Shown here: positions 1 to 64,000 of the stretch, piece after piece
Layout: the number at the start of each line of letters is the position of its first letter
How positions within the stretch are numbered: the stretch's first letter is position 1
Program-made: the position numbers and the translations under genes
Assembly (NCBI RefSeq): GCF_022568815.1
Contig: NZ_JAKZHX010000002.1
Coordinates: 124,001-188,000, forward strand
From: Undibacterium paludis
GTDB lineage: Bacteria > Pseudomonadota > Gammaproteobacteria > Burkholderiales > Burkholderiaceae_D
DNA: 64,000 nucleotides
Direction of reading: 5' to 3'
Notes under the pieces: generated by a model
The model's input: only the letters and a program-made list of their open reading frames with translations
Databases searched by the model: none
Told to the model about the DNA's origin: nothing

Positions 1-170
1 CGCTGCAAATAGATCCCTCGCGTGCGATTGCTTACCTGAACCTGGGTGACGCCAGGGCGCTGCAAAATGAAAATGAAAAGGCGAAGAAAGCCTATACCAG
101 TTTCCTTGAGTTATCGCCAAACAGCCCAAATGCCAACTATGTCAAGGAAGCTTTAAAAAAATTGAATTGA
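1..170 (+). CDS. C-terminal end of a TPR-repeat protein (5' end outside window)
   Basis: The first 170 bases hold an open frame (codons from base 3) ending in TGA at 168-170. The residues read like the last tetratricopeptide helices: a segment with LGDARALQNENEKAKKAYTS followed by FLELSPNSPNA, matching the usual TPR pattern of G/A, Y and P positions. TPR modules form helical scaffolds for protein-protein contacts, and no specific partner can be named from this fragment. The gene runs in the same direction as the HTH gene that follows 60 bases later, but co-transcription cannot be judged. Confidence 0.7.
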   Translation, partial: LQIDPSRAIAYLNLGDARALQNENEKAKKAYTSFLELSPNSPNANYVKEALKKLN

Positions 171-207
171 GACAGTTGAAAAAATAGAAAATCAAGACAG
201 CTATAAA

Positions 208-229
208 TCAGGAATAATTCAGGAATAAG
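208..229 (+). repeat. Tandem 11-bp direct repeat covering the ribosome binding site of the YdiL-like gene
   Basis: TCAGGAATAAT at 208-218 is followed directly by TCAGGAATAAG at 219-229, one base before the ATG at 231. Each copy contains an AGGA Shine-Dalgarno core. The second copy is suitably placed for the start codon; the first lies further upstream. It may be an ordinary slippage duplication or a binding site for the regulator encoded next. Confidence 0.6.
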
Positions 230-230
230 A

Positions 231-701
231 ATGAATGGCGTAACATTGAAAGCAATCCGCAGCTTGCTGCATTTTAGTCAGCATGAGGCTGCCGAGCTAA
301 TCGGTGGTGTCTCGCAACGTAGCTGGAGCAGCTGGGAAGCCGGAGAGCAAAAGATTCCGCAAGATGTGATATCAATGGTCAATTATTTGTTGAGTTGTCG
401 CAAAAAGGCAATTGCCGACACACAGGCAGCGATAAAAACCCATTACCAGCAAATGCCGGCAGGCGTAAGTAAAAAACCGATCGCGCTGGTCTGGTATGAT
501 AGTTTTGAAGATTGGTGCACCTTGCCTTATCGTGAATCGATTATGTGGCGACCCCAGCAATCTGTAGTGGCACATCTGATTTCGATAGAAAACTGCAGTG
601 TCATACAGTTTGATGCCAATGCCTATGGCAACTGGCTGGGGCGACGCGCAGACAGTGATTCCATGCGCAATCAATGGGCGGATGAACAGGTGCCTGCCTG
701 A
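231..701 (+). CDS. YdiL/Aca2-like helix-turn-helix protein
   Basis: This is a 156-residue cytoplasmic DNA-binding protein. Residues 1-60 resemble Xre-type HTH proteins of the YdiL (DUF1870) family: MNGVTLKAIRSLLHFSQHEA, then an AAELIGGVSQRSWSSWEAG recognition region and IPQDVISMV. Residues about 80-130 keep the family tail with ALVWYDSFEDW and RPQQSVVAHL. E. coli YdiL has about 118 residues and the same order of motifs; the anti-CRISPR-associated repressor Aca2 belongs to the same fold family. No anti-CRISPR-like neighbour is visible here, so a role as a small chromosomal regulator is all that can be inferred. The start follows a good AGGA site. Confidence 0.75.
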   Translation: MNGVTLKAIRSLLHFSQHEAAELIGGVSQRSWSSWEAGEQKIPQDVISMVNYLLSCRKKAIADTQAAIKTHYQQMPAGVSKKPIALVWYDSFEDWCTLPYRESIMWRPQQSVVAHLISIENCSVIQFDANAYGNWLGRRADSDSMRNQWADEQVPA

Positions 702-753
702 TCACTGAGATTATGGCAGGGCAGTCGCGACTTTTACTTAACGCTGGTGTTGC

Positions 754-1869
754 CTACCTTTGCCCTATGCTGGTTTCACCAAACAAGTTTTTAAGATCGC
801 GTGGCTGTGAGCGCCAGTACTGACGCGGCGCATCCACCGACGCTCCCAGTGCTGCAGCGGCATGCCAGGGCCAGTGCGGATCATATAGAATTCCCCGGGC
901 GATACCTATTGCATCAGCCTGTCCGGCTGAGATAATTTCTTCAGCCTGTTGTGCATCGGTAATCATACCAACAGCAATCACGGGTATGTCGACATCTCGT
1001 TTGATTGCTTCTGCCAGATGGACTTGATAACCGGGTCCTACAGGGATTTTCTGTGCCGGTGAAACGCCGCCGCTTGATACGTGAATAAAGTCGCAACCAC
1101 GCTCCTGCAAATTTTTTGCGAATTGCCTGCTTTGTGCGACATCCCAGCCGCCTTCTACCCAGTCGGTGGCCGAAATACGTACGCCAACTGTCATCTTTTT
1201 ATGGGAAACGGCAGCACGAACTGCGTCAAACACTTCAAGCGGGAAGCGCAAGCGATTTTCCAGCGGCCCGCCGTAGGCGTCAGTGCGTTGATTCGATATC
1301 GGCGACAGGAATTGATGCAATAAATAGCCGTGGGCTGCATGTAACTCTATCGCATCCAGGCCAAGGCGTTCTGCACGTATGGCGGCATCGACAAAGGCCT
1401 GTTTGATACGCATCAAGCCGGCTTCATCCAATGCCAGTGGTGCGCGCTCACCCTGGGCATGGGGCAGGGCGGAAGGCGCGGCCATCTGCCAGCCGCCATT
1501 TTCGATGGCGATCAACTGACCACCATCCCATGGCGCCTGGCTGGATGCCTTGCGACCGGCATGACCCAGTTGTATGACAAGGGGCATGGTCGAATGCCTT
1601 CGTACGGCGGTGATGACTGTCGCCAATGCAGCCTCATTTTCATCTGACCACAAGCCAAGGTCGCCTGGAGAAATGCGACCTATGGATTCAACCGCCGTCG
1701 CTTCCAGTATCAGCATGCCGGCACCAGACAGGGCAAGCTGACCCAAATGTATCAGATGCCAGTCTGTGGCATTGCCATCAACAGCAGAGTATTGGCACAT
1801 GGGTGCGATGATGATGCGGTTTTTTAACTTCAGTGGTCCAAGTTGGAGTGGCGAGAATAGGGCGCTCAT
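754..1869 (-). CDS. NADH:flavin oxidoreductase of the old yellow enzyme family (YqjM/NamA class)
   Basis: This is a 371-residue soluble FMN-dependent ene-reductase that would reduce activated C=C bonds with NAD(P)H. It shows the class hallmarks: LFSPLQLGPLKLKNRIIIAP at the N-terminus, CQYSA with the cysteine typical of YqjM-type enzymes, QLGHAGRKAS, the proton-donor region IELHAAHGYLLHQFLSP, and GGPLENRLRF. The start at 1869 is preferred over an upstream in-frame ATG at 1911 because CAGGA lies six bases before it and the family begins there. The physiological substrate is unknown; xenobiotic or aldehyde stress is the usual suggestion. Confidence 0.9.
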   Translation of the reverse strand: MSALFSPLQLGPLKLKNRIIIAPMCQYSAVDGNATDWHLIHLGQLALSGAGMLILEATAVESIGRISPGDLGLWSDENEAALATVITAVRRHSTMPLVIQLGHAGRKASSQAPWDGGQLIAIENGGWQMAAPSALPHAQGERAPLALDEAGLMRIKQAFVDAAIRAERLGLDAIELHAAHGYLLHQFLSPISNQRTDAYGGPLENRLRFPLEVFDAVRAAVSHKKMTVGVRISATDWVEGGWDVAQSRQFAKNLQERGCDFIHVSSGGVSPAQKIPVGPGYQVHLAEAIKRDVDIPVIAVGMITDAQQAEEIISAGQADAIGIARGILYDPHWPWHAAAALGASVDAPRQYWRSQPRDLKNLFGETSIGQR

Positions 1870-1962
1870 AAAATTCCTGGCTGTGTGGCTAACGAAAAAC
1901 CTGTCAATCATTATGCCTGTACGATCGAATTACTGCAGGCTACGGTATGAGCAGGCTACAGT

Positions 1963-2181
1963 TCATTCAATCTCTTGTACTAGCGCCTTGATTTTGGTGG
2001 CTTTTTCAAAATGGTCCAGTTTGTTTTCCATGATCCACCATGTAGCCGCTTCCATCAACAATTCAGGATCATCGTTTTTATTGGCAAAGAAAGCGTAAAA
2101 CGACAAGCCGACGTTTTCACCCTTTTGTCTGATTTTTTGATCGCAGATTTCGATGATCTTATTTTTTAAGACACTTTGCAT
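1963..2181 (-). CDS. Small conserved hypothetical protein (DUF6500-like)
   Basis: This is a 72-residue acidic/basic helical protein with no signal or membrane segment. The core, with FYAFFANKNDDPELLMEAAT and WWIMENKLDHFEKATKI, matches my memory of a small conserved proteobacterial family catalogued as DUF6500, whose function is unknown. It lies between the Nudix gene and the flavin reductase gene, all on the minus strand with gaps of 34 and 93 bases, so the three could be read through in one transcript. Confidence 0.65.
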   Translation of the reverse strand: MQSVLKNKIIEICDQKIRQKGENVGLSFYAFFANKNDDPELLMEAATWWIMENKLDHFEKATKIKALVQEIE

Positions 2182-2215
2182 TCTTGGGTATTACCTTGAT
2201 CTAATGTGAATTGAC

Positions 2216-2761
2216 TCATTCTTTCATCCGCAAATAATGCAGACAACGATAGTAAGAGGCTATATGCAATGCCTGAGAAAATTGGCCCTCTTGGATTTTT
2301 TTTCCAACATCGGCAATTGGCAGGAAATTAAATTGAATGTCTTCGGATACATCCAGATTTTGACTTCCTGCAGAACTTATTTCTTCAGCCAGAAAAACAT
2401 GGATTGTGCTTGTTTGTCGTGCCGGATTTGTGAACATACGTCCAATAGTCGTCCATTTATTGGCAATGTAAGAGGTTTCTTCTCTTAATTCTCTTTGCGC
2501 AGCAGCAAGCGGTGTTTCGCCATGATTCAGGGCTCCTCCCGGTAATTCCAGGCATGTCCGCCCAACCCCGTGACGATACTGGGTGACTGTCAATACCTGG
2601 CTTTGCTCGTTGACGGCAAAGATATGTACGTTGTCAGGTTCATCTATAACGTAGTAAGGATCAATCATTTGACCATTTGAGAGTTGGCATTGGTCCGCAC
2701 GCAGTTTTAGCCATTGGTCGGTGATCAAGATGGAGGATTTAATGATTTTCCAGTTATCCAT
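2216..2761 (-). CDS. Nudix hydrolase
   Basis: This is a 181-residue cytoplasmic Nudix enzyme that would hydrolyse nucleoside diphosphates linked to another group, probably an ADP-ribose/ADP-sugar-type substrate judging by overall length and layout. The Nudix box is visible as GALNHGETPLAAAQRELREE, following LELPG. In the consensus GX5EX7REUXEEXGU all metal-binding Glu positions are present, but the late Gly is replaced by Ser (EETSY). The ATG at 2761 was chosen over a TTG six codons upstream; neither has a strong Shine-Dalgarno. It is divergent from the MtfA gene across about 215 bases. Confidence 0.85.
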   Translation of the reverse strand: MDNWKIIKSSILITDQWLKLRADQCQLSNGQMIDPYYVIDEPDNVHIFAVNEQSQVLTVTQYRHGVGRTCLELPGGALNHGETPLAAAQRELREETSYIANKWTTIGRMFTNPARQTSTIHVFLAEEISSAGSQNLDVSEDIQFNFLPIADVGKKIQEGQFSQALHIASYYRCLHYLRMKE

Positions 2762-2976
2762 TCGTATTTGCGGCAACAAGCCATGATCGATTTAGAGCGT
2801 ATGATTTTATACAGTGCCATTGACTTTGGCAGACATGGGCCCATTTGCTTCATATCCAGCGAGCTTGGTAACGACATGCCAGCTTCCTGGCAGTTGCTTG
2901 CTCATCACGCTTGGGCAATGTGGCAAAGAATACTTCACTTTTTTGCTTATGCAGATAATTTCTGTGAGATTCTACA

Positions 2977-3783
2977 ATGACTTGGCTTTTACTTTTTGTA
3001 GCTGTTTTTGTCTTCGGCATTTTTCTTATACCCAAAATGCGCTTGCGGCATGTGCTTGCCCAGGCCTTCCCTTTAAATTATTCAAAGATATTGCGAAAAA
3101 ACCTGCCGGCTTACTCTCGCATGCCGACTGATTTGCAGATGCAATTAAAACGCCGCATACGTCAATTTCTCTATCAAAAGACTTTTGTAGGGTGTGGTGG
3201 CCTGGTCATTACTGACGAGATCAGGGTGACCATAGCCGGTAAGGCTTGTTTGTTGCTATTGAATCGCAATTCTGATGTTTTCCCCCAGTTGACGCATGTA
3301 TTGGTATACCCATCTGCATTTGTCGCACCTAGGCAGCAGATGAATGCCGGTGGTGTGGTTACACATACCAATCAGGGCCTGAGCGGGGAATCATGGAGTG
3401 ATGGTCGCGTGATACTGGCATGGGATCAGTCTGCAAATAACCCTAAGACAGAGGCCCTTGGGCAAGATGTTGTATTGCATGAGTTTGCTCATCAACTTGA
3501 TAGTGAAACTGGTTCCGTCAATGGTGCACCAGCATTGAAGAATGCAGCTTCTTATCGCGTTTGGTCACAAGTGATGGGGCAGGAGTTTGAGCAACTGCAA
3601 CTGGCGACCGAGCACGGCGCTCCAACTGTTATCGATCCATATGGAGCTACCAGTCCTGCAGAATTTTTTGCCGTTACAACAGAAGCGTTTTTCAAAAAGA
3701 GTACAGAGTTGGCCTGCGCGCATCCTGCACTATTTGAGCAGTTGAGAGGCTTTTACTGTGTAGACCCAAGAGATTGGGTTTAG
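2977..3783 (+). CDS. mtfA: MtfA-type zinc metallopeptidase
   Basis: This 268-residue protein has an N-terminal hydrophobic stretch (residues 3-18, LLLFVAVFVFGIFLIP) and the MtfA domain. The zinc motif is VVLHEFAHQLD (HEXXH), with the downstream SPAEFFAVTTEAFF segment supplying the third, glutamate-type ligand region. E. coli MtfA is an aminopeptidase that binds the glucose-PTS regulator Mlc. The family is found in many proteobacteria without that system, so the role here is uncertain. The N-terminal segment suggests membrane anchoring, unlike the shorter E. coli protein. No Shine-Dalgarno is obvious before the ATG. Confidence 0.85.
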   Translation: MTWLLLFVAVFVFGIFLIPKMRLRHVLAQAFPLNYSKILRKNLPAYSRMPTDLQMQLKRRIRQFLYQKTFVGCGGLVITDEIRVTIAGKACLLLLNRNSDVFPQLTHVLVYPSAFVAPRQQMNAGGVVTHTNQGLSGESWSDGRVILAWDQSANNPKTEALGQDVVLHEFAHQLDSETGSVNGAPALKNAASYRVWSQVMGQEFEQLQLATEHGAPTVIDPYGATSPAEFFAVTTEAFFKKSTELACAHPALFEQLRGFYCVDPRDWV

Positions 3784-4202
3784 CTGAGATCGTAAAAATT
3801 ACTCTGATGGGTTTGAAATTGAACGATAAAATATGTCATAAAAAAACAAATTTATTCATTTGATGCTTATATTTGTCATTAATTACTTGTTATATATAAA
3901 AATTTGTGTCAAGATAATCTGACTGATTTAGTTGATGAGAATACCGTATCGTGAAACACACTGACAAAACAATTGCTCAACAAAGTTTGCGTCTGATGAC
4001 GTCAATATTGACGTCTGTGGCTGAATTTATCCGTAATCATGTGACTGTCTTGGATAGTGGCGGGGTGGCGCCCCCTGGTATGGTCATAGCGGAGCCCGCA
4101 TGCTTCCGGGCACAAGGCGCGGATGTTTGTGAAACTGGAAATCTGGGCCATGCATTTTATTGGACAAAAATAGTCGACATCCGAGGGGCTAACCCCTGAC
4201 AC

Positions 4203-4229
4203 TGTGGAAGCACTGCCAGTGCTTCCACA
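4203..4229. repeat. Perfect 12-bp inverted repeat (stem-loop)
   Basis: The arms TGTGGAAGCACT (4203-4214) and AGTGCTTCCACA (4218-4229) are separated by GCC, so the stem could close further to a one-base loop. It lies 11 bases before the terminator stem, which suggests two stacked 3'-end hairpins of one RNA. Confidence 0.85.
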
Positions 4230-4240
4230 ATGAAAGTTGT

Positions 4241-4276
4241 AAAGCCCGGATGCCTGTAAAGCTCCGGGCTTTTTTT
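4241..4276 (+). terminator. Rho-independent terminator
   Basis: There is a perfect 10-bp stem AAAGCCCGGA / TCCGGGCTTT (4241-4250 with 4263-4272), a 12-base loop and a run of T to 4276. No gene ends just upstream, so it most likely terminates a non-coding transcript, or a distant read-through from mtfA. Confidence 0.85.
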
Positions 4277-4363
4277 ATGAGGTTTTCAAAACCAGGTTTT
4301 GGAAACCCAGCAGTGAAACCCGCCATGAGGCGGTCGTGCCGGGAAACACCGGATAACACGGGA

Positions 4364-4378
4364 TTCTTTAACAATTTG
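4364..4378 (+). promoter_or_regulatory. boxA-like antitermination sequence
   Basis: TTCTTTAACAATTTG matches the E. coli rrn boxA core (CTCTTTAACAATTT) at nearly every position. BoxA recruits NusB/S10 in ribosomal leaders and some phage operons. No rRNA follows here; downstream lie strong hairpins, small ORFs and the tRNA-Cys. Confidence 0.4.
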
Positions 4379-4395
4379 GGAAGAACGATGACGAG

Positions 4396-4434
4396 CTCTT
4401 TATTCATTCCATTTCAAATGGGTTGAATAAAGAG
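4396..4434. repeat. Long near-perfect hairpin
   Basis: CTCTTTATTCA (4396-4406) pairs with TGAATAAAGAG (4424-4434). Inside, after a two-base mismatch on each side, CCATTT pairs with AAATGG around a single C. That is 17 base pairs in 39 bases, with no coding frame across it. Confidence 0.9.
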
Positions 4435-4478
4435 AAAGTCTGATCAACTCACACAAATGCCTATGTGATTATTCGCGG

Positions 4479-4518
4479 CATTTCAAAAGACTGCTGATTT
4501 CAGTTTTCTTTTGAAATG
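4479..4518. repeat. Perfect 12-bp inverted repeat with 16-base loop
   Basis: CATTTCAAAAGA (4479-4490) pairs with TCTTTTGAAATG (4507-4518); the loop can form an inner CTG/CAG pairing. It sits 44 bases after the 4396-4434 hairpin in the same gene-free stretch. Confidence 0.9.
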
Positions 4519-4582
4519 AAGAGTCTGTTGCTGTGTTTGCCTGGCAATCATCAGTAATGCTTCATTTGTAGGAGGTTATATA

Positions 4583-4654
4583 TTGCGATTTCACTATTCT
4601 GAAAGAATAATATGGTTGCCTTGGACGCAGATTGATTTCTGCTCCCTGAAATGA
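4583..4654 (+). CDS. Possible 23-residue peptide ORF with a consensus Shine-Dalgarno
   Basis: AGGAGG at 4570-4575 is followed seven bases later by TTG at 4583, which opens a 23-codon frame ending at TGA 4652-4654 (begins MRFHYSERIIW, ends DFCSLK). The ribosome binding site is far better than that of most genes nearby. A small hairpin (TATTCT/AGAATA, 4595-4609) lies within it. It may be a leader peptide for the gene at 4684. There is no homology I recognise, and chance cannot be excluded. Confidence 0.3.
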   Translation: MRFHYSERIIWLPWTQIDFCSLK

Positions 4655-4683
4655 TAAAAACAATAGCAAAAAAGTAAAAAAAG

Positions 4684-4917
4684 ATGTTTATGATTTATTG
4701 GTCTATCTGTATTGATGGACAAAAGCAGGCTTGTCTCAAAGAGTTTGCTCAAGAAGACATGACCATGGCTTTGCAATTTGCCGAATCCTTGCGTGCGCAG
4801 CAACGTCAGGGTCAGGCATTGAGCCATATAACGATGGCATGTGAAAACCCGAATTCAGTAGGCCATGCGGGTGTGGCAGATGTTGCGCCCGGATATGCAT
4901 GGAAAAAACGACGTTGA
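4684..4917 (+). CDS. Small conserved hypothetical protein ending in W-K-K-R-R
   Basis: This is a 77-residue soluble protein (or 75 residues from the second ATG at 4690). It starts with YWSICIDGQKQ, has a helical middle (ALQFAESLRAQQRQGQALSH) and ends with ENPNSVGHAGV and GYAWKKRR. I recall similar short betaproteobacterial proteins with a C-x-D/N-G beginning, a SE/EN-P-x-x-V-G middle and a YxWKKRR end, all without assigned function. The tRNA-Cys begins five bases after the stop codon, so the two may share a transcript. The upstream region is purine-rich (AAAAAAG) rather than a consensus Shine-Dalgarno. Confidence 0.65.
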   Translation: MFMIYWSICIDGQKQACLKEFAQEDMTMALQFAESLRAQQRQGQALSHITMACENPNSVGHAGVADVAPGYAWKKRR

Positions 4918-4922
4918 TCAAT

Positions 4923-4996
4923 ACCTGGTTGCCTGAGTGGTCTAAAGGCGCAGTCTGCAAAACTGTTGTTCGTCGGTTCGAATCCGGCACCAGGTT
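4923..4996 (+). tRNA. tRNA-Cys (anticodon GCA), sequence-divergent, no encoded CCA
   Basis: A cloverleaf folds without strain. The acceptor ACCTGGT/ACCAGGT is a perfect 7 bp. The D-arm is GCCT/AGGC with an 11-base loop starting GAGTGG. The anticodon stem GCAGT/ACTGT encloses the loop CTGCAAA, giving anticodon GCA at 4956-4958. The T-arm is GTCGG/CCGGC with loop TTCGAAT. The discriminator is T at 4996, as cysteine tRNAs require. Oddities: the first pair is A-U instead of the usual G-C, the D-arm looks like those of serine/leucine tRNAs with almost no linkers, and the 3' end reads TCTT rather than TCCA. Confidence 0.8.
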
Positions 4997-5283
4997 CTTG
5001 CCTGCATTCAGTGCGCGCTTGCATGAAATGCTAATTTGCGGCAGTACAGCATGAAAAAATCACAAGACTTGTGTGCTCTTGCAGAGTGGGGTTCGTACCG
5101 TGTCTTTTGGCAATTGCAGAGCGTGACAGCCTTGGCGAGTGGTCGGTATGCAACATGCATTGATGCTGATTCCAGTGCCCCACTTCAATGGATAATCAGA
5201 GTATATTCAAATAGTTCTATTTGATATGCTTATACAGCTCATTCTTCCCAAATTGAAAAACATCCCATCAAAACAGGTGATGT

Positions 5284-5844
5284 ATGCAACAAATATTGGT
5301 ATTGGATATCGCAGGAATACCCTATGACTGGATAAGCCAGAATGACGCTGCCAGTCACTACGCCGCAAACAAGGTAGCGTGGGAACTGGGGGACCAGGTA
5401 TTCTTGCTGCGCGGCGGATACAACAAAAATGGCGAGCAATCGAAAATTGCTATTCGCCCCATTATCTCCATTCGTAGTAATGATGGATTGGCAAAAAATA
5501 AGCGTCACCATATCCCTTTGGGGGATGGTAACCGCCTGCTGTATGCGCGTGATAAATATATCTGTGCGTATTGTGGGGAGCAATTTGCTTATCACGAACT
5601 GTCACGTGATCATGTACTGGCTACTTCTCGTGGGGGCAAAGACGTGTGGGAAAACTGTGTCACTGCCTGTCGTACCTGCAATCATGCCAAAGGCAATAAA
5701 CTTGTCCATGATTTCAAGCCTTTGATTTATGTCCCTTATGCGCCATGTCGTTTTGAACACTTCATCTTGAGCGGAAGAAATGTAATCGCTGATCAGCTTG
5801 ATTATTTGTCAGCAAAATTGCCACGACACAGTCGCTTGCTATAA
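5284..5844 (+). CDS. HNH endonuclease family protein
   Basis: This is a 186-residue protein with a zinc-ribbon HNH nuclease domain at about residues 95-140. It shows CAYCG (first cysteine pair), SRDHV (the catalytic H within the DH pair), NCVTACRTCNHAKGN (second cysteine pair plus the N/H of the motif). The N-terminal 90 residues begin with LVLDIAGIPYDW and carry the family-specific region. Such stand-alone HNH proteins are widespread in beta- and gammaproteobacterial chromosomes; their target is unknown. It is followed at once by a good terminator. The 287 bases before it hold only an unsupported 62-codon frame (5036-5224). Confidence 0.85.
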   Translation: MQQILVLDIAGIPYDWISQNDAASHYAANKVAWELGDQVFLLRGGYNKNGEQSKIAIRPIISIRSNDGLAKNKRHHIPLGDGNRLLYARDKYICAYCGEQFAYHELSRDHVLATSRGGKDVWENCVTACRTCNHAKGNKLVHDFKPLIYVPYAPCRFEHFILSGRNVIADQLDYLSAKLPRHSRLL

Positions 5845-5881
5845 ATGTGCATGATTCATATCAGTATGATATCTATCAAAA

Positions 5882-5911
5882 AAAGAGGCTCAATCGGAGC
5901 CTCTTTTTTTT
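5882..5911. terminator. Rho-independent terminator after the HNH gene
   Basis: The stem AAAGAGGCTC / GAGCCTCTTT (5882-5891, 5897-5906) has a five-base loop and a T run to 5911. The A-rich other side allows bidirectional use. Confidence 0.9.
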
Positions 5912-6140
5912 GATGAACTCTGATTCCATGCATCCATCTTGTCAATCAGATCAATAGAAACAAATTGTTAATTGTTTTATTACCATTTTAAAAAAATGCT
6001 ACTATGTATGTGCTGAAAAGTGACATCCTTTTGCAATGATTGACTGATGATACTGGGAAACAATTTACACATATCTGTAAATTGGGTTCATGCCAGATCA
6101 GTGTATGAAATTGAGCGATTTGCTTTTGCCAGGAGTTCAA

Positions 6141-7775
6141 ATGACATCATCACAAATGCAACCCCGCATTTTGATTGTTGACGATGAGACGGCACATTTG
6201 CAGGCGCTCTGCGAGCTTTTGCGTGACCACAATTACGAAACAACCGGCTTTTCCAATGGCACTGACGCAATCGCCACTTTACGTTCCAATACATTCGATT
6301 TACTCCTGACAGACCTGATGATGCCGGACCTGGACGGTATAGCCATGGTTGAATCAGCCCGCAGTATTGACCCAGATCTTGCCTGTATCGTGATGACCGG
6401 AGAGGGCAGTATCACTTCAGCAGTGAAAGCAATGAAGGTTGGTGCACTGGATTACATCATCAAGCCCTTCAAGATCTCATCCATACTACCTGTCCTGGTG
6501 CGTGCGATGGAAACCCGCCAGCTCAGAATCATGAACGCCAAACTTGAGCACCAGTTACGCGCTCACACGATAGAGCTGGTTGCGCTTAACAAGGATTTGG
6601 AGCAAGCACGTACGCAGGCCGAAGTTGCCAATCGTGCAAAATCTACTTTCTTGTCGAACATGAGCCATGAGTTACGCACGCCTTTGAATGCCATACTTGG
6701 CTTCGCCCAGATACTGGCGTCCGATACATTGACTACGTCACTGGAAGAGAAGAAGGAGTTCTCACGCCACATTGAAGAAGCCGGTAGCCACTTGCTGACG
6801 CTCATCAATGAAATACTGGATCTGGCAAAGGTGGAGTCGGGTGCGATGAAGCTTGCGCTTGAAGAGATCGCCATTGACGACGTGCTGGCGGAATGCAAAA
6901 CCATGATAGAGCCACTTGCGCTCAAACGCGGCATCATGGTCAAATTTGCAGAGAACACCGGACTGACTGTGTATGCTGACCGCATACGGCTGAAACAGGT
7001 CTTGATCAATCTGCTGTCGAACGCCATCAAATATAATCGTGACCGGGGAACGGTCAGTATCCATTGCGCTATTGAGGGCGATGACCTTTGTATCAGAGTC
7101 GAAGATACCGGCGTAGGCTTGAGTGGGATTCAATTGCAAACCATCTTCCAGCCATTCAATCGCCTGGGACGAGAAGTGTTCAATGAAGAAGGTACCGGGA
7201 TAGGGCTCTCACTGGTCAAGCACCTGGTAGAGGCTATGAAGGGCAGCATCGGTATCAATAGTCAGGTTGGTATAGGTAGTACGTTCTGGATAAAGTTTGC
7301 CAAAAGTGGCGCCGTACCATCCGTATCTGCCGTTACTGCTGATAGCGAGATGCGTGACAGGCCGGAAAAGAGAGAAAATGAGATACAAAAGTCATTGCTT
7401 TACGTCGAGGACAATCCAACCAATTTAAGACTGGTTGCCGAGCTGATACGCTTGCGTTCTGATCTTAGTTTGCTGACGGCAGCGGATGGCTTGCTTGGCA
7501 TCGAACAGGCGAGGCTGCACATGCCGGACGTGATATTGATGGATATCAATTTGCCCGGTATTGATGGCATAGAGACACGCAGATTCTTGAGAGACGATCC
7601 CAAAACTTCCCATATACCCGTCATTGCATTGACAGCAAATGCCATGCCGGATGATTTGGAAAAAGGGGCCAAGGCTGGTTTTTTTCACTATCTGACAAAA
7701 CCAATAGACATTGTTCAATTCAACACTGTAATTGATGACGCCTTGCAGTTTGCGGCAGATCAAAAGCTGAATTGA
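6141..7775 (+). CDS. Hybrid sensor histidine kinase: REC-HisKA-HATPase-REC
   Basis: This is a 544-residue cytoplasmic signalling protein with no membrane segment. In order: receiver 1 (ILIVDDE, phospho-acceptor D in LLLTDLMMPDLDG, lysine in YIIKPF); a coiled linker; the phosphorylated histidine in FLSNMSHELRTPLNAIL; an ATPase domain with N box LINLLSNAIKYN, VEDTGVGL and GTGIGLSLVK; then receiver 2 (LLYVEDNPTN, ILMDINLPGIDG, YLTKP). A receiver at each end suggests it takes input from another kinase through the first domain. The start at 6141 is supported by AGGAG six bases upstream; an in-frame ATG at 6090 lacks one. It stands alone, about 300 bases from the HNH gene; the 5' AT-rich gap holds nothing else I can name. 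Confidence 0.95.
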   Translation: MTSSQMQPRILIVDDETAHLQALCELLRDHNYETTGFSNGTDAIATLRSNTFDLLLTDLMMPDLDGIAMVESARSIDPDLACIVMTGEGSITSAVKAMKVGALDYIIKPFKISSILPVLVRAMETRQLRIMNAKLEHQLRAHTIELVALNKDLEQARTQAEVANRAKSTFLSNMSHELRTPLNAILGFAQILASDTLTTSLEEKKEFSRHIEEAGSHLLTLINEILDLAKVESGAMKLALEEIAIDDVLAECKTMIEPLALKRGIMVKFAENTGLTVYADRIRLKQVLINLLSNAIKYNRDRGTVSIHCAIEGDDLCIRVEDTGVGLSGIQLQTIFQPFNRLGREVFNEEGTGIGLSLVKHLVEAMKGSIGINSQVGIGSTFWIKFAKSGAVPSVSAVTADSEMRDRPEKRENEIQKSLLYVEDNPTNLRLVAELIRLRSDLSLLTAADGLLGIEQARLHMPDVILMDINLPGIDGIETRRFLRDDPKTSHIPVIALTANAMPDDLEKGAKAGFFHYLTKPIDIVQFNTVIDDALQFAADQKLN

Positions 7776-7865
7776 TGCTAGCCTTGAATGCCATCTTGAA
7801 TTTGCATTACCAGGTATTGCCAGCATTTTCGTCTTGTTCTCATCTTTTTCTTGAAAGGGATCGCC

Positions 7866-8552
7866 ATGGAACCGATAATTGCAACTGATCTTAAACAGAT
7901 AGATCGCTGGCAAAAAAATCGACAAAAAGCATTCAAGGCGATAGATCCAGATGGTAAGGCTGTCAAATATCTGGGCAAGGAATTCCTCGTGTATCCGAAT
8001 ACCTTCTGGCCGTTTACGGACAGCCAGCCTTTGGTTAAAAGTTTCAAGATTAATGCTGGCGAAAGTGTGCTTGATGTCGGGACTGGTTCAGGCGTCATTG
8101 CTGTATTTGCCTGTTACGGGGGAGCAAGCAAAGTTACGGCTGTTGACATCAATCCGTCGGCCATCAAAAGTGCAAAGCACAATGCCAGATTGCATGGTTT
8201 CGACAAAATCATGTCTGTCAAAAAATCCAATCTTTTTGAAGCCCTGAAAGGTGAGCAGTTTGACGTTATCACGGCCAATCTGCCATTTCGCAATAAGGAA
8301 GCACCCGACGTCGTTGCCAGTTCACAATGGGATACTGACTTCAAGACCAATACCCGGTTTTTTGCAGAAGTCGGTAATCACCTGAAGCCAGGTGGACGCA
8401 TTTATTTTGCGCAATCCAATTTTGGTGCGATCAAGGAAATCAAGGCCCTGGCCAAAGCTGCCGGATTTTCTGTCAGAGCCATGGCCAGTGCTGCAGCGGA
8501 CAAGGCCGAGACAAAAAAATTCTATGCCTTCCTGATAAAACGTAAGCTGTAA
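7866..8552 (+). CDS. Class I SAM-dependent methyltransferase (PrmC/MTS-like fold)
   Basis: This is a 228-residue methyltransferase. SAM motif I is VLDVGTGSGVIAVFA, motif II AVDINPSAIKSAKHNA, and the motif IV position carries NLPF where N-methylases of amide nitrogens have NPPY. A C-terminal segment (LKPGGRIYFAQSNFG) completes the fold. The NLPF motif fits modification of a planar nitrogen, but the substrate is unknown. The start was taken at 7866, preceded by GAAAGGGA; a further ATG lies five codons upstream. It opens a three-gene operon: the sulfotransferase gene begins 11 bases after its stop. Confidence 0.85.
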   Translation: MEPIIATDLKQIDRWQKNRQKAFKAIDPDGKAVKYLGKEFLVYPNTFWPFTDSQPLVKSFKINAGESVLDVGTGSGVIAVFACYGGASKVTAVDINPSAIKSAKHNARLHGFDKIMSVKKSNLFEALKGEQFDVITANLPFRNKEAPDVVASSQWDTDFKTNTRFFAEVGNHLKPGGRIYFAQSNFGAIKEIKALAKAAGFSVRAMASAAADKAETKKFYAFLIKRKL

Positions 8553-8563
8553 GCCTGGAAGCG

Positions 8564-9799
8564 ATGGATATCATTGATACAGTAAACGATTTACGCAGCG
8601 TCGCTCATACAGATCTTGCTGCGCAGGTCAGAAACGTGGCTGTGATTTTGACGTCACCACGCTCTGGCTCCAGTCTTTTAAAAAGTGTCCTGGCGACCCA
8701 TCCAGATATTGCGTCTCTTGATGGTGAAATGGAACCATTCCTGACGCTGACCGGGAATGGATTTTCTAGTAGTGCCGACAGTGATGCGTTTACCCAGTTA
8801 AGGAATAAATCTGCCCTGATAGATAATATTTTTGATGATATGACTATGGTTGCAGAAGATGAAACTGATTACGACTTACTAAGGAGTCGTTGGGAGAAAC
8901 GCCTGCTTTTGCAATTCCCTGCCTTGTTTTCCCAGCAGCCTGCATATCAGCAATTGCAGGAGGATTTGAGTGAGTTTTTTGCCCATACGGATGAACTACA
9001 TCAGCAGACAGAGAACGGCCTGCAGGACAGCATACTTGCGAAAATATTCAAAAATGAAATATGGAGGCTTGATTACTACGATGGTAAAAAAAAATCCATG
9101 TGCACCCATTGTTTTGATGAAGCCATCAAGCTTGAAGAACCTCCTTTTGTCATGCCGCGTCAGCATCGGCGTAAAGTCACGGCAAGTGACCTGACAGATA
9201 AGATTTTGCTTTTCAAAACACCGCCAGATGTTTACAGAATGGGTTTGTATGAGCAATTATTTCCTAATGCCACAATCAAGTACCTGCACCTGACCAGGGG
9301 CTATGCGCAATCAGTAAATGGTTTGATCGACGGATGGTTGTCACCCGTGGCTTTTTTTTCTCGCGACATGAGCAAGGTTGGGATTAGCCTGAATATCAGA
9401 GGTTATTCTGATCGTGTCGATTTTGGGAAACGTTGGTGGAAATTTGATTTGCCGCCAAACTGGCGACAATTTATCAATGCCAGCCTGGAAGATGTTTGCC
9501 TGAATCAATGGCTGTCAGCACATCAGGCAATATTCGATGGCCAGGTGAAAACGCTGCGCGTCTCCTTTGAGGCATTTATATCCCATCCTGGCAATGTCAT
9601 CAAAGAGATTACTGATTACCTGAATTTAAAGGATATAGGCGCATTGCCCGTATTTCCGGTGACGATGGCAACAGAGGCGCCAAAAATAAGGCGATGGGAA
9701 AAACGCAGGGATTGCCTGCTTGACCTGGGTGAAAGAGAAGAAGTAAAGACCATGATGGATGAGCTTGATTATCAAATGGATCCTCAAACCTGGTTATGA
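8564..9799 (+). CDS. Sulfotransferase family protein
   Basis: This is a 411-residue cytoplasmic protein. The PAPS 5'-phosphosulfate loop is seen at residues about 28-37 (ILTSPRSGSSLL), and the 3'-phosphate region at TRGYAQSVNG. A late VSFEAFISHPG strand-helix matches the C-terminal sulfotransferase core. The family transfers sulfonate from PAPS to a hydroxyl or amine of a small molecule, sugar or peptide. The long insert between residues about 60 and 210, with a Cys/His cluster (CTHCFDEAIK), is unusual and may form the acceptor site. Its stop overlaps the next start codon (ATGA), pointing to translational coupling with the arginase-fold gene. Confidence 0.85.
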   Translation: MDIIDTVNDLRSVAHTDLAAQVRNVAVILTSPRSGSSLLKSVLATHPDIASLDGEMEPFLTLTGNGFSSSADSDAFTQLRNKSALIDNIFDDMTMVAEDETDYDLLRSRWEKRLLLQFPALFSQQPAYQQLQEDLSEFFAHTDELHQQTENGLQDSILAKIFKNEIWRLDYYDGKKKSMCTHCFDEAIKLEEPPFVMPRQHRRKVTASDLTDKILLFKTPPDVYRMGLYEQLFPNATIKYLHLTRGYAQSVNGLIDGWLSPVAFFSRDMSKVGISLNIRGYSDRVDFGKRWWKFDLPPNWRQFINASLEDVCLNQWLSAHQAIFDGQVKTLRVSFEAFISHPGNVIKEITDYLNLKDIGALPVFPVTMATEAPKIRRWEKRRDCLLDLGEREEVKTMMDELDYQMDPQTWL

Positions 9800-10611
9800 A
9801 AAGATATCTCATTATCCCCTATTTGACTGGGCAAAGAAGGGATGGCCTTGGCCGCGTCAATGATGTCAGCACACATCCTTGGGAGCTGTTGGATATTCCG
9901 GATTTTGAGGAGGTGGCCATCAGTGATGCCAACGAAAAATTACGCAGGATGGGACATATCTATGCGCTGATGGCTGAAAACGTCAGGCAGGTGGTCCTGC
10001 GTGGCGACAGGCCTGTGTGCATTGCCGGCGATTGCTTTTCCAGTCTGGGGATGCTGGCTGGTTTGCAAAAAGCAGGGAAACAGCCTGACCGCATATTGTG
10101 GCTGGATGCCCATGGCGATTTTCACACTTGGGAAACTACGCAGACCAAGTACCTTGGGGGGATGCCTCTTGCTATTTTGGCCGGACGTCAGGACAGACGC
10201 CGAAAAAAGCGTGACTCCATTGGGGCTTTGGTTGAAACTCTGGGCGTTACACCCTTTCCCGAGGAGAAGATCATCCTGTCGGATGCACGTGACCTTGATC
10301 CAGGTGAGAAAGAAGCGTTACAGAATTCCAATATCCGAATTTGTAAAATAGAAGATATTAGGCAATACCTGTCACCGGACGAAAATCTTTACGTCCATTT
10401 TGATACCGATATCATTGATGCCCGGCAAGATATGCCCGCCCTCAAATACCATGTCCGGGCCGGTCCGACAAAAGAAGATATTTCAGTGCTGTTCAAGTCA
10501 TTGCGTTTGTGCAATATTATAGCTATATCAGTTTCAGCCTGGCATGAAGAAGAAGATCTGGACAATAAAACAGCGATTGCTTGCTTAAATTTGCTAAAAG
10601 AACTAGAATAA
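9796..10611 (+). CDS. Arginase/agmatinase-fold (ureohydrolase superfamily) protein
   Basis: This 271-residue protein shows the manganese motifs in order: LDAHGDFHT (the DAHxD pair) and HFDTDIID (the DxD pair). The first motif, normally GGDHS, reads AGDCFSS, so the first metal-ligand histidine is replaced by cysteine. The C-terminal glutamate region is also altered (SAWHEEEDLD). I recall arginase-family proteins with this Cys variant, of unknown substrate. It may hydrolyse a guanidino or amidino group or have a single-metal site. It overlaps the sulfotransferase gene by four bases. No precursor peptide or transporter is visible in the 190 bases after it. Confidence 0.8.
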   Translation: MKRYLIIPYLTGQRRDGLGRVNDVSTHPWELLDIPDFEEVAISDANEKLRRMGHIYALMAENVRQVVLRGDRPVCIAGDCFSSLGMLAGLQKAGKQPDRILWLDAHGDFHTWETTQTKYLGGMPLAILAGRQDRRRKKRDSIGALVETLGVTPFPEEKIILSDARDLDPGEKEALQNSNIRICKIEDIRQYLSPDENLYVHFDTDIIDARQDMPALKYHVRAGPTKEDISVLFKSLRLCNIIAISVSAWHEEEDLDNKTAIACLNLLKELE

Positions 10612-10773
10612 AATGCAATATTTCAGCATTCCTTATGTTTGTTTTTCTATCTGGGTGTTGTATGTGATTTGTTGATCAAATTGCTTGAGTCATTGCCAGC
10701 AAAAAAACAACATCCAGGTTTCGTCAATTTGTTCTTTGTAGTGTTTGACACAGTATCTGTCGTAAGCAGCTGG

Positions 10774-10789
10774 TACGTTTGAAAACGTA
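10774..10789. promoter_or_regulatory. Inverted repeat before the binding-protein/kinase operon
   Basis: TACGTTT-GA-AAACGTA is a perfect 7-bp-arm palindrome ending just before the AAGGAG ribosome site of the 10804 gene. A likely promoter region (TTTGACACAGTATCTGT) is about 30 bases upstream. It could be an operator or a small mRNA hairpin limiting ribosome access. Confidence 0.45.
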
Positions 10790-10803
10790 GAAGGAGATCC
10801 GGC

Positions 10804-11850
10804 ATGACGGCTGTAAAGTTCGGACTATCCACACGCACAGTCGGTCTGTACTGGCTTGCGGGTCTGCTGGTAACCGTGACATTGATCGCCGCTTTCTATA
10901 TCTGGCTCATGCAATCAAGCCCTTCGGTTGCAAAATCACCTCTTGAACAAATTGTCATTGCCACCAATACGGAATACGTGGGTACCTGCTCCATAGTCGC
11001 CGCAAGAGAGCAAGGCTATTTTGCCCGTGAAGGCATACTCGTCCTTATTCAATCTCATTCCAGCGGCAAAGCAGCAATGGAAGCGGTATTGCAAGGGCGT
11101 GCCAACGTGGGAACCGTGGCTGATATACCTGTCATGTTTGCCGGTTTTGACCAAAAACCGGTCTCGGTTCTTGCCACCATTTTCAAGACAGAAAAGGATC
11201 ACGGCATCGTCGGGCGCAAGGACAGGGGAATACTTGAGCCTGCCAGCCTCAAGGGTAAGCGCATCGGCGTTACCTTAAGTACTTCAGGGCATTTCACCCT
11301 GAGTGCCTTCCTCAACCGGCAGAAGCTGTCAGCCAAGGATGTTACGATGGTTAACTACAAACCCGAAGAATTTGCTGATGCACTGGTTCGTGGTGACGTA
11401 GATGCTGTGGCTTCCTGGGAGCCTTTTCTCAATACCATGATGGGGCGGCTCGGTAGTAACGGCGTTGCCTTTTATGGCAAGGATGTTTACGAAAGTCTGT
11501 ATAACGTCGTTGCCATGCGCAGCTATATAGCGGCGCACCCTGATATCGTCAAAAAATTATTGCGCGCTCTGGATCTCGGCAGTCGTTTTTGCAATGAAAA
11601 ACCAGAAGTAGCCAGGCAACTGATGAGTGCGGTCAAAAAAACAGACGCCAAAAGTGCTGATGGCTCATGGGCATCATACCGTTTTGAGGTCGGCCTCGAT
11701 CAAGGCCTGCTGCTTGCATTGGAGGATCAGGCAAGATGGGCGATCAAAAACAAGTTGACCAATAAAACCGTAGTGCCGAACTACCTTGATTACATTTATC
11801 TTGATGGTATGGAATCCGTCAAGCCTGCTGCAGTTACCATCATTCATTGA
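10804..11850 (+). CDS. Membrane-anchored NrtA/SsuA/ThiY-type periplasmic binding protein
   Basis: This 348-residue protein has one N-terminal transmembrane segment (about residues 14-36, LYWLAGLLVTVTLIAAFYIW) followed by a periplasmic binding fold. ATNTEYVGTCSIVAAREQGY, GRANVGTVADIPVMFAG, LKGKRIGVTLSTSGHFTL and DAVASWEPF are typical of nitrate/sulfonate/pyrimidine-precursor binding proteins. No permease or ATPase is adjacent; instead the next gene, eight bases away, encodes a sensor kinase. I infer that the protein senses a small ligand and reports to that kinase rather than feeding a transporter. The start has AAGGAG seven bases upstream. Confidence 0.85.
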   Translation: MTAVKFGLSTRTVGLYWLAGLLVTVTLIAAFYIWLMQSSPSVAKSPLEQIVIATNTEYVGTCSIVAAREQGYFAREGILVLIQSHSSGKAAMEAVLQGRANVGTVADIPVMFAGFDQKPVSVLATIFKTEKDHGIVGRKDRGILEPASLKGKRIGVTLSTSGHFTLSAFLNRQKLSAKDVTMVNYKPEEFADALVRGDVDAVASWEPFLNTMMGRLGSNGVAFYGKDVYESLYNVVAMRSYIAAHPDIVKKLLRALDLGSRFCNEKPEVARQLMSAVKKTDAKSADGSWASYRFEVGLDQGLLLALEDQARWAIKNKLTNKTVVPNYLDYIYLDGMESVKPAAVTIIH

Positions 11851-11858
11851 GATAAAAA

Positions 11859-14381
11859 GTGAAAATTTCCACTCGCTTGAAACTCGCGGAGATCATTTCG
11901 CTATCCATTGTGGTGGTTATTGCCGTTATTCTGCTCTCAACCACCTTGCAAATGAAGCAGGAAATTGCCAAAAACGAGGCTGCTGACGAACTCTTCCAGG
12001 CTGTTACTTCTTTGCGTTACCTGACACTTGAGTATGCATTGCGCCATGACGAACGTACCCGGGCACAGTGGCAGTTGCGTAGTACATCCTTATCCAAGTT
12101 ACTTGACAGTACGGAAGAATTCACCAAATCCACAGACAAAGTGGTGCTGACAGAGTTAAAACGCACCAATGGCAACATAGAAAAACTATTTTCCTTGTTG
12201 GTCAGCAACCATCAGGAATTGTTGCGTGAGCAGGACAAGGCAGAAATACTGGAAGAGCTTGAAACCCGGTTGTTGGGGCAAATCACCAACAAGACTCAGG
12301 CAATGATATCTGACACCTTGAGTTTGTCCGAACAGAGCAGGGTGGGGGCTTTGAATGCTCAGCAGAGTGCTTTCAATGCAGTGATACTTTTTGGCGGTAT
12401 TGTCGTGTTGGTTGTTACGGCAACGATCTACGTCACGCTGAGAAGCGTCACGCGTCCTCTGGAAAAACTGCGAGAAGGAATAGCCAAAGTTGGTGCTGGT
12501 AACCTTAACTTTACGCTTGGATTCAAGGCACAGGATGAGATTGGCGATCTTGCCCGTGCCTTTGATAGCATGACTGAAAAATTGAAGTTAACCACCGTAT
12601 CGCGTGATGCGCTGGTCGATATCAATGAAGCCTTGCAGGTCGAAATCATAGAGCGTCAGCAAATTGAGAAAAAAGCCCAAGCACAACTGGCGCGCTTAAA
12701 TTTGCTGCATCAGATTACGCGATCAATCGGCGAGCGTCAGGACTTGCGCAGTATTTTCCAGGTTGTTATCCGTAGTCTTGAAGACCACCTGCCGGTCGAT
12801 TTCAGTTGCGTATGCCTTTACAACCAGACGCAAAACCAGCTGGTGGTGACCAGTGTCGGTTTGCACAGCGAATCACTGGCACAGGAATTGGGCATGACCC
12901 AGGGCACTCATATTGATATCGATGAAAACGGACTGTCCCGTTGTGTGCGTGGACACCTGGTGTATGAAGCGGATATCAGTGGCGTTAATTATCCCTTCCC
13001 CCGCAGATTGGCAAATGGCGGGTTGCGGGGACTGGTCCTGGCGCCACTGAGGGCTGAAGCCACTATCTTTGGTGTGCTGGTGGTCGCCAAGCGGGACGCA
13101 CATTGTTTTAACAGTGGTGAGTGCGAATTTTTAAGACAATTGAGTGAACATGTGGCGCTTGCGTCCAATCAGGCGCAGTTATATGGAGCCTTGCAACAGG
13201 CGTATGACGACTTGCGCCAGACCCAGCAATCCGTCATGCAGCAAGAACGATTACGCGCATTGGGGCAGATGGCCAGTGGTATTGCTCATGATATAAATAA
13301 CGCCATTTCGCCGGTAGCCCTATATACGGAATCCCTACTTGAGACAGAAAAAAACATCAGTGTAAAAGGACGAAACTATCTGCAGGTGATCGCTCGTGCG
13401 ATTGATGATGTGGCAGCTACCGTTGCGCGCATGCGTGAATTTTATCGCCAGCGTGCGCCGCAACTGACCTTGACACCAGTCAACGTCAATAACCTGGTGC
13501 AGCAAGTCATCGACCTGACCAGGGCTAGATGGAGTGACATGCCGCAGCAACGTGGCATCGTGATTACCGTACAAACTGAACTGATGCCTGACCTGCCAGA
13601 AATCATGGGGGTACACGGCGAGATCAGGGAGGCACTGACCAATCTGATCTTTAATGCCGTTGACGCCATGCCTGAAGGTGGCATCCTGACGCTACGCACA
13701 CGCGTTGCTGAAAATCTGCTCGAATCAACCAAAGAAATCATCCTCAAGCAGGTTCATATCGAGGTCAGCGATACGGGGGTAGGTATGTCTGAAGACATAC
13801 GCCGTCGCTGTCTGGAGCCATTCTTCACCACCAAAGGCGAACGGGGAACTGGCCTGGGCCTGGCCATGGTCTATGGCATGATAGAGCGTCATAGCGCCAA
13901 CATAGAGATACTGACTGAAATCAACCAGGGTACGACCATGCGCCTGAGCTTCCTGGTGCCCACCGTTATGAATGATGTGGTCAAGACGCCGTTAACAGTG
14001 GGTATTCCTACCCACAGACGCATATTGGTTGTTGATGACGATCCCATGGTGTTGAAATCATTGCGCGACATTCTGGAAATTGATGGTCACAGCGTCATTT
14101 CGGCTGACGGTGGCCAGGCCGGCATAGATTCCTTCAACGATGCTCACGGTAGTGAAGAGCCGTTTTCTGTTGTCATTACGGATTTGGGCATGCCTTACGT
14201 TGATGGACGCAGACTTGCCAACTCGATCAAGCAGTTGTCACCAAGCACACCTATCATCATGCTGACAGGCTGGGGACAAAGACTGGTGGATGATGGTGAA
14301 ACCCCGTCCCATGTTGATTGCGTGCTGAGCAAGCCGCCAAAATTGTCGGAATTGCGTGAAGCCTTGCGAAAAATATTATAG
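11859..14381 (+). CDS. Transmembrane hybrid histidine kinase: HAMP-GAF-HisKA-HATPase-REC
   Basis: This is an 840-residue protein starting at GTG. Segments in order: TM1 (residues about 12-32), a helical periplasmic domain, TM2 (about 171-193), HAMP with LGFKAQDEIGDLARAFDSM, a GAF-like domain at about 290-440, a coiled coil, the phospho-histidine in MASGIAHDINNAISP, the ATPase N box NLIFNAVDAMPEGG, DTGVGM and GTGLGLAMVYG, then a C-terminal receiver (ILVVDDDPMVL, VVITDLGMPYVDG, LSKPPK). The AHDINN H-box is the NtrB-like type. No DNA-binding response regulator lies next to it, so the output partner is elsewhere. It is paired with the upstream binding protein in one operon. Confidence 0.93.
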   Translation: MKISTRLKLAEIISLSIVVVIAVILLSTTLQMKQEIAKNEAADELFQAVTSLRYLTLEYALRHDERTRAQWQLRSTSLSKLLDSTEEFTKSTDKVVLTELKRTNGNIEKLFSLLVSNHQELLREQDKAEILEELETRLLGQITNKTQAMISDTLSLSEQSRVGALNAQQSAFNAVILFGGIVVLVVTATIYVTLRSVTRPLEKLREGIAKVGAGNLNFTLGFKAQDEIGDLARAFDSMTEKLKLTTVSRDALVDINEALQVEIIERQQIEKKAQAQLARLNLLHQITRSIGERQDLRSIFQVVIRSLEDHLPVDFSCVCLYNQTQNQLVVTSVGLHSESLAQELGMTQGTHIDIDENGLSRCVRGHLVYEADISGVNYPFPRRLANGGLRGLVLAPLRAEATIFGVLVVAKRDAHCFNSGECEFLRQLSEHVALASNQAQLYGALQQAYDDLRQTQQSVMQQERLRALGQMASGIAHDINNAISPVALYTESLLETEKNISVKGRNYLQVIARAIDDVAATVARMREFYRQRAPQLTLTPVNVNNLVQQVIDLTRARWSDMPQQRGIVITVQTELMPDLPEIMGVHGEIREALTNLIFNAVDAMPEGGILTLRTRVAENLLESTKEIILKQVHIEVSDTGVGMSEDIRRRCLEPFFTTKGERGTGLGLAMVYGMIERHSANIEILTEINQGTTMRLSFLVPTVMNDVVKTPLTVGIPTHRRILVVDDDPMVLKSLRDILEIDGHSVISADGGQAGIDSFNDAHGSEEPFSVVITDLGMPYVDGRRLANSIKQLSPSTPIIMLTGWGQRLVDDGETPSHVDCVLSKPPKLSELREALRKIL

Positions 14382-14756
14382 TTGCCTCTTTGCTTTTTTA
14401 TCAGGCAAACCCAGTAAGCAGGGGAAATTCAAATGAAAAAGCGTTTATGGCAAGACAGTCTTTGTGTAGTCCTTGAAAAACCGGACGGCGCTTTCTCTGT
14501 CTCGCAATATTGGCGCTGGCATAGCGTCTCGTTATAATCAGTCCCGCAGTTGCCCATGTGGCGCTGTCGTAGACTTTACCTTCATCCAACGCATCCTTTG
14601 TCGAGAGGATCCCAGCAGGGAGTGTCTCGGCGCATAAAGGAGCTTTGGCATGTCATTATTTCCCCCATCTTTTTTCTATTCCCGTACATTCCCCCCCATT
14701 CGGCATATCCACGTTTGTAAAATCTGCTGACCTGGTTTTTGCATTTCTTACGGTAG
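14382..14756. other. Intergenic stretch with no supported gene
   Basis: A 62-codon minus-strand frame (14401-14589) has a fairly protein-like middle (VYDSATWATAGLIITRRYAS) but no family I recognise and no ribosome site. It may be another decayed gene, since it borders the SDR pseudogene. No terminator stem is obvious after the kinase. Confidence 0.4.
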
Positions 14757-15214
14757 TTTCCCCAATTCACGTCCATCGTAGAGACAAACATCATGGGCGT
14801 GCTGCGTGTGACGGCGGCATTATTGCCGATACTAAAAGGGCGTCCGAATGCAACGATCATGGTGACCACTTCCAATCTCGCCTTCGTGCCTCGCCCCGAT
14901 TTTCCGACTTATTACGCCAGCAAGGCGCTCCTGCATTCCTGGCTGCAGTCTTTGCACCATCAACTATGCCATGTCCCCGTCAAAGTGCTCGAACTTGCTC
15001 CGCCTTACTACAGACAGAGTTGACTGGCGACCAGCAGGCAACTGATCTGCGCGCAATGCCACTTGCCGAGTATGTGACAGAGGTCATGCTGTTGCTGGAG
15101 TCGGGGGATTGCCTTCGCGGGGAAGTACTGGTCGAGCGGGACAGGGCCAGGCGTTGGGCCGAGCGTGATGGTTGCTACGACGCTACCTTTACCACCATGA
15201 ATCCTATCAGATGA
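14757..15214 (+). pseudogene. Decayed short-chain dehydrogenase (DltE-like), truncated and frameshifted
   Basis: The frame through the ATG at 14793 reads ETNIMGVLRVTAALLPILKG, MVTTSNLAFVPRPDFPTYYA and SKALLHSW, that is, the catalytic YxxxK half of an SDR enzyme. It stops at 15023 in APPYYRQS. The expected continuation (LQTELTGDQQATDLRAMPLA ... YDATFTTMN) appears at once in the next frame to 15214, so an indel at about 15005-15015 broke the gene. The NAD-binding N-terminal TGxxxGxG part is absent upstream. Intact relatives have about 240 residues. The gene is therefore dead in this strain unless the sequence has errors. Confidence 0.8.
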
Positions 15215-15720
15215 TTTCTACCTGATCGAACTTGGGTAAATCTTTGGGTCTTATGCAAGAGGAGGGGCTGTTTGAAAAATCTGCCATCCTTGCCATGTTG
15301 TTGTGACTGGCAGCGGGGCAAGTTGGTGGCAGGTGTGGATCATGCCGCCTTGTGAGTGTCACTATTGGTTGCGCGTTTCTCACTGTCGCCAATTCGGACG
15401 TGATTGATGCATGTGGAATGTATCAAAGCGCCGCAAGATGTAAGACATTTGTAAGAGCAGTGAATATTCGGTGCTGTTATATGGCGATTGAGATTGAGTA
15501 ATGGCAGGGCGCAGGTTGATGCATTAAGTATTAAATCTTGAAGCACAACTGCATTTCTGCAGTCTTGCGTAGCACTGCGGGATTTTGGTACAAGACAAAA
15601 ACCAGCAAAAAACCTGGTATTGGCAAGTATTACGTTTACTCACACTTTGTACTTTTCGTTTTTTTATGTGGGGCTTTTTCAATTGTAATGGCTATATCGC
15701 CATTCTGTCAGGAGCATGTC
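15215..15720. other. Intergenic stretch with no supported gene
   Basis: Open frames here are short and lack motifs or ribosome sites. An in-frame upstream extension of the following membrane protein (from a TTG at 15538) reads like non-coding sequence and was not accepted. Confidence 0.4.
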
Positions 15721-16341
15721 ATGCCACATATTAAATTATCGCTGAGCCTCAAGTCCCTGTTCTTCTTTGTCTTGGGTATCTTGACGCTTCTGGTGATGGC
15801 GAAGGTCGAGCTTCCCTTGCTTTTTGGCCAGGACGAGAATTGGGAAAGAAAAATTGAAGCATATCGCTGGATACTTCATATCCATGCGTTTGCCGGTAGC
15901 ATGGCCCTGTTCATCGCTCCATTGCAGTTCTTGTTCGATTTGCGCAGCATGCACCCGCGACTGCACCGCAAGCTGGGGCGTATCTATGCTGCATCGATCT
16001 GCATTGCTGCCCCACTGGCATTCTGGATAGCAATCATGTCTCTATCTTCAGCAGAAAAATGGACTGCCTGTGCACAAGCAAGTCTTTGGCTCTATGCCAC
16101 TATCGCAGCCGTGGTCACCGCGATACATTCGCAATTTGATCGCCATCGCATCTGGATATTGCGCAGCTATGCACTGACTTGTACTTTTGTTTTGACACGA
16201 TTTTTTGTAGATGTGCTGGGCATGCATTTTAGCCAGGCTTTGGGTGGTAATGCTGGCCTGACTGTTTCATCCAGCATTCTGGTATGGATATGTGCAGACT
16301 TGATCGCTGTCAGGAAGCATACCATGGCATGGGAAGGATGA
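15721..16341 (+). CDS. DUF2306-like integral membrane protein
   Basis: This 206-residue protein has about six hydrophobic segments. The signature HIHAFAGSMALFIAPLQF and RLHRKLGRIYAAS matches the DUF2306 membrane family, which keeps histidines near the membrane and whose role is unknown. The ATG at 15721 was chosen because AGGAG lies six bases before it; the frame is open 61 codons further upstream from a TTG but without such support. It is flanked on both sides by pseudogenes, so the context says little about function. Confidence 0.75.
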   Translation: MPHIKLSLSLKSLFFFVLGILTLLVMAKVELPLLFGQDENWERKIEAYRWILHIHAFAGSMALFIAPLQFLFDLRSMHPRLHRKLGRIYAASICIAAPLAFWIAIMSLSSAEKWTACAQASLWLYATIAAVVTAIHSQFDRHRIWILRSYALTCTFVLTRFFVDVLGMHFSQALGGNAGLTVSSSILVWICADLIAVRKHTMAWEG

Positions 16342-16395
16342 TGGCCATGGAACTGGACTGTTTCAGACTTGATTATTTTCTTTTGAATTCTTGAC

Positions 16396-17041
16396 TTAAA
16401 CATCCACTGGCAGAGTGAAAAAAATCGCTGGCCTGGCCTATGAGACTGGTGAAATCTATTTGCCCGCCATGATGTTCAATGATAGCTTTTGACATACTCA
16501 GGCCCAGGCATGTACCGCTTTTTTTATTGAAATCAGAAGAGATAGTCTGGGATTTCACCAGACTCGTTGCGCAACGGGGTAAGCATGAGGATATGGGTAG
16601 TGTTGATGCCGGCTGCCGTGACAGCGACCTCTGTGCGATGTGTTGTTCCTTGTCGTATCACGTCGTCAGACAGGCGCATATGTTCTTCCGCCTTATCCCA
16701 TGGAAAGAGATAACACACACTTGTACCGATCAGCCTGGTAATGTTCGCTGGTTTAAAAAGCCTTTCATATTCCTTGTTTGCGTAGAGATAATTTCCATGT
16801 TTATCGCGCAGGCAGACTGCGGACGCCGTACAGTCCATGACGGCTCGTAGCCTATCCACAGATTGAAAATACATGAGCCCAGTGCCGTACCAGGCAACAG
16901 ACGATAATCGCCTGTCAATATGGCAATCACGGAAATGCCTGCCGGTGGAAAGACGGTAATGGCATGGCCGGGAGGGATCGCCAATAATAAGGCAATACGT
17001 CCAAACAGGGCATAGCCAAAGGCCAATAGCAGGTTCCTCAT
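16396..17041 (-). pseudogene. Remnant of a MASE1-PAS sensor histidine kinase
   Basis: Three pieces lie in order on the minus strand. The first is the start of a MASE1 membrane sensor (MRNLLLAFGYALFGRIALLL, then PPAGISVIAILTG). The second, in another frame, is a PAS domain (CLRDKHGNYLYANKEYERLF and EMLTPLRN-type end). The third is the last part of an ATPase domain (LGLSMSKAIIEHHGGQIDF). The HisKA domain and most of MASE1 and ATPase are deleted. The final codons LPVDV-stop are restored only if a slip in a run of seven T (about 16420-16426) is allowed. This is a clear multi-lesion pseudogene. Confidence 0.8.
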
Positions 17042-17589
17042 GCCAGAGAGAGTGCATTGTTCAAGGACGATGGGGGCAATATACCTGACTCCCCATAATG
17101 AACGCCTCATGACGAAGAAATGACTTTAAATATCTATATGACCTAAAGCAAGCCATTGATATTCTGTTCATTATGTGAATCCATGCTACGTCTTTGTGAG
17201 CGCCAAGGTATCAAGCACCTGGTCTTGTGGTATCGGGCGGACGCGAAGGTTTGTACGACGACATGCATAGTGCCATCCGCTTCTTGTTCATTGAAATCAC
17301 TGAAAAGCTGCGAAACCATGTTGAAAGGACTCAATTGCATTGTATTGCAAAAAATTACATATTTCTATCATTTGTGTTTAGTAAAAACTATAAACATCAT
17401 GCAAATATGAAACTGGAATTGCATGCCAGTCCATAGAGCGGTATATATAGAAACTGCAGTTTCCTAATCAAGGTACAGGTGAGATTGACTTCTATCATCG
17501 TGCTCGGATAAAGCCACCAAATCAAAGAAGGATAAATAACACCTGGCAAGTGCAACATGTGCAGTCAAACCTAAACTACTTATATCACT
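17042..17589. other. Intergenic region upstream of the glycan locus
   Basis: No gene is supported. The region is AT-rich toward 17340-17410 and should hold the promoter for the transporter gene. The one notable element is the palindrome at 17450-17463. Confidence 0.5.
17450..17463. promoter_or_regulatory. Perfect 14-bp palindrome, candidate operator of the sugar transporter
   Basis: GAAACTGCAGTTTC is fully self-complementary and lies about 127 bases before the transporter start. LacI-family operators are palindromes of this size, though they usually have a central CG rather than GC. Its assignment to the LacI regulator at 19434 is only a suggestion. Confidence 0.3.
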
Positions 17590-19026
17590 ATGCATGCGAC
17601 TAATACAAAAACACAATGGGGACAATTTTTACCACTGGTGACAGTGTTTTTCTTCTGGGGTTTCGTTGCCGCCAGCAATGACATTCTCATCCCTGTCTTT
17701 AAACAAGCCTTCCATCTTAGTCAGGAACAAAGTCAACTCGTGTCCCTGGCTTTCTATGTGGCCTATACCGTGGGCTCGCTCATCTATTTACTGGTTTCGC
17801 ACTTTATTGGTGTTGATCTGGTCAATAAACTCGGCTATAAAAATGGCCTGGCGCTCGGATTGCTGATTTCTGCCGCAGGTACACTGTTGTTCTTGCCCGC
17901 AGCTAATACTGGTTCTTTCTCATTGATGTTGTCCGGCTTGTTTATTGTCGGACTGGGATTTTCGCTGCAGCAGACTGCCGCCAACCCTCTGGCGATAGCT
18001 CTGGGCTCATCCGAGACTGGTTCGCAAAGGCTGACTCTGGCCGGCGGTGTAAACAATTTTGGCACTACGATAGGTCCACTCATCGTCAGTTTTGCCATAT
18101 TTGGTGCACCTACCAGCATGAATCGTGAGCTTAGTATAGAGAGTGTCAAATTCCCCTATCTGATGCTGGGCGCAGCCTTTCTGCTGGTCGCCATCATGTT
18201 GAAGTTTTCGTCTTTGCCAGACCGCCCGGCCATACCGGCTAATGAAGGCGCGGGGCATGCCTCGGGCAAGCAATCGGCACTGCAATTCCCGCAGCTCGTC
18301 ATGGGCATGCTGGCCATTTTTGTCTATGTGGGTGTGGAAGTGTCTACTGCCAGTAATCTGCCTGCCTATATGGAAAGCAAACTGGGCTTGCAGACCAAGG
18401 ATGTTGCACCATTTATTTCTCTCTACTGGGCGAGCCTGATGATAGGACGCTGGACCGGGGCGGTTGAAGCTTTTGATGTACAGGCTGGCTTGGGCAAATT
18501 TTTCAAATTCCTGGCACCCTATCTGGCTTTCAGCGTATTTCTCATCGTTAATGCAATTGCCCAGCATGAGCTCAGTCAATTTTATGTTTATGCTGCCATT
18601 GTGTTGATACTGATCGCTGCCGACATGCTTAGCCAGGGCAATCCAGCCAAAATGCTGGGTATTTTCTCTGTATTGGGGGTTGCTGGCTTGCTCACAGGTA
18701 TGAGTTCCACAGGCATGGTCAGTGTCTATGCCTTTACCAGTATAGGCCTGTTCTGCAGCACCTTGTGGCCTTGCATTTTTACTCTGGCAATCAGCGGCCT
18801 GGGCAAGCACACGGGGCAAGGGAGCAATTATCTGATCATGATGATTATGGGAGGCGGCATAGTCAGCTGGCTACAGGGATTGGTGGCTGACAAAATAGGT
18901 ATACAGATGAGTTACCTGGTGGGAGTGGTTTGCTTTGCCTACCTCGCCTTTTATGCCTGGAGGGTGCAGGGTATCTTGCGTGCTCAGGGAATCAAGCTTG
19001 GCAAAACTGGCGCAGCCGCACATTAG
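17590..19026 (+). CDS. FHS-family (FucP-like) sugar:H+ symporter
   Basis: This 478-residue inner-membrane protein has about 12 hydrophobic segments. The FucP-type start is visible (FFFWGFVAASNDILIPVFKQ), along with LGFSLQQTAANPLAIALG and a VNNFGTTIGPLI motif, all typical of the fucose/glucose/galactose symporter branch of the MFS. Because the genes downstream convert mannose, mannose (or another monosaccharide released from N-glycans) is the most likely cargo. It has no clear Shine-Dalgarno. A terminator follows, so it is probably a single-gene transcript within the locus. Confidence 0.9.
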   Translation: MHATNTKTQWGQFLPLVTVFFFWGFVAASNDILIPVFKQAFHLSQEQSQLVSLAFYVAYTVGSLIYLLVSHFIGVDLVNKLGYKNGLALGLLISAAGTLLFLPAANTGSFSLMLSGLFIVGLGFSLQQTAANPLAIALGSSETGSQRLTLAGGVNNFGTTIGPLIVSFAIFGAPTSMNRELSIESVKFPYLMLGAAFLLVAIMLKFSSLPDRPAIPANEGAGHASGKQSALQFPQLVMGMLAIFVYVGVEVSTASNLPAYMESKLGLQTKDVAPFISLYWASLMIGRWTGAVEAFDVQAGLGKFFKFLAPYLAFSVFLIVNAIAQHELSQFYVYAAIVLILIAADMLSQGNPAKMLGIFSVLGVAGLLTGMSSTGMVSVYAFTSIGLFCSTLWPCIFTLAISGLGKHTGQGSNYLIMMIMGGGIVSWLQGLVADKIGIQMSYLVGVVCFAYLAFYAWRVQGILRAQGIKLGKTGAAAH

Positions 19027-19047
19027 GATTATTTTTTGAACAAGCAT

Positions 19048-19077
19048 GGCGCACCGTATCCGGGGCGCCTTTTTTTT
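19048..19077 (+). terminator. Rho-independent terminator after the transporter
   Basis: The GGCGC / GCGCC stem (19048-19052 with 19065-19069), with inner CC/GG pairing, is followed by eight T. It separates the transporter from the regulator gene 360 bases on; that gap holds no gene I can support. Confidence 0.85.
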
Positions 19078-19433
19078 ATTCTATTTGCTTGATGTGCAGG
19101 GCTGGCGCAGGATTAGTCTATTGTCAGAGCAACTTATGCCATCTTGTTTACTAAAATTAATAAACTGAGGCAAATTTCCAGCCGCTGATTGACCCTCATT
19201 TTTGGCGCCTGTATAAAAGAGATACTCTGAAAGACGCAGCATTTCCTGGCGATTTGGAGGCTGTCAAAAAAAGCTGATCCGTTTATTAAACCTTCTTTCA
19301 AGGATGTAGATCCGCAGGCAAATGCTGAAGATTGAGTGGTGTTGATAAACACAAAAAATGAAATAGCAATATAGAAGATGAATACCCGCTTTCAAGATAA
19401 AGAAACTGACATGAACAGCAAGGAGTTCACCCC

Positions 19434-20417
19434 ATGAGTGTGACCATACGTGATATTGCACAGGCTACCGGACTGTCGATTGGTACGGTATCACGCGCAT
19501 TAAAGAACCAGGGGGGCTTGACAGAAGAAACGCGCGTACGTGTCAGTAAAGTCGCGCGCGAGCTGGGCTATGACTTTGGTAATCTCAAGCAGGGCAGGAT
19601 CAGGCGTATCGTTTTCCTCTTGCATCGTCAGCACAATACTTTGTCAAGCAGCCCTTTTTTCTCTCCCGTATTGCATGGCGCCGAAGAGGCTTGCCGCAGA
19701 GAGGGAATTGCACTTTCTTTCGTAGCGATAGGCCCTTCGGAACCTGTCATGGAGCAGATACGCCTGCACCAGCCAGATGCGATCTTGTGTGCCGGCTTTT
19801 TCGAGCCGGAGTTGCTACAAGCGCTGCTGCATACCAGCAAACCTATTGTGCTGGTAGATATGCGCTTGCGTGGTTATACATCGATCAATCCGGACAATCG
19901 GTTGGGTGGGTACCTCGCTACTCGCCATCTGATTCAGTCAGGCCGCAAGCGCATCGCCATGATCTCCGGATCGATGGCGCATTTCAGTATCCAGGAGCGG
20001 GCACGTGGTTTTCGCCAGGCGTTGTATGAATCCAAGACCTTGGCTGATCCCAGCCTGGAACTCAGTATTCCTGATCCCAGTGACATTGAAAATGGCGTGC
20101 GCGAAGCCATGCGTGAACTGCTGAGCCTGACTCGTCCGCCTGACGCTGTATTTTGCTACAACGATAGCGCAGCCCTGACAGCGTTGCATTACTGCCTGGA
20201 CCTGGGCATGAAGGTGCCGCATGACATCGCCATAGTAGGCTTTGATGATATCAGCGCTGCTGCCAAGTCTATTCCTCCCCTGAGCAGTATCAGGGTGAAC
20301 AAAGAAGCACTTGGTGCTACCGGCGTAGAACTATTGATGCGCAAACAAACTGACGAAATTGTAGAAAAAACCCTGGCCGTTGAATTGATCGTACGCGAAA
20401 GCAGCTGTGACGATTAA
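19434..20417 (+). CDS. LacI-family transcriptional regulator
   Basis: This is a 327-residue repressor-type protein. The N-terminal HTH and hinge read TIRDIAQATGLSIGTVSRAL and RVRVSKVARELGYDFGNLKQ, followed by a periplasmic-binding-like effector domain with AIVGFDDISAAAKSIPPLSS and a C-terminal VELIVRESS. It has AAGGAG eight bases before the ATG. The first gene downstream encodes a mannose isomerase-like enzyme, so mannose, fructose or a mannoside is the likely inducer and the whole glycan locus the likely regulon. It starts the run LacI, AGE, PfkB, GH47, GH92, all plus strand with short or negative gaps. Confidence 0.93.
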   Translation: MSVTIRDIAQATGLSIGTVSRALKNQGGLTEETRVRVSKVARELGYDFGNLKQGRIRRIVFLLHRQHNTLSSSPFFSPVLHGAEEACRREGIALSFVAIGPSEPVMEQIRLHQPDAILCAGFFEPELLQALLHTSKPIVLVDMRLRGYTSINPDNRLGGYLATRHLIQSGRKRIAMISGSMAHFSIQERARGFRQALYESKTLADPSLELSIPDPSDIENGVREAMRELLSLTRPPDAVFCYNDSAALTALHYCLDLGMKVPHDIAIVGFDDISAAAKSIPPLSSIRVNKEALGATGVELLMRKQTDEIVEKTLAVELIVRESSCDD

Positions 20418-20470
20418 AACATGGATTGTTACTCTGAGTTGATACTCCCATTACCATCACATTAACCTGT

Positions 20471-21700
20471 ATGCATTCTTTTCCTGACTTCAAATCCATT
20501 TCAGTCCTGACTGACCATATCAGTGACACGCTGAGTTTTTACTATCCGCGCAGCGTTGATGCCAGTGGCGGCTTCTATCACTACTTCAAGGATGATGGCA
20601 GTATTTACGACAGGCACAGTCGCCATCTGGTCAGCAGTACCCGCTTTGTCTTTGTGTATGCCATGGCCTATCGCCATTTTAAAAATTCTGTCTACCTGGA
20701 GCAGGTACGACACGGTGTGAATTTCTTGCGGCAAGTACACCGGGACACGGTAACCGGAGGGTATGCCTGGCAACTACATTGGGAGAATGCAAGCAAGACA
20801 GTCACTGATGGTGACAATCACTGCTACGGTCTGGCCTTCGTGATGCTGGCTTATGCCCATGCCCTGATGGCTGGTGTTGTAGAAGCACGCGATTATCTCG
20901 ACGAAACCATGGAATTGATGGAACGCCGATTCTGGGAGCCGCAACATGGTCTGTATGCCGACCAGGCCAGCGCCGACTGGCAGTATCTGGACAACTATCG
21001 TGGGCAGAATGCCAATATGCATGCATGCGAAGCTTTGCTCGCTGCTTACGAGGCGACTCATGACCTGCATTTTCTACATAGGGCCGAGACAGTGGCGCGC
21101 AATATCACGTTGCGCCAGGCCGCGCTGGCAGATGGACGTATCTGGGAGCACTACGATGTCAACTGGAACATAGACTGGAACTACAACCTGGATGACAAAG
21201 CCAACTTGTTCCGCCCCTGGGGTTTTCAACCAGGCCATTTTACCGAGTGGGCCAAGCTATTGCTGCAACTGGAAAGTCATTCTCAGCATCTGCAACATGA
21301 CAAGGAATGGTTATTGCCAACTGCTGAAGCTTTATTCCAGAAAGCCCTGCAATTTGCCTGGGATGAGCAATACGGTGGCATCTGCTATGGTTTTGCACCC
21401 GATGGCAGCATATGTGATGGCGACAAGTATTTCTGGGTACAGGCCGAATCCATGGCCGCGGCGGCTTTGCTGGCCAAACGCACAGGCAAGCAAAGCTATT
21501 GGGATAGTTACGAACACTTGTGGCAATACAGCTGGCAACACATGATAGACCATGAGTTTGGTGCCTGGTACAGGATTCTGTCGCGACAGAATCACAAACT
21601 CAGCGATGAAAAGAGTCCGGCTGGCAAAGTAGATTATCACACCATGGGTGCCTGCTATGAAATCCTGCGCGTCTTAAAGGAGGAGCAGCATGTCGGCTGA
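20471..21700 (+). CDS. AGE-family sugar isomerase, probable D-mannose isomerase
   Basis: This is a 409-residue (alpha/alpha)6-barrel protein of the N-acylglucosamine 2-epimerase superfamily. Conserved pieces include GGFYHYFKDDG, HLVSSTRFVFVYAMAY, the YRGQNANMHACEALLAAYEA helix, GFQPGHFTEWAKLLLQLE and the late VDYHTMGACYE. The three histidines in these last segments correspond to the catalytic set of YihS-type mannose isomerases. It would turn mannose into fructose in the cytoplasm. The adjoining fructokinase gene overlaps its end by 11 bases, which strongly supports this reading over N-acetylglucosamine epimerisation. Confidence 0.88.
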   Translation: MHSFPDFKSISVLTDHISDTLSFYYPRSVDASGGFYHYFKDDGSIYDRHSRHLVSSTRFVFVYAMAYRHFKNSVYLEQVRHGVNFLRQVHRDTVTGGYAWQLHWENASKTVTDGDNHCYGLAFVMLAYAHALMAGVVEARDYLDETMELMERRFWEPQHGLYADQASADWQYLDNYRGQNANMHACEALLAAYEATHDLHFLHRAETVARNITLRQAALADGRIWEHYDVNWNIDWNYNLDDKANLFRPWGFQPGHFTEWAKLLLQLESHSQHLQHDKEWLLPTAEALFQKALQFAWDEQYGGICYGFAPDGSICDGDKYFWVQAESMAAAALLAKRTGKQSYWDSYEHLWQYSWQHMIDHEFGAWYRILSRQNHKLSDEKSPAGKVDYHTMGACYEILRVLKEEQHVG

Positions 21701-22610
21701 TTTTCCCGTCATGCTCAGTGCCGGGGAGGCACTGACTGACATGATTGCCTGCGGTCCAGGCCAATGGCGCAGCGTTGTCGGTGGCTCGACCTGGAATGTT
21801 GCTCGCAGTCTGGCCAAACTGGGCCTGGCAACCGGCTTCGCCGGGGCAGTCAGCCAGGATTTGTTCGGACAGGAACTGGTGCGAGCCAGTACTGACGCCG
21901 GACTGGATTTGCGTTTGCTGCAGCAGTATGATCGTCCTCCGTTGCTGGCTATCGTCGGTGAGAGTACGCCGCCAAACTATTTCTTCATAGGCAGTGACAG
22001 CGCCGATTTGCATTTTTCTCCTGAACAGTTGCCGACGGGCTGGAGTTCACGCTTGCAATGGGCGCATTTTGGTGGCATCAGTCTGGCTCGCCAACCGCTG
22101 GCAGGCAAACTCCTGGGCCTGGCCCGTCAATTGAAGGCGCAGGGTGTATGCATTAGTTATGACCCGAATTTCCGTAACAATATGAATGCAGACTATGACG
22201 CCGTCCTGCGTGAAATGGCCCAACTGGCAGATTTGATCAAGGTTTCTGACGATGATCTGCGAGGCCTGTTCCGTTGCCAGGACGCAGACTATGCATTCAC
22301 GCAATTGCGCGCCATTAACCCTGCCGCCAAGGTTTTATACACTCGCGGTGAGGCGGGAGCTTCACTGCATGCAGATGGCCTGGCATGGCAGGCAGAGGCA
22401 CTGAAAGTGCCGGTTGTTGACACCATAGGTGCAGGCGACGCCAGCATTGCCGGTTTTATCTACAGTTCATATATGTACCCGGAAAGAGAGCCAGCAAGTC
22501 ACCTGCGCTTTGCCCTGGCTGCCGGTGCAGCTGCCTGTCTGGCCGCAGGAGCGCAAGCGCCAGGTCTGGAACAAATAGAGGCCTTATTTAATGGCCCGGA
22601 CAAAAAATAG
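21690..22610 (+). CDS. PfkB-family carbohydrate kinase, probable fructokinase
   Basis: This is a 306-residue ribokinase-fold enzyme. It begins with a GEALTDMI strand, has the GGSTWNVARSLAKLGLATGF sugar-site region and ends with the catalytic anion hole DTIGAGDASIAGF. It would phosphorylate fructose to fructose-6-phosphate, completing mannose entry to glycolysis. Translation starts at 21690 after a strong AAAGGAGGAG, inside the 3' end of the isomerase gene. The GH47 gene begins within 30 bases downstream. Confidence 0.9.
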   Translation: MSADFPVMLSAGEALTDMIACGPGQWRSVVGGSTWNVARSLAKLGLATGFAGAVSQDLFGQELVRASTDAGLDLRLLQQYDRPPLLAIVGESTPPNYFFIGSDSADLHFSPEQLPTGWSSRLQWAHFGGISLARQPLAGKLLGLARQLKAQGVCISYDPNFRNNMNADYDAVLREMAQLADLIKVSDDDLRGLFRCQDADYAFTQLRAINPAAKVLYTRGEAGASLHADGLAWQAEALKVPVVDTIGAGDASIAGFIYSSYMYPEREPASHLRFALAAGAAACLAAGAQAPGLEQIEALFNGPDKK

Positions 22611-22638
22611 AGCCATATTAGTGATAGAGGAGAACAAA

Positions 22639-24018
22639 TTGCTTATTAAACTATTGCCCCGCATACTGCTGGCGGCCACCTTGGGTATCAGCAAGCTGAG
22701 TCATGCGTCCACACAGGAGGTAGTCACAGAAAAAGAAGCAGCACAACTGGCGCAGCAAGTAAAAAACGAAACCAGGCATGCCTGGCAATCTTACAAACGC
22801 CATGCCTGGGGGCATGATGCACTGAAACCTCTGAGCAAGTCCGCACATGACTGGTATGCCAGGTCATTGTTGATGACACCGGTGGATGCACTCGATACCT
22901 TGTTGCTGATGGGTCTGAAGAATGAGGCGGACGAAGCACGAGAGCTGATTGCCAGCAAGCTCTCTTTTGACCAGGATATGGAAGTCCAGAACTTTGAAAT
23001 CACCATACGCCTGCTGGGTGGCTTGCTGTCATCCTACCAGATGACCCAGGACCCGAGATTGCTCAGTCTGGCAAAGGATCTTGGTCAGCGCTTGCTGCCA
23101 GTGTTTGAATCACCCACAGGCATGCCATATACCCACGTCAATCTGCGTACTGGCAAGGTGAGTGGCAAAGTCAGCAATCCGGCTGAAACGGGCACCTTGC
23201 TGCTGGAGTTTGGCATGCTGAGCAAACTGACTGGTAATCCTGTTTATTATGACAAGGCCAAACGGGCATTGGTCGCTACCTATGAGCATCGTTCCAAACT
23301 GGGCCTGGTTGGCTCGGCCATTGACGTTGAGACTGGCACATGGATTAACAAAGATGCCCACATAGGCGGTGGTATTGATTCTTACTATGAATATCTCTAC
23401 AAATGCTGGAAATTGTTCGGCGACCAGGATTGTAAAAACATGTGGGACAGCAGTATTCCGGGTGTCAACCAGTATTTGGGCGACGAGGTGCGCGGCGAGT
23501 TGTGGTATGGACATGCCGACATGGAGACCGGTAGCCGTAAGGCCAGTCAGTATGGCGCCCTTGATGCCTTCATGCCGGCGTTACTGGCATTGGGGGGAGA
23601 TGTCGATCGCGCAAAACGACTGCAGGAATCCAATTTGAAAATGTGGCGCCTGCATGGCACGGAACCGGAAGCACTGAACTACCAAACCATGCAAGCCACA
23701 TCGCCAGAATATGCACTACGTCCCGAAATCATTGAGTCTGCCTATTACCTGTATCACTACACAGGGGACAACAAGTACCGTGCAATGGGCAAGGAGTTCT
23801 TCCGTGATTTTGTCAAACGCTGCCGTAGTGAGGTCGGCTTTACCGCGCTCAAGGATGTGCGTAATGGCAGCAGGGAAGATTCGATGGAAAGCTTTGTGTT
23901 TGCAGAGACCTTCAAATACTTTTACCTGTTATTTGCACCCAAGGCGACCATCAATTTTGATGCTGTCACCTTCAACACTGAAGCGCATCCATTCAAGCAA
24001 GTACAACAAACAAAATAA
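22639..24018 (+). CDS. GH47 alpha-1,2-mannosidase, exported
   Basis: This is a 459-residue inverting glycosidase of a family best known from eukaryotic N-glycan processing. Visible landmarks are TPVDALDTLLLMGLKNEADE, NPAETGTLLLEFGMLSKLTG, HIGGGIDSYYEYLYK, LRPEIIESAYYLYHYTGD, SMESFVFAETFKYFYLLF and the calcium-binding end FNTEAHPF. The start was placed at TTG 22639, six bases after GAGGAG, which gives a clean signal peptide (LLIKLLPRILLAATLGISKL, then SHAS). The frame is open to 22591 without support. It would remove terminal alpha-1,2-mannose from Man9-type glycans in the periplasm, using Ca2+. Confidence 0.93.
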   Translation: MLIKLLPRILLAATLGISKLSHASTQEVVTEKEAAQLAQQVKNETRHAWQSYKRHAWGHDALKPLSKSAHDWYARSLLMTPVDALDTLLLMGLKNEADEARELIASKLSFDQDMEVQNFEITIRLLGGLLSSYQMTQDPRLLSLAKDLGQRLLPVFESPTGMPYTHVNLRTGKVSGKVSNPAETGTLLLEFGMLSKLTGNPVYYDKAKRALVATYEHRSKLGLVGSAIDVETGTWINKDAHIGGGIDSYYEYLYKCWKLFGDQDCKNMWDSSIPGVNQYLGDEVRGELWYGHADMETGSRKASQYGALDAFMPALLALGGDVDRAKRLQESNLKMWRLHGTEPEALNYQTMQATSPEYALRPEIIESAYYLYHYTGDNKYRAMGKEFFRDFVKRCRSEVGFTALKDVRNGSREDSMESFVFAETFKYFYLLFAPKATINFDAVTFNTEAHPFKQVQQTK

Positions 24019-24063
24019 ACTGACCGCTTCCCTGGCGGCAGCATGACAAAGGCAGGAGACAAA

Positions 24064-26505
24064 TTGAATATACGATCAACCTTGAGACATGCGACTGTCG
24101 TCGGCGTGATGGTGATGCTGACCAGCACCAGCGTGACCGGCATTGCATATGCAGATACAGCGAGAGACAAGAATTTCCCTGTTAATACTTTTATCGGTAC
24201 CCAGGATGACGGCAACACTTTTCCTGGGGCTGTTGCGCCCTTTGGCATGATACAGCTCAGCCCCATAGGTGAACACTACTCTGGCTGGCGTTATACAGAC
24301 CCTAAAATTCGTGGCTTTGGTCATTCCTTCCTGTCGGGTGCAGGATGCTGGGAGCAGGGGGGGCAACTCTCTGTCCTGCCCGTGACAGGAAGCATCAAGT
24401 CTGGCGGTAATTTTGATACCAGTAAGGCCGGCAGTTTTGACCAGAAAGTTTATGGTTCCAACTACTCGCACGATGGTGAAGTGGGGCAGGCTGGTTACTT
24501 CAAAGTCAGACTTACTGATTATGGCGGCATTACTGCTGAGACTACGGCGCTCACCAGAGCCGGCGCAGAGCGCTATACCTTTCATGAGAGTACAGAAACA
24601 GGCCATGTCCTGGTCAATATTGGCCAGGCAAATGAACGTCATTCGGTAGTAGGCAGCCATCTGCAAGTCATAGATGATCACACGGTAGAAGGCAAGATAG
24701 TTACTCGCAGTTTCTGTGGCGGTGCCCAATACACGACCTGGTTCAGGATGGAATTTGATCACGCTTTCCGTACGCATGGCATCTGGAATGAAAGCGGCGG
24801 AACGGAAGCCAGCATGCAATTGAGCCAGCAGGGCGACAGCAAACCCCATGGCGCCTGGTTCAGTTTCGATCTGAAGTCTGACAAAGCTGTCACCGCCATC
24901 AGTGCCATTTCACATGTTGATGCTGAAGGTGCACGACAAAATTTGCGTGCAGAAGGCAAGCTCAATGGCAAGCTACGCAGCTTTGACAACATGCGCAAAC
25001 AGGCACAGGATGACTGGAACAAGGAATTGTCCAGTGTCAGGATAGAAGGCGCCAATCCTGATGATCGCATCGTTTTCTATACAGCGCTTTACCATGCATT
25101 GTTGCAGCCGCTGACAGGCAATGACACGGATGGACGTTACCGTGGCTATGACGATGTCATCCACAAAGTGGACAAAGCAGCTAATTACTATGAGTTCTTT
25201 TCACTATGGGACACTTACCGTGCGCAGAATCAGCTCATCGCATTGCTGCGCCCAACCAGGGCACGCGATATTGCCGATTCAATCTTGAAAATACAAGAAC
25301 AGGCCGGCTGGTTGCCGCGCTGGGGTTATGCGAATTTTGAATCGAATGTCATGACTGGTGACCCAGTGACACCTTTCCTGGTTGACCTGTGGCGCTACGG
25401 TGCTCTGGCCGGCAAAGAAAAAGCCGCTTATGCAGCACTGCGTCAGAATGCCTTTGACGTACCCAGCTTCAAATTGCGATCAGAGGGGCGTGCTGGCAAT
25501 CCACAATACTTGCGCGACGGTTTTGTGCAATATGACAAAGGCTTCAGGGCAAAGGGTATGGACGTCGATCCCCATCATGGGGGTTCGGCAACCCTGGAAT
25601 ACGCTGTAGCCGATGGTGCACTTTCCTACATGGCAGAGGCGCTGGGTGAAAGGGGTGATGCTACCTTGTTGCGTCAGCGTGCACAGAACTGGCGCAAGTT
25701 GTGGGACAAGGACGCAATTGATAAAGAACTGGGATTCAAAGGTTTTCCCCGCCCCCGTCTGGAAAATGGAGCCTGGTACACAGAGCTGCAGGGACATTAC
25801 AATCCGCGTGCCGAACAAGGTTTTCATGAAGGTACGGCATGGCAGTATCAATGGCTGGTCCCCCAGGATACACAAGCTCTGTTTGCCGCAATGGGCGGTC
25901 GCGAGTCAGCAACCAAGCGACTGGATGCCTTCTTTGCCTTCGACGAAATCGAGAAAAACGATTACCAGGCAGTACGCAAGGATTGGGTCGTCGGGCCATA
26001 CAGCTACTATAATCAGTACCGTTACAATCCCAATAATGAACCGGATTTGCATGCCCCCTGGATGTATACATTGGCAGGCCAGCCCTGGAAAACCACGACA
26101 GTCTTGCGTGCCGCAGAAACCCTGTTCAGCAATGCCCCCAATGGCGTGACAGGTAATGACGATCTCGGCACCATGTCCGCCTGGTATATCTTCAGTAGCC
26201 TGGGTATCTATCCCTGGATGCCGGGCAGTGGCCAGTTTTTGCTGCATGCACCCAAATTTTCCAGGGTCGATCTTGATCTGGGAAATGGCAAGACGCTCAG
26301 TATAGAAAGTAAGGCAGCAGCACGTACGCCCATCCGGTATATCCACCAGGCGCAGTGGCAGGGCAAGCCGCTGACACGGGTATGGCTATCCTGGGAACAG
26401 ATACAGGGTGGTGGCAAACTTAGTCTGGATTTAAGTAGTGATGACAGGGCCAAGTCCTGGGGTAGTAGCTTGCAGGCTCTGCCACCCGGTGCTTTGGATA
26501 AGTAG
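24064..26505 (+). CDS. GH92 alpha-mannosidase, exported
   Basis: This is an 813-residue, Ca2+-dependent inverting exo-alpha-mannosidase. Family signatures are TFPGAVAPFGMIQLSP, GFGHSFLSGAGC, FFSLWDTYRAQNQL, the DVDPHHGGSATLEYA region, NNEPDLHAPWMY and GNDDLGTMSAWYIFSSLGIY. TTG 24064 follows AGGAGACAAA, the same arrangement as the GH47 start, and gives a signal peptide ending near GIAYADT; an ATG seven codons upstream is less well supported. It follows the GH47 gene by 45 bases and ends in a terminator. Together the two would strip alpha-mannose branches. Confidence 0.94.
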   Translation: MNIRSTLRHATVVGVMVMLTSTSVTGIAYADTARDKNFPVNTFIGTQDDGNTFPGAVAPFGMIQLSPIGEHYSGWRYTDPKIRGFGHSFLSGAGCWEQGGQLSVLPVTGSIKSGGNFDTSKAGSFDQKVYGSNYSHDGEVGQAGYFKVRLTDYGGITAETTALTRAGAERYTFHESTETGHVLVNIGQANERHSVVGSHLQVIDDHTVEGKIVTRSFCGGAQYTTWFRMEFDHAFRTHGIWNESGGTEASMQLSQQGDSKPHGAWFSFDLKSDKAVTAISAISHVDAEGARQNLRAEGKLNGKLRSFDNMRKQAQDDWNKELSSVRIEGANPDDRIVFYTALYHALLQPLTGNDTDGRYRGYDDVIHKVDKAANYYEFFSLWDTYRAQNQLIALLRPTRARDIADSILKIQEQAGWLPRWGYANFESNVMTGDPVTPFLVDLWRYGALAGKEKAAYAALRQNAFDVPSFKLRSEGRAGNPQYLRDGFVQYDKGFRAKGMDVDPHHGGSATLEYAVADGALSYMAEALGERGDATLLRQRAQNWRKLWDKDAIDKELGFKGFPRPRLENGAWYTELQGHYNPRAEQGFHEGTAWQYQWLVPQDTQALFAAMGGRESATKRLDAFFAFDEIEKNDYQAVRKDWVVGPYSYYNQYRYNPNNEPDLHAPWMYTLAGQPWKTTTVLRAAETLFSNAPNGVTGNDDLGTMSAWYIFSSLGIYPWMPGSGQFLLHAPKFSRVDLDLGNGKTLSIESKAAARTPIRYIHQAQWQGKPLTRVWLSWEQIQGGGKLSLDLSSDDRAKSWGSSLQALPPGALDK

Positions 26506-26540
26506 TTAGAATAGTTCAAATTTTTTGAAGCAGTAAATTT

Positions 26541-26578
26541 AAAAGCAGGGCCGATCATGGTCCTGCTTTTTGTTTTTT
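26541..26578 (+). terminator. Rho-independent terminator of the LacI-to-GH92 operon
   Basis: A perfect 9-bp stem AAAAGCAGG / CCTGCTTTT (26541-26549 with 26562-26570) is followed by TGTTTTTTT. Confidence 0.9.
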
Positions 26579-26613
26579 TAACTGCCCAAGGTACATTGTT
26601 GTGATGTACCGCC

Positions 26614-26778
26614 CTAAAATTTGGGCTGCTGGTGCAAAGCAGGCACCTCTGTGACACCGCTTTCTGCAACCAGTGCAGTCAGATTGTCCAGTCTGATGCC
26701 TGCACTGGCCATGACTATGTCATAGAGCATGACTTCACGCTCGGCCTCGGTAGAGAAAACCAACAGGATGTCTGCCAT
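26614..26778 (-). pseudogene. Probable C-terminal remnant of a CutC-like protein
   Basis: A 54-codon minus-strand frame from ATG 26778 to TAG 26614 contains YDIVMASAGIRLDNLTALVA followed by ESGVTEVPAL. This resembles the phosphate-binding C-terminal strand-helix of CutC (PF03932; pattern GxGI/VxxDN...VxxxGVxEhHAS). The barrel before it is missing. CutC genes are found in hexosaminidase loci of other bacteria, so this may be a deleted member of the present locus. The match is from memory and moderate. Confidence 0.45.
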
Positions 26779-26842
26779 CGGTTAGTCTCCAGCTTGCATA
26801 TGCCAATCTGCCTGATAACAGATTAGTCACGTCAATTTCACG

Positions 26843-29296
26843 TCAATACTTGAGAGTAATTTTTCCAGCACTGTTGGCGATCGTGACACCAGGTAAATTC
26901 AACTCTTTATCCCCCTTGCCAAGAAAACCTGCACGATGCATCGACACAGGGAGCGTTTTGTCATCCAGTTCTACACTGCCGACATCATGAAAGCCGTGCA
27001 GGAGGATTTTCAGTTTGTGGAATTTGGACGTATGTTTCCCTTCGACGGCACCGAATTGTATTTCCCTGTGCTCTGGTATGAAATTGATCTGACGCTTGTA
27101 GTACTGCCCATTCTGGTAGTCATAGGATTTTCCGTCATCTTCGTAATAGCTGACGCTGCTGCCTTGTGGCCCATGATATATATGGATGAACAAAGTATCG
27201 TCTGGTTGCTGTGCCGTACTTTGTATCAGTGACTGCGTGGTAACGATGCTGCCAGCCTTGACGTAGACCGGCAATCGCTCCAGGTGCAGCTCCAGTGCTT
27301 TGGCTTGCCTGCCATGCTCCAGTTGGTCACTGTACAAGTCATACCAGTCACCCTGAGGAAGGTAGAGACGGCCAAATTCCTTGCTGCTGGCGAAAGGTGC
27401 GACCAGGAAGGCGTCGCCAAACATATACTGATTTTGGTAGTACCTGCTATATATCTGCTCATCATGGGTGTAATCTATCGCCAGTGAGCGCATGATGGGC
27501 ATGCCGGAGGTCGCGGCCTGGTAAAAACAGGAATACAGATAAGGTATTAGCTGATAGCGCAAATTAATATAATTGCGACTGATATTGAGCACGTCTTCGC
27601 CATAAGTCCATGGTTCGGAAGAGCGACTGTCACTGGCGGCGTGGTTGCGGAAATAAGGAGTGAACGCACCAATCTGCATCCAGCGCGCATATAGTCCAGG
27701 CGTGGGCGTGCCTGTGAATCCACCGATATCCATACCGGTAAACGGCATGCCACTCAGGCCCAGGCTGTTAAGCAGGCGTATGCCAAGCAACATATGCTCT
27801 TCATCAGCTGTATTGTCGCCAGTCCAGATCGCTGCGTAGCGCTGCAAGCCAGCATAACCTGAGCGTGACAGGATGAAGGGGCGCTCTCCCGTGGCCTGCT
27901 TCATCCCCTCATGACTGGCTCTGGCCATTTGCAAGGCATAGACATTGCGGCCCTGCTTGTGGGTAGTGATGTGTCCATCATAATCGAAGAGGATATTGTT
28001 GGGCGTTTTCTGGCCCCAGGTGGATATCTCATTCATGTCATTCCATAAACCAGCAACGCCCTGTTTTGCATAACTGGCGACTTCAGCCTGCCACCAGGCA
28101 CGGGTTGCAGCACGGGTAAAGTCAGGGAAATGCACCCAGCCTGGCCATACTTCGCCAGAATAGGGCGTGCCATCGGCATAACGAAGGAACACATTTTGCT
28201 GCATGCCCCGCACATAGGTGGCATAGTCAGGGTCTATCTTGATGCCAGGATCAACAATCACAGTGGTTTTGAAACCCAGATCAGCCAGTTTATCGACCAT
28301 GCCCCTGGGATTGGAAAAAGCCTGCTTGTCCCAGGTGAAAACCCGGTAGCCGTCCATGTAGTGAATGTCCAGGGTGATACCATCTGCCGGGATTTTCTTT
28401 TCGCGCAAGGTATGGGCTATGCGCATCACTTCTGCTTCAGGATAATAAGACCAACGGTTTTGTTGGTAGCCAAGGCTCCATAAAGGTGGCAGAGGCATAC
28501 GCCCGGTCAGCTCGGTATAGGTGTGGATAATATCTGCCACGCGGGGCTGGAAGATGAAGTAGTAGTCAAGCTCACCGCCCTGAGCAGAGAACGAGGAAAA
28601 ACGCTTGTTGCTGGCGCCAAAGTTGAAGTCAGTCTGGTAGCTGTTATCAAAGAAGATTCCATAACTCATGCCATGATGGATACCTATGTAAAAAGGAATA
28701 CTGGCGTATAGGGGATCAGTTTCTCCGCTATAACGAAACGCATCAGTATTCCAGTTAGTGTAGGCACTGCCACGTCTGTCGAGATTGCCGGTTTTTTCTC
28801 CCAGGCCGATAAAGCGCTCACCCTCTTGCAAGGTCTTGTAGCTGCTGACTTCATCGCCTATCCATGCATTCGACAAACCGGGTTCATCCTGGTTGATGAG
28901 TATGCCATCTGGCGTTTCAAAACGTACAGAAAATGGTCGCTTCTGTATTTTTACCTGCAAGGCGGCAGTTTTCAAAACCAGTATGTCTTCAAGCTCATTG
29001 AGCTGGAAATCTGTCTTGCCGGGCTTGGCGATGACTGCATAAGAAAAATCGGCTCCCAAAGCTTTTTTATCCATACGTACCCGTATGACACCAGGTGAAA
29101 ATACCGTGAGCGCCACATGGGCATGTTCAGTCTCTATAGCGATGCCATCAGCCGTGCGTACAAGCGATGTCAGCTTACCGGCCTGCATAACGGGTTGGGC
29201 AAAGCCTTGATTTGTCACCAGTAGCAGACCGGCGCTACAGAGCAGGACTGGCAGGGCTTTTGTGAAATTTGGTAATAGAAGAAATTTTCTTGACAC
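26843..29296 (-). CDS. GH31 alpha-glucosidase, exported
   Basis: This is an 817-residue retaining glycosidase starting at GTG 29296, with AAAGGA upstream. The signal peptide runs to about residue 34 (LLLVTNQGFAQP). The catalytic barrel shows GITLDIHYMDGYRVFTWD, the nucleophile Asp420 in GLWNDMNEIS and the acid/base Asp494 in IWTGDNTADEEH. In this setting it could remove the alpha-1,3-glucose caps of immature high-mannose glycans, as glucosidase II does in eukaryotes; alpha-1,4-glucosidase or xylosidase activity cannot be excluded. It is the last gene of the minus-strand GH20-GH2-GH31 run, 12 bases after GH2. Confidence 0.92.
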   Translation of the reverse strand: MSRKFLLLPNFTKALPVLLCSAGLLLVTNQGFAQPVMQAGKLTSLVRTADGIAIETEHAHVALTVFSPGVIRVRMDKKALGADFSYAVIAKPGKTDFQLNELEDILVLKTAALQVKIQKRPFSVRFETPDGILINQDEPGLSNAWIGDEVSSYKTLQEGERFIGLGEKTGNLDRRGSAYTNWNTDAFRYSGETDPLYASIPFYIGIHHGMSYGIFFDNSYQTDFNFGASNKRFSSFSAQGGELDYYFIFQPRVADIIHTYTELTGRMPLPPLWSLGYQQNRWSYYPEAEVMRIAHTLREKKIPADGITLDIHYMDGYRVFTWDKQAFSNPRGMVDKLADLGFKTTVIVDPGIKIDPDYATYVRGMQQNVFLRYADGTPYSGEVWPGWVHFPDFTRAATRAWWQAEVASYAKQGVAGLWNDMNEISTWGQKTPNNILFDYDGHITTHKQGRNVYALQMARASHEGMKQATGERPFILSRSGYAGLQRYAAIWTGDNTADEEHMLLGIRLLNSLGLSGMPFTGMDIGGFTGTPTPGLYARWMQIGAFTPYFRNHAASDSRSSEPWTYGEDVLNISRNYINLRYQLIPYLYSCFYQAATSGMPIMRSLAIDYTHDEQIYSRYYQNQYMFGDAFLVAPFASSKEFGRLYLPQGDWYDLYSDQLEHGRQAKALELHLERLPVYVKAGSIVTTQSLIQSTAQQPDDTLFIHIYHGPQGSSVSYYEDDGKSYDYQNGQYYKRQINFIPEHREIQFGAVEGKHTSKFHKLKILLHGFHDVGSVELDDKTLPVSMHRAGFLGKGDKELNLPGVTIANSAGKITLKY

Positions 29297-29308
29297 TTGA
29301 TTTCCTTT

Positions 29309-31990
29309 CTAAGGTTGCGTCGATTGCAGCTCTGCCAGGTGACGTATGTGCAAGCTATCGCGTAAGGTAGTCAGGTTTTGCGTACTATCCAGACGCAGAG
29401 AAATGTGCTCGCCGGGGAGCAAGGTCAGGGCATTGTCCGATAAGTCATGTTGATGCTCGCCAAAATCCAGCCAGACTGCACGCGCTAATCTTTTTGCGTG
29501 CAAATCCAGACGATAATGGTCAGCCTCTGCCACAATCGTCACTTCCAGCCCGGGGTCGGGCAATTGCATGAACTTGGATGGCTGCAGATAGGCAATGCTG
29601 CGTGCTATGCTTTTACCTTCCCTGATCAACTCTGCCACGACATAGGTGGTTTTGGTATCTGTCTGCGGTGGCAAATCTGTATCCTTGATTTGTGCCAGTT
29701 CCTTGGTGCTGTTTGCAGGCAGTCTCAGGGGTAAGGTTTCATCACGCAAGACTTTGCCATTTACATCCATGATGCGCAGCCGCCATTGCAGGTTTTGCTC
29801 TTGCTGCAAATCGGATAGTGCACTTAACCGGGTGACACCCTTGTCATGCAAGGCTGCGACTGTCAGTGGCGCGAAGAATCGCCTGGCATGAAAATGCAAA
29901 GCCTTCCAGTGACCAAAATAATCGACGCTGGACCAGGAGGCACCGGGCCACACGTCATTGAGTTGCCAGTACAGCGAACCCATGGTGCGTGGCATGCTGC
30001 TGCGGTGGTGCAGGGATGCCATCTCTATACCTTCAGCCTGCATCAACTGGCTCAGATAAATAAAGTCCGCAAAGGTTTTTGGTTCATGGTAATTGGCGCG
30101 TATGTAGAGCAGCAAACGTTGGTTGCCTTCACCGGCCAGGAACTTCTGGTGGGCGCGAATCAGCGGACCATCTATCTTTTGTTCACTACGGGCTGCAAAC
30201 GCATCGACTGTGCGTTGTACCGGCCAGGCTTGCAAACCGAATTCCGACATGAACCTGGGTGTCTCTGATAAATACGATTCGACTGCTTGCGAACCGGCCC
30301 ATACATCCCAGTAATGTTTGTCACCGCTGTTACTATCATTGGCCTTGCCAGCGAGATCATTGCTCGGCGAACTGGACCAATAAGGTACACCCGCACCATA
30401 ACGAGCAACCTGTTCACGTAAATCCTTGCCAAACAAGGCCACATAGCCAGTCCACACATGTTCTGCGAAAATCGGGTTTTCTTCAGTGAGTTTTTTTCCT
30501 ATTCCCCAATCCTTCCAGGCTGTTTCTTCTTCATTGTTGCCACACCAGAGTACGATACTGGGGTGGGTGCGCAAGCGCAGCAACTGATCCTTTGCTTCGG
30601 CGACGACATTCTCGCGGAATTTTTTATCATAGCCAGGGACTACGCCACCACCGAACATGAAATCCTGCCAGAGCATCAAACCGAGCTCATCTGCCATGTC
30701 GTAAAAGGCATCACTTTCGTAGTAGCCGCCACCCCATAGCCGTAACATATTCATGTTGGCATCCCTGGCTGACTGCAAAATCGCGCGCATTTGCTCAGGC
30801 TTGACGCGGTTGGGGAACATATCAAAAGGGATTAAATTAGCACCTTTGGCAAATACAGGTACGCCATTGATGACAAAGCCAAACGACTGTCCCCATTGAT
30901 CTTTGTCGTGGCGCAGTTCGACCTGGCGCAAGCCAGTGCGTTTTTTGACTCTGCTGATCAGTTGCTTATTCCTTTTTAGGCTGAGGTCAAAACCATACAA
31001 GGCTTGCTCACCCATGCCATGCGGATACCAGCGGCGTGGATTGTCGAGTTTTATTGGTAGTGACAGTTGGTTGTACCCCTTTTTTACACCGGTACGCATG
31101 CTTCTGGACATAATTTGTTTGCCATCCGGATCACTGATATGCACTTCCAGTTCAACTGTAGTATCTTGATCTGACTGTATCGCTAACCTGGCTTGTAAGT
31201 CTGCCGCTTCTGCATTGAGCTTGTCTTGCTGTATATGAAAATCCTGCAGCAATATATCGTCGTAGCTGGTAATTTTTACTGCGCGCCAGATACCGGCGGT
31301 GACATACCTGGGCCCCCAGTCCCAGCCATAGTGATAACCAGGCTTGCGGGCAAAATTCCCGGTCATGGCATCACGTGGCTCATCACCAAATGGCGATGGA
31401 TAGTTGCCCGCCAACTTGATGGGCATGGCTTGCACTTGTGGTAGCAGCCTTTGTATGGGTGAATGTAAAATGAGCTTGATTTCATTTTGACGTTTTTTTA
31501 ACAGTGTTTTTGCAGGAATGACCCAACGGCGGAAGGCATTGTCCGTTGTGGCAATTTTCTTGCCATTCAAATAGATGTCTGCAAAAGTATCTATACCTTC
31601 AAAAACCAGATCCTGATGTCTGGCGTTGAGGTTTTTTTCGTCAAGATCAAATTCCAGTTTATATTCCCATGCTGCATTGCCTATCCATTGCAAGCCAGCT
31701 TCGGCATCGCCGGCATAAGGATCGGCAATCAAGCGATGCGCCAGCAAATCAGTGTGGACATGACCAGGTACTTGTGCGGCATGCCACTGTGCAGCTTTGA
31801 CATATTTGGTTGAGGCTGGGTCGTCGGGTAGCAAGCGAAATGCCCAGTTGCTGGATAAATCCTGTTCATGGGTGGTGGTTGCTGCGGCAGGTATGTGTGT
31901 TAACAGACCGGAGGAGGCAGCCAGAAAGGCTAGGCAGGTATTGCGCAGGCAACGCCTGAGAGATGCGGGAGAATACCGGAAGGTGGTCAT
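29309..31990 (-). CDS. GH2 beta-mannosidase, exported
   Basis: This is an 893-residue enzyme from the ATG at 31990 (two further in-frame starts lie at 32005 and 32029, none with a strong ribosome site). An N-terminal signal (CLRNTCLAFLAASSGLLTHI, then PAAA) precedes the sugar-binding domain, immunoglobulin-like domains and the barrel. The acid/base Glu (about 487) is in LWCGNNEEE and the nucleophile (about 583) in RFMSEFGLQAWP. The combination GYHYGWDWGPRY and RLWGGGYYE is characteristic of beta-mannosidases among GH2. It would cleave the single beta-1,4-mannose of the N-glycan core after the alpha-mannoses are gone. Confidence 0.92.
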   Translation of the reverse strand: MTTFRYSPASLRRCLRNTCLAFLAASSGLLTHIPAAATTTHEQDLSSNWAFRLLPDDPASTKYVKAAQWHAAQVPGHVHTDLLAHRLIADPYAGDAEAGLQWIGNAAWEYKLEFDLDEKNLNARHQDLVFEGIDTFADIYLNGKKIATTDNAFRRWVIPAKTLLKKRQNEIKLILHSPIQRLLPQVQAMPIKLAGNYPSPFGDEPRDAMTGNFARKPGYHYGWDWGPRYVTAGIWRAVKITSYDDILLQDFHIQQDKLNAEAADLQARLAIQSDQDTTVELEVHISDPDGKQIMSRSMRTGVKKGYNQLSLPIKLDNPRRWYPHGMGEQALYGFDLSLKRNKQLISRVKKRTGLRQVELRHDKDQWGQSFGFVINGVPVFAKGANLIPFDMFPNRVKPEQMRAILQSARDANMNMLRLWGGGYYESDAFYDMADELGLMLWQDFMFGGGVVPGYDKKFRENVVAEAKDQLLRLRTHPSIVLWCGNNEEETAWKDWGIGKKLTEENPIFAEHVWTGYVALFGKDLREQVARYGAGVPYWSSSPSNDLAGKANDSNSGDKHYWDVWAGSQAVESYLSETPRFMSEFGLQAWPVQRTVDAFAARSEQKIDGPLIRAHQKFLAGEGNQRLLLYIRANYHEPKTFADFIYLSQLMQAEGIEMASLHHRSSMPRTMGSLYWQLNDVWPGASWSSVDYFGHWKALHFHARRFFAPLTVAALHDKGVTRLSALSDLQQEQNLQWRLRIMDVNGKVLRDETLPLRLPANSTKELAQIKDTDLPPQTDTKTTYVVAELIREGKSIARSIAYLQPSKFMQLPDPGLEVTIVAEADHYRLDLHAKRLARAVWLDFGEHQHDLSDNALTLLPGEHISLRLDSTQNLTTLRDSLHIRHLAELQSTQP

Positions 31991-32083
31991 GTTGAATCTC
32001 TGCATAAAGAAAGAGCATGGGTATTTCAAATAAGCAAGCGCACGACAAGGTCCATATGTAGCTGGAAATGGATGACAGGCAGT

Positions 32084-33967
32084 TTATTTCTGCAAGGTAT
32101 TGCGGATAACGCTACGCTGTATGGCGCTGCGCCTGCCCTCGGGGGTAACCGTCAGTACCTGTAAAACTCTTTCCTGTCCAGGTGGGGCCGCAATCTGCAA
32201 TGGGTGAAAATACTGGTGTGAGCTGGTATCGGGTGCGGTCCCGTCAAGGGTGTAATACATCTTGCTGCCCTTTACAGGGGGGAATAGTGCCAGTGTATAG
32301 GTTTGGTCTTTCGCATTGATTTGCGCTGGCATGCCACCAGGTCTGGGAATACGATATGCCAATCCTGCTTGCTGCAACCTGGGGTAATGACTGACCAGCC
32401 TTTGTTGGAAGCCGGAGTAATCCTTTCTTGCCGGTGCTGTCCATGCCACTTCTGCCATGGCGAGCAGGCGAGGGTAGGTCATGTATTCAATCATCTCTGG
32501 CTTGTTCAGGTATTCAGTCCAGATATTGGCTTGCACTCCTTTGATATGATCTTGTTCTACATCATTGAGAATGCCAGGTACGGGATTGTAGGCATATACT
32601 TTCTCGATGGATAATTCGCCCCCAAGCCCCCATGATTCCTGTTCGCCAGGGCCTTGGCCAGCATCAAAATAGCAATGACTGGTCGGGCTCATGATGACAT
32701 CATGGCCTTGTCTGGCTGCCGCAATACCGCCATCTTCTCCACGCCAGGACATGACGGTGGCGTTGGGCGCCAGACCGCCTTCCAGAATTTCATCCCAGCC
32801 TATCAGGCGCCTGCCTTTGCTGTTGATGAATTTTTCTATGCGGCGGATAAACCAGCTCTGCAATTCTTCTTCATTCTTGAGGCTTTCGCGTCGCATGATG
32901 TCTTGCGCCAACGCGCTATTCTTCCAGCGTGTTTTGGGAACCTCATCGCCACCAATATGCAGGTACTGGCCTGGGAACAAGGACATGACTTCGGTCAGCA
33001 CCTTTTCCAGAAACACGAAGCTGGCCTCGCTGGGGCAATAAATATCTTCAAATATTCCCCAGTTGGTTGCCACATCAAATGGTCCAGGTGTGCAAGCGAG
33101 TTCAGGGTAGGCCGCCAAAGCAGCCTGTGCATGACCTGGTAGTTCTATTTCTGGTACTACCGTGATATGGCGGGTGGCTGCGTAGGCAACCACTTCCTTG
33201 ATCTGCTCCTGAGTATAAAATCCACCATATGGTTTGCCGTCTCCCAGGTAAGGCTTTACATGCCGTCCAAGCGTGCTTTCTTTGCGCCAGGCGCCGACAT
33301 CAGTCAGTTTTGGATAGGCTTTTATTTCAATTCGCCACCCCTGGTCTTCGGTCAGATGCCAGTGGAAGGTATTCATCTTGTAGAAAGCCATCTGGTCGAG
33401 AAATTTCTTGATAAATTCCATGCTCACCATGTGTCTCCCAACATCCAGGTGCATGCCGCGCCAAGAGAAGCGCGGGCTGTCGACAATGCTGACAGCTTGC
33501 AAGTGCGCAATGGAGTTTGCCTTGACTGGTATCATTTGCAACAAGGTTTGCGTTCCATAGAACTGCCCGGCCGCGGCCCCTTTCAATTCGATGGAATGTG
33601 GCTGAATTGTCAGTGCATAGGCTTCAGCCTGATTTTGCTTACCCGCTTCATCCTGTTCTGTCCTGAAAAGCACATAATTACTTTCAGTCTTGTCAGGTAA
33701 TTTTTGTATGACAGCCAGTCTGAAACCCAGAACCTGCTCCAGTCTGTCGTTGAATAAACCAGCGTTCGTCAAAGCAACTGCATCACTGACGAACAGGCGG
33801 GTCTTGTCAGACAAGCGAAACTGACCGCGCCCCAACTGTTGATGAAACGGTTGAGGAATAAGTGTTAGCCTTGCCGGTTTCTCAATTCGCTTTTCCAGTG
33901 GTTTTGCAATTAAATTTGTACATAGGGCGCCGCATAGCGTGAGAACTGCCAAAACCTGGTAAGACAT
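32084..33967 (-). CDS. GH20 beta-N-acetylhexosaminidase, exported
   Basis: This is a 627-residue enzyme with a short signal peptide (VLAVLTLCGALCTNLIA), an N-terminal GH20b-like alpha/beta domain and the catalytic barrel. The catalytic pair is Asp341-Glu342 in YLHIGGDEVPK; FSWRGMHLDVGRHM, FHWHLTEDQGWRIEI, VPEIELPGHAQAA and MSWRGEDGG are family hallmarks. It would remove GlcNAc from the chitobiose core or from complex-type antennae. GGAG eight bases before the ATG supports the start. It heads the minus-strand operon; GH2 follows after 93 bases. Confidence 0.94.
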   Translation of the reverse strand: MSYQVLAVLTLCGALCTNLIAKPLEKRIEKPARLTLIPQPFHQQLGRGQFRLSDKTRLFVSDAVALTNAGLFNDRLEQVLGFRLAVIQKLPDKTESNYVLFRTEQDEAGKQNQAEAYALTIQPHSIELKGAAAGQFYGTQTLLQMIPVKANSIAHLQAVSIVDSPRFSWRGMHLDVGRHMVSMEFIKKFLDQMAFYKMNTFHWHLTEDQGWRIEIKAYPKLTDVGAWRKESTLGRHVKPYLGDGKPYGGFYTQEQIKEVVAYAATRHITVVPEIELPGHAQAALAAYPELACTPGPFDVATNWGIFEDIYCPSEASFVFLEKVLTEVMSLFPGQYLHIGGDEVPKTRWKNSALAQDIMRRESLKNEEELQSWFIRRIEKFINSKGRRLIGWDEILEGGLAPNATVMSWRGEDGGIAAARQGHDVIMSPTSHCYFDAGQGPGEQESWGLGGELSIEKVYAYNPVPGILNDVEQDHIKGVQANIWTEYLNKPEMIEYMTYPRLLAMAEVAWTAPARKDYSGFQQRLVSHYPRLQQAGLAYRIPRPGGMPAQINAKDQTYTLALFPPVKGSKMYYTLDGTAPDTSSHQYFHPLQIAAPPGQERVLQVLTVTPEGRRSAIQRSVIRNTLQK

Positions 33968-35154
33968 AGTGGAACTCCAATCAAACTGAAATGGAAACGC
34001 CAGAACAGATCTGGTGCGATGGCTGAAAGATTGGCCATCTTTATTGATGAATTTACATCAAGTAATCACGCTCAAACTTCTTTGACTGCATCAGGAAGGA
34101 GATGTCCATTATTTTGCTGCCAGATATGTGACTGGTCTTTTGAGTCTACCCAGGACAGTTGTGGTTCATGCGAATCCTTGCTCTCCAAGTACAAGGGTAA
34201 TTTGTTGTCCATATGATTCAGCGATGCTGAGTGTTCTTGTGTACAAAAAAATGGAAGAGATACAAGGCGCTGTTGATGGGTCATTATTGTCTCAATGGCA
34301 TGGTTTAATAAACGCAAGTATTTTTTGTTTTTGTCATTTTTTGCACTTGTGCAAGGCTTTTTCTTGATGAGATTTATATCGCGTCAACATGCTTACTTCA
34401 ATCGAATCAAAAAAATGACTGCTTGTTTATAACGTTCACTAAACAAAGGAGCTGTTATTTCAGGCCGAAACACACATATGGCAGGTGGAGATTTCGCTCT
34501 TACTGATCACGTGTACTTGATATTTCCACGTCCTTTGACATCAATGCTGCCCCTTATCCGGGTGTTAGTTGCGCCAATTGGGTATTTGTATTTGGGGGAG
34601 GGATTTTTTCAATCTGTGATTAAAGAAGAACAGCGATTGCCTGATCGAGGAGTAGGTTGATGATGTACACCGCACTTGCACCATTCACTCAGGTACAGAC
34701 ATTTTAACGAGCAAGCCAGACGTCAATGGATGTAAGCCAGGACCAAAAACGAATGGAAAATGTGTCCTGAAAAATTAAGCATATCGATTCATGCCATGTC
34801 AAAGCGCAAAGACTTCCTTTTCAAACTATCGTCAGCGAAATAATGCGGCAAAATCACCACACCGCCAATCTCACTTTTGTTTACTAATCAAGCTAAACTT
34901 CATCTTAACTTTCAAATTTTATTGGATCGCTGAATTTTTTTTTGTATAAACATCTCTGGGTGTAATGCGATGCCCAACGACATGCAGATGGTGGCTGTGT
35001 CGTTTAGTAAATCGTCGGAACTCTCACTAATTTGCGCTGTATGCAAATTGGGAAAACGAACAGATGCGGAGGGCCATCGCCTGTTCCAGGAGTGAAGAGA
35101 AACCTGCCATCGCCAGATAATAAGCCCGCCGTTGGGCATAACCAGGAGACATAC
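33968..35154. other. Long intergenic region between GH20 and the TonB receptor
   Basis: Nearly 1.2 kb without a supportable gene separates the two divergent transcripts, so both promoters must lie here. It is AT-rich from 34300 to 34480 and 34880 to 34950. A small palindrome TTGCAC-TT-GTGCAA sits at 34341-34354. Frames at 34072-34317 (minus) and 34478-34660 (plus) look partly protein-like but match nothing I know; they may be remnants. Confidence 0.45.
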
Positions 35155-38100
35155 ATGAGCTTCAGAACCCGTTTCGCTTCACATCAGCACCGTTGTCGCG
35201 CAACACCTATCGCCATGGCGGTGGGTACCGCATTGTTGGCCTTTTCTACAGCACACGCGCAAACTGAACCGGTTAAAAAAGCAGTCGAAAAACCAACAGA
35301 GAAGCCGGTGGAAACAAATCAACCAGCTTCTGTGGTCGTGACCGGCTATCGCTATTCGATTGAGCAAAGCCTTGATCAAAAGCGTGCTGCCAACGCGATT
35401 GTTGAAGTGGTCACAGCCGAAGATGTCGGCAAATTTCCCGACAAGAATGTGGCCGACGCGTTGCAGCGTGTGCCAGGTGTAGTCGTTAACCGCAGCGGCG
35501 GCGAAGGCAAGAATGTCAGCGTACGCGGCCTGTCGTCAGAATTGACGCTGACACAATTGAATGGCAATTACATTGCGACAGCTGAATCCAACGGTGATCC
35601 TACGCGGTCCTTCAATTATATGCTGATGCCGTCGAATATGCTGTCGACCGCCGAGCTGTTCAAGACACCAGAAGCGCGCCTCGACGAAGGAGGTATTGGT
35701 GGCACCGTGATCCTGCGTACGCGTCGCCCGCTGGAAGTGAAGTCCAACAGCGGCTTTGTCTCGGCAGAAGGAACCTGGGCTGACACCAGCAAAAAGGTTG
35801 ATGGTCAGTTCTCAGGTCAGTATGCGTGGCATGATGAAGACAATCGTCTGGGTGTGCTGGTCGGCTATACCCAGCAGAAGCGAACCACCCGCACCATGGG
35901 CGCCAGTACAGAAAACTGGCAGTGGTATGCTGATGATTATAAAGCCCACCCAGCAGTGGATGTCAATGGTGCGCCATCTGGCCTGAATTCGCGCTGGTGG
36001 GGGCAGTCTGGCTTTTACGATCAGAACGGCAAGTACTACAGTAATTTCATGATGCCGACGTCAGTCAATCTTGACGTCAAGAACGAAGATCGCGAACGCA
36101 AGGGTGGACAACTGACGCTGCAATTCAAACCAGAGCGTAACCTGACGTTGACTGCCAACTACTTCCGTTTTGATCTGTCGCAGAACTCGCAAACCAACAC
36201 GCTGAAAATACCGGAATGGAACCTGGCGCGCTATGACGGCGACGGCAACTGGCCCGGAGGTCGCATGCTCGACGGCCTGACCTTCGACCGTAGTGGCACG
36301 ATCGTCACCGGGGCCCAATACAGCGCACACGCAGGTAAGACTTACTACTGTAGTGGCAATGCGGCGGCGGCAGGTGGTATCAAGAATACCGGTGGTTTTG
36401 GTCCGGATGACTGCACCATCCCGACACCACAGATCACTGGTAGTTATAATCGCGAACGTTCGCTGTCGCAGACTGCAGATTTTGAAGCGGAGTGGCGTGG
36501 CAAATCGCTGGACGCAAGCTTCAAGGGCGGTCGTACCTGGGCCAGCGGCGGCCCGGAGATGCAGTTCACCATGCCAATCAAACCGCGCCTGCAAAACGCC
36601 GACAGCAGCTATACGTTGGGTAACTATGCCAGCTCCTGGAGTACGGTTGGGACTCCAACCATGACATTCTCACCTCAACTCATGGCGAACCTGCAAAAAG
36701 GAATCGGGGAAATCGATCTGGGCTCAACCTCATCGTCATGGACCAAGAACAGTACCGAACAAAAGTACGCGCAGGCCGATTTGACCTGGTATGCCGACGG
36801 CAACTGGCTTGATTCCTTGCAGTTTGGCGTCAAATACCGTGATGGTGGCACTCACCGTAGTACAGGAAACAATTACTGGGCTTGTAAAGGCACCGATGCA
36901 AGCAACTACGACAATCGTTACCAGGCTGGCTGCGATGCCAGCGCCTCCAGGTTCCAGCCTGGCTTTCTGTACCCCACGTCGCTGAACAATATAGTGGGTG
37001 GCTTCAGTGCCAGTGCATTCCCCGCGATTAATTTCCCGGCTTATATCGCATACCTGAATCAGACCTACGGGCAGATGCAGACTCGTAACGAAGACAACTT
37101 TGTGTATAACGTCAGCGAGAAGATTACTGCTGCTTATTTACAAGCCAATATCAAGACTGAGCGTCTGCGCGGAAATGTAGGCATGCGACTGGTGCAGACC
37201 AAGCAACATGCTGATTCGACTGATCAGGTTGACTATTATAACGATTATTTTTTCAATGGTACCAACGGCACGCCGGCACCATGTCGTGCGGGTGGCTTGC
37301 CAGCCAACGGCGCCCCAGCGGGTTCAGGTTGTGTGAGTGGCTATACGACGCTGCCAGATAGTATCGCGCGCAGTTCGTCGTTTGTGGTCAGTTCGCTTGA
37401 TCGTAGCTATACAGATATATTGCCGAGCTTTAACCTGGCCTATGACCTCAGCGACAAACTGTTGCTGCGGGCAGCAGCCTCCAAGGTAGTAGCGCGGCCC
37501 GGCTATGGTGATATCGCTTCGCCCGGCAGCCTGAATTATTATAGCCAGGAGTATGTCAATGACCGTCGCTTGATTGGCGGTGGCGACCAGCAAGGCTGGT
37601 TCGGCCAGGGTAGTAACAAGGCGTTGGAACCATACAAGGCCACACAGTTCGACCTGGGTTTGGAATGGTACTTTCATCGCGGTTCAGTATTAGGTGCAGG
37701 TCTGTTCCGTAAAAACGTCAGCAACTTTGCAGTACCAGTCGTGCTGAGCATGCCGATGATTGTGGGTGGTAATACCGTGACGGTACAGAATTATTCCACC
37801 AGCGCTGGCGGTCGGGACGCAGTATCGCAAGGTATCGAGTTGTATGCACAGCATACGTTCAGTTCCGGCATAGGTTTTCAGTTCAACTATACGTACAATA
37901 ATACTAACCAGGCTGCAATCACACTTTCGAATGGCAAGGAAATTGGCAAGTCACCGCTAGTTGGTAGCGCCAAGAATCAAACCAACCTCACTGTCTTTTA
38001 CAGCAATGATCAATATCTGGTACGAGCATCGTACAACCGGCGTGGCGAAGTGGTTGGTGGTCTGGTCAATGGTTTGAATGTGTATCAGGAACCGTATAGT

Positions 38101-38277
38101 CAACTGGATCTGAATGCGGCCTACAACGTTAACAAACAACTGAGTCTGACCGCTTCGGTGCTTAACCTGACCCAGGAAGAGTCAAGTTCTCATCTCGGCA
38201 ACGACACCAAGGACCGTTTTTACTCTAGTGGTTACGCTGGTCGGGTTGTGTACGTCGGTCTGAACTACAAGTTCTGA
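35155..38277 (+). CDS. TonB-dependent outer-membrane receptor
   Basis: This is a 1040-residue protein. The start at 35155 has CAGGAGA upstream and opens a signal peptide (AMAVGTALLAFSTAHA-Q). A short P/E/K-rich linker leads to a TonB-box-like VVVTGYR, a plug domain (FPDKNVADALQRVPGVVVNR, VRGLSSELTLTQLNG, GGIGGTVILRTRRP) and a large beta-barrel ending in aromatic YVGLNYKF. It belongs to the CarB-like/oligosaccharide-type receptors that are common in glycan loci. I infer uptake of N-glycan-derived oligosaccharides. No N-terminal STN signalling domain is seen. Two strong hairpins separate it from the halogenase gene. Confidence 0.93.
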   Translation: MSFRTRFASHQHRCRATPIAMAVGTALLAFSTAHAQTEPVKKAVEKPTEKPVETNQPASVVVTGYRYSIEQSLDQKRAANAIVEVVTAEDVGKFPDKNVADALQRVPGVVVNRSGGEGKNVSVRGLSSELTLTQLNGNYIATAESNGDPTRSFNYMLMPSNMLSTAELFKTPEARLDEGGIGGTVILRTRRPLEVKSNSGFVSAEGTWADTSKKVDGQFSGQYAWHDEDNRLGVLVGYTQQKRTTRTMGASTENWQWYADDYKAHPAVDVNGAPSGLNSRWWGQSGFYDQNGKYYSNFMMPTSVNLDVKNEDRERKGGQLTLQFKPERNLTLTANYFRFDLSQNSQTNTLKIPEWNLARYDGDGNWPGGRMLDGLTFDRSGTIVTGAQYSAHAGKTYYCSGNAAAAGGIKNTGGFGPDDCTIPTPQITGSYNRERSLSQTADFEAEWRGKSLDASFKGGRTWASGGPEMQFTMPIKPRLQNADSSYTLGNYASSWSTVGTPTMTFSPQLMANLQKGIGEIDLGSTSSSWTKNSTEQKYAQADLTWYADGNWLDSLQFGVKYRDGGTHRSTGNNYWACKGTDASNYDNRYQAGCDASASRFQPGFLYPTSLNNIVGGFSASAFPAINFPAYIAYLNQTYGQMQTRNEDNFVYNVSEKITAAYLQANIKTERLRGNVGMRLVQTKQHADSTDQVDYYNDYFFNGTNGTPAPCRAGGLPANGAPAGSGCVSGYTTLPDSIARSSSFVVSSLDRSYTDILPSFNLAYDLSDKLLLRAAASKVVARPGYGDIASPGSLNYYSQEYVNDRRLIGGGDQQGWFGQGSNKALEPYKATQFDLGLEWYFHRGSVLGAGLFRKNVSNFAVPVVLSMPMIVGGNTVTVQNYSTSAGGRDAVSQGIELYAQHTFSSGIGFQFNYTYNNTNQAAITLSNGKEIGKSPLVGSAKNQTNLTVFYSNDQYLVRASYNRRGEVVGGLVNGLNVYQEPYSQLDLNAAYNVNKQLSLTASVLNLTQEESSSHLGNDTKDRFYSSGYAGRVVYVGLNYKF

Positions 38278-38285
38278 GTGCGCTG

Positions 38286-38347
38286 CCTCCCCGTGCCGCG
38301 AGGTAGGGGAGGTGTCATTACCGGCAGCCGCCAACTCTGCGGCTGCC
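38286..38347 (+). repeat. Two tandem intercistronic stem-loops without a T run
   Basis: CCTCCCC/GGGGAGG (38286-38292 with 38306-38312) is followed by the perfect 9-bp GGCAGCCGC/GCGGCTGCC (38323-38331 with 38339-38347). Both lie between the receptor stop and the halogenase start. With no T tract they are more likely mRNA-stabilising or attenuating elements than terminators. Confidence 0.8.
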
Positions 38348-38369
38348 GCCATCTTTTCTGGATGTCGCA

Positions 38370-39881
38370 ATGACTACGAACAACAGGATCAGTAATATCA
38401 CAATTATCGGTGGCGGCAGCGCGGGATGGATGGCTGCAACCGCATTGGCCACCTACCTGGGCAAGGGGGCTGCAATTCGTCTGATCGAGTCTGAGGAGAT
38501 TGGCATCGTTGGCGTAGGTGAGGCCAGTGTTCCGCATATCAGGTTGTTCAACGGACAATGGCTGGGCATAGACGAAACCGAGTTTGTCAAACACACCCAA
38601 GCTACAGTCAAACTTGGTATTCAGTTCAATGACTGGGCGCGCATAGGCGACAGCTATATTCACGGCTTTGGTGCAATCGGTCGTTCACTGGGGCCGTTGC
38701 CGTTTCACCAGTTCTGGTTGAAACTGTTCCTGTCCGGGCGTGCCATGCCGATTGGTGATTATTCACCGCAAACAGTGATGGCGCCTCGCGGCAAGTTCGC
38801 GCCAGGCGACCAGAATGCGGCACCCAATTCACCGCTGGCCGACATCGCCTATGCCTATCATTTTGACGCCACTCTGTACGCACACTATTTGCGTGAACTG
38901 GCAGAAAACCGTGGTGTCCAGCGCATCGAAGGCAAGATTGTCGGTGTGAAGCAGCGCACCGGTGACGGCTTTGTCGAGTCGGTGACGATGGAAAACGGCA
39001 TAGTTGTCGATGGCGAATTGTTCATCGATTGTTCCGGTTTTCGCGGACTGCTGATAGAGCAAACACTGAAGACTGGCTACATTGATTGGACACATTGGTT
39101 GCCGTGTGACCGTGCTCTGGCAGTACCCAGTGAAAATGTTGAACCGATTCCACCCTATACTCGCGCCACTGCATGCGCGGCCGGCTGGCAGTGGCGTATT
39201 CCGCTGCAGCAGCGTGTCGGCAATGGCTACGTGTATTCAAGCAAGCACATCGGGGATGAGGAAGCTGCTGTGACACTGCTGGCTAACCTGGATGGCAAAA
39301 CACTGGCCGATCCACGCCAGTTGCGCTTCACTGCCGGCATGCGCAAGAAATTCTGGAAGAAGAATGTGGTGGCATTGGGACTGGCCAGCGGCTTTCTCGA
39401 GCCACTGGAGTCGACCAGCATTTACCTGGCGCAGTCCGGTATCACTCGCTTGCTGAGTCTGTTTCCCAAATGTGATTTCAATCCGCTGTTGGCTGAACGA
39501 TATAATCGTGAATCCATGATTGAGTACGAGCGGATCCGTGATTTTCTGATCTTGCACTACCACGCGACAGAACGCAACGACACGCCATTCTGGAACGATT
39601 GTCGCACGATGCCTGTCCCGGACAGCTTGAGGGAAGCCATCGAACTATTCCGTTACGACGGGCGCTATTTTCGTAACGGTGAAGATTTTTTTGCGTTACC
39701 TAGCTGGGTTCAGGTAATGCTGGGGCAGCGTATCGTACCACAAGCTTACCATCCGATCGTCGACGAGATGCCTGAAAGCAGACTGGTTGAATTTGTGGAA
39801 GGTATGCGCACGACACTGGAGCACGCTGCAGCCGTTATGCCTACGCACCAGCAGTGGATAGAGAGGTACTGGAAAGCATAA
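38370..39881 (+). CDS. Flavin-dependent (tryptophan-)halogenase family protein
   Basis: This is a 503-residue FAD enzyme. It has the dinucleotide motif IIGGGSAGWMAATALA, the GVGEASVPHIRLF strand, a lysine in the TVKLGIQF segment that corresponds to the catalytic Lys of PrnA-type halogenases, and a GWQWRIPL motif equal to the family WxWxIP. These features predict halogenation of an aromatic substrate with FADH2, O2 and halide, with a separate reductase. Homologues beside TonB receptors are common in Xanthomonadales and Caulobacterales glycan loci, where their substrate is unknown. It is 92 bases after the receptor, so probably co-transcribed. Confidence 0.9.
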   Translation: MTTNNRISNITIIGGGSAGWMAATALATYLGKGAAIRLIESEEIGIVGVGEASVPHIRLFNGQWLGIDETEFVKHTQATVKLGIQFNDWARIGDSYIHGFGAIGRSLGPLPFHQFWLKLFLSGRAMPIGDYSPQTVMAPRGKFAPGDQNAAPNSPLADIAYAYHFDATLYAHYLRELAENRGVQRIEGKIVGVKQRTGDGFVESVTMENGIVVDGELFIDCSGFRGLLIEQTLKTGYIDWTHWLPCDRALAVPSENVEPIPPYTRATACAAGWQWRIPLQQRVGNGYVYSSKHIGDEEAAVTLLANLDGKTLADPRQLRFTAGMRKKFWKKNVVALGLASGFLEPLESTSIYLAQSGITRLLSLFPKCDFNPLLAERYNRESMIEYERIRDFLILHYHATERNDTPFWNDCRTMPVPDSLREAIELFRYDGRYFRNGEDFFALPSWVQVMLGQRIVPQAYHPIVDEMPESRLVEFVEGMRTTLEHAAAVMPTHQQWIERYWKA

Positions 39882-40769
39882 GACCTAGAGCCGGCGCGCA
39901 GAGATCAACTTCCTTTTGGCCTCGAGTGATTGGCTTCCCTTTCCCAAAGCCGTCGTTAGGGTACCAATCGGCCGTTAGGCATTATGAAGTGGAGTGGGGT
40001 GGTTTCTTGCCAGCTACCGTAAAATATCGTCCGGCCGCCTCATCGATCATGCTGAGAAGCGTGCTGTCAACACCTTGCGGCAGGGGCACCCATTAGCTGT
40101 CCACTGTCAATTCAGCTAGCAAACGAACACCTGCGCAGTCTTGCACCGTCGTGCCCAGGCATGCAATTGTTCTTGTTCTTCTGCGCCCAACACCAACTCC
40201 GCTTCCGGTCTGCCAGCCATGTCGTTCTCGTTGTGAAAACTTATATGTATCGGACAACTGAACCAGAAATTAATTCAACGAATTTCTAACTCAGGGTACT
40301 AGCGACCAATGAGTAGGCTCTGTGCTCTTCTCGTGTCTTTCTGATTTTCTCAGCTTAAAAAAACTGAAGTATCGTCAAACTAAGTATCAATTCATATATG
40401 GGACGGTTTGGACGCTTACGCTGCTGTGCGATAGTGCCGGTTTCAGACCATAGACGGGATGACCACGGAGGTTGAAAAACTGTACGTCAAGGGGGCTTGG
40501 TTTAGATGATGGCTTGGCGCGACTGTTTTTGTTTTCTTACTCTCTACAAATGATGCTAATCGTATTATAATGAAATTGTAACTACATACAACCTTGCTCG
40601 ATGACGGACACAGTTCTGGAGTCATATCTAATGATTAATGCTGCGCATAACATGTTCCTGTATTGACGCAGTTAAATCGCGTGTGTAGTGCGGTTAGCAA
40701 TCCGTGTCTGTTCCTTGCAAGATACTGTTTGTTTTTTTTAATGATCGTTTTACTGTATTGGACAATATT
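39882..40769. other. Gene-poor stretch with transposase debris
   Basis: About 890 bases between the halogenase and YjdM genes. The only recognisable item is the IS630 transposase start at 40116-40220. The 39890-40096 part is GC-richer and open on the plus strand, but the translation matches nothing I know. From 40260 the sequence is AT-rich and featureless. Confidence 0.5.
40116..40220 (-). mobile_element. IS630-family transposase N-terminal remnant
   Basis: From ATG 40220 to TAG 40116 the frame encodes 34 residues, starting MAGRPEAELVLGAEEQEQLH and going on AWARRCKTAQV. This is the typical beginning of IS630 transposases (GRP...L...E...L..WARR.KTAQ). The rest of the helix-turn-helix and the DDE domain are absent, so it is a dead fragment marking an old insertion beside the halogenase gene. 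Confidence 0.7.
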
Positions 40770-41114
40770 ATGAGCGCTCTGCCTTCATGCCCCAAATGTC
40801 ATTCTGAATTCACATACGAGGATGGAGATCAATTTATCTGTCCCGAATGCGCTTACGAATGGAGCAAACAGGTGGCAGCCGAGTCGATGGCGGAAAGCAC
40901 CAGGATTTATCGCGATTCAGCTGGCAACATTCTCCAGGATGGAGATACTGTGACAGTCATAAAGGACTTAAAATTAAAAGGTGCGGGCGGAGTTGTGAAG
41001 ATGGGTACAAAAGTAAAAAACATTCGCCTTGTCGATAGTGATCACGATATTGATTGCAAGATTGACGGTTTTGGTGCGATGAGTTTGAAGTCAGAGTTTG
41101 TGAAAAAGGTTTGA
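40770..41114 (+). CDS. yjdM: YjdM (formerly PhnA) zinc-ribbon protein
   Basis: This is a 114-residue protein that closely follows E. coli YjdM: the zinc ribbon [13 protein letters not shown]...[10 protein letters not shown], then [40 protein letters not shown] and the end [10 protein letters not shown]. The old name PhnA came from linkage to phosphonate genes; the biochemical role is unclear. The ATG at 40770 matches the E. coli start (the open frame begins 22 codons earlier). No ribosome site is obvious. It stands alone between IS remnants. Confidence 0.93.
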
Positions 41115-41241
41115 TATTCTGTAATATTGCTGATACTTGCTATTGTACCCATTCTGGATCATGTGTTTATTCGCTTCAAATAAATTAAAATTTCAGTAAC
41201 CAGAAAATGGGGCGATCCAATGCTGGAAGTGGCGCGCAAAA

Positions 41242-41427
41242 TTACTTCTTTAACCCACCGACTTTGGTTTTTGTGCTGTATTCAACGCCATTGCGCTCCA
41301 TGTATTCACGCATTAATTGTCGAATTACTTGTGATGGCGTCAAATCTTGGCTTGCGCATAAATTTTCGAAAGCTTTTTTCTTTACTGGGTCGACCAACAC
41401 TGTGAGCCTGGCTGTCTTATTTTCCAT
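41242..41427 (-). CDS. Small ribbon-helix-helix (CopG-like) protein
   Basis: This is a 61-residue protein, TARLTVLVDPVKKKAFENLC (beta strand plus helix), ASQDLTPSQVIRQLMREYME (second helix), as in RHH DNA-binding proteins. These dimers bind short operators, often their own, and many are antitoxins. No toxin gene is adjacent. The upstream region (41430-41480) is very AT-rich and probably holds its promoter. Confidence 0.8.
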   Translation of the reverse strand: MENKTARLTVLVDPVKKKAFENLCASQDLTPSQVIRQLMREYMERNGVEYSTKTKVGGLKK

Positions 41428-41626
41428 AAATAACCTATATCTTTAGTAACGATGTATTATAATTTAATTATAATGATTTTTGAGTTTTTTTTAATACGAA
41501 TTCAATAAAACTCAATTGACCAGAAAATTTGTACTTATTGCAACGTACAACGCATCATTTTTTGGGGCTCTTTAGGAGTATTAGTTTCGATTTGACCTGA
41601 CAGTTGGTCCTTGCAAAAGGAGAGAT

Positions 41627-41673
41627 TGAGCTTCCCCTGAAATGATGGTGAACTAATTACCGAGGGAAGCTCA
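41627..41673. repeat. Inverted repeat at the end of the IS3 remnant
   Basis: TGAGCTTCCC (41627-41636) pairs with GGGAAGCTCA (41664-41673) across the transposase stop codon. It probably belongs to the terminal region of the old element. Confidence 0.7.
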
Positions 41674-41868
41674 GTTGAACCAGCGAGCGGTAACCTAATG
41701 TTGAGTGCTGGCGGGTTCGATTATAAAACACTTCAATATATTCAAAGCTTGCTGCCTTCAGTGCGTCATGGGTTGCGTAACGAATTCCATGGTAACGCTC
41801 ATTCTTGAAACTATTAAACCAGCTCTCGGTGGGCGCATTATCCCAGCCATTTCCTTTGCGGCTGATGG
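41657..41868 (-). mobile_element. IS3-family transposase (OrfB integrase) C-terminal remnant
   Basis: The minus-strand frame reads ISRKGNGWDNAPTESWFNSF, KNERYHGIRY, ALKAASFEYIEVFYN and RTRQHSTLGYRSLVQL, stopping at TAA 41657. This is the last third of an IS3 rve-type transposase with the catalytic Glu in NAPTESWF. It ends abruptly at about 41868, where a different sequence begins, so the element was truncated. Confidence 0.85.
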
Positions 41869-41878
41869 TACATCGTAG

Positions 41879-42043
41879 TTGGTGAGCCGGCCCAATACGC
41901 GCCCGGTGTTACGGGATGTGGATTATTTCCATGAACAGGCAGTAGTACTGGTACCGACAGGTTTTGTCGTCGACACTCAGCCGGACCCGGACTATGCAGC
42001 CCGGTTCAGACTGAAAGTCCCGGACAAGACACAGATCATGTAA
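41879..42043 (+). pseudogene. C-terminal fragment of an unidentified protein, cut at the IS3 junction
   Basis: The open frame from TTG 41879 or GTG 41882 to TAA 42041-42043 gives 53-54 residues including NTRPVLRDVDYFHEQAVVLV, PTGFVVDTQPDPDYAA and RFRLKVPDKTQIM. The composition is protein-like and GC-rich against AT-rich surroundings. It begins right where the IS3 piece stops and is followed by a hairpin, so it looks like a gene end left by the insertion. I do not recognise the family. Confidence 0.45.
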
Positions 42044-42077
42044 TCAGTTAATTTTGAGCCGTTTCAGACAATAAAAA

Positions 42078-42104
42078 GTGGGCTGGAAATGTTATCCAGC
42101 CCAC
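42078..42104. terminator. Terminator-like hairpin after the 42043 fragment
   Basis: A perfect 10-bp stem GTGGGCTGGA / TCCAGCCCAC has a seven-base loop. It is preceded by AAAAA and followed by GATATAAAA, so the T run is on the minus strand side. The 500 bases after it (to 42618) are AT-rich and hold no gene I can support. Confidence 0.6.
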
Positions 42105-42618
42105 GATATAAAATTAACAAATTTACGTAATTTCATAAGGCATATAATTACGCATAATTTATATTATGTAAAATAAACTACGCGCATGGCGCTGCAAATT
42201 GCTAGAAATTATAGCGTCCACAAAACAAGCAGCTTTCCAGCAGTTTTCTTGACCCTTGTTGAATATTTCAATTCAATCACTCCCCCCTCAGAACGGATTT
42301 CTGTCACAAATGACATCAACTTGTAGTGATCCGCTTTTGGGAACAACTTTGTGCAAACGAACGGTATATGGAATCATCACTGGCCACGGTGTACACAATC
42401 TGTCAGCAAGTTGTCGGTCGGCAACTCGGACAAAATGAGAACAACGCTTTATACGAAGCCCAGATGCTGGTTGCATGATTTTTTTTGGGGGCTTCGTTAT
42501 AGAATACTTTACATTAACTATGGATGATAATTAATTGAATTATTGAAATTTTAATCCTTGAATTCAACACGATCTATGATGTGATTTTGCCTGTCTTGAT
42601 AATTCATGTTGATAATTT

Positions 42619-42642
42619 CAAATAGAATTTATATTCTATTTG
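42619..42642. promoter_or_regulatory. Perfect palindrome abutting the TetR start codon (probable auto-operator)
   Basis: The arms CAAATAGAAT (42619-42628) and ATTCTATTTG (42633-42642) are fully complementary around TTAT. The ATG begins one base later. Size and symmetry suit a TetR dimer. Its position means there is no room for a Shine-Dalgarno. Confidence 0.7.
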
Positions 42643-42643
42643 C

Positions 42644-43234
42644 ATGGTCAGACTCGCAAAATATACAGAAAACAATTTTATTGACAGTGCTATCGACATT
42701 GCTGCGCAATGTGGTGTCGCCTCCGTTTCCATGTCGGCTATTGCAGTCAAGGTGGGGGCGCCTATAGGCTCTGTATATCATCGCTTTGATTCGCGTAGTG
42801 CGATACTGGCGCGAGCCTGGTTAAAAGTGAAGTCTGATTTCAGACGGGAAGTCGCTCAATTCTGGGAACAGGGCAATACTTGGCCTGCTGTTCTTGCGTT
42901 ATTAAACTGGTGTCGCAACAAACCTGCCTATGCCAGGTTTTTGCTGCAATTTGAAGACTTCCCTGACTTTGGCGGGGCACTGCCTGCTGAATTGAAGGCA
43001 CAACTTGAAGCCGAACAAGCTGAACTGGATGTTTGCTTTGAACGCTGTGCTGGCATATTTGAATGCGATACTGAAATCACCAGACATCATTTACGCTTTG
43101 CGCTGATTGACGCACCAATTGCGATCGTTAAACCCTATCTGTCTCAAAATCAGGAAATCCCTGTCAATGTCGAAACCATTCTACGAGCTTCACATGACGC
43201 CGTATGTGCTTTGAACATGACATCCATCAATTAA
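42644..43234 (+). CDS. TetR-family transcriptional regulator
   Basis: This is a 196-residue regulator. The HTH is at about residues 24-45 (VSMSAIAVKVGAPIGSVYHR, then FDSRSAIL), followed by a helical ligand domain that includes FEDFPDFGGALPAEL. A perfect palindrome lies directly before the ATG, and no ribosome binding site is visible, so the message may be leaderless. The methionine aminopeptidase gene starts five bases after the stop; autoregulation of both genes is the simple inference. The inducer is unknown. Confidence 0.88.
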   Translation: MVRLAKYTENNFIDSAIDIAAQCGVASVSMSAIAVKVGAPIGSVYHRFDSRSAILARAWLKVKSDFRREVAQFWEQGNTWPAVLALLNWCRNKPAYARFLLQFEDFPDFGGALPAELKAQLEAEQAELDVCFERCAGIFECDTEITRHHLRFALIDAPIAIVKPYLSQNQEIPVNVETILRASHDAVCALNMTSIN

Positions 43235-43238
43235 GATA

Positions 43239-44039
43239 ATGCGCTACTCCACTCAAACTGATTACGGCAAGCCCATCCCTTTGCATGATGAGGATGGATT
43301 CATTGCCATGCGTGCAGCCGGCAGGATTGCTGCTGATACCCTGGATTTCATTACGCCTCACGTCAAGCCTGGCGTGTCGACTGCAGCACTGGACGCGTTA
43401 TGTGAAGAGTTTATGCGTGCTGCTGGCAGTGTGCCGGCGACGATAGGCTATCACGGTTATCAGCATGCGAGCTGTATCTCGGTCAATCATGTGGTGACGC
43501 ACGGTGTCCCATCTGCAAACAAAATTTTGCGTGAAGGTGATATCGTCAATATTGATGTAACCCCTTTATTTAATGGCTGGCATGGAGACAGCAGTCGCAC
43601 TTTTGAAGTGGGCGCAGTTTCTGTTCTGGCTGGACGTCTGGTCAAAACGGCATATGAAGCAATGATGGTGGGAGTACGCACAGTTCGTCCGGGCGCGACT
43701 CTGGGTGATGTGGGCGCTGCGATCGAAGCTGTCGCGCGCGCTGCCCGCTACACTTCAGTGCGGGATTTTTGCGGGCATGGTGTCGGCCGTGTATTTCATG
43801 ACGCACCGCAGGTGCTGCATTTTGGAAAAGCTGGTACTGGCGTAGTTCTCGAGCCGGGGATGATTTTTACCATTGAACCCATGCTCAACGCTGGTAAAAG
43901 AGATGTGAAGACTTTGGGCGACAATTGGACTACCATTACCAAAGACCACTCCTTGTCGGCACAGTTTGAACATTCTGTTGGTGTTACCGAAACCGGCGTT
44001 GAAATTTTTACGTCGTCAGCACTGGAGCGTCAGGCTTGA
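43239..44039 (+). CDS. map: Type I methionine aminopeptidase (accessory copy)
   Basis: This is a 266-residue cytoplasmic metalloenzyme removing N-terminal methionine. The five metal ligands are in place: Asp in DIVNIDVTPLFNGWHGDSSR (two), His in DFCGHGVGRVFHDAP, Glu in MIFTIEPMLN and Glu in SAQFEHSVGV. It has the type I length with no insert. Its pairing with a TetR gene and distance from rpsB/tsf suggest a second, regulated copy rather than the housekeeping gene, which is not in this window. Confidence 0.93.
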   Translation: MRYSTQTDYGKPIPLHDEDGFIAMRAAGRIAADTLDFITPHVKPGVSTAALDALCEEFMRAAGSVPATIGYHGYQHASCISVNHVVTHGVPSANKILREGDIVNIDVTPLFNGWHGDSSRTFEVGAVSVLAGRLVKTAYEAMMVGVRTVRPGATLGDVGAAIEAVARAARYTSVRDFCGHGVGRVFHDAPQVLHFGKAGTGVVLEPGMIFTIEPMLNAGKRDVKTLGDNWTTITKDHSLSAQFEHSVGVTETGVEIFTSSALERQA

Positions 44040-44045
44040 TTTTGT

Positions 44046-44163
44046 AAAGCACGACCTGGCTGTCCACATGGATCGCCAAGCCAGGGCTTGATAATGCACC
44101 TGCCCCCTCTTCCCTGTCATTTTCCCTGATCTGCAATTTATACAGGCGATAGGTCGTGCCTTT
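44046..44163. repeat. Long-spaced inverted repeat with internal hairpin between map and SprT-like genes
   Basis: AAAGCACGACCT (44046-44057) pairs with AGGTCGTGCCTTT (44151-44163), with one bulged C. Inside, CTGGCT and AGCCAG pair around 18 bases (44056-44084). A 67-codon minus-strand frame (44008-44211) crosses it, but its ATG lies within the next palindrome and it matches nothing known. A structured RNA or small mobile-element relic are both possible. Confidence 0.5.
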
Positions 44164-44193
44164 CGTTTTTTTTGATATTGTTTTTGATATTAT

Positions 44194-44211
44194 ATGTATC
44201 GTACGATACAT
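44194..44211. promoter_or_regulatory. Perfect 18-bp palindrome upstream of the SprT-like gene
   Basis: ATGTATCGTACGATACAT is fully self-complementary and ends seven bases before the ATG at 44219. Just upstream, TTGATATTGTTTTTGATATT forms a short direct repeat. It is a good candidate operator, but the cognate regulator cannot be named. Confidence 0.7.
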
Positions 44212-44218
44212 TCTTTAA

Positions 44219-44986
44219 ATGAAAATAAACAAAATCAAACCTACTGCTGAGTTTTATGGCCGCTTACAGCATGCCTATGAGCATTTCAATGCTATGCTCT
44301 TCAACAGTGCCCTGCCCCACTGCCTGATTACCGTCCAGCGTGAAAAGAACACCATGGGCTATTTTTCGGCGGTACGCTGGAGTACTGACGGCAATAATGA
44401 TGTGCATGAGATCGCGCTGAACCCCGGTTATTTTGCAAATCGCAAGTTGATGGAAGTATTCCAGACCCTGGTGCACGAGCAATGCCATCTCTGGCAACAT
44501 GAATTTGGATCTCCCAGCCGGACTGGCTACCATAATTGGGAATGGTCAGAGAAAATGGAGGCCATAGGCTTGATGCCAAGCTCTACCGGCCAGGCTGGTG
44601 GTGACAGGGTGGGGCAAAAGATGTCGGATTATGTCATCGAAGATGGCTTGTTCAAACAGGCTGCGCTAGCCCTGGTCGCTTCTGGTTACCACTTCAAATG
44701 GGTGGATCGCTGGGTTGCCAAGCAAGAGCAAATCGTGAATTCGGAACTGTCGGTGGCGCAGGATGCGCCGGAATTGATACTGCCCATCTCAAGCGCAGAA
44801 AAATTATTGAATGCCCCGATGGCGCAGCTCATCCCTAATTTTCAGCATCAGGTGCAAGATACAGATTGGCAAAAAGCCAGGTCAAAAACAAAATACTCGT
44901 GTCCCGGCTGTTTGGCCAACCTCTGGGGTAAGCCCGATCTTCGTGTGCGATGCGAAGATTGTGACATGCTTTTTTTGACTGAATAG
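44219..44986 (+). CDS. SprT-like zinc metalloprotein
   Basis: This is a 255-residue protein with a SprT-like domain at about residues 15-120: FYGRLQHAYEHFNAMLF, LPHCLITVQREKNTMGYFS, the zinc motif LVHEQCHLWQHEFG (HEXXH) and GYHNWEWSEKMEAIGLMPSS. A C-terminal zinc finger reads CPGCLANLWGKPDLRVRCED, then C. The family includes DNA-protein crosslink proteases (Spartan); bacterial members of this length are frequent on plasmids and integrative elements. There is no ribosome site before the ATG. The strong palindrome upstream suggests tight control. Confidence 0.85.
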   Translation: MKINKIKPTAEFYGRLQHAYEHFNAMLFNSALPHCLITVQREKNTMGYFSAVRWSTDGNNDVHEIALNPGYFANRKLMEVFQTLVHEQCHLWQHEFGSPSRTGYHNWEWSEKMEAIGLMPSSTGQAGGDRVGQKMSDYVIEDGLFKQAALALVASGYHFKWVDRWVAKQEQIVNSELSVAQDAPELILPISSAEKLLNAPMAQLIPNFQHQVQDTDWQKARSKTKYSCPGCLANLWGKPDLRVRCEDCDMLFLTE

Positions 44987-45109
44987 AGTCAGGTCATCAT
45001 AACTGATCATTCTGACTCTGATAGTCACTATGCGAAAAAATCATGGCTTAATAGTGTCGCTGAACAAGCAAGTTGGTCTGTCATCAATGACTTTGTAGTT
45101 GTCCGGCAT

Positions 45110-45832
45110 TTACTTCTGTATCAATAGCCTGCGCATGGCAGACAAGGTGTTGCGCTGCACACCATGTTCGTCAAAGTTTTCCGGATTTAACCACGCTGTA
45201 AACGCCCGATCCAAAGCTGGCCACTCAGTGTCTATGACAGAAAACCATGCTGTATCCCGACTACGGCCCTTATAGACGATGGCCTGACGAAATATCCCCT
45301 CATACTGAAAACCAAGACGTGCAGCAGACTTGCGTGATGGCTCGTTGAGGCTGTCACATTTCCATTCATAGCGCCGATACCCCAGGTCTTCGAATGCGTA
45401 TTTCATGAGCAGGTATTGCGCCTCGGTAGAAACTGGGGTGCGTTTCAAGTCGGGAGAAAATGCGACACTACCGACCTCAATAACGCCGTGGGCAGGATCA
45501 ATACGCATCAATGCCATGGTGCCGACGGCATGTCCGGTCTTCAGGTCTATGACAGCAAAATGAAGGGGATCGGCACTTGCCGCTGCATTTTCTGCGAATG
45601 CCCGGTAATTCTCTTCATCGGTGAACGGCCCGACGAACAGGTATGTCCAGTCACGATCGTCAACTGCTTTGCTGTATGCGGCATACAGATCCTTTGTATG
45701 GCGCGCTGCATCCAGCGGTTCAAGGCGACAATAGCGCCCTTCCATGACGACGTGCTGTGGACGTGGCCGGGCTACCCAGTCGGGTACGGGAGTGCCGATG
45801 GGTTGTTGATATTCATTCAATCTAGTCGTCAT
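45110..45832 (-). CDS. GNAT-family N-acetyltransferase (RimJ/RimL type)
   Basis: This is a 240-residue soluble acetyltransferase. It opens with RYCRLEPLDAARH, continues with HFAVIDLKTGHAVGTMALMR, the strand IEVGSVAFSPDLKRTP, and the acetyl-CoA region AQYLLMKYAFEDLGYRRYEW with LNEPSRKSAARLGFQYEG. This layout is the RimJ/RimL-like branch, whose members acetylate protein N-termini or small amines. The substrate is unknown. It is monocistronic, convergent with the SprT-like gene. Confidence 0.88.
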   Translation of the reverse strand: MTTRLNEYQQPIGTPVPDWVARPRPQHVVMEGRYCRLEPLDAARHTKDLYAAYSKAVDDRDWTYLFVGPFTDEENYRAFAENAAASADPLHFAVIDLKTGHAVGTMALMRIDPAHGVIEVGSVAFSPDLKRTPVSTEAQYLLMKYAFEDLGYRRYEWKCDSLNEPSRKSAARLGFQYEGIFRQAIVYKGRSRDTAWFSVIDTEWPALDRAFTAWLNPENFDEHGVQRNTLSAMRRLLIQK

Positions 45833-46230
45833 GTCTTGCCTTTATCGCCATGTAGTCAGCAAAATGCTGATTCCTGCATATATGGTAAGTGGGCTCTACC
45901 GATATTTAAAGTGCCAAATTCATGATATTTCAGAATGCCAAATCTTTAACGTGTTAAAGCAAAGTGTGAATAGGTTCAGATAATCTTCACAGGTGGGATA
46001 TCGGTAGCAAAATCGTATTGCTGAAAGTCGTAAAAAATTCTCAAATGCAAAAGCAACCGGAATTGTTGTTCAATGTATGAATTTGCAAAAAAAAATTTAT
46101 TCCTCAATTTTGAATTTATCAAAATGGTAAACTGGTTTCTTTAGTTGTGATTTCTCAACACGAGGAAGTATTTGGCAATATTGCGCCAGATTTAGCCTAT
46201 ATTTAGTGACCTTTCTCTTTTAGATTTTTT
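45833..46230. other. Intergenic region, promoters only
   Basis: About 400 AT-rich bases between the divergent GNAT and peptide-synthetase genes. No hairpin, repeat or small gene stands out. Confidence 0.5.
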
Positions 46231-49200
46231 ATGCATTCGTTTAGCAGCACCATAGCAAGTTCAGATATTTTATACGGCGAGCAAAAACCTGATTTTTTAC
46301 GCGAAGAAGTATTGGCAGATTTACTGGAAGCCAGCGCATTGGCTTATCCAGACAAGACTGCACTTATTTATGCGGAACAATCACTGAGTTATCGCCAGTT
46401 AAACGACAATGCAGACCGGGTGGCGTCAATATTGATTGCCGCCGGCGCAGGCCCGGGAAAAATTGTTGGTTTATGGCTGCCGCGCGGCATCAATTTATTG
46501 ATCATGCAGGCGGCTATCGCCAAATCTGGTGCTGCCTGGTTGCCATTTGATGCTGATACTCCCATAGATCGCATTGCTGTTTGTCTCAATGATGCCAATG
46601 CGATCGGCATATTGAGCTGCAGGGCACTTAAAACTTCATTGGATGAGTTGAGTTGCCAGAAATGGCTGGCCGAAGATGCGCTTGCCCAGACTGAACAAGT
46701 GCTGATGCGTCGTAGCGCAGTTAAAGGCACGGACCCGGCTTACGTGATTTATACATCTGGCTCTACCGGCAAGCCCAAAGGCATTCTGGTGAATCAGGCC
46801 AGCATCTGTCATTTCTTGCGCAGTGAAAATCACGTACTAGGCATACGTCATGAAGATCGCGTTTATCAGGGTTTTTCACTGGCGTTTGATATGTCCTTTG
46901 AAGAAATCTGGATTAGCTATCTGGTTGGCGCCACCCTATGGCTGGCCCCCAGGGAAATTACTGCTGACCCCGATGCTTTGCCTGTTGCTTTGAATGAAAA
47001 CAATATTAGCGTCTTGCATGCGGTACCCACCCTGCTCGCCTTGTTCAGTCACGAAGTGGATAGCCTGAGGTTGATCAATCTTGGGGGGGAAATGTGTCCT
47101 GAAGTGCTGGTCAAGCGCTGGTCGCGTCCCGGACGGCAAATGTTCAACACCTATGGTCCGACCGAAGCCAGTGTATCTGCCAGCCTGGCGCAACTCCAGC
47201 CGGATAAGGCAGTGAACATAGGCCGGCCTTTGCCAAATTACTCTCTGCTGGTGATTGCTACTGATGTTGAAAACGGCTTGCGTCTGTTGCCAGCAGGTGA
47301 AACGGGCGAGTTGTGTATTTCCGGGCCTGGTGTAGCTATCGGCTATCTGGGGCGGCCGGACCTGACTGCTGAAAAATTCCTGACTAATCCTTGGGCTCGT
47401 AATGAATTTGAGCAACGCCTGTATCGTACTGGCGACCTGGCCTGTTTCAATGCTGATGGTACGGTGCAGTGCCTGGGACGTGCCGATGACCAGGTCAAGA
47501 TACGTGGTTTCAGGGTTGAGCTTGGGGAAATTGAATCGGTACTGGCAAAACAGAGTGGCGTCGGTGCAGTTGCCGTGGTGCTGCGTAAAGATGATGATAT
47601 CGACCAGATCATTGCCTTTGTCGTCAATGATGCGTTACCGGCCGACAGCGGTGTAACTGCTTTTGCGAAGCACGCAACAGAGTTGCGCGCTGCCTTGTCC
47701 AAGGTATTGCCTGTGTACATGGTACCTGCCAGGTTCGAGTATTTATCTGAGATGCCAAGACTGACATCGGGAAAAATAGACCGTAATACACTCAAGAAAG
47801 TCGAATTGCTCAAGCAGGCGCCCAATACGGCATCTGATACTGCTGAAAACCAAACGGAAGAAATTTTGTTTGCTGCTCTGGCCAGCCTTTTCCCAGGGCA
47901 GCCGATACAAAGAACATCAGATTTTTTTGCAGATCTTGGTGGCCATTCGCTGATGGCTGCAAAACTGGTTTCGCTGTTACGCAAGCATCCGCGTTTTGCC
48001 TATTTCAGGATCAGTGATGTTTACACGCAGCGTAGTGTTGTCAACCTGACTGCTGTGCTGGAATCGACCGGCCAGGCACAGGATGCTGCGAGTGCTGAAA
48101 GCAAGACCGTGCGTGTACAAACGCCGGAGTGGAAGCGCTGGCTCTGTGGCCTGGGCCAGGCTTTTGCCATCCCATGGCTGGTGGCCATGCGTATGGTGCA
48201 GTGGCTGGCGCCCTTTTTTGCCTATCACTTTCTGACTGGTGATCCCGAAGATTCGATTGCCAGGGCAGTTTTACTGTCGGTCGGTGTTTTCCTGCTGTTG
48301 ACTTTGCTTGAGTTCGCTTTTGCCATTTTAGGCAAATGGCTGATCGCCGGTCGTTTGAAACCTGGTCGCTATCCTTTGTGGGGTTGGACTTATTATCGCT
48401 GGTGGCTGGCTGACAGGCTGGTGGAGGCAGCACCGGCCTATATGCTCAGCGGCTCGTCTTTGTATTCTTTATGGTTGCGTGCGCTCGGTGCCAAAATAGG
48501 CAGTGATGTCATCATAGGTTCAATGACACTGCGCGCGCCTGATTTATTAAATATTGGTGATCGCTGTAATATCGGTAATGCCTGTAATTTTGAAAATGCG
48601 CGTGTACAAAATGGAGAACTCTTGCTTGGCGTGATAACGCTGAACGATGAGGCTTATGTGGGCTCATATTCTGTACTGGAAGGCAATGTGCATATAGAAG
48701 CTGGCGGCCACCTGGAAGGCCAGTCTGCCTTGAGTGACGGACAGCGCATTCCATCATCGAGAATATGGAAAGGCTCCCCGGCCAGGGATGCAGGCTCGTT
48801 TGATCCGTCACTCTTTCCACCTAGGCCGGAGGTTTCACGCTTGCGTCTGCTTGGTGAATTGGTGTTCTTTATATTTGGCTCCTTGCTGATCAGCGCCTTG
48901 TTTTTCATGCCGGTCTTCCCCAGTTTTGTGACGATAGACTGGTTTGATAATTCTGAGCTTTTCCCTGCCTTACAGAGCAATTCTGTCATTTTTCAGCTGG
49001 CCAAGTACTTTTTGCTGGCATTTCCTGCGACGGCTGTGCTGATTGTGTGTACCGCCCTGTTGTCTGCCGGCATACGCTGGAGTGTTTTGCCAACCTTGAA
49101 ACCGGGTCAATACCCTGTACATGGCAATACTTATTGCGGCAAATGGCTGGTCAATCAAATCCAGGAATCCAGCCTGAATGTCTTGCATGGCGTCTATGCC

Positions 49201-50274
49201 ACCGTGTATGCGCCATTCTGGTATCGCCTGCTGGGCGCCAAAGTCGGACGCGGCGCTGAAATTTCAACAGCACTTGGCGTGGTGCCAGATATGCTGACCC
49301 TGGGTGATGAGACGTTTATCGCTGATGCAGTCTTGCTTGGTGACGAACAAATTGATTGCGGCTGGATGACGATGCATCCGACAGTGATTTCGCGCCGCAG
49401 TTTTGTCGGCAACGGTGCCTATGTACCGGATGGCACGATTTTGCCTGAGAATGTACTGATAGGCGTGCATACGAGCGTGCCTGATAATCATCAAATGCGC
49501 GAAGGCGATACATGGCTTGGCTCACCGGCAATCAATTTGCCTGCCCGTGAAGAGGTCAAAGGCTTCCCGGAAAACCTGACTTTCAGCCCATCGCCAATAC
49601 GCAGGTTGGGACGTGGATTGATCGAGGCTTTCCGCATCATTGCGCCGCATGCGATGGTGATTGCCGTCGGTTATACCATCGTCCTGGATTTGATACCGCT
49701 GGCCGGCGATGATCGTTGGGGCGAGGTCTTGTACTATCTGGTAGTGGCCGGTTTGTTGTATGGCATTGGTAGTTTTGCCTTTGTGCTGGCATTGAAATGG
49801 CTGTTGATTTTCCGTTACAAAAAAAGCAGTGTACCCATGTGGACGCCGTTTGTCTGGATATCAGAAGGCATTACCAATTTGTATGAAGGGATAGCCGTCC
49901 CCAATTTCATGCGCTATTTACGTGGCACACCCTGGCTACCTTTGGTATTCAACCTGCTTGGTACCAGGATAGGCCGAGGCGTTTACATGGATACCACAGA
50001 TATCACTGAATTTGATTGCGTCAGTATCGGCGACTATAGCGAAATCAATGCCCTGGCTTGTCCGCAGACACATCTGTTTGAGGACAGGGTCATGAAAATC
50101 GACCATGTCAGTATCGGTGAGCGTGTGTATATGGGGCCACGCAGTTCGGTCTTGTATAGTGCAGTTGTGGCTGATGATGCCAGCCTGGGAGCGATGACAT
50201 TGGTCATGAAAGGGGAATATATCCCTGTCAACTCCAGCTGGCGGGGTTGCCCGGCTGCCATGACAAATGCCTGA
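46231..50274 (+). CDS. Pls/PosA-type single-module non-ribosomal peptide synthetase
   Basis: This is a 1347-residue membrane enzyme. Residues 30-520 form an adenylation domain: TSGSTGKPKG at about 175, the substrate-pocket FDMSFEEIW (Asp220), NTYGPTEAS, YRTGD and the late lysine in TSGKIDR. A carrier domain follows, with the phosphopantetheine serine at 573 (DLGGHSLMAAKL). The remaining 700 residues have transmembrane segments alternating with left-handed beta-helix hexapeptide blocks (ISTALGVVPDMLTLGDETFI, IGERVYMGPRSSVLY). This matches the epsilon-poly-L-lysine synthetase type, which makes homopolymers of a basic amino acid without a thioesterase. The monomer here cannot be read with certainty. 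Confidence 0.9.
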   Translation: MHSFSSTIASSDILYGEQKPDFLREEVLADLLEASALAYPDKTALIYAEQSLSYRQLNDNADRVASILIAAGAGPGKIVGLWLPRGINLLIMQAAIAKSGAAWLPFDADTPIDRIAVCLNDANAIGILSCRALKTSLDELSCQKWLAEDALAQTEQVLMRRSAVKGTDPAYVIYTSGSTGKPKGILVNQASICHFLRSENHVLGIRHEDRVYQGFSLAFDMSFEEIWISYLVGATLWLAPREITADPDALPVALNENNISVLHAVPTLLALFSHEVDSLRLINLGGEMCPEVLVKRWSRPGRQMFNTYGPTEASVSASLAQLQPDKAVNIGRPLPNYSLLVIATDVENGLRLLPAGETGELCISGPGVAIGYLGRPDLTAEKFLTNPWARNEFEQRLYRTGDLACFNADGTVQCLGRADDQVKIRGFRVELGEIESVLAKQSGVGAVAVVLRKDDDIDQIIAFVVNDALPADSGVTAFAKHATELRAALSKVLPVYMVPARFEYLSEMPRLTSGKIDRNTLKKVELLKQAPNTASDTAENQTEEILFAALASLFPGQPIQRTSDFFADLGGHSLMAAKLVSLLRKHPRFAYFRISDVYTQRSVVNLTAVLESTGQAQDAASAESKTVRVQTPEWKRWLCGLGQAFAIPWLVAMRMVQWLAPFFAYHFLTGDPEDSIARAVLLSVGVFLLLTLLEFAFAILGKWLIAGRLKPGRYPLWGWTYYRWWLADRLVEAAPAYMLSGSSLYSLWLRALGAKIGSDVIIGSMTLRAPDLLNIGDRCNIGNACNFENARVQNGELLLGVITLNDEAYVGSYSVLEGNVHIEAGGHLEGQSALSDGQRIPSSRIWKGSPARDAGSFDPSLFPPRPEVSRLRLLGELVFFIFGSLLISALFFMPVFPSFVTIDWFDNSELFPALQSNSVIFQLAKYFLLAFPATAVLIVCTALLSAGIRWSVLPTLKPGQYPVHGNTYCGKWLVNQIQESSLNVLHGVYATVYAPFWYRLLGAKVGRGAEISTALGVVPDMLTLGDETFIADAVLLGDEQIDCGWMTMHPTVISRRSFVGNGAYVPDGTILPENVLIGVHTSVPDNHQMREGDTWLGSPAINLPAREEVKGFPENLTFSPSPIRRLGRGLIEAFRIIAPHAMVIAVGYTIVLDLIPLAGDDRWGEVLYYLVVAGLLYGIGSFAFVLALKWLLIFRYKKSSVPMWTPFVWISEGITNLYEGIAVPNFMRYLRGTPWLPLVFNLLGTRIGRGVYMDTTDITEFDCVSIGDYSEINALACPQTHLFEDRVMKIDHVSIGERVYMGPRSSVLYSAVVADDASLGAMTLVMKGEYIPVNSSWRGCPAAMTNA

Positions 50275-50377
50275 AGCTTGATAAGTGACAGGATTTTCTG
50301 CCCGGTTATTGAAAACAAGGCCCGGACAGATACGTAAATGTCCTTGCCAAATCTGACAGCCAGCAGACCCAAGTTCT

Positions 50378-50896
50378 TCACTTTTCTGGCTTACCTGGCT
50401 TGTGCTGTCTGAGTACTTGTCCTATCAGTGCAGTGCCAGGTGCTTCCCGCCCGCCTGGCCCTGCTTCAAACGAGATATTGTCAAGCCGCATTTTTTCGCC
50501 ACATATTGCACAGTGCGGTACTGCATTGCTCACATGCTGGCAACTTGCATGACGTATATGTAAAGGTTTTAATCCTCCTGGCGCACGCCATTTATCCCCC
50601 CAGGCCGTCAATGCCAGTAATACCGGGTATAGGTCCCTACCCTGCTCAGTCAGGGTGTAGCGCCAGACCCGTTTGTCCTGCAAATCGGTATGCCGTTCTA
50701 CGATGCCCTGCTCCAGCAGACGCTTGAGACGGGCTGTCAAGACGTTCGACGCCAGGCCGAGGTTACGCTGGATTTCATCAAAACGCTCAAATCCCAGGAA
50801 CAGGTCACGCAAAATCAGCAGTGTCCACCACTCGCCGACAACCTCCAACGTGCGTGAAATGGAACATGAAAAATCGGCAAAGGAACTACGCTCCAT
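50378..50896 (-). CDS. HxlR-family winged-helix regulator
   Basis: This is a 172-residue regulator. CSISRTLEVVGEWWTLLILR, GFERFDEIQRNLGLASNVLT and LEQGIVERHTD are standard HxlR motifs. An extended C-terminus has CQHV...HCAICGE, a Cys/His cluster that could bind metal. The ATG at 50896 matches the family start; the frame is open seven codons more. It is divergent from the SnoaL-like gene with a 10-bp-arm inverted repeat between them, so it probably controls that gene and itself. Confidence 0.9.
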   Translation of the reverse strand: MERSSFADFSCSISRTLEVVGEWWTLLILRDLFLGFERFDEIQRNLGLASNVLTARLKRLLEQGIVERHTDLQDKRVWRYTLTEQGRDLYPVLLALTAWGDKWRAPGGLKPLHIRHASCQHVSNAVPHCAICGEKMRLDNISFEAGPGGREAPGTALIGQVLRQHKPGKPEK

Positions 50897-50911
50897 AATT
50901 TGTCTTGCTTG

Positions 50912-50941
50912 ATGCAAGTAAATTGTTTATATTACTTGCAT
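50912..50941. promoter_or_regulatory. Inverted-repeat operator between HxlR and SnoaL-like genes
   Basis: ATGCAAGTAA (50912-50921) and TTACTTGCAT (50932-50941) are perfect complements around a 10-base AT-rich spacer, centred in the 65-base divergent gap. The spacing puts the half-sites two helical turns apart, as winged-helix dimers use. Confidence 0.8.
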
Positions 50942-50961
50942 TATGCCAGTGAAAGTCAGCC

Positions 50962-51450
50962 ATGTATGCTTATATCGTAGAGAGAAAATTGCGCAAGGTC
51001 TTTGCCGCCATCAGCGAAGGTAATGCCCTGCCCATGCTGAACAGCCTTGCTGCCACCTTCGTTTACCGTTTTGAAGGGGATTCGCCAATTTCTGGTTTGC
51101 GCAATTCACAGACCTCGATGGCTTTATGGTGGCAGCGCTTATATCGGCTTTTCCCGGGTTTGCGCTTTGTGGTCAGGGAGGTTGCGGTGCAAGGTCCGCC
51201 CTGGAATACTCGTATCCATGTGATGATGGACTTTATCGTGCCACATGAACCAGATGGGCCTTACCGGAATATTGTGATGCAGTTCATGCGTATGCAATGG
51301 GGCAAAATTTCATATATCCATACGCTGGAAGATACACAACGCTGTGCCCGTTACCTGGCCTGGAGCGCATCACAAGGATGTGAAGAAGCGTTGGCTGGCC
51401 CGATTACAGACAAACTTTGGCCAGAGGCAGGACCTTTTCTGCATGGCTGA
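50962..51450 (+). CDS. SnoaL-like (NTF2-fold) protein
   Basis: This is a 162-residue protein of the nuclear-transport-factor-2-like fold: an N-terminal helix (VERKLRKVFAAISEGNALPM), FVYRFEGDSPISGLRNS and a beta-sheet core ending IVMQFMRMQWGKISYIHTLE. Such proteins are often small enzymes or ligand binders acting on lipophilic compounds. Control by the divergent HxlR gene, as often seen for detoxifying enzymes, is the only clue to its role. Confidence 0.75.
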   Translation: MYAYIVERKLRKVFAAISEGNALPMLNSLAATFVYRFEGDSPISGLRNSQTSMALWWQRLYRLFPGLRFVVREVAVQGPPWNTRIHVMMDFIVPHEPDGPYRNIVMQFMRMQWGKISYIHTLEDTQRCARYLAWSASQGCEEALAGPITDKLWPEAGPFLHG

Positions 51451-51550
51451 TGCTCAAGCATTTAGCAAATGAAGCCCAGGCTACACGGCAGATATCCTGG
51501 TCTTTGACACTCGAACAAGCCCAAAGCACATCTGGATACAGCAACATCTA

Positions 51551-51778
51551 TTACCAATTAGCTTTGGACAGAATGATCAGCCATTTGCGCAGGAATAAAA
51601 CTTCAAGATGACCGGCTTGTACCCCAGTACTGCAATCGAGTATGGGATTGACATAGTAAGCACGCTGGCGGAAGTCACGACAAACAAATATCTCACGACG
51701 ACCGAGGCGCACCAAGAATGAGGTCGGGGCGAATTGCAGGCTGAAGCGTGTATCAAAAGACTGGTCAAGGTTTGCCAT
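51551..51778 (-). CDS. Small conserved hypothetical protein divergent from imuA
   Basis: This is a 75-residue protein from the ATG at 51778 (an upstream ATG at 51847 is possible). It reads DTRFSLQFAPTSFLVRLGRR, EIFVCRDFRQRAYYVNPILD and LRKWLIILSKANW, a beta-rich then basic pattern that I recall from short Burkholderiales proteins without known role. A GGAG lies ten bases before the start. It faces the imu operon, and a LexA-box-like site at 51868 lies 90 bases upstream of it, so it may be part of the SOS response. Confidence 0.6.
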   Translation of the reverse strand: MANLDQSFDTRFSLQFAPTSFLVRLGRREIFVCRDFRQRAYYVNPILDCSTGVQAGHLEVLFLRKWLIILSKANW

Positions 51779-51867
51779 AATTTCAATCTCCGTATGAATT
51801 GCATGCAGTAGAAGGACAGCCATATTTGAATCAGTTCGCTTGTCCATGAACGCACTTTAACATAAAA

Positions 51868-51887
51868 TACTGTATAAACAATCAGTT
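51868..51887. promoter_or_regulatory. LexA-box-like site 1
   Basis: TACTGTATAAACAATCAGTT has CTG-N10-CAG, the conserved ends of the gamma/beta-proteobacterial LexA box, with an AT-rich middle. It is nearer the divergent small gene (51778) than imuA. Confidence 0.65.
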
Positions 51888-51955
51888 AAATGTAACACTG
51901 TGGTTTTCTTCCCTCTTGTAAAAATATATTTTGAAGTCTGCTTATGATTTACATA

Positions 51956-51975
51956 TACTGTGTATTTAATCAGTA
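51956..51975. promoter_or_regulatory. LexA-box-like site 2, imu operon
   Basis: TACTGTGTATTTAATCAGTA has CTG-N10-CAG with matching outer TA/TA bases. It ends eight bases before the imuA ATG, so a bound repressor would cover the transcription or translation start. Confidence 0.8.
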
Positions 51976-51983
51976 TATGTATC

Positions 51984-52721
51984 ATGGCTCAACTTTCCTC
52001 CATCCCTCCTGAATGCATACATCCCGCGTTGTGGAAGGCATCGCAACTGGCGCGTGGACATGGTGCCTATGTTCCCAGCGGGTATGCAGAATTAAAAACT
52101 GAGTTACCAGGTGACGGCTGGCCTCTGGGGCAATTAACAGAACTCCTGCTGCCACAGGCAGGCATAGCCGAATTGAGTCTGCTGATGCCGGCGTTGAAGC
52201 AACTGGATGGCAAGCCACTGGTTTTGCTGACACCGCCCCATATACCGCATGCTTTGGCATTTTCTGCTACAGGCTTGAAAATATCCCAGTTGATATGGAT
52301 ACGTTGTCATAAGCATGTTGATGCCTTATGGGCCGCTGAACAGATATTACGCAATGGCAGTTGCGGCGCCCTGTTATTCTGGGCATCGACCATTCGCAGT
52401 GAAACTTTGCGCCGTCTGCACTTGGCTGCGCAAAGTTCTGAAACCTTATTTTTTTTAATGCGCAGCATGCAGGCGATGCAGCAGGCCTCACCTGCCCCGC
52501 TCAGACTTAGCGTGCAAACCAGCTCAACTGGGCTGGCCGTCAGCATGGTCAAACGTCGAGGTAGCCTGCGCGATTCGCCGCTTGAACTGCGCCTTCCTAT
52601 GCACCCCTATCTGTATTCCTATGCTTACCCAGGTAAAGAAAACATTAAGGCACCCGTTTACAGCGCAGGCAGACCGTCCGCCACTGTGGATCGCCATACA
52701 CCTGCCTTTACTTCAGCTTGA
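51984..52721 (+). CDS. imuA: ImuA, RecA-like component of the SOS mutasome
   Basis: This is a 245-residue protein. The start MAQLSSIPPECIHPALWKAS, then QLARG, is typical of ImuA; GWPLGQLTELLLPQAGIAEL resembles the RecA/SulA-like core without a Walker A motif. ImuA works with ImuB and DnaE2 in error-prone repair of damaged DNA. The frame is open 24 bases upstream but that part lies in the LexA site. There is no Shine-Dalgarno, so a leaderless message is possible. The stop lies inside imuB. Confidence 0.9.
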   Translation: MAQLSSIPPECIHPALWKASQLARGHGAYVPSGYAELKTELPGDGWPLGQLTELLLPQAGIAELSLLMPALKQLDGKPLVLLTPPHIPHALAFSATGLKISQLIWIRCHKHVDALWAAEQILRNGSCGALLFWASTIRSETLRRLHLAAQSSETLFFLMRSMQAMQQASPAPLRLSVQTSSTGLAVSMVKRRGSLRDSPLELRLPMHPYLYSYAYPGKENIKAPVYSAGRPSATVDRHTPAFTSA

Positions 52722-54189
52722 AGTGTTTGTCAGCACTCTGCTGCATCATGAAGAAGCTATCCCTGATGTTGTGTTATACCAGGGACGAGTTACAGCCATG
52801 TCTGCCTGTGCTTACCATGCTGGAGTACGCACAGGGATGCGTGCAGGTGGCGTGCAAATGCTGCTGCCGCAAGCACAATGCTATCAACGTGATCAGGGAA
52901 AAGAGGTATTGGCCTTGCAGGCAGTGGCAACGGCCATGCTACAGTATTCTCCACAGGTCACATTGGCAGAAAATAATTGCATATTGATGGATATCACCGC
53001 CAGCCTGGTCTTGTTTGATGGTATCCGTGCATTGCTCAGACGTATTCGTGACAGCATGCGTATCCTGGGTTTTACTGCGACGACAGGAATAGCCCCCATC
53101 CCCGGGGCCGCCCGCCTGCTTGCCAGGCAAGCAGCACGAAAAAGACGATGGGGGCTCCATGTCTTGAGCATGAAAAGACTGTCACAGCATCTGGATGCGC
53201 TGCCTGTCGGCCTGCTTGTCGCTGCCCGGCCCCTGGTTGAGTTATTGCAGGGCATAGCCTGCTATCGTCTGGCAGATTTACGCCAATTGCCGCGGCCCGG
53301 CTTGCAAAGACGCTGTGGTAAAGATTTGCTCAAGGAACTGGATCAAGTCTATGGTGAACAGGCTGAGGTACATCAATGGCATGTGGCAGCACCGGAATTC
53401 AAGGTTAAGGTGGAATTGCCAGACCGCATAGAGCAAGCAGAATCGCTGCTTGTGTTTGCGCGCAGCCTGCTGGCACAGTTACTGGGCTGGCTGACTGCAC
53501 AGCAATTGGCGGTCACGCATATTCATATGGAGCTATTCCATGAACGAGGACGGCAGGCCATTCCCCCCACCCTGTTTGATCTGCAACTGGCGCAAGCCTG
53601 CTGGCAAGAGTCGCATTTACTCAGTCTTTTCAAAGAAAAGCTGACGCAGCTTACATTGCATTCTGCCGTTATAGGGATGCTGCTGGAAGTCAAACAAACC
53701 ATGGCTCGCCATGCACAAAGTTATGCCCTGTTCCCCGAACCTGGCGGGCAGGCGGATGAGCATAAGCGTCTGCTGGAGTTGTTGGTAGCACGTCTTGGTG
53801 AGGACCATGTCTTGCAGCCAGCGCCACAAGCGGACTACAGGGCCGACGTGGCGAACAGATGGATTTCAGTCCTGAAAAAACGCCCGCCCCAGGCAACTGA
53901 ACAGACGACTGAGCAAGCATGTCAGGCAAATGTCTTGCGACCATACTGGCTATTAGCCCAGACCCTGGCTTTGGAGGTAAGGCAACACCGTCCTTATTAT
54001 GGCTCCGAGCTTAAGCTGATTTCACCGGCAGAACGTATAGAAGCCGGCTGGTGGGACACACAATTGCAGGCACGCGACTATTTTATTGCCATTGATGACA
54101 AGCATGTACGCTACTGGGTTTACCGCGAACGGGCAACTGACCCCGATAGTGACGATCCTGTCTGGTTCCTGCATGGGATATTTGGATAA
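52621..54189 (+). CDS. imuB: ImuB, Y-family polymerase-like protein of the SOS mutasome
   Basis: This is a 522-residue protein. PPLWIAIHLPLLQLEVFVST opens the Y-family fold; AYHAGVRTGMRAGGVQMLLP and TGIAPIPGAARLLARQAARK follow the palm and fingers. As in other ImuB proteins, the catalytic acidic residues are not conserved, so it acts as an adaptor linking the beta clamp, ImuA and DnaE2. The ATG at 52621 gives a 101-base overlap with imuA, unusually long but needed to keep the first beta strand. No ribosome site is seen, consistent with coupled translation. Confidence 0.9.
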   Translation: MLTQVKKTLRHPFTAQADRPPLWIAIHLPLLQLEVFVSTLLHHEEAIPDVVLYQGRVTAMSACAYHAGVRTGMRAGGVQMLLPQAQCYQRDQGKEVLALQAVATAMLQYSPQVTLAENNCILMDITASLVLFDGIRALLRRIRDSMRILGFTATTGIAPIPGAARLLARQAARKRRWGLHVLSMKRLSQHLDALPVGLLVAARPLVELLQGIACYRLADLRQLPRPGLQRRCGKDLLKELDQVYGEQAEVHQWHVAAPEFKVKVELPDRIEQAESLLVFARSLLAQLLGWLTAQQLAVTHIHMELFHERGRQAIPPTLFDLQLAQACWQESHLLSLFKEKLTQLTLHSAVIGMLLEVKQTMARHAQSYALFPEPGGQADEHKRLLELLVARLGEDHVLQPAPQADYRADVANRWISVLKKRPPQATEQTTEQACQANVLRPYWLLAQTLALEVRQHRPYYGSELKLISPAERIEAGWWDTQLQARDYFIAIDDKHVRYWVYRERATDPDSDDPVWFLHGIFG

Positions 54190-54200
54190 AGGTGATCAGC

Positions 54201-57200
54201 ATGAGCCTTTTTTTGCCCGACTATGCAGAACTGTTTTGCATGAGTAATTTCAGCTTTCTACATGGCGCCTCACATGCGGAAGAACTGGTGGCGCGCGCCA
54301 TCACCCTTGGCTATCGCGCCCTGGCCATTACCGATGAGTGCTCCCTGGCTGGCGTAGCAAGGGCGCATGCAGCGGCAAAAAAAACTGATTTGCAACTGAT
54401 CATAGGCGCGCACTTCAAGCTTGATGACGGGTCTGAAGCTGCTGTTCAGTTGATCGCCCTGGCGCAAAACCGCGAAGGCTACGGCAATCTGTCAGAAATG
54501 ATCACCCTTGGTCGCGGACGCAGCGCCAAGGGCAGTTATCTGCTGACGACCAATGATTTTGCCAGCCCCGACAAAGATTTGGTACATTTGGCTGGCTTAC
54601 CAGACTGCCTGCTCATTCTTGTTCCGTCTTACCCGGTTGTACCAGACGTGTTGCACAGGCAGTCCACCTGGCTTGCGCAGACTTTTCCTGGGCGCGCCTG
54701 GCTGGGTTTGAATTTGCTAACACAGATAGCTGATGAATATCAGCAGCAGCAAATTTATCAGACCGCACAAATGCTGCAATTACCCGTGGTCGCCATAGGT
54801 CAGGTCACCATGCATGTACGCTCACGCAAGCCTTTGCAAGACACCATGACCGCCATACGCATAGGCAAACCGGTTACAGAATGTGGTTACGAACTGAATT
54901 TGAATGCAGAGCAGCATCTGCGATCACGCTTGCGCCTGGCAAATATCTACCCTCTCCCTGCACTGTCAGAAACCCTGCGCATTGCCAGTTTGTGCACATT
55001 TTCTCTTGAAGAGTTACGTTATGAATACCCCGATGAACTTGTACCTAAGGGGGAAACGCCAGCCAGCTATTTAAAACTGGAAGTTTATAAGGGAGCAGAA
55101 AAACGCTATCCGCAAGGCTTGCCCTTGCACGTCAAACACACGATAGAGCATGAACTGGGCTTGATCAATGAACTGGCTTATGAGCCTTATTTCCTGACTG
55201 TATACGACATTGTCACCTTCGCCAGGGGCGAGAACATACTTTGCCAGGGGCGCGGTTCTGCCGCCAATTCTGTTGTCTGTTATTGTCTGCATATTACGGA
55301 AGTCAACCCGGAAAAGCATCCCTTGCTGTTTGAGCGCTTCCTGTCAAAAGAAAGAGGTGAGCCACCGGATATTGACGTCGACTTTGAGCATCAGCGCAGG
55401 GAAGAAGTCATGCAGTACATCTATGGCAAGTATGGTCGTGACCGTGCTGCGCTGGCTGCAGCCGTCCACACCTACCATCCGCGGGGCGCCTTGCGTGACG
55501 TCGGCAAAGCCTTAGGTGTTGACCTGGAAATTGTTGATGCCGTTGCAAAATCTCATCGCTGGTTTGACGATAAACAAGAATTGCTGAAGCGCTTCAGTGA
55601 ATGCGGGCTGGAAACCGAATCTGTGCTCGCGCAGCAATGGGATTCACTGACACGAAAGTTATTACGCTTTCCACGTCATTTATCCCAGCATAGCGGTGGT
55701 TTTGTGATTTCGCGTGGCAAATTGTCGCGATTGGTGCCCATAGAAAATGCGGCGATGAAGGATCGCAGCGTGATTCAATGGGATAAGGATGACCTGGAAT
55801 CATTAGGCCTGCTGAAAGTCGATGTACTGGCCCTGGGCATGCTGTCAGCATTGAGACGGGCTTTCGATCTGATGCGCAACCTGCCTGGCAAGCCGAAGTG
55901 CATGCAGGAAGTCCCCAGGGAAGACCCTGTTACTTATGACATGTTGTGCAAGGCTGATACCATAGGGGTATTCCAGATCGAGTCGCGGGCACAAATGAGC
56001 ATGTTGCCACGTTTAAGACCGCGCGAGTTTTATGATCTGGTGGTACAAATTGCCATCGTCCGTCCAGGTCCGATACAGGGCGGCATGGTTCACCCTTATC
56101 TACAAAGACGTCAAGGTATACAAAAACCTGAGAAACACGAACATCCTGGCATGCGGGCGGCACTTGATCGTACATTGGGAATACCGATTTTCCAGGAACA
56201 GGTCATGCAGATCGCCATGCATGCGGCTGATTTCACCGCAGGAGAAGCAGATGGTCTGCGCAGGGCAATGGCCGCCTGGAAGCGGAAAGGTGGGCTGGAA
56301 GGCTACAAAGACAAAATAGTCAATGGCATGCTCAAGAACGGTTACAAGGAAGAATTTGCGCTTGCCATTTTTGAACAGATGAAAGGCTTTGGTGACTATG
56401 GTTTCCCTGAAAGCCATTCAGCCAGCTTTGCCATCCTGGCTTACTTCAGCAGTTGGATCAAGCGCCATGAGCCTGCGGTATTCCTGTGCTCCCTGCTGAA
56501 TTCCCAACCCCTGGGCTTTTACTCACCATCGCAGTTGATACAGGATGCACGTCGTCATGATGTGCAGATCAGGGCCATCGATGTTACTCATAGTGACTGG
56601 GACTCATCGCTGGAAGCGGAAACCTGCTATAACAGCTTCACTGGCACGGCCCAGTCTGTCGTACGTATGGGCATGTCCTTATTGCATGGCATGTCAGAAG
56701 ACGCCGCCCTGCGCATTACTGCAGCCCGCAACGTACATGCGTTTGCCGATGTACATGACCTGGCAAAACGAGCACAACTGAGCCAGCATGATCTGCAGGT
56801 GCTGGCAGCGGGAAATGCCCTGGCTTCCTTGGCCGGGCACAGAAGGCAGGCATTGTGGCAAGCCGTTGGCGCCTTGCCGGATAAGGATTTATTAAAATCC
56901 ACCAGCATACAGGAGCAAATACCCGTATTGAAAACACCAACAGAGGCGCAGGAAATCTTCAGTGATTTTCGAGCTACTGGTTTCACCTTGCAACGCCATC
57001 CGGTGGCATTGCTACGTCCGCAGTTACTGGCCAGGCGATTTTTGCCGGCAGAAATGCTCAATACCTTCCAGCAAGGGCAGTTTGCCCGCGGTTGCGGCAT
57101 CGTCACGGTCAGGCAACGGCCGCAAACGGCAAATGGTGTCGTCTTTATCACCATAGAGGATGAGACCGGGCCAGTGAATGTGATCATCTGGCCTTCTTTG

Positions 57201-57359
57201 CTGGAAAAACAGCGTAGCGAAGTCCTCAGTGCTCCTTTGCTTGGGGTTTATGGCATCTGGCAATGCGAAGCCGAAGTTCGTCATCTGGTTGCCAAACGTC
57301 TGGTCGATATGTCCCATTTATTGGGGCAACTCGAAATCAGCAGCAGGGATTTTTGCTGA
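54201..57359 (+). CDS. dnaE2: DnaE2 (ImuC), error-prone DNA polymerase III alpha subunit
   Basis: This is a 1052-residue C-family polymerase. It has the N-terminal PHP domain (FCMSNFSFLHGASHAEELVA), the catalytic Asp pair in PPDIDVDFEHQRREEV, GRGSAANSVVCYCL, and an OB-fold end (ITIEDETGPVNVIIWPSLL). The length fits DnaE2 (about 1050) rather than replicative DnaE (about 1160). It is the third gene of the SOS cassette, 11 bases after imuB, with GGTGA six bases before the ATG. It makes translesion mutations under DNA damage. Confidence 0.96.
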   Translation: MSLFLPDYAELFCMSNFSFLHGASHAEELVARAITLGYRALAITDECSLAGVARAHAAAKKTDLQLIIGAHFKLDDGSEAAVQLIALAQNREGYGNLSEMITLGRGRSAKGSYLLTTNDFASPDKDLVHLAGLPDCLLILVPSYPVVPDVLHRQSTWLAQTFPGRAWLGLNLLTQIADEYQQQQIYQTAQMLQLPVVAIGQVTMHVRSRKPLQDTMTAIRIGKPVTECGYELNLNAEQHLRSRLRLANIYPLPALSETLRIASLCTFSLEELRYEYPDELVPKGETPASYLKLEVYKGAEKRYPQGLPLHVKHTIEHELGLINELAYEPYFLTVYDIVTFARGENILCQGRGSAANSVVCYCLHITEVNPEKHPLLFERFLSKERGEPPDIDVDFEHQRREEVMQYIYGKYGRDRAALAAAVHTYHPRGALRDVGKALGVDLEIVDAVAKSHRWFDDKQELLKRFSECGLETESVLAQQWDSLTRKLLRFPRHLSQHSGGFVISRGKLSRLVPIENAAMKDRSVIQWDKDDLESLGLLKVDVLALGMLSALRRAFDLMRNLPGKPKCMQEVPREDPVTYDMLCKADTIGVFQIESRAQMSMLPRLRPREFYDLVVQIAIVRPGPIQGGMVHPYLQRRQGIQKPEKHEHPGMRAALDRTLGIPIFQEQVMQIAMHAADFTAGEADGLRRAMAAWKRKGGLEGYKDKIVNGMLKNGYKEEFALAIFEQMKGFGDYGFPESHSASFAILAYFSSWIKRHEPAVFLCSLLNSQPLGFYSPSQLIQDARRHDVQIRAIDVTHSDWDSSLEAETCYNSFTGTAQSVVRMGMSLLHGMSEDAALRITAARNVHAFADVHDLAKRAQLSQHDLQVLAAGNALASLAGHRRQALWQAVGALPDKDLLKSTSIQEQIPVLKTPTEAQEIFSDFRATGFTLQRHPVALLRPQLLARRFLPAEMLNTFQQGQFARGCGIVTVRQRPQTANGVVFITIEDETGPVNVIIWPSLLEKQRSEVLSAPLLGVYGIWQCEAEVRHLVAKRLVDMSHLLGQLEISSRDFC

Positions 57360-57386
57360 AACCTGCTACTGAGCCCTCTTGTTGCA

Positions 57387-58688
57387 TCACTCGTCGTTGG
57401 TTTCTGGCAAGGTCAGGCGACCGGTATGGTAGTCATATTCATAGACTTCACCATAACGGCCCCATTCAATAGCCACTTCCAGTACACGCTTGGCTTCATC
57501 AGCTTTGAGGAACTCTTCCAGCAAATCGATCAGCGGCTGTTCCGGCAGGCTGCCGCTTGCTTCTGCCTCAAGATTACGCCTGATATGAGCAGCCAGTGGT
57601 ACATGAGTTAATAATTGCTGGCCAAACAGTTCCTGCTTATGCGCCTGCTCGACTTCAACATATTTCTTACCCAACGGTGTCAGCATGATGTCACCCTTCT
57701 CCAGGATAGCGAAACCAAGCAGACTCAATGCCTCATAAGTAGGGAACAGCTCTTCATCAGACAGTTCTGCTTCTTCTGCCAATTGTGGCAGGTCAGCGCG
57801 GCCGTTGAACGGTGCTTCAGCCAGCAGGTCGAGGACACCCTCGATACGGCTGACATCGGTTTCTGGCAGACGGTAACCAAGGTGATGGCCGCTCGGGGTA
57901 TCACTTGCTGCTCCATGAGTGGCGCGCATAGTCATCAAGCCATACACTTCATCAATCAGGGCTCGGACTTCCAGCGAATCCACATCACGTGGCCTTGGCA
58001 AATCAATCTTGACTTCACATCTGACACAACCAGGATCACTGGACAGGATAATGATGCGATCAGCCATCATGACGGCTTCTTCGATATTATGCGATACGAT
58101 CAGGATGCCCTTGGTTGAAATGCGATCTTCCTCCCACAATTCCAGCATGTCATTGCGGAGGGTTTCACCCGTCAGTACATCAAGGGCAGAAAACGCTTCG
58201 TCCATCAACAAGACATCAGGATTGGTGACCAGTGCCCTGGCAATGCCAACACGCTGCTTCATGCCACCTGACAATTCACGTGGCAAGGCACCGCCGAAAC
58301 CCGCCAGACCGATCAATTCCAATACGGCGTCCGCTCTTTCTTCACGCTCAGCCGCAGGCACCCCCTGGGCTTCCAGACCCAGTTCCACATTCTGTTGCAC
58401 AGTCAGCCAGGGGAACAAGGCAAAAGACTGGAACACCATGGCAATACCTGCAACCGGGCCAGTAATTTTTTTATCACGATAGCTCGCCATGCCCGTATCA
58501 GCAGGTATCAAGCCGGCCATGATACGTAATAGTGTCGATTTGCCTGAGCCGGATTTGCCGAGCAATGCAACAATCTCGCCGTCTTTCAACTGGAAATCGA
58601 CTTTGTCGAGAATAAGGCGCGACTTACCATCAGCAGCCTTGAAGGATTTGGCGACCTGATTCAGGTCCAGTAGTAAATTTTGTGTCAT
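57387..58688 (-). CDS. ABC transporter ATPase with AAA-associated C-terminal domain
   Basis: This is a 433-residue ATPase of the nitrate/sulfonate/taurine class: Walker A GKSGSGKST, Q-loop VFQSFALFPWL, signature LSGGMKQR, Walker B VLLMDEAFSALD, H-loop VSHN. After residue about 280 it carries an extra C-terminal domain (AAA-associated, PF09821-like) with LPQLAEEAELSDEELFPTYE. That domain probably regulates transport. It is downstream of the fused permease gene (64-base gap). No binding protein is encoded here, so the substrate is unknown. Confidence 0.93.
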   Translation of the reverse strand: MTQNLLLDLNQVAKSFKAADGKSRLILDKVDFQLKDGEIVALLGKSGSGKSTLLRIMAGLIPADTGMASYRDKKITGPVAGIAMVFQSFALFPWLTVQQNVELGLEAQGVPAAEREERADAVLELIGLAGFGGALPRELSGGMKQRVGIARALVTNPDVLLMDEAFSALDVLTGETLRNDMLELWEEDRISTKGILIVSHNIEEAVMMADRIIILSSDPGCVRCEVKIDLPRPRDVDSLEVRALIDEVYGLMTMRATHGAASDTPSGHHLGYRLPETDVSRIEGVLDLLAEAPFNGRADLPQLAEEAELSDEELFPTYEALSLLGFAILEKGDIMLTPLGKKYVEVEQAHKQELFGQQLLTHVPLAAHIRRNLEAEASGSLPEQPLIDLLEEFLKADEAKRVLEVAIEWGRYGEVYEYDYHTGRLTLPETNDE

Positions 58689-58752
58689 CTTGAATTCCGT
58701 TACAGTGACAAATCATCTGATGAAGCTTTGATTTCGATATGCTGCAGCACTA

Positions 58753-60486
58753 TTAGCGCAGATGATCTTCGGCCAGCAAGTACAGCTTGCGCCAGAAGAA
58801 TCGATTCAACAGCATCACAAAAACACACATTACGCCTATACCAAGGGCGATACGGTGAAAATCACCGCTCTCTGTCATTTGCTTGATATAACTGCCCAGG
58901 CCATCGGCTACCAATGTGGTCTTACCCCAGGTCACATATTCGGCAACAATGCTGGCATTCCATGAACCGCCACTGGCCGTGATGGCGCCGGTGATATAGC
59001 TGGGGAAAACCGCAGGCAGATAAACCCGCTTCCACTTCAGCCATCCCTTCAAACCCAGATTGTCTGCTGCCAGGCGCAACTCATTCGGTATGGTGGCGGC
59101 ACCGGCAACCACATTGAACAAGATATACCATTGTGTACCAAATACCATTAAGGGACTGAGCCAGATATTTGGTGTCAACTGAAAAGTCACCATGGCAAAC
59201 ACCACCAGCGGGAACATCAGATTGACCGGGAAAGCTGCCAGGAATTGCGCCATGGCCTGTACTTTTTGTGAATACTGAGGACGCAAGCCTATCCATACAG
59301 CCACTGGCACCCAGAACAAGGACGCAAGTGCAATCAGCAACAGCACCCGCAGCAAGGTCAGCATACCCAAGCCAAGTACATGAGCCACCTCACTCCAGCC
59401 AACATCACTATGGATGAAGATCAATAAGCGATACACGGCATACACTGAACTGAGCAGCAGTATGGCGTCCCAGACTTTTGTCCATGCCGGATGCCGGAAG
59501 CGGCCATTGCCCTGTATGGAAACTTCACCTGGTTTGATACTGAACCATGCAAGACCACGTCCGGTGAAACGCCAGAACCTGGCAATCCATGAGCGGAACA
59601 GGCGGCTGTTGCGCATCCAGTCCAACAGCCAGGATTGCTGTGCTGTCTCACCCTGAGACTCTTCGAAGCGAAACTTGTCTGCCCAGGCCAGCAAGGGGCG
59701 GAAAAACAATTGGTCGTACAACAAAATACCGATCAGCATGGCCGCAATAGCCCAGGTAATGGCCATGCCATCCCTGGCTTCAATTGCCACGGCAATATAT
59801 GAGCCTATGCCGGGCAATTTGATGTCTTGTCCGGCAACAGAAATCGCTTCAGCCGCCACCAGGAAAAACCAGCCACCCGACATGGACATCATCATATTCC
59901 ATAACAAACCTGGCATGGCGAATGGTAACTCAAGACGCCAGAAACGTTGCCAGCCAGAGAGCCGGAATATCTGCGCTGCCTCTTTCAATTCAGCGGGCAC
60001 ATTACGTATGGACTGATACAGACTGAATGCCATATTCCATGCCTGCGATGTAAAAATCGCAAAAACAGCAGCACACTCCACTCCCAGCAAATTGCCAGGG
60101 AACAAAGCGATGAACGGCGCAATGGCAATCGCCTGGAAACCAAGAATCGGTACAGATTGCAGAATATCGAGCGCCGGTATCATGACTTTTTCAGCCGCAG
60201 CATATTTGGCGGCAATGGCAGCAAACACCAGGCTGAAGACCAGGGAAAATCCCAGGGCCGTGAACATACGTAAAATCGTGCGCAGCAAATAATAAGGCAA
60301 GTACAGGGGATCAAGGCTGATCTCCAAAGCCTGACCAACTGCAAATGGTCGGCTCATCTGCATCGCGGCAAATGCGAAGATACCAAGCAGAGCCAGCGCC
60401 AGGGGCAACAAGGCCCAGTCCCAGCGATTGGGTCCTTTGCTCTCACTGATGGTGTCGCGGGTTTGGAAATGGAACAACTCAAACAT
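58753..60486 (-). CDS. Fused double-permease ABC transporter subunit
   Basis: This is a 577-residue inner-membrane protein made of two permease halves of the SsuC/TauC type. The first half shows FQAIAIAPFIALFPGNLLGV and AAQIFRLSGWQRFWRLELPF (EAA loop), the second PLVVFAMVTFQLTPNIWLSP and ADNLGLKGWLKWKRVYLPAV (second EAA loop). Fusion of both halves in one chain is characteristic of the transporters that pair with an AAA-associated ATPase. The ATG at 60486 has AGGAG ten bases before it; 27 further upstream codons are open but less plausible. Confidence 0.92.
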   Translation of the reverse strand: MFELFHFQTRDTISESKGPNRWDWALLPLALALLGIFAFAAMQMSRPFAVGQALEISLDPLYLPYYLLRTILRMFTALGFSLVFSLVFAAIAAKYAAAEKVMIPALDILQSVPILGFQAIAIAPFIALFPGNLLGVECAAVFAIFTSQAWNMAFSLYQSIRNVPAELKEAAQIFRLSGWQRFWRLELPFAMPGLLWNMMMSMSGGWFFLVAAEAISVAGQDIKLPGIGSYIAVAIEARDGMAITWAIAAMLIGILLYDQLFFRPLLAWADKFRFEESQGETAQQSWLLDWMRNSRLFRSWIARFWRFTGRGLAWFSIKPGEVSIQGNGRFRHPAWTKVWDAILLLSSVYAVYRLLIFIHSDVGWSEVAHVLGLGMLTLLRVLLLIALASLFWVPVAVWIGLRPQYSQKVQAMAQFLAAFPVNLMFPLVVFAMVTFQLTPNIWLSPLMVFGTQWYILFNVVAGAATIPNELRLAADNLGLKGWLKWKRVYLPAVFPSYITGAITASGGSWNASIVAEYVTWGKTTLVADGLGSYIKQMTESGDFHRIALGIGVMCVFVMLLNRFFWRKLYLLAEDHLR

Positions 60487-60859
60487 GAATGTCCACTCCT
60501 GTACAGTTAAAAAGAATATGTACGGACATACCACTCCTCCTGTCACATGCACATGATGCACGAACAAATTTCAGGTACGGATGAACACAATCGCACAAGG
60601 ACAGGCATACGCCAGTCAGCAACAATAGTGTTTATGCGTACTAAATGATTGTATGAGTAGAAGATGCAGCTGCAAGGCTGCGAGAGACTACTACCCGCCG
60701 GTATGGCAAGGTAGCAAGAGAAAATCTGTGCTTACATTGCCATGTTGTATGAAGATCGACAACTATAACTGTCCACAGATAGTGCTCCGAAATTGAGATG
60801 CGCGAACTTTAACATGGACTCGCTTTTGTAAGCAAGATGTTGCATCGCAAAAAGCAAGA
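60487..60859. other. Long leader/intergenic region upstream of the permease
   Basis: About 370 bases without a gene. On the minus strand it includes short complementary runs (CTACC/GGGTAG and GCAGC repeats at about 60665-60715). A structured leader is possible, but I could not fit a known riboswitch class. Confidence 0.35.
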
Positions 60860-61528
60860 TTATTTTTTATCCTGCATGCGTTCTTTCAAATATGCTGCTA
60901 TTTCTCTTTGCTCAACCTGCATGGCAAAATCCAGTGCAGTAAACCCGAGTGCATTTTTTAAACCGGGGTCAGCACCCTCGCTAATCAACAGGCTCACAAT
61001 ATCAAGCTTGCCTGAACGCGCGGCCATCATCAGCGGTGTTGTCTGATTGGGCGACTCGGCATCAATATAAGCAAAGTTTTCCAGCAACAAAGCGACGATT
61101 TCCTTATGGCCACCCGCCGCCGCATAATGCAATGCAGTCCAGCCAGGCTGATTGACTTCTGCTCCATGTTCTATCAAGGTCTTAACCATGGGTAAGTTGC
61201 CAAGATAACTGGCCAGCATCAGTATGGTGTCGCCATTTGCAGCCCTGGCTTCGAGTGCAATGTCCTTGTGCGCCAACAGGACAGGGAATACTTTTTTTGA
61301 GTCTTCACGCAAGGCTACCATCAACAGGGTTTCTCCACGGGTTGCCTCAACGGCGTTCACGTTCATGCCGCGTTTCAGAAAATTCTGTACGTCACTGACC
61401 TGATCAAAGCGCACGGCAAACAGCAAGTCTTCCTGATCATCAGCAAAGGCATGTGAAGACGCAAGCCAAAGTAGCAGACAAGCCATACAGCGCGAAATGA
61501 ACAATGTGTAAGACCTGACTGATGGCAT
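60860..61528 (-). CDS. Secreted ankyrin-repeat protein
   Basis: This is a 222-residue protein with a signal peptide (YTLFISRCMACLLLWLASSH, then AFA-D). About five ankyrin repeats follow, e.g. GWTALHYAAAGGHKEIVALL, TPLMMAARSGKLDIVSLLIS, GFTALDFAMQVEQREIAAYL. Such repeats bind other proteins; periplasmic forms are common in betaproteobacteria and of unknown role. The start is ambiguous: ATG 61528, or TTG 61540 which would overlap the tatD stop by four bases. It follows TatD in one transcript. Confidence 0.88.
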   Translation of the reverse strand: MPSVRSYTLFISRCMACLLLWLASSHAFADDQEDLLFAVRFDQVSDVQNFLKRGMNVNAVEATRGETLLMVALREDSKKVFPVLLAHKDIALEARAANGDTILMLASYLGNLPMVKTLIEHGAEVNQPGWTALHYAAAGGHKEIVALLLENFAYIDAESPNQTTPLMMAARSGKLDIVSLLISEGADPGLKNALGFTALDFAMQVEQREIAAYLKERMQDKK

Positions 61529-61536
61529 TGGATAGC

Positions 61537-62316
61537 TCAATGGGCAAATTTGAACAGCGTAAAGAAATTTTCTGTCGTTTTTTCCTGTACTTCCTTGACG
61601 GATATGCCTTTCAGATCAGCCAGAAATTCGCCGACATGCCTGACAAAACCAGGCTCATTGGTTTTGCCGCGATGCGGTGAAGGCGCCAGGTAAGGGGAAT
61701 CAGTTTCTATCAGTATGCGTTCCAGAGGCAGGGCTTTGGCTACTGCCTGCAATTCTTTGGCGCTTTTAAAAGTCAGTATGCCTGAGAAGGAAATATAGAA
61801 CCCCAGCTCTACCGCCGCTTGTGCCACTTCCAGTGATTCGGTAAAGCAGTGCATGACACCGGCAACACCGCCTTGCTGTATACCTGCCCCCTCTTCCTGC
61901 AAAATCCTTATCGTGTCTTCTGCAGCAGCCCTGGTATGAATGATCAGAGGTTTGCGGCACAGGCGTGATGCGCGGATATGCTGTCTGAAGCGCTCACGCT
62001 GCCATTCCAGGTCACCTTTGAGACGGAAATAATCAAGGCCGGTTTCACCAATGGCAATAATTTTGTCATGATCTGCCAATGCGACCAATTGTTCCGCTGT
62101 AGGTTCTGGTGTATCGGCATAATCCGGATGCACGCCGACAGAGGCATAGATATGCGGATATTGTTCAGCCAGGGCCAGCACCTGGGGGAAATCAGGCAGG
62201 TCAACGGATACGCACAGAGCATGCGTTACACCGTTTTCTTCCATCTTGGCAAGAATATCCGGCATGCGCTCAGCCAGCTCCGGGAAATTAATATGGCAAT
62301 GAGAATCAACGTACAT
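61537..62316 (-). CDS. TatD-family metal-dependent deoxyribonuclease
   Basis: This is a 259-residue TIM-barrel hydrolase. YVDSHCHINFPEL supplies the first metal histidines, GETGLDYFR the bridging Glu, IIHTRAAAEDT and GVMHCFTESLE further histidines, and LIETDSPYLAPSPHRGKTNE the late Asp. TatD/YcfH proteins are exo/endo-deoxyribonucleases or act on D-amino-acyl-tRNA-like substrates. It lies downstream of lpxB with a 75-base gap and immediately upstream of the ankyrin gene. Confidence 0.95.
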   Translation of the reverse strand: MYVDSHCHINFPELAERMPDILAKMEENGVTHALCVSVDLPDFPQVLALAEQYPHIYASVGVHPDYADTPEPTAEQLVALADHDKIIAIGETGLDYFRLKGDLEWQRERFRQHIRASRLCRKPLIIHTRAAAEDTIRILQEEGAGIQQGGVAGVMHCFTESLEVAQAAVELGFYISFSGILTFKSAKELQAVAKALPLERILIETDSPYLAPSPHRGKTNEPGFVRHVGEFLADLKGISVKEVQEKTTENFFTLFKFAH

Positions 62317-62391
62317 GCTTGCACTACTTTTCGAGGTAAACGGTCTTTTGCCAACAAAGACGAATGGATAAAGACAGGGACAGTTTTCAGT

Positions 62392-63546
62392 TCAGGATGC
62401 TGAAATCAATTGTAATACGGCTTGCGCCGAGACGTTGGCAGTGTCACGCAACAGCGAATGATGCATGTCGACAAAGCGTTGCTTCAGACTGTTTTGCAAG
62501 GTGCTGTCATTCAACTGCTGCCAGATCACATCGGCCATCACTCCAGGTTTGGCTGCCGATTGCAAAAATTCAGGCACCAGAAACTCACGCGCAAGGATAT
62601 TTGGCAAGCCTATCCAGGGCTGGTAGCCCATATGGCGTAATATTTGCCACGAGGCTTCCATCATCTTGTAGGCAATGACCATGGGCTTCTTGAACAGGGC
62701 GACTTCCAGTGATGCCGTGCCCGATGCGACCAGTACGGTGTCCGCTGCAGCTATCGCCGTATGCGAGCGCCCGTCTATCAGCAATACTGGCACATTATCA
62801 AGCTTTGCATCGACCACCAGCTTGATATAGTAACTGCGCTGCTTGTCGCCGGCCATGGGTACCACGATCTGCAATTGCGGATCACGCTGACACAGGATTT
62901 TTGCAGTCTGGATAAAGGCTTCAGTGTTGTATTTGATTTCAGACAGACGGCTGCCCGGCAGTATGGTCACTACCCGCGACGATTTATCGAGACCTAATTC
63001 ATCTCTGGCCGCTGCCATGTCCGGTTCCATAGGGATGACTTGCGCCAATGGGTGGCCTACATAAGTGACGGGTATGCCTGCCTGCCGGTAAATTTCTTCT
63101 TCAAATGGAAAGACCACCAGCATGTGCGATACTGCCTCGGCAATTTTCTTGATGCGGCCGCGACGCCAGGCCCAAATGGAGGGGCTGATGTAATGCATAG
63201 TGGGAATACCCGCCTGCTTGAGCTGGATTTCCAGGTCAAGATTGAAGTCAGGAGCATCCACGCCGATGAAAACATCGGGACGTTCATTGAGCAGATGTTG
63301 CTTCAGCTTGTTGCGTATGCCGCTGATTTCACGATAATGCGCAAGCACTTCAAACAAGCCACGGACAGACAGCTTGTCCATGGGCCAGTCGTTGACAAAG
63401 CCGTGCTCAGCCATGCGTGGACCACCTATGCCATGCATCAGCGCATCTGGCAGACGGGGGCGCAAGCCGGACAGCATGCGCGCGGCCAGCATGTCGCCGG
63501 AAGTTTCACCGGCGACCATGGAGATGATGGGGCGATTAGCTGTCAC
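62392..63546 (-). CDS. lpxB: Lipid-A-disaccharide synthase
   Basis: This is a 384-residue peripheral membrane GT19 glycosyltransferase. It joins UDP-2,3-diacylglucosamine and lipid X to make the lipid A disaccharide. MVAGETSGDMLAARMLSGLR, GVDAPDFNLDLE, YISPSIWAWRRGRIKKI, PFEEEIYRQAGIPVTYVGHP and ILPGSRLSEI are hallmark LpxB segments. It directly follows lpxA with a nine-base gap, the usual order. Confidence 0.97.
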   Translation of the reverse strand: MTANRPIISMVAGETSGDMLAARMLSGLRPRLPDALMHGIGGPRMAEHGFVNDWPMDKLSVRGLFEVLAHYREISGIRNKLKQHLLNERPDVFIGVDAPDFNLDLEIQLKQAGIPTMHYISPSIWAWRRGRIKKIAEAVSHMLVVFPFEEEIYRQAGIPVTYVGHPLAQVIPMEPDMAAARDELGLDKSSRVVTILPGSRLSEIKYNTEAFIQTAKILCQRDPQLQIVVPMAGDKQRSYYIKLVVDAKLDNVPVLLIDGRSHTAIAAADTVLVASGTASLEVALFKKPMVIAYKMMEASWQILRHMGYQPWIGLPNILAREFLVPEFLQSAAKPGVMADVIWQQLNDSTLQNSLKQRFVDMHHSLLRDTANVSAQAVLQLISAS

Positions 63547-63555
63547 GCGCTGTCC

Positions 63556-64000
63556 TTAGCGGGCAATGCCGCGTGCAGAAGTATCGAGGAAATTACGCAT
63601 CAGCCTGACTTGGGCAGCAGCATCAGCATCGAGCTCTGCTGCATGCTGATCCAGGGCCGTCTTGGCTTCGTCCAGGGTCAAACCAGACTTGTAAATCAAT
63701 TTGTAAGACTGGCGGATGGCATTCAACTGTTCACGGCTGAAACCACGGCGTTTCAATCCTTCCAGATTCGCACCGTGAGCCTGGGCCGGATTGCCTGATA
63801 CCAGCACAAACGGAGGCACATCCTGAGTCAGGCTGGTGTTCATGCCAACAAAGGCATGCGGGCCTATCTTGCAAAATTGATGAACCGCAGAGAAGCCGCT
63901 CATGATCACCCAGTCCCCTACTTCCACATGACCTGCCAGCGCGGCATTGTTGGAAAAAACCGTGTGATTACCCACCGTACAATCATGGGCAACATGCACG
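63556..64000 (-). CDS. lpxA: UDP-N-acetylglucosamine acyltransferase, C-terminal part (5' end outside window)
   Basis: The window cuts this gene. The 148 visible codons begin in the hexapeptide beta-helix at VHVAHDCTVGNHTVFSNNAA, which includes the catalytic histidine of the HVAHD motif. They continue with LAGHVEVGDWVIMSG, VHQFCKIGPHAFVG, and the helical C-terminal domain (LEGLKRRGFSREQLNAIRQS). LpxA performs the first acylation of lipid A synthesis. Together with lpxB it marks the usual lpxD-fabZ-lpxA-lpxB block. Confidence 0.97.
   Translation of the reverse strand, partial: VHVAHDCTVGNHTVFSNNAALAGHVEVGDWVIMSGFSAVHQFCKIGPHAFVGMNTSLTQDVPPFVLVSGNPAQAHGANLEGLKRRGFSREQLNAIRQSYKLIYKSGLTLDEAKTALDQHAAELDADAAAQVRLMRNFLDTSARGIAR

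Follow-up and report, generated by a model that had tools for sequence, protein, structure and literature searches.

A candidate LacI-controlled regulon for the breakdown of oligomannose N-glycans in Undibacterium paludis

Gene content and predicted operators

The analyzed window is a stretch of 64,000 nucleotides from U. paludis, and eleven genes of interest lie within it at positions 17590-39881. Every one is an open frame scoring above the Pfam cut-offs for its named family, so the gene set proposed in an earlier sequence-only reading was confirmed. The features are as follows.

17376..17395, unstranded: predicted operator O1 (GTTTAGTAAAAACTATAAAC), ~195 bp before the transporter gene; similar sites in relatives
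17590..19026, + strand: MFS sugar transporter, GluP/FucP-like (Pfam MFS_1, 51 bits)
19146..19165, unstranded: predicted operator O2 (GTTTACTAAAATTAATAAAC), before lacI; identical 20 bases in loci L001-L004
19434..20417, + strand: LacI-family regulator (Pfam LacI, 45 bits; Peripla_BP_3, 117 bits)
20471..21700, + strand: D-mannose isomerase-like protein of the AGE superfamily (Pfam GlcNAc_2-epim, 385 bits)
21690..22610, + strand: PfkB fructokinase-like protein (Pfam PfkB, 121 bits); 11 bp overlap with the isomerase gene
22591..24018, + strand: GH47 class I alpha-1,2-mannosidase (Pfam, 425 bits); 20 bp overlap with the kinase gene
24043..26505, + strand: GH92 alpha-mannosidase, probably not alpha-1,2 (Pfam, 488 bits)
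26557..26751, - strand: CutC gene remnant (scar), from tblastn and blastn pieces
26843..29296, - strand: GH31 alpha-glucosidase of a locus-specific type (Pfam, 388.5 bits)
29309..32029, - strand: GH2 beta-mannosidase (Pfam GH2 N-domain, 179.5 bits, and both mannosidase Ig domains)
32084..33967, - strand: GH20 beta-N-acetylhexosaminidase (Pfam, 400 bits)
34425..34444, unstranded: predicted operator O3 (GTTTATAACGTTCACTAAAC), divergent GH20/receptor gap, GH20 side
34879..34898, unstranded: predicted operator O4 (GTTTACTAATCAAGCTAAAC), divergent GH20/receptor gap, receptor side
35032..38277, + strand: TonB-dependent receptor, TonB-Xanth-Caul subfamily (Pfam TonB barrel, 129 bits)
38370..39881, + strand: tryptophan-halogenase-like flavoprotein, the receptor's partner gene (Pfam Trp_halogenase, 644 bits)

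The transporter passed the NCBIfam gluP model (220.5; cut-off 202.55) and fell below that of fucP (169.7; cut-off 280.4). The receptor scored 744 bits against the NCBIfam TonB-Xanth-Caul model (cut-off 310), and its translation probably begins at the ATG near 35155. The catalytic motifs of the hydrolases are intact. All five hydrolases show an N-terminal hydrophobic stretch that the cytosolic enzymes lack in a crude hydropathy look, in agreement with the signal peptides claimed for them. The GC content is 50-56% in the locus genes and 47 and 50% in the flanks, and it gave no island signal for the locus.

The operator pattern is a 20-base palindrome, GTTTA-N10-TAAAC, with six occurrences in the 6.5 Mb genome. 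Four fall inside the locus; the backwards pattern, used as a control, occurs in 16 places of the genome. None of 100 window shuffles yielded four sites, and none of 200000 random placements put four of the six sites inside 17.5 kb. The pattern was derived from the same four locus sites, so independent support comes from other genomes. In a relative assembled as one contig with scattered genes (G060), five of the eight sites precede the transporter, isomerase, GH20-GH2, lacI-GH92b and receptor-halogenase genes, which lie in four places, and the Telluria and Massilia loci carry the palindrome upstream of the receptor. The sites at regulon genes are a minority in some GH47-carrying Undibacterium (1/5 in G027, 2/7 in G009 and 3/8 in G029).

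The two sites of the genome outside the locus were taken as chance: at C4:77173 the palindrome overlaps the terminal part of an open frame that lies upstream of a GH18 gene, and C10:54681 lies behind a frame resembling a glycosyltransferase by eye. They were read in this way because none of the five sites in G035 is on a contig with its full-profile GH18 genes. A further site (G025:C55:132), preceding unrelated genes for HI0933-like and carbonic anhydrase proteins, was also taken as chance.

As read from its genes, the locus places alpha-mannosidases, a beta-mannosidase and a hexosaminidase under one predicted operator, with the outer-membrane receptor in the predicted regulon. It apparently forms a single regulon under a shared predicted LacI operator, which is new here.

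Recurrence of the locus in other genomes

We compared 26 GH47 loci from public genomes, with up to 10 kb on each side. GH92 was found in 23, the isomerase in 22 and GH2 in 19, so the grouping recurs. GH31 (4 loci) and GH20 (3 loci) were absent from most of the 26 and are therefore regarded as accessory. No other locus gene (0/10) was found in L023, which is a 6.3-kb contig, or in L025 from Streptacidiphilus. The large proteins encoded next to GH20 in two genomes (G017 and G060) were sensor kinases and were dropped. Of the 26 named loci, 9 have the exact operator; no locus of Stenotrophomonas or Duganella type does, and these must be regulated otherwise.

Predicted specificities of the enzymes

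The closest solved relative of the GH47 protein is 4ayo (CkGH47 of Caulobacter K31, 274 bits), in which we take E121 and E365 to be active-site residues as well as D249, R363 and L310. The latter three are given as such in the consulted part of PMC10685318, which names no physiological pathway for CkGH47. All five residues are kept in the aligned locus protein, giving it the same active-site residues, so family profile and catalytic residues both place it in GH47. Columns E136, D263, L324 and E379 were invariant in 30/30 matches, among which a few genomes are counted twice.

The alpha-1,2-specific GH92 enzyme BT3990 carries the triad Trp88/His584/Glu585, according to the part of PMC5930347 consulted. 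At these positions the locus GH92 has Gly/Trp/Val in an alignment that is uncertain in the loops, so GH47 probably cleaves alpha-1,2-mannose and GH92 the remaining linkages. It is the only GH92 found in the genome search, and neither GH125 nor GH38 was detected in any of the 43 genus genomes, so the removal of alpha-1,6-mannose would depend on this enzyme. That a single GH92 must serve both alpha-1,3 and alpha-1,6 linkages counts against our best explanation.

The GH31 protein has the motifs WNDMNE and TGDNTAD, and the aspartates are kept in 5/5 matches. Its matches span several specificities, and the one that applies cannot be read from the sequence. Proteins of the locus type (388-394 bits) are present in 5 of 10 GH47-carrying genomes versus 0 of 13 others, and a second GH31 type (281-303 bits) is present in 20 of these 23 genomes. 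In G000:C67 the second type lies in a separate starch-type locus of the form receptor-halogenase-MFS-GH13-glucokinase and is 28% identical to the locus GH31. No GH13 was found among the locus genes, which thus do not show the GH13, GH31 and glucokinase combination of a starch or maltodextrin locus. Because of the separate starch-locus GH31 and the distribution of the locus type, found only in GH47-carrying genomes, we rejected a role of the locus GH31 as a starch enzyme. We infer that it is dedicated to the locus and removes alpha-glucose caps where present.

Four other loci have GH31, and in three of them a glucokinase gene follows it in the same operon; the U. crateris locus (L003) has GH31 and no adjoining glucokinase. 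The CutC remnant was matched by tblastn with E values of 9e-6 and 0.004 (3.5-kb subject), the first being 2e-4 in the whole window. The CutC gene is intact in relatives and is accompanied there by the glucokinase gene, of which no trace was found at the scar. The glucokinase gene is, by this comparison, read as lost from the locus with the CutC scar left behind.

The outermost Glc-alpha-1,2 is the bond that GH63 cleaves in the ER. No GH63 was found among the locus genes, and GH63 lies near GH47 in two further GH47-carrying genomes (of ten). The proposal that every bond of Glc1-3Man9GlcNAc2 is covered was therefore too strong, since GH63 is missing and alpha-1,6-mannose rests on one GH92.

The closest solved relative of the GH2 protein is the beta-mannosidase 6bye (898 bits). 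For the isomerase, these are 3gt5 and 5x32 (551 and 486 bits), named N-acyl- or N-acetylglucosamine 2-epimerase by their depositors; the best of three matched NCBIfam models is D-mannose isomerase (NF051846), at 228.9 bits below the cut-off of 600. The best NCBIfam model for the kinase is fructokinase (124.9 bits; cut-off 450). The previously proposed route from mannose to fructose-6-phosphate is supported by gene content, and its exact substrates are likely, not certain, as both enzymes fall below the cut-offs.

Proposed pathway, alternatives and significance

We propose, with a probability of about 0.7, that the locus is a LacI-controlled regulon for the catabolism of oligomannose N-glycans, perhaps glucose-capped, by exo-trimming. 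To our knowledge, only the core Man(alpha)-Man(beta)-GlcNAc-GlcNAc commonly needs alpha-mannosidases, a beta-mannosidase and a hexosaminidase together. This core structure is that of N-glycans (PMC11180146, in part). Glycans or glycopeptides would enter through the TonB receptor and be trimmed from the non-reducing end by periplasmic exo-enzymes. GH31 would remove alpha-glucose caps where present, GH47 alpha-1,2-mannose, GH92 alpha-1,3- and probably alpha-1,6-mannose, GH2 beta-mannose and GH20 GlcNAc, with GH47, GH2 and GH20 assigned from family specificity. The MFS symporter would bring in mannose, perhaps also glucose, and the isomerase and fructokinase, by their best family matches, would convert mannose to fructose and then to fructose-6-phosphate. 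LacI bound to GTTTA-N10-TAAAC before all transcription units would repress them until a product, probably mannose, appears.

As had been noted, no releasing enzyme (GH18 endo-beta-N-acetylglucosaminidase, GH85 or PNGase) is encoded among the locus genes, and none was identified in the genome, which counts against our explanation. GH85 and PNGase A were absent from all 43 genus genomes; the PNGase F C-domain also gave 0/43, with its control likewise silent. The genome has four GH18 matches, all on contigs other than that of the locus and none convincing. The two that match the profile over its full length (270.8 and 260.5 bits) are probably chitinases, and a CBM5/12-GH18 protein adjoining the 260.5-bit one was not convincing. 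The fourth, a 310-aa protein (L060:3707-4639), has the DGFDFDME motif and no signal peptide seen by crude hydropathy; its best solved relative is a chitinase (E 0.0035). Relatives have GH18 proteins that weakly match an EndoS-type barrel (L063, L064); these are on contigs other than the GH47 loci, and for L063 the alignments are to chitinase-related agglutinin and jacalin. Exo-trimming could proceed down to GlcNAc-Asn, so an endoglycosidase need not exist.

The failure to identify a secreted releasing enzyme also favors a reading, compatible with ours, in which the locus serves to scavenge oligosaccharides or glycopeptides already set free by other microbes or by the eukaryote, and the bacterium never attacks the intact glycoprotein. 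We consider this possible, at somewhat less than even odds, as a protein of a new family or a GH18 protein, with the 310-aa protein as candidate, could free the glycans.

The alpha-mannosidases could instead serve mainly long fungal alpha-mannan or mannoprotein, the beta-mannosidase and GH20 having only a minor part, and some GH92 enzymes do act on high-mannose N-glycans and yeast mannan alike (PMC5930347, in part). We regard this as improbable: GH125 and GH38 are missing from the genus genomes as given above, no alpha-mannanase family was found among the locus genes, and the beta-mannosidase and GH20 genes form one operon behind the same predicted operator. Still more improbable is a mixed locus for several unrelated oligosaccharides, in which GH2 would act on plant mannan ends, GH31 on starch oligomers, GH20 on chitin ends and GH47/GH92 on alpha-mannosides. 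Each family has members for such substrates, and many related loci lack GH31 and GH20 within up to 10 kb per side, but all units share one predicted operator, a separate starch-type locus carries a GH31 of its own together with GH13 and glucokinase, no beta-mannanase was found among the scanned window genes, and the GH18 genes are on other contigs.

Eukaryotic N-glycan trimming in the ER uses glucosidase I (GH63), glucosidase II (GH31) and ER mannosidase I (GH47). The regulon proposed here would direct the same enzyme families at a comparable substrate, but it is bacterial, periplasmic and catabolic. The nix N-glycan cluster of Xanthomonas campestris was reportedly described by Dupoiron in 2015. 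From the part of PMC5700972 consulted, nix resembles the present locus as a proteobacterial system that combines a TonB receptor with hydrolases acting in series on N-glycan bonds, and differs in its alpha-fucosidase, beta-galactosidase and hydrolase cutting between GlcNAc residues (NixE, NixL and NixF as a set), none found among our locus genes; the suggested likeness in concept with a different enzyme set thus held. In Bacteroides thetaiotaomicron, the high-mannose locus PUL72 comprises a surface GH18, SusC/D and GH92 enzymes and leaves the final trisaccharide to enzymes outside it (PMC11180146 and PMC10154615, in part). Receptor uptake followed by periplasmic removal of alpha-1,2-, alpha-1,3- and alpha-1,6-mannose would be common to both, whereas the present locus has GH47 in place of an alpha-1,2 GH92 and includes beta-mannosidase, hexosaminidase, glucosidase and mannose catabolism. 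A 2023 review on how bacteria degrade N-glycans places the high-mannose exo-alpha-mannosidases characterized to date in GH38, GH92 and GH125; its main text mentions neither GH47 nor GH31 nor GH63 (PMC10154615).

Bacterial N-glycan utilization is a known kind of system; what is new is the shared predicted operator and the GH31 that appears dedicated to the locus. The locus puts bacterial GH47 in a physiological context with a testable reaction order and suggests the use of glucose-capped glycans. The predicted operator lets the regulon be predicted in related genomes, and the genes could supply a matched enzyme set for glycoprotein trimming. A doubtful extension is that Undibacterium and its kin hold a periplasmic, catabolic counterpart of the ER trimming line (GH31 or GH63, then GH47), as specialists for immature glucose-capped oligomannose that use exo-enzymes only, with no endoglycosidase, under one LacI regulon, scattered or gathered. 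The locus looks built to strip sugar trees off eukaryotic proteins with families familiar from eukaryotic protein folding.

Gene layout and a predicted common operator

The window lies at G000:C12:124001-188000 in a genome of 6.5 Mb, and all eleven genes named by the sequence-only reading were found in it, with their families as stated. By transcription-unit geometry, the transporter stands alone, lacI-isomerase-kinase-GH47-GH92 form a second unit, and GH20-GH2-GH31 run leftwards. The isomerase and kinase genes overlap by 11 bp and the kinase and GH47 genes by 20 bp; the spacing is 24 bp for GH47-GH92, 54 bp for GH20-GH2, and 12 bp for GH2-GH31. The receptor and halogenase-like genes run rightwards out of a 1.06-kb gap shared with GH20. 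Among named relatives, those closest here, with a GH47 identity of 85-89%, are Undibacterium umbellatum, U. pigrum, and U. crateris, and the GH47 of a groundwater MAG is 89% identical to the window protein.

The locus genes are predicted to form one regulon with a common operator. Inspection of the intergenic gaps revealed a repeated palindrome, GTTTA-N10-TAAAC, with four copies in the window:

Predicted operator copies in the window (n = 4)
17376, GTTTA-N10-TAAAC palindrome
19146, GTTTA-N10-TAAAC palindrome
34425, GTTTA-N10-TAAAC palindrome
34879, GTTTA-N10-TAAAC palindrome

Shuffled windows contained a mean of 0.04 copies, and four copies occurred in 0 of 100 shuffles. The whole genome holds 6 operator places, 4 of them at the locus, compared with 16 for the backwards control pattern, and 0 of 200000 random draws put 4 of 6 sites within 17.5 kb. 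These three tests are not independent because the pattern was derived from the same four sites; the relatives are the independent evidence. The exact operator was present in at least one copy in 9 of the 26 named GH47 loci from public genomes, and in Telluria and Massilia (L005, L008) it lies upstream of the receptor. Among the sites listed, regulon genes accounted for 4/5 genome sites in G035 and in G032, 4/7 in G012, 5/8 in G060, 3/8 in G029, 2/7 in G009, and 1/5 in G027. The single-contig genome G060 has its regulon genes dispersed over four places with the operator still at each, upstream of the transporter, the isomerase, GH20-GH2, lacI-GH92b, and receptor-halogenase. Each of the 18 scanned genus genomes had 1-9 sites among those listed, below the backwards control every time. 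Five genomes without GH92 (G063, G004, G066, G015, G011) carry 1-3 sites each, and this number is likely to be the background level. The other 17 named loci, the nine Stenotrophomonas loci and the four of the Duganella/Pseudoduganella/Massilia arenosa type (L009, L016, L022, L024) among them, showed no exact operator within the examined flanks; a looser scan of 8 of these 17 (L009, L011, L013, L015, L016, L022, L024, L026) also found none.

The halogenase-like flavoprotein (38370-39881) is paired with the receptor, and a 56% identical protein is paired with the receptor of the separate starch-type locus (L138); at locus L070, no halogenase-like gene was seen in the 9 kb downstream of the receptor. 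This flavoprotein is a recurring companion of TonB sugar receptors. Further along, 46231-50274 encodes a 1347-aa protein with an AMP-binding domain, a carrier-protein site, and a hexapeptide-repeat region; L070 has a 1341-aa frame on the matching flank, set beside it by position only. At 52582-57359, a DNA polymerase III alpha gene comes after a Y-family polymerase-like (IMS) gene, an arrangement that resembles the ImuB-DnaE2 mutagenesis pair.

Mannosidases, hexosaminidase, and a probable mannose route

Among solved structures, GH47 comes closest to 4ayo from Caulobacter (274 bits). CkGH47 numbering was fixed on the alignment through 8b5m, which differs at L310, and we take E121 and E365 of CkGH47 to be the acid and base. 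Both residues, together with D249, R363, and L310, which the available part of the source gives as active-site residues (PMC10685318), have identical counterparts in the aligned window GH47. E136, D263, L324, and E379 of the window protein were invariant in 30/30 tblastn matches (34 loci given), and T463 was kept in 29/30, the remaining match being too short to cover it; a few genomes were counted twice among these matches (L002/L071, L010/L112). GH2 scored 898 bits against a solved beta-mannosidase, and its two catalytic glutamates were kept in 21/22 and 22/22 matches, the position lying outside the match in the odd one. The GH31 aspartates (5/5 matches) and the GH20 glutamate (3/3) were also kept, and we presume these residues to be catalytic.

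The best solved relatives of GH92 are, in order, 7zgm, then 6f8z and 6f91, presumably BT3130 and BT3965, and then BT3990 (2wvx). The window GH92 has Gly/Trp/Val opposite Trp88/His584/Glu585 of BT3990, in an alignment with uncertain loop placement. These BT3990 residues are the alpha-1,2 triad, and BT3130 is likely alpha-1,3 and BT3965 alpha-1,4, according to the available part of the source (PMC5930347). Because GH92 aligned without this triad, the simplest reading is that GH47 would have taken over alpha-1,2 linkages, leaving GH92 with the others.

Mannose had been proposed to enter metabolism through the isomerase and kinase. The best NCBIfam models, D-mannose isomerase and fructokinase, fit this route, but both scores fall below the model cut-offs, so the route is likely, not proven.

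Possible removal of alpha-glucose

The removal of glucose caps is the bold step in the interpretation and is predicted from genomics. GH31 was compared in 23 genus genomes: 10 with GH47 (nine by family profile search, G060 through its locus), 9 without a GH47 match, and four outside that family search (G061, G062, G063, G066). A GH31 of 388-394 bits occurred in 5/23 genomes, always inside the GH47 locus, the next score being 303; a second type (281-303 bits) occurred in 20/23. The second GH31 of the U. paludis genome, 28% identical to the locus GH31, lies at G000:C67 in a receptor-halogenase-MFS-GH13-GH31-glucokinase locus, predicted plainly as a starch-type route. The distinct GH31 type confined to GH47 loci and this separate locus speak against the locus GH31 being a starch enzyme.

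Three close relatives, U. pigrum, U. umbellatum, and the groundwater MAG, have the GH31 operon extended on its strand by an intact glucokinase gene (PF02685) and then an intact CutC gene; neither was found in the gap beside GH31 in U. crateris (L003). The window has lost both; what is left is a remnant of CutC (26557-26751) along with several pieces of matching DNA, and the starch-locus glucokinase could replace the lost one. The CutC 'copper homeostasis' family thus travels with sugar genes elsewhere too: the GH47 locus of Stenotrophomonas daejeonensis has a CutC gene (L019:1119-1859, 55%) upstream of lacI.

In G009, the position after GH20-GH2 is taken by a GH63 protein of the YgjK type (557 bits to YgjK) in place of GH31, and a fragment of the same GH63 protein (72% over 119 aa) lies at the edge of the GH47 contig in G029. 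Because GH31 and GH63 glucosidases swap in the same setting, alpha-glucose removal may be wanted there. Two results count against this reading: GH31 was present in only 4 of the 26 named loci within the examined flanks, and no glucosidase was seen adjoining GH20-GH2 in the G060 stretches examined.

Distribution, glycan release, and known systems

GH47 was found in 9/36 genus genomes (own included) and, by the same search, in 0/24 genomes of the order; in the class, 3/369 genomes (own included) scored above the cut-off, two with full-length proteins. Stenotrophomonas has GH47, GH92, the isomerase, and GH2 together, with a LacI and transporter only ~31% identical to those of the window, and in the two Pseudoxanthomonas loci (L015, L026) GH2 was not seen within the examined flanks. 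In the genus genome G061 (L102:12373-12732), the isomerase gene is followed by a 119-aa GH47 fragment only, and this GH47 locus is probably decaying.

The sequence-only reading had seen no releasing enzyme in the window, and the locus itself has none. In the genome search it proposed, GH85 and PNGase A were each found in 0/43 genus genomes (1/14 control genomes positive for each), and four GH18 proteins were found in the U. paludis genome, none convincing as a secreted ENGase. The PNGase F C-domain was found in 0/43 genomes with the control set equally silent, and GH125 and GH38 in 0/43 each (controls 1/14 and 4/14). A GH18 protein outside the locus (L063:4101-5456), whose C-terminal part matches jacalin-type lectins, is possibly a carbohydrate-binding chitinase or an endoglycosidase. 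Glycans would be released either by one of the four GH18 proteins, by an unrecognised enzyme, or by neighbours, or release would be unneeded, since the exo-enzymes could trim down to GlcNAc-Asn; such trimming would call for an aspartylglucosaminidase.

In concept, this is a predicted N-glycan utilisation locus. It resembles the Xanthomonas nix cluster in concept with another enzyme set, as originally suggested, and is not itself a nix cluster: the fucosidase, galactosidase, and core-cutting enzyme that the available part of the source gives for nix (PMC5700972) are all missing from the locus. Compared with Bacteroides PUL72, as far as the available part of its source describes it (PMC11180146), the locus holds GH47, core enzymes, and the mannose route inside and lacks a releasing enzyme. 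In a review, the exo-mannosidase families given as characterised are GH38, GH92, and GH125, and GH47, GH31, and GH63 are absent from the main text (PMC10154615). Among the titles listed by searches of open-licence literature, none dealt with a locus of this kind. In summary, the locus is real, coherent, and better supported than sequence-only reading could show; the kind of system is known, and this locus differs in make-up from the nix cluster and PUL72.
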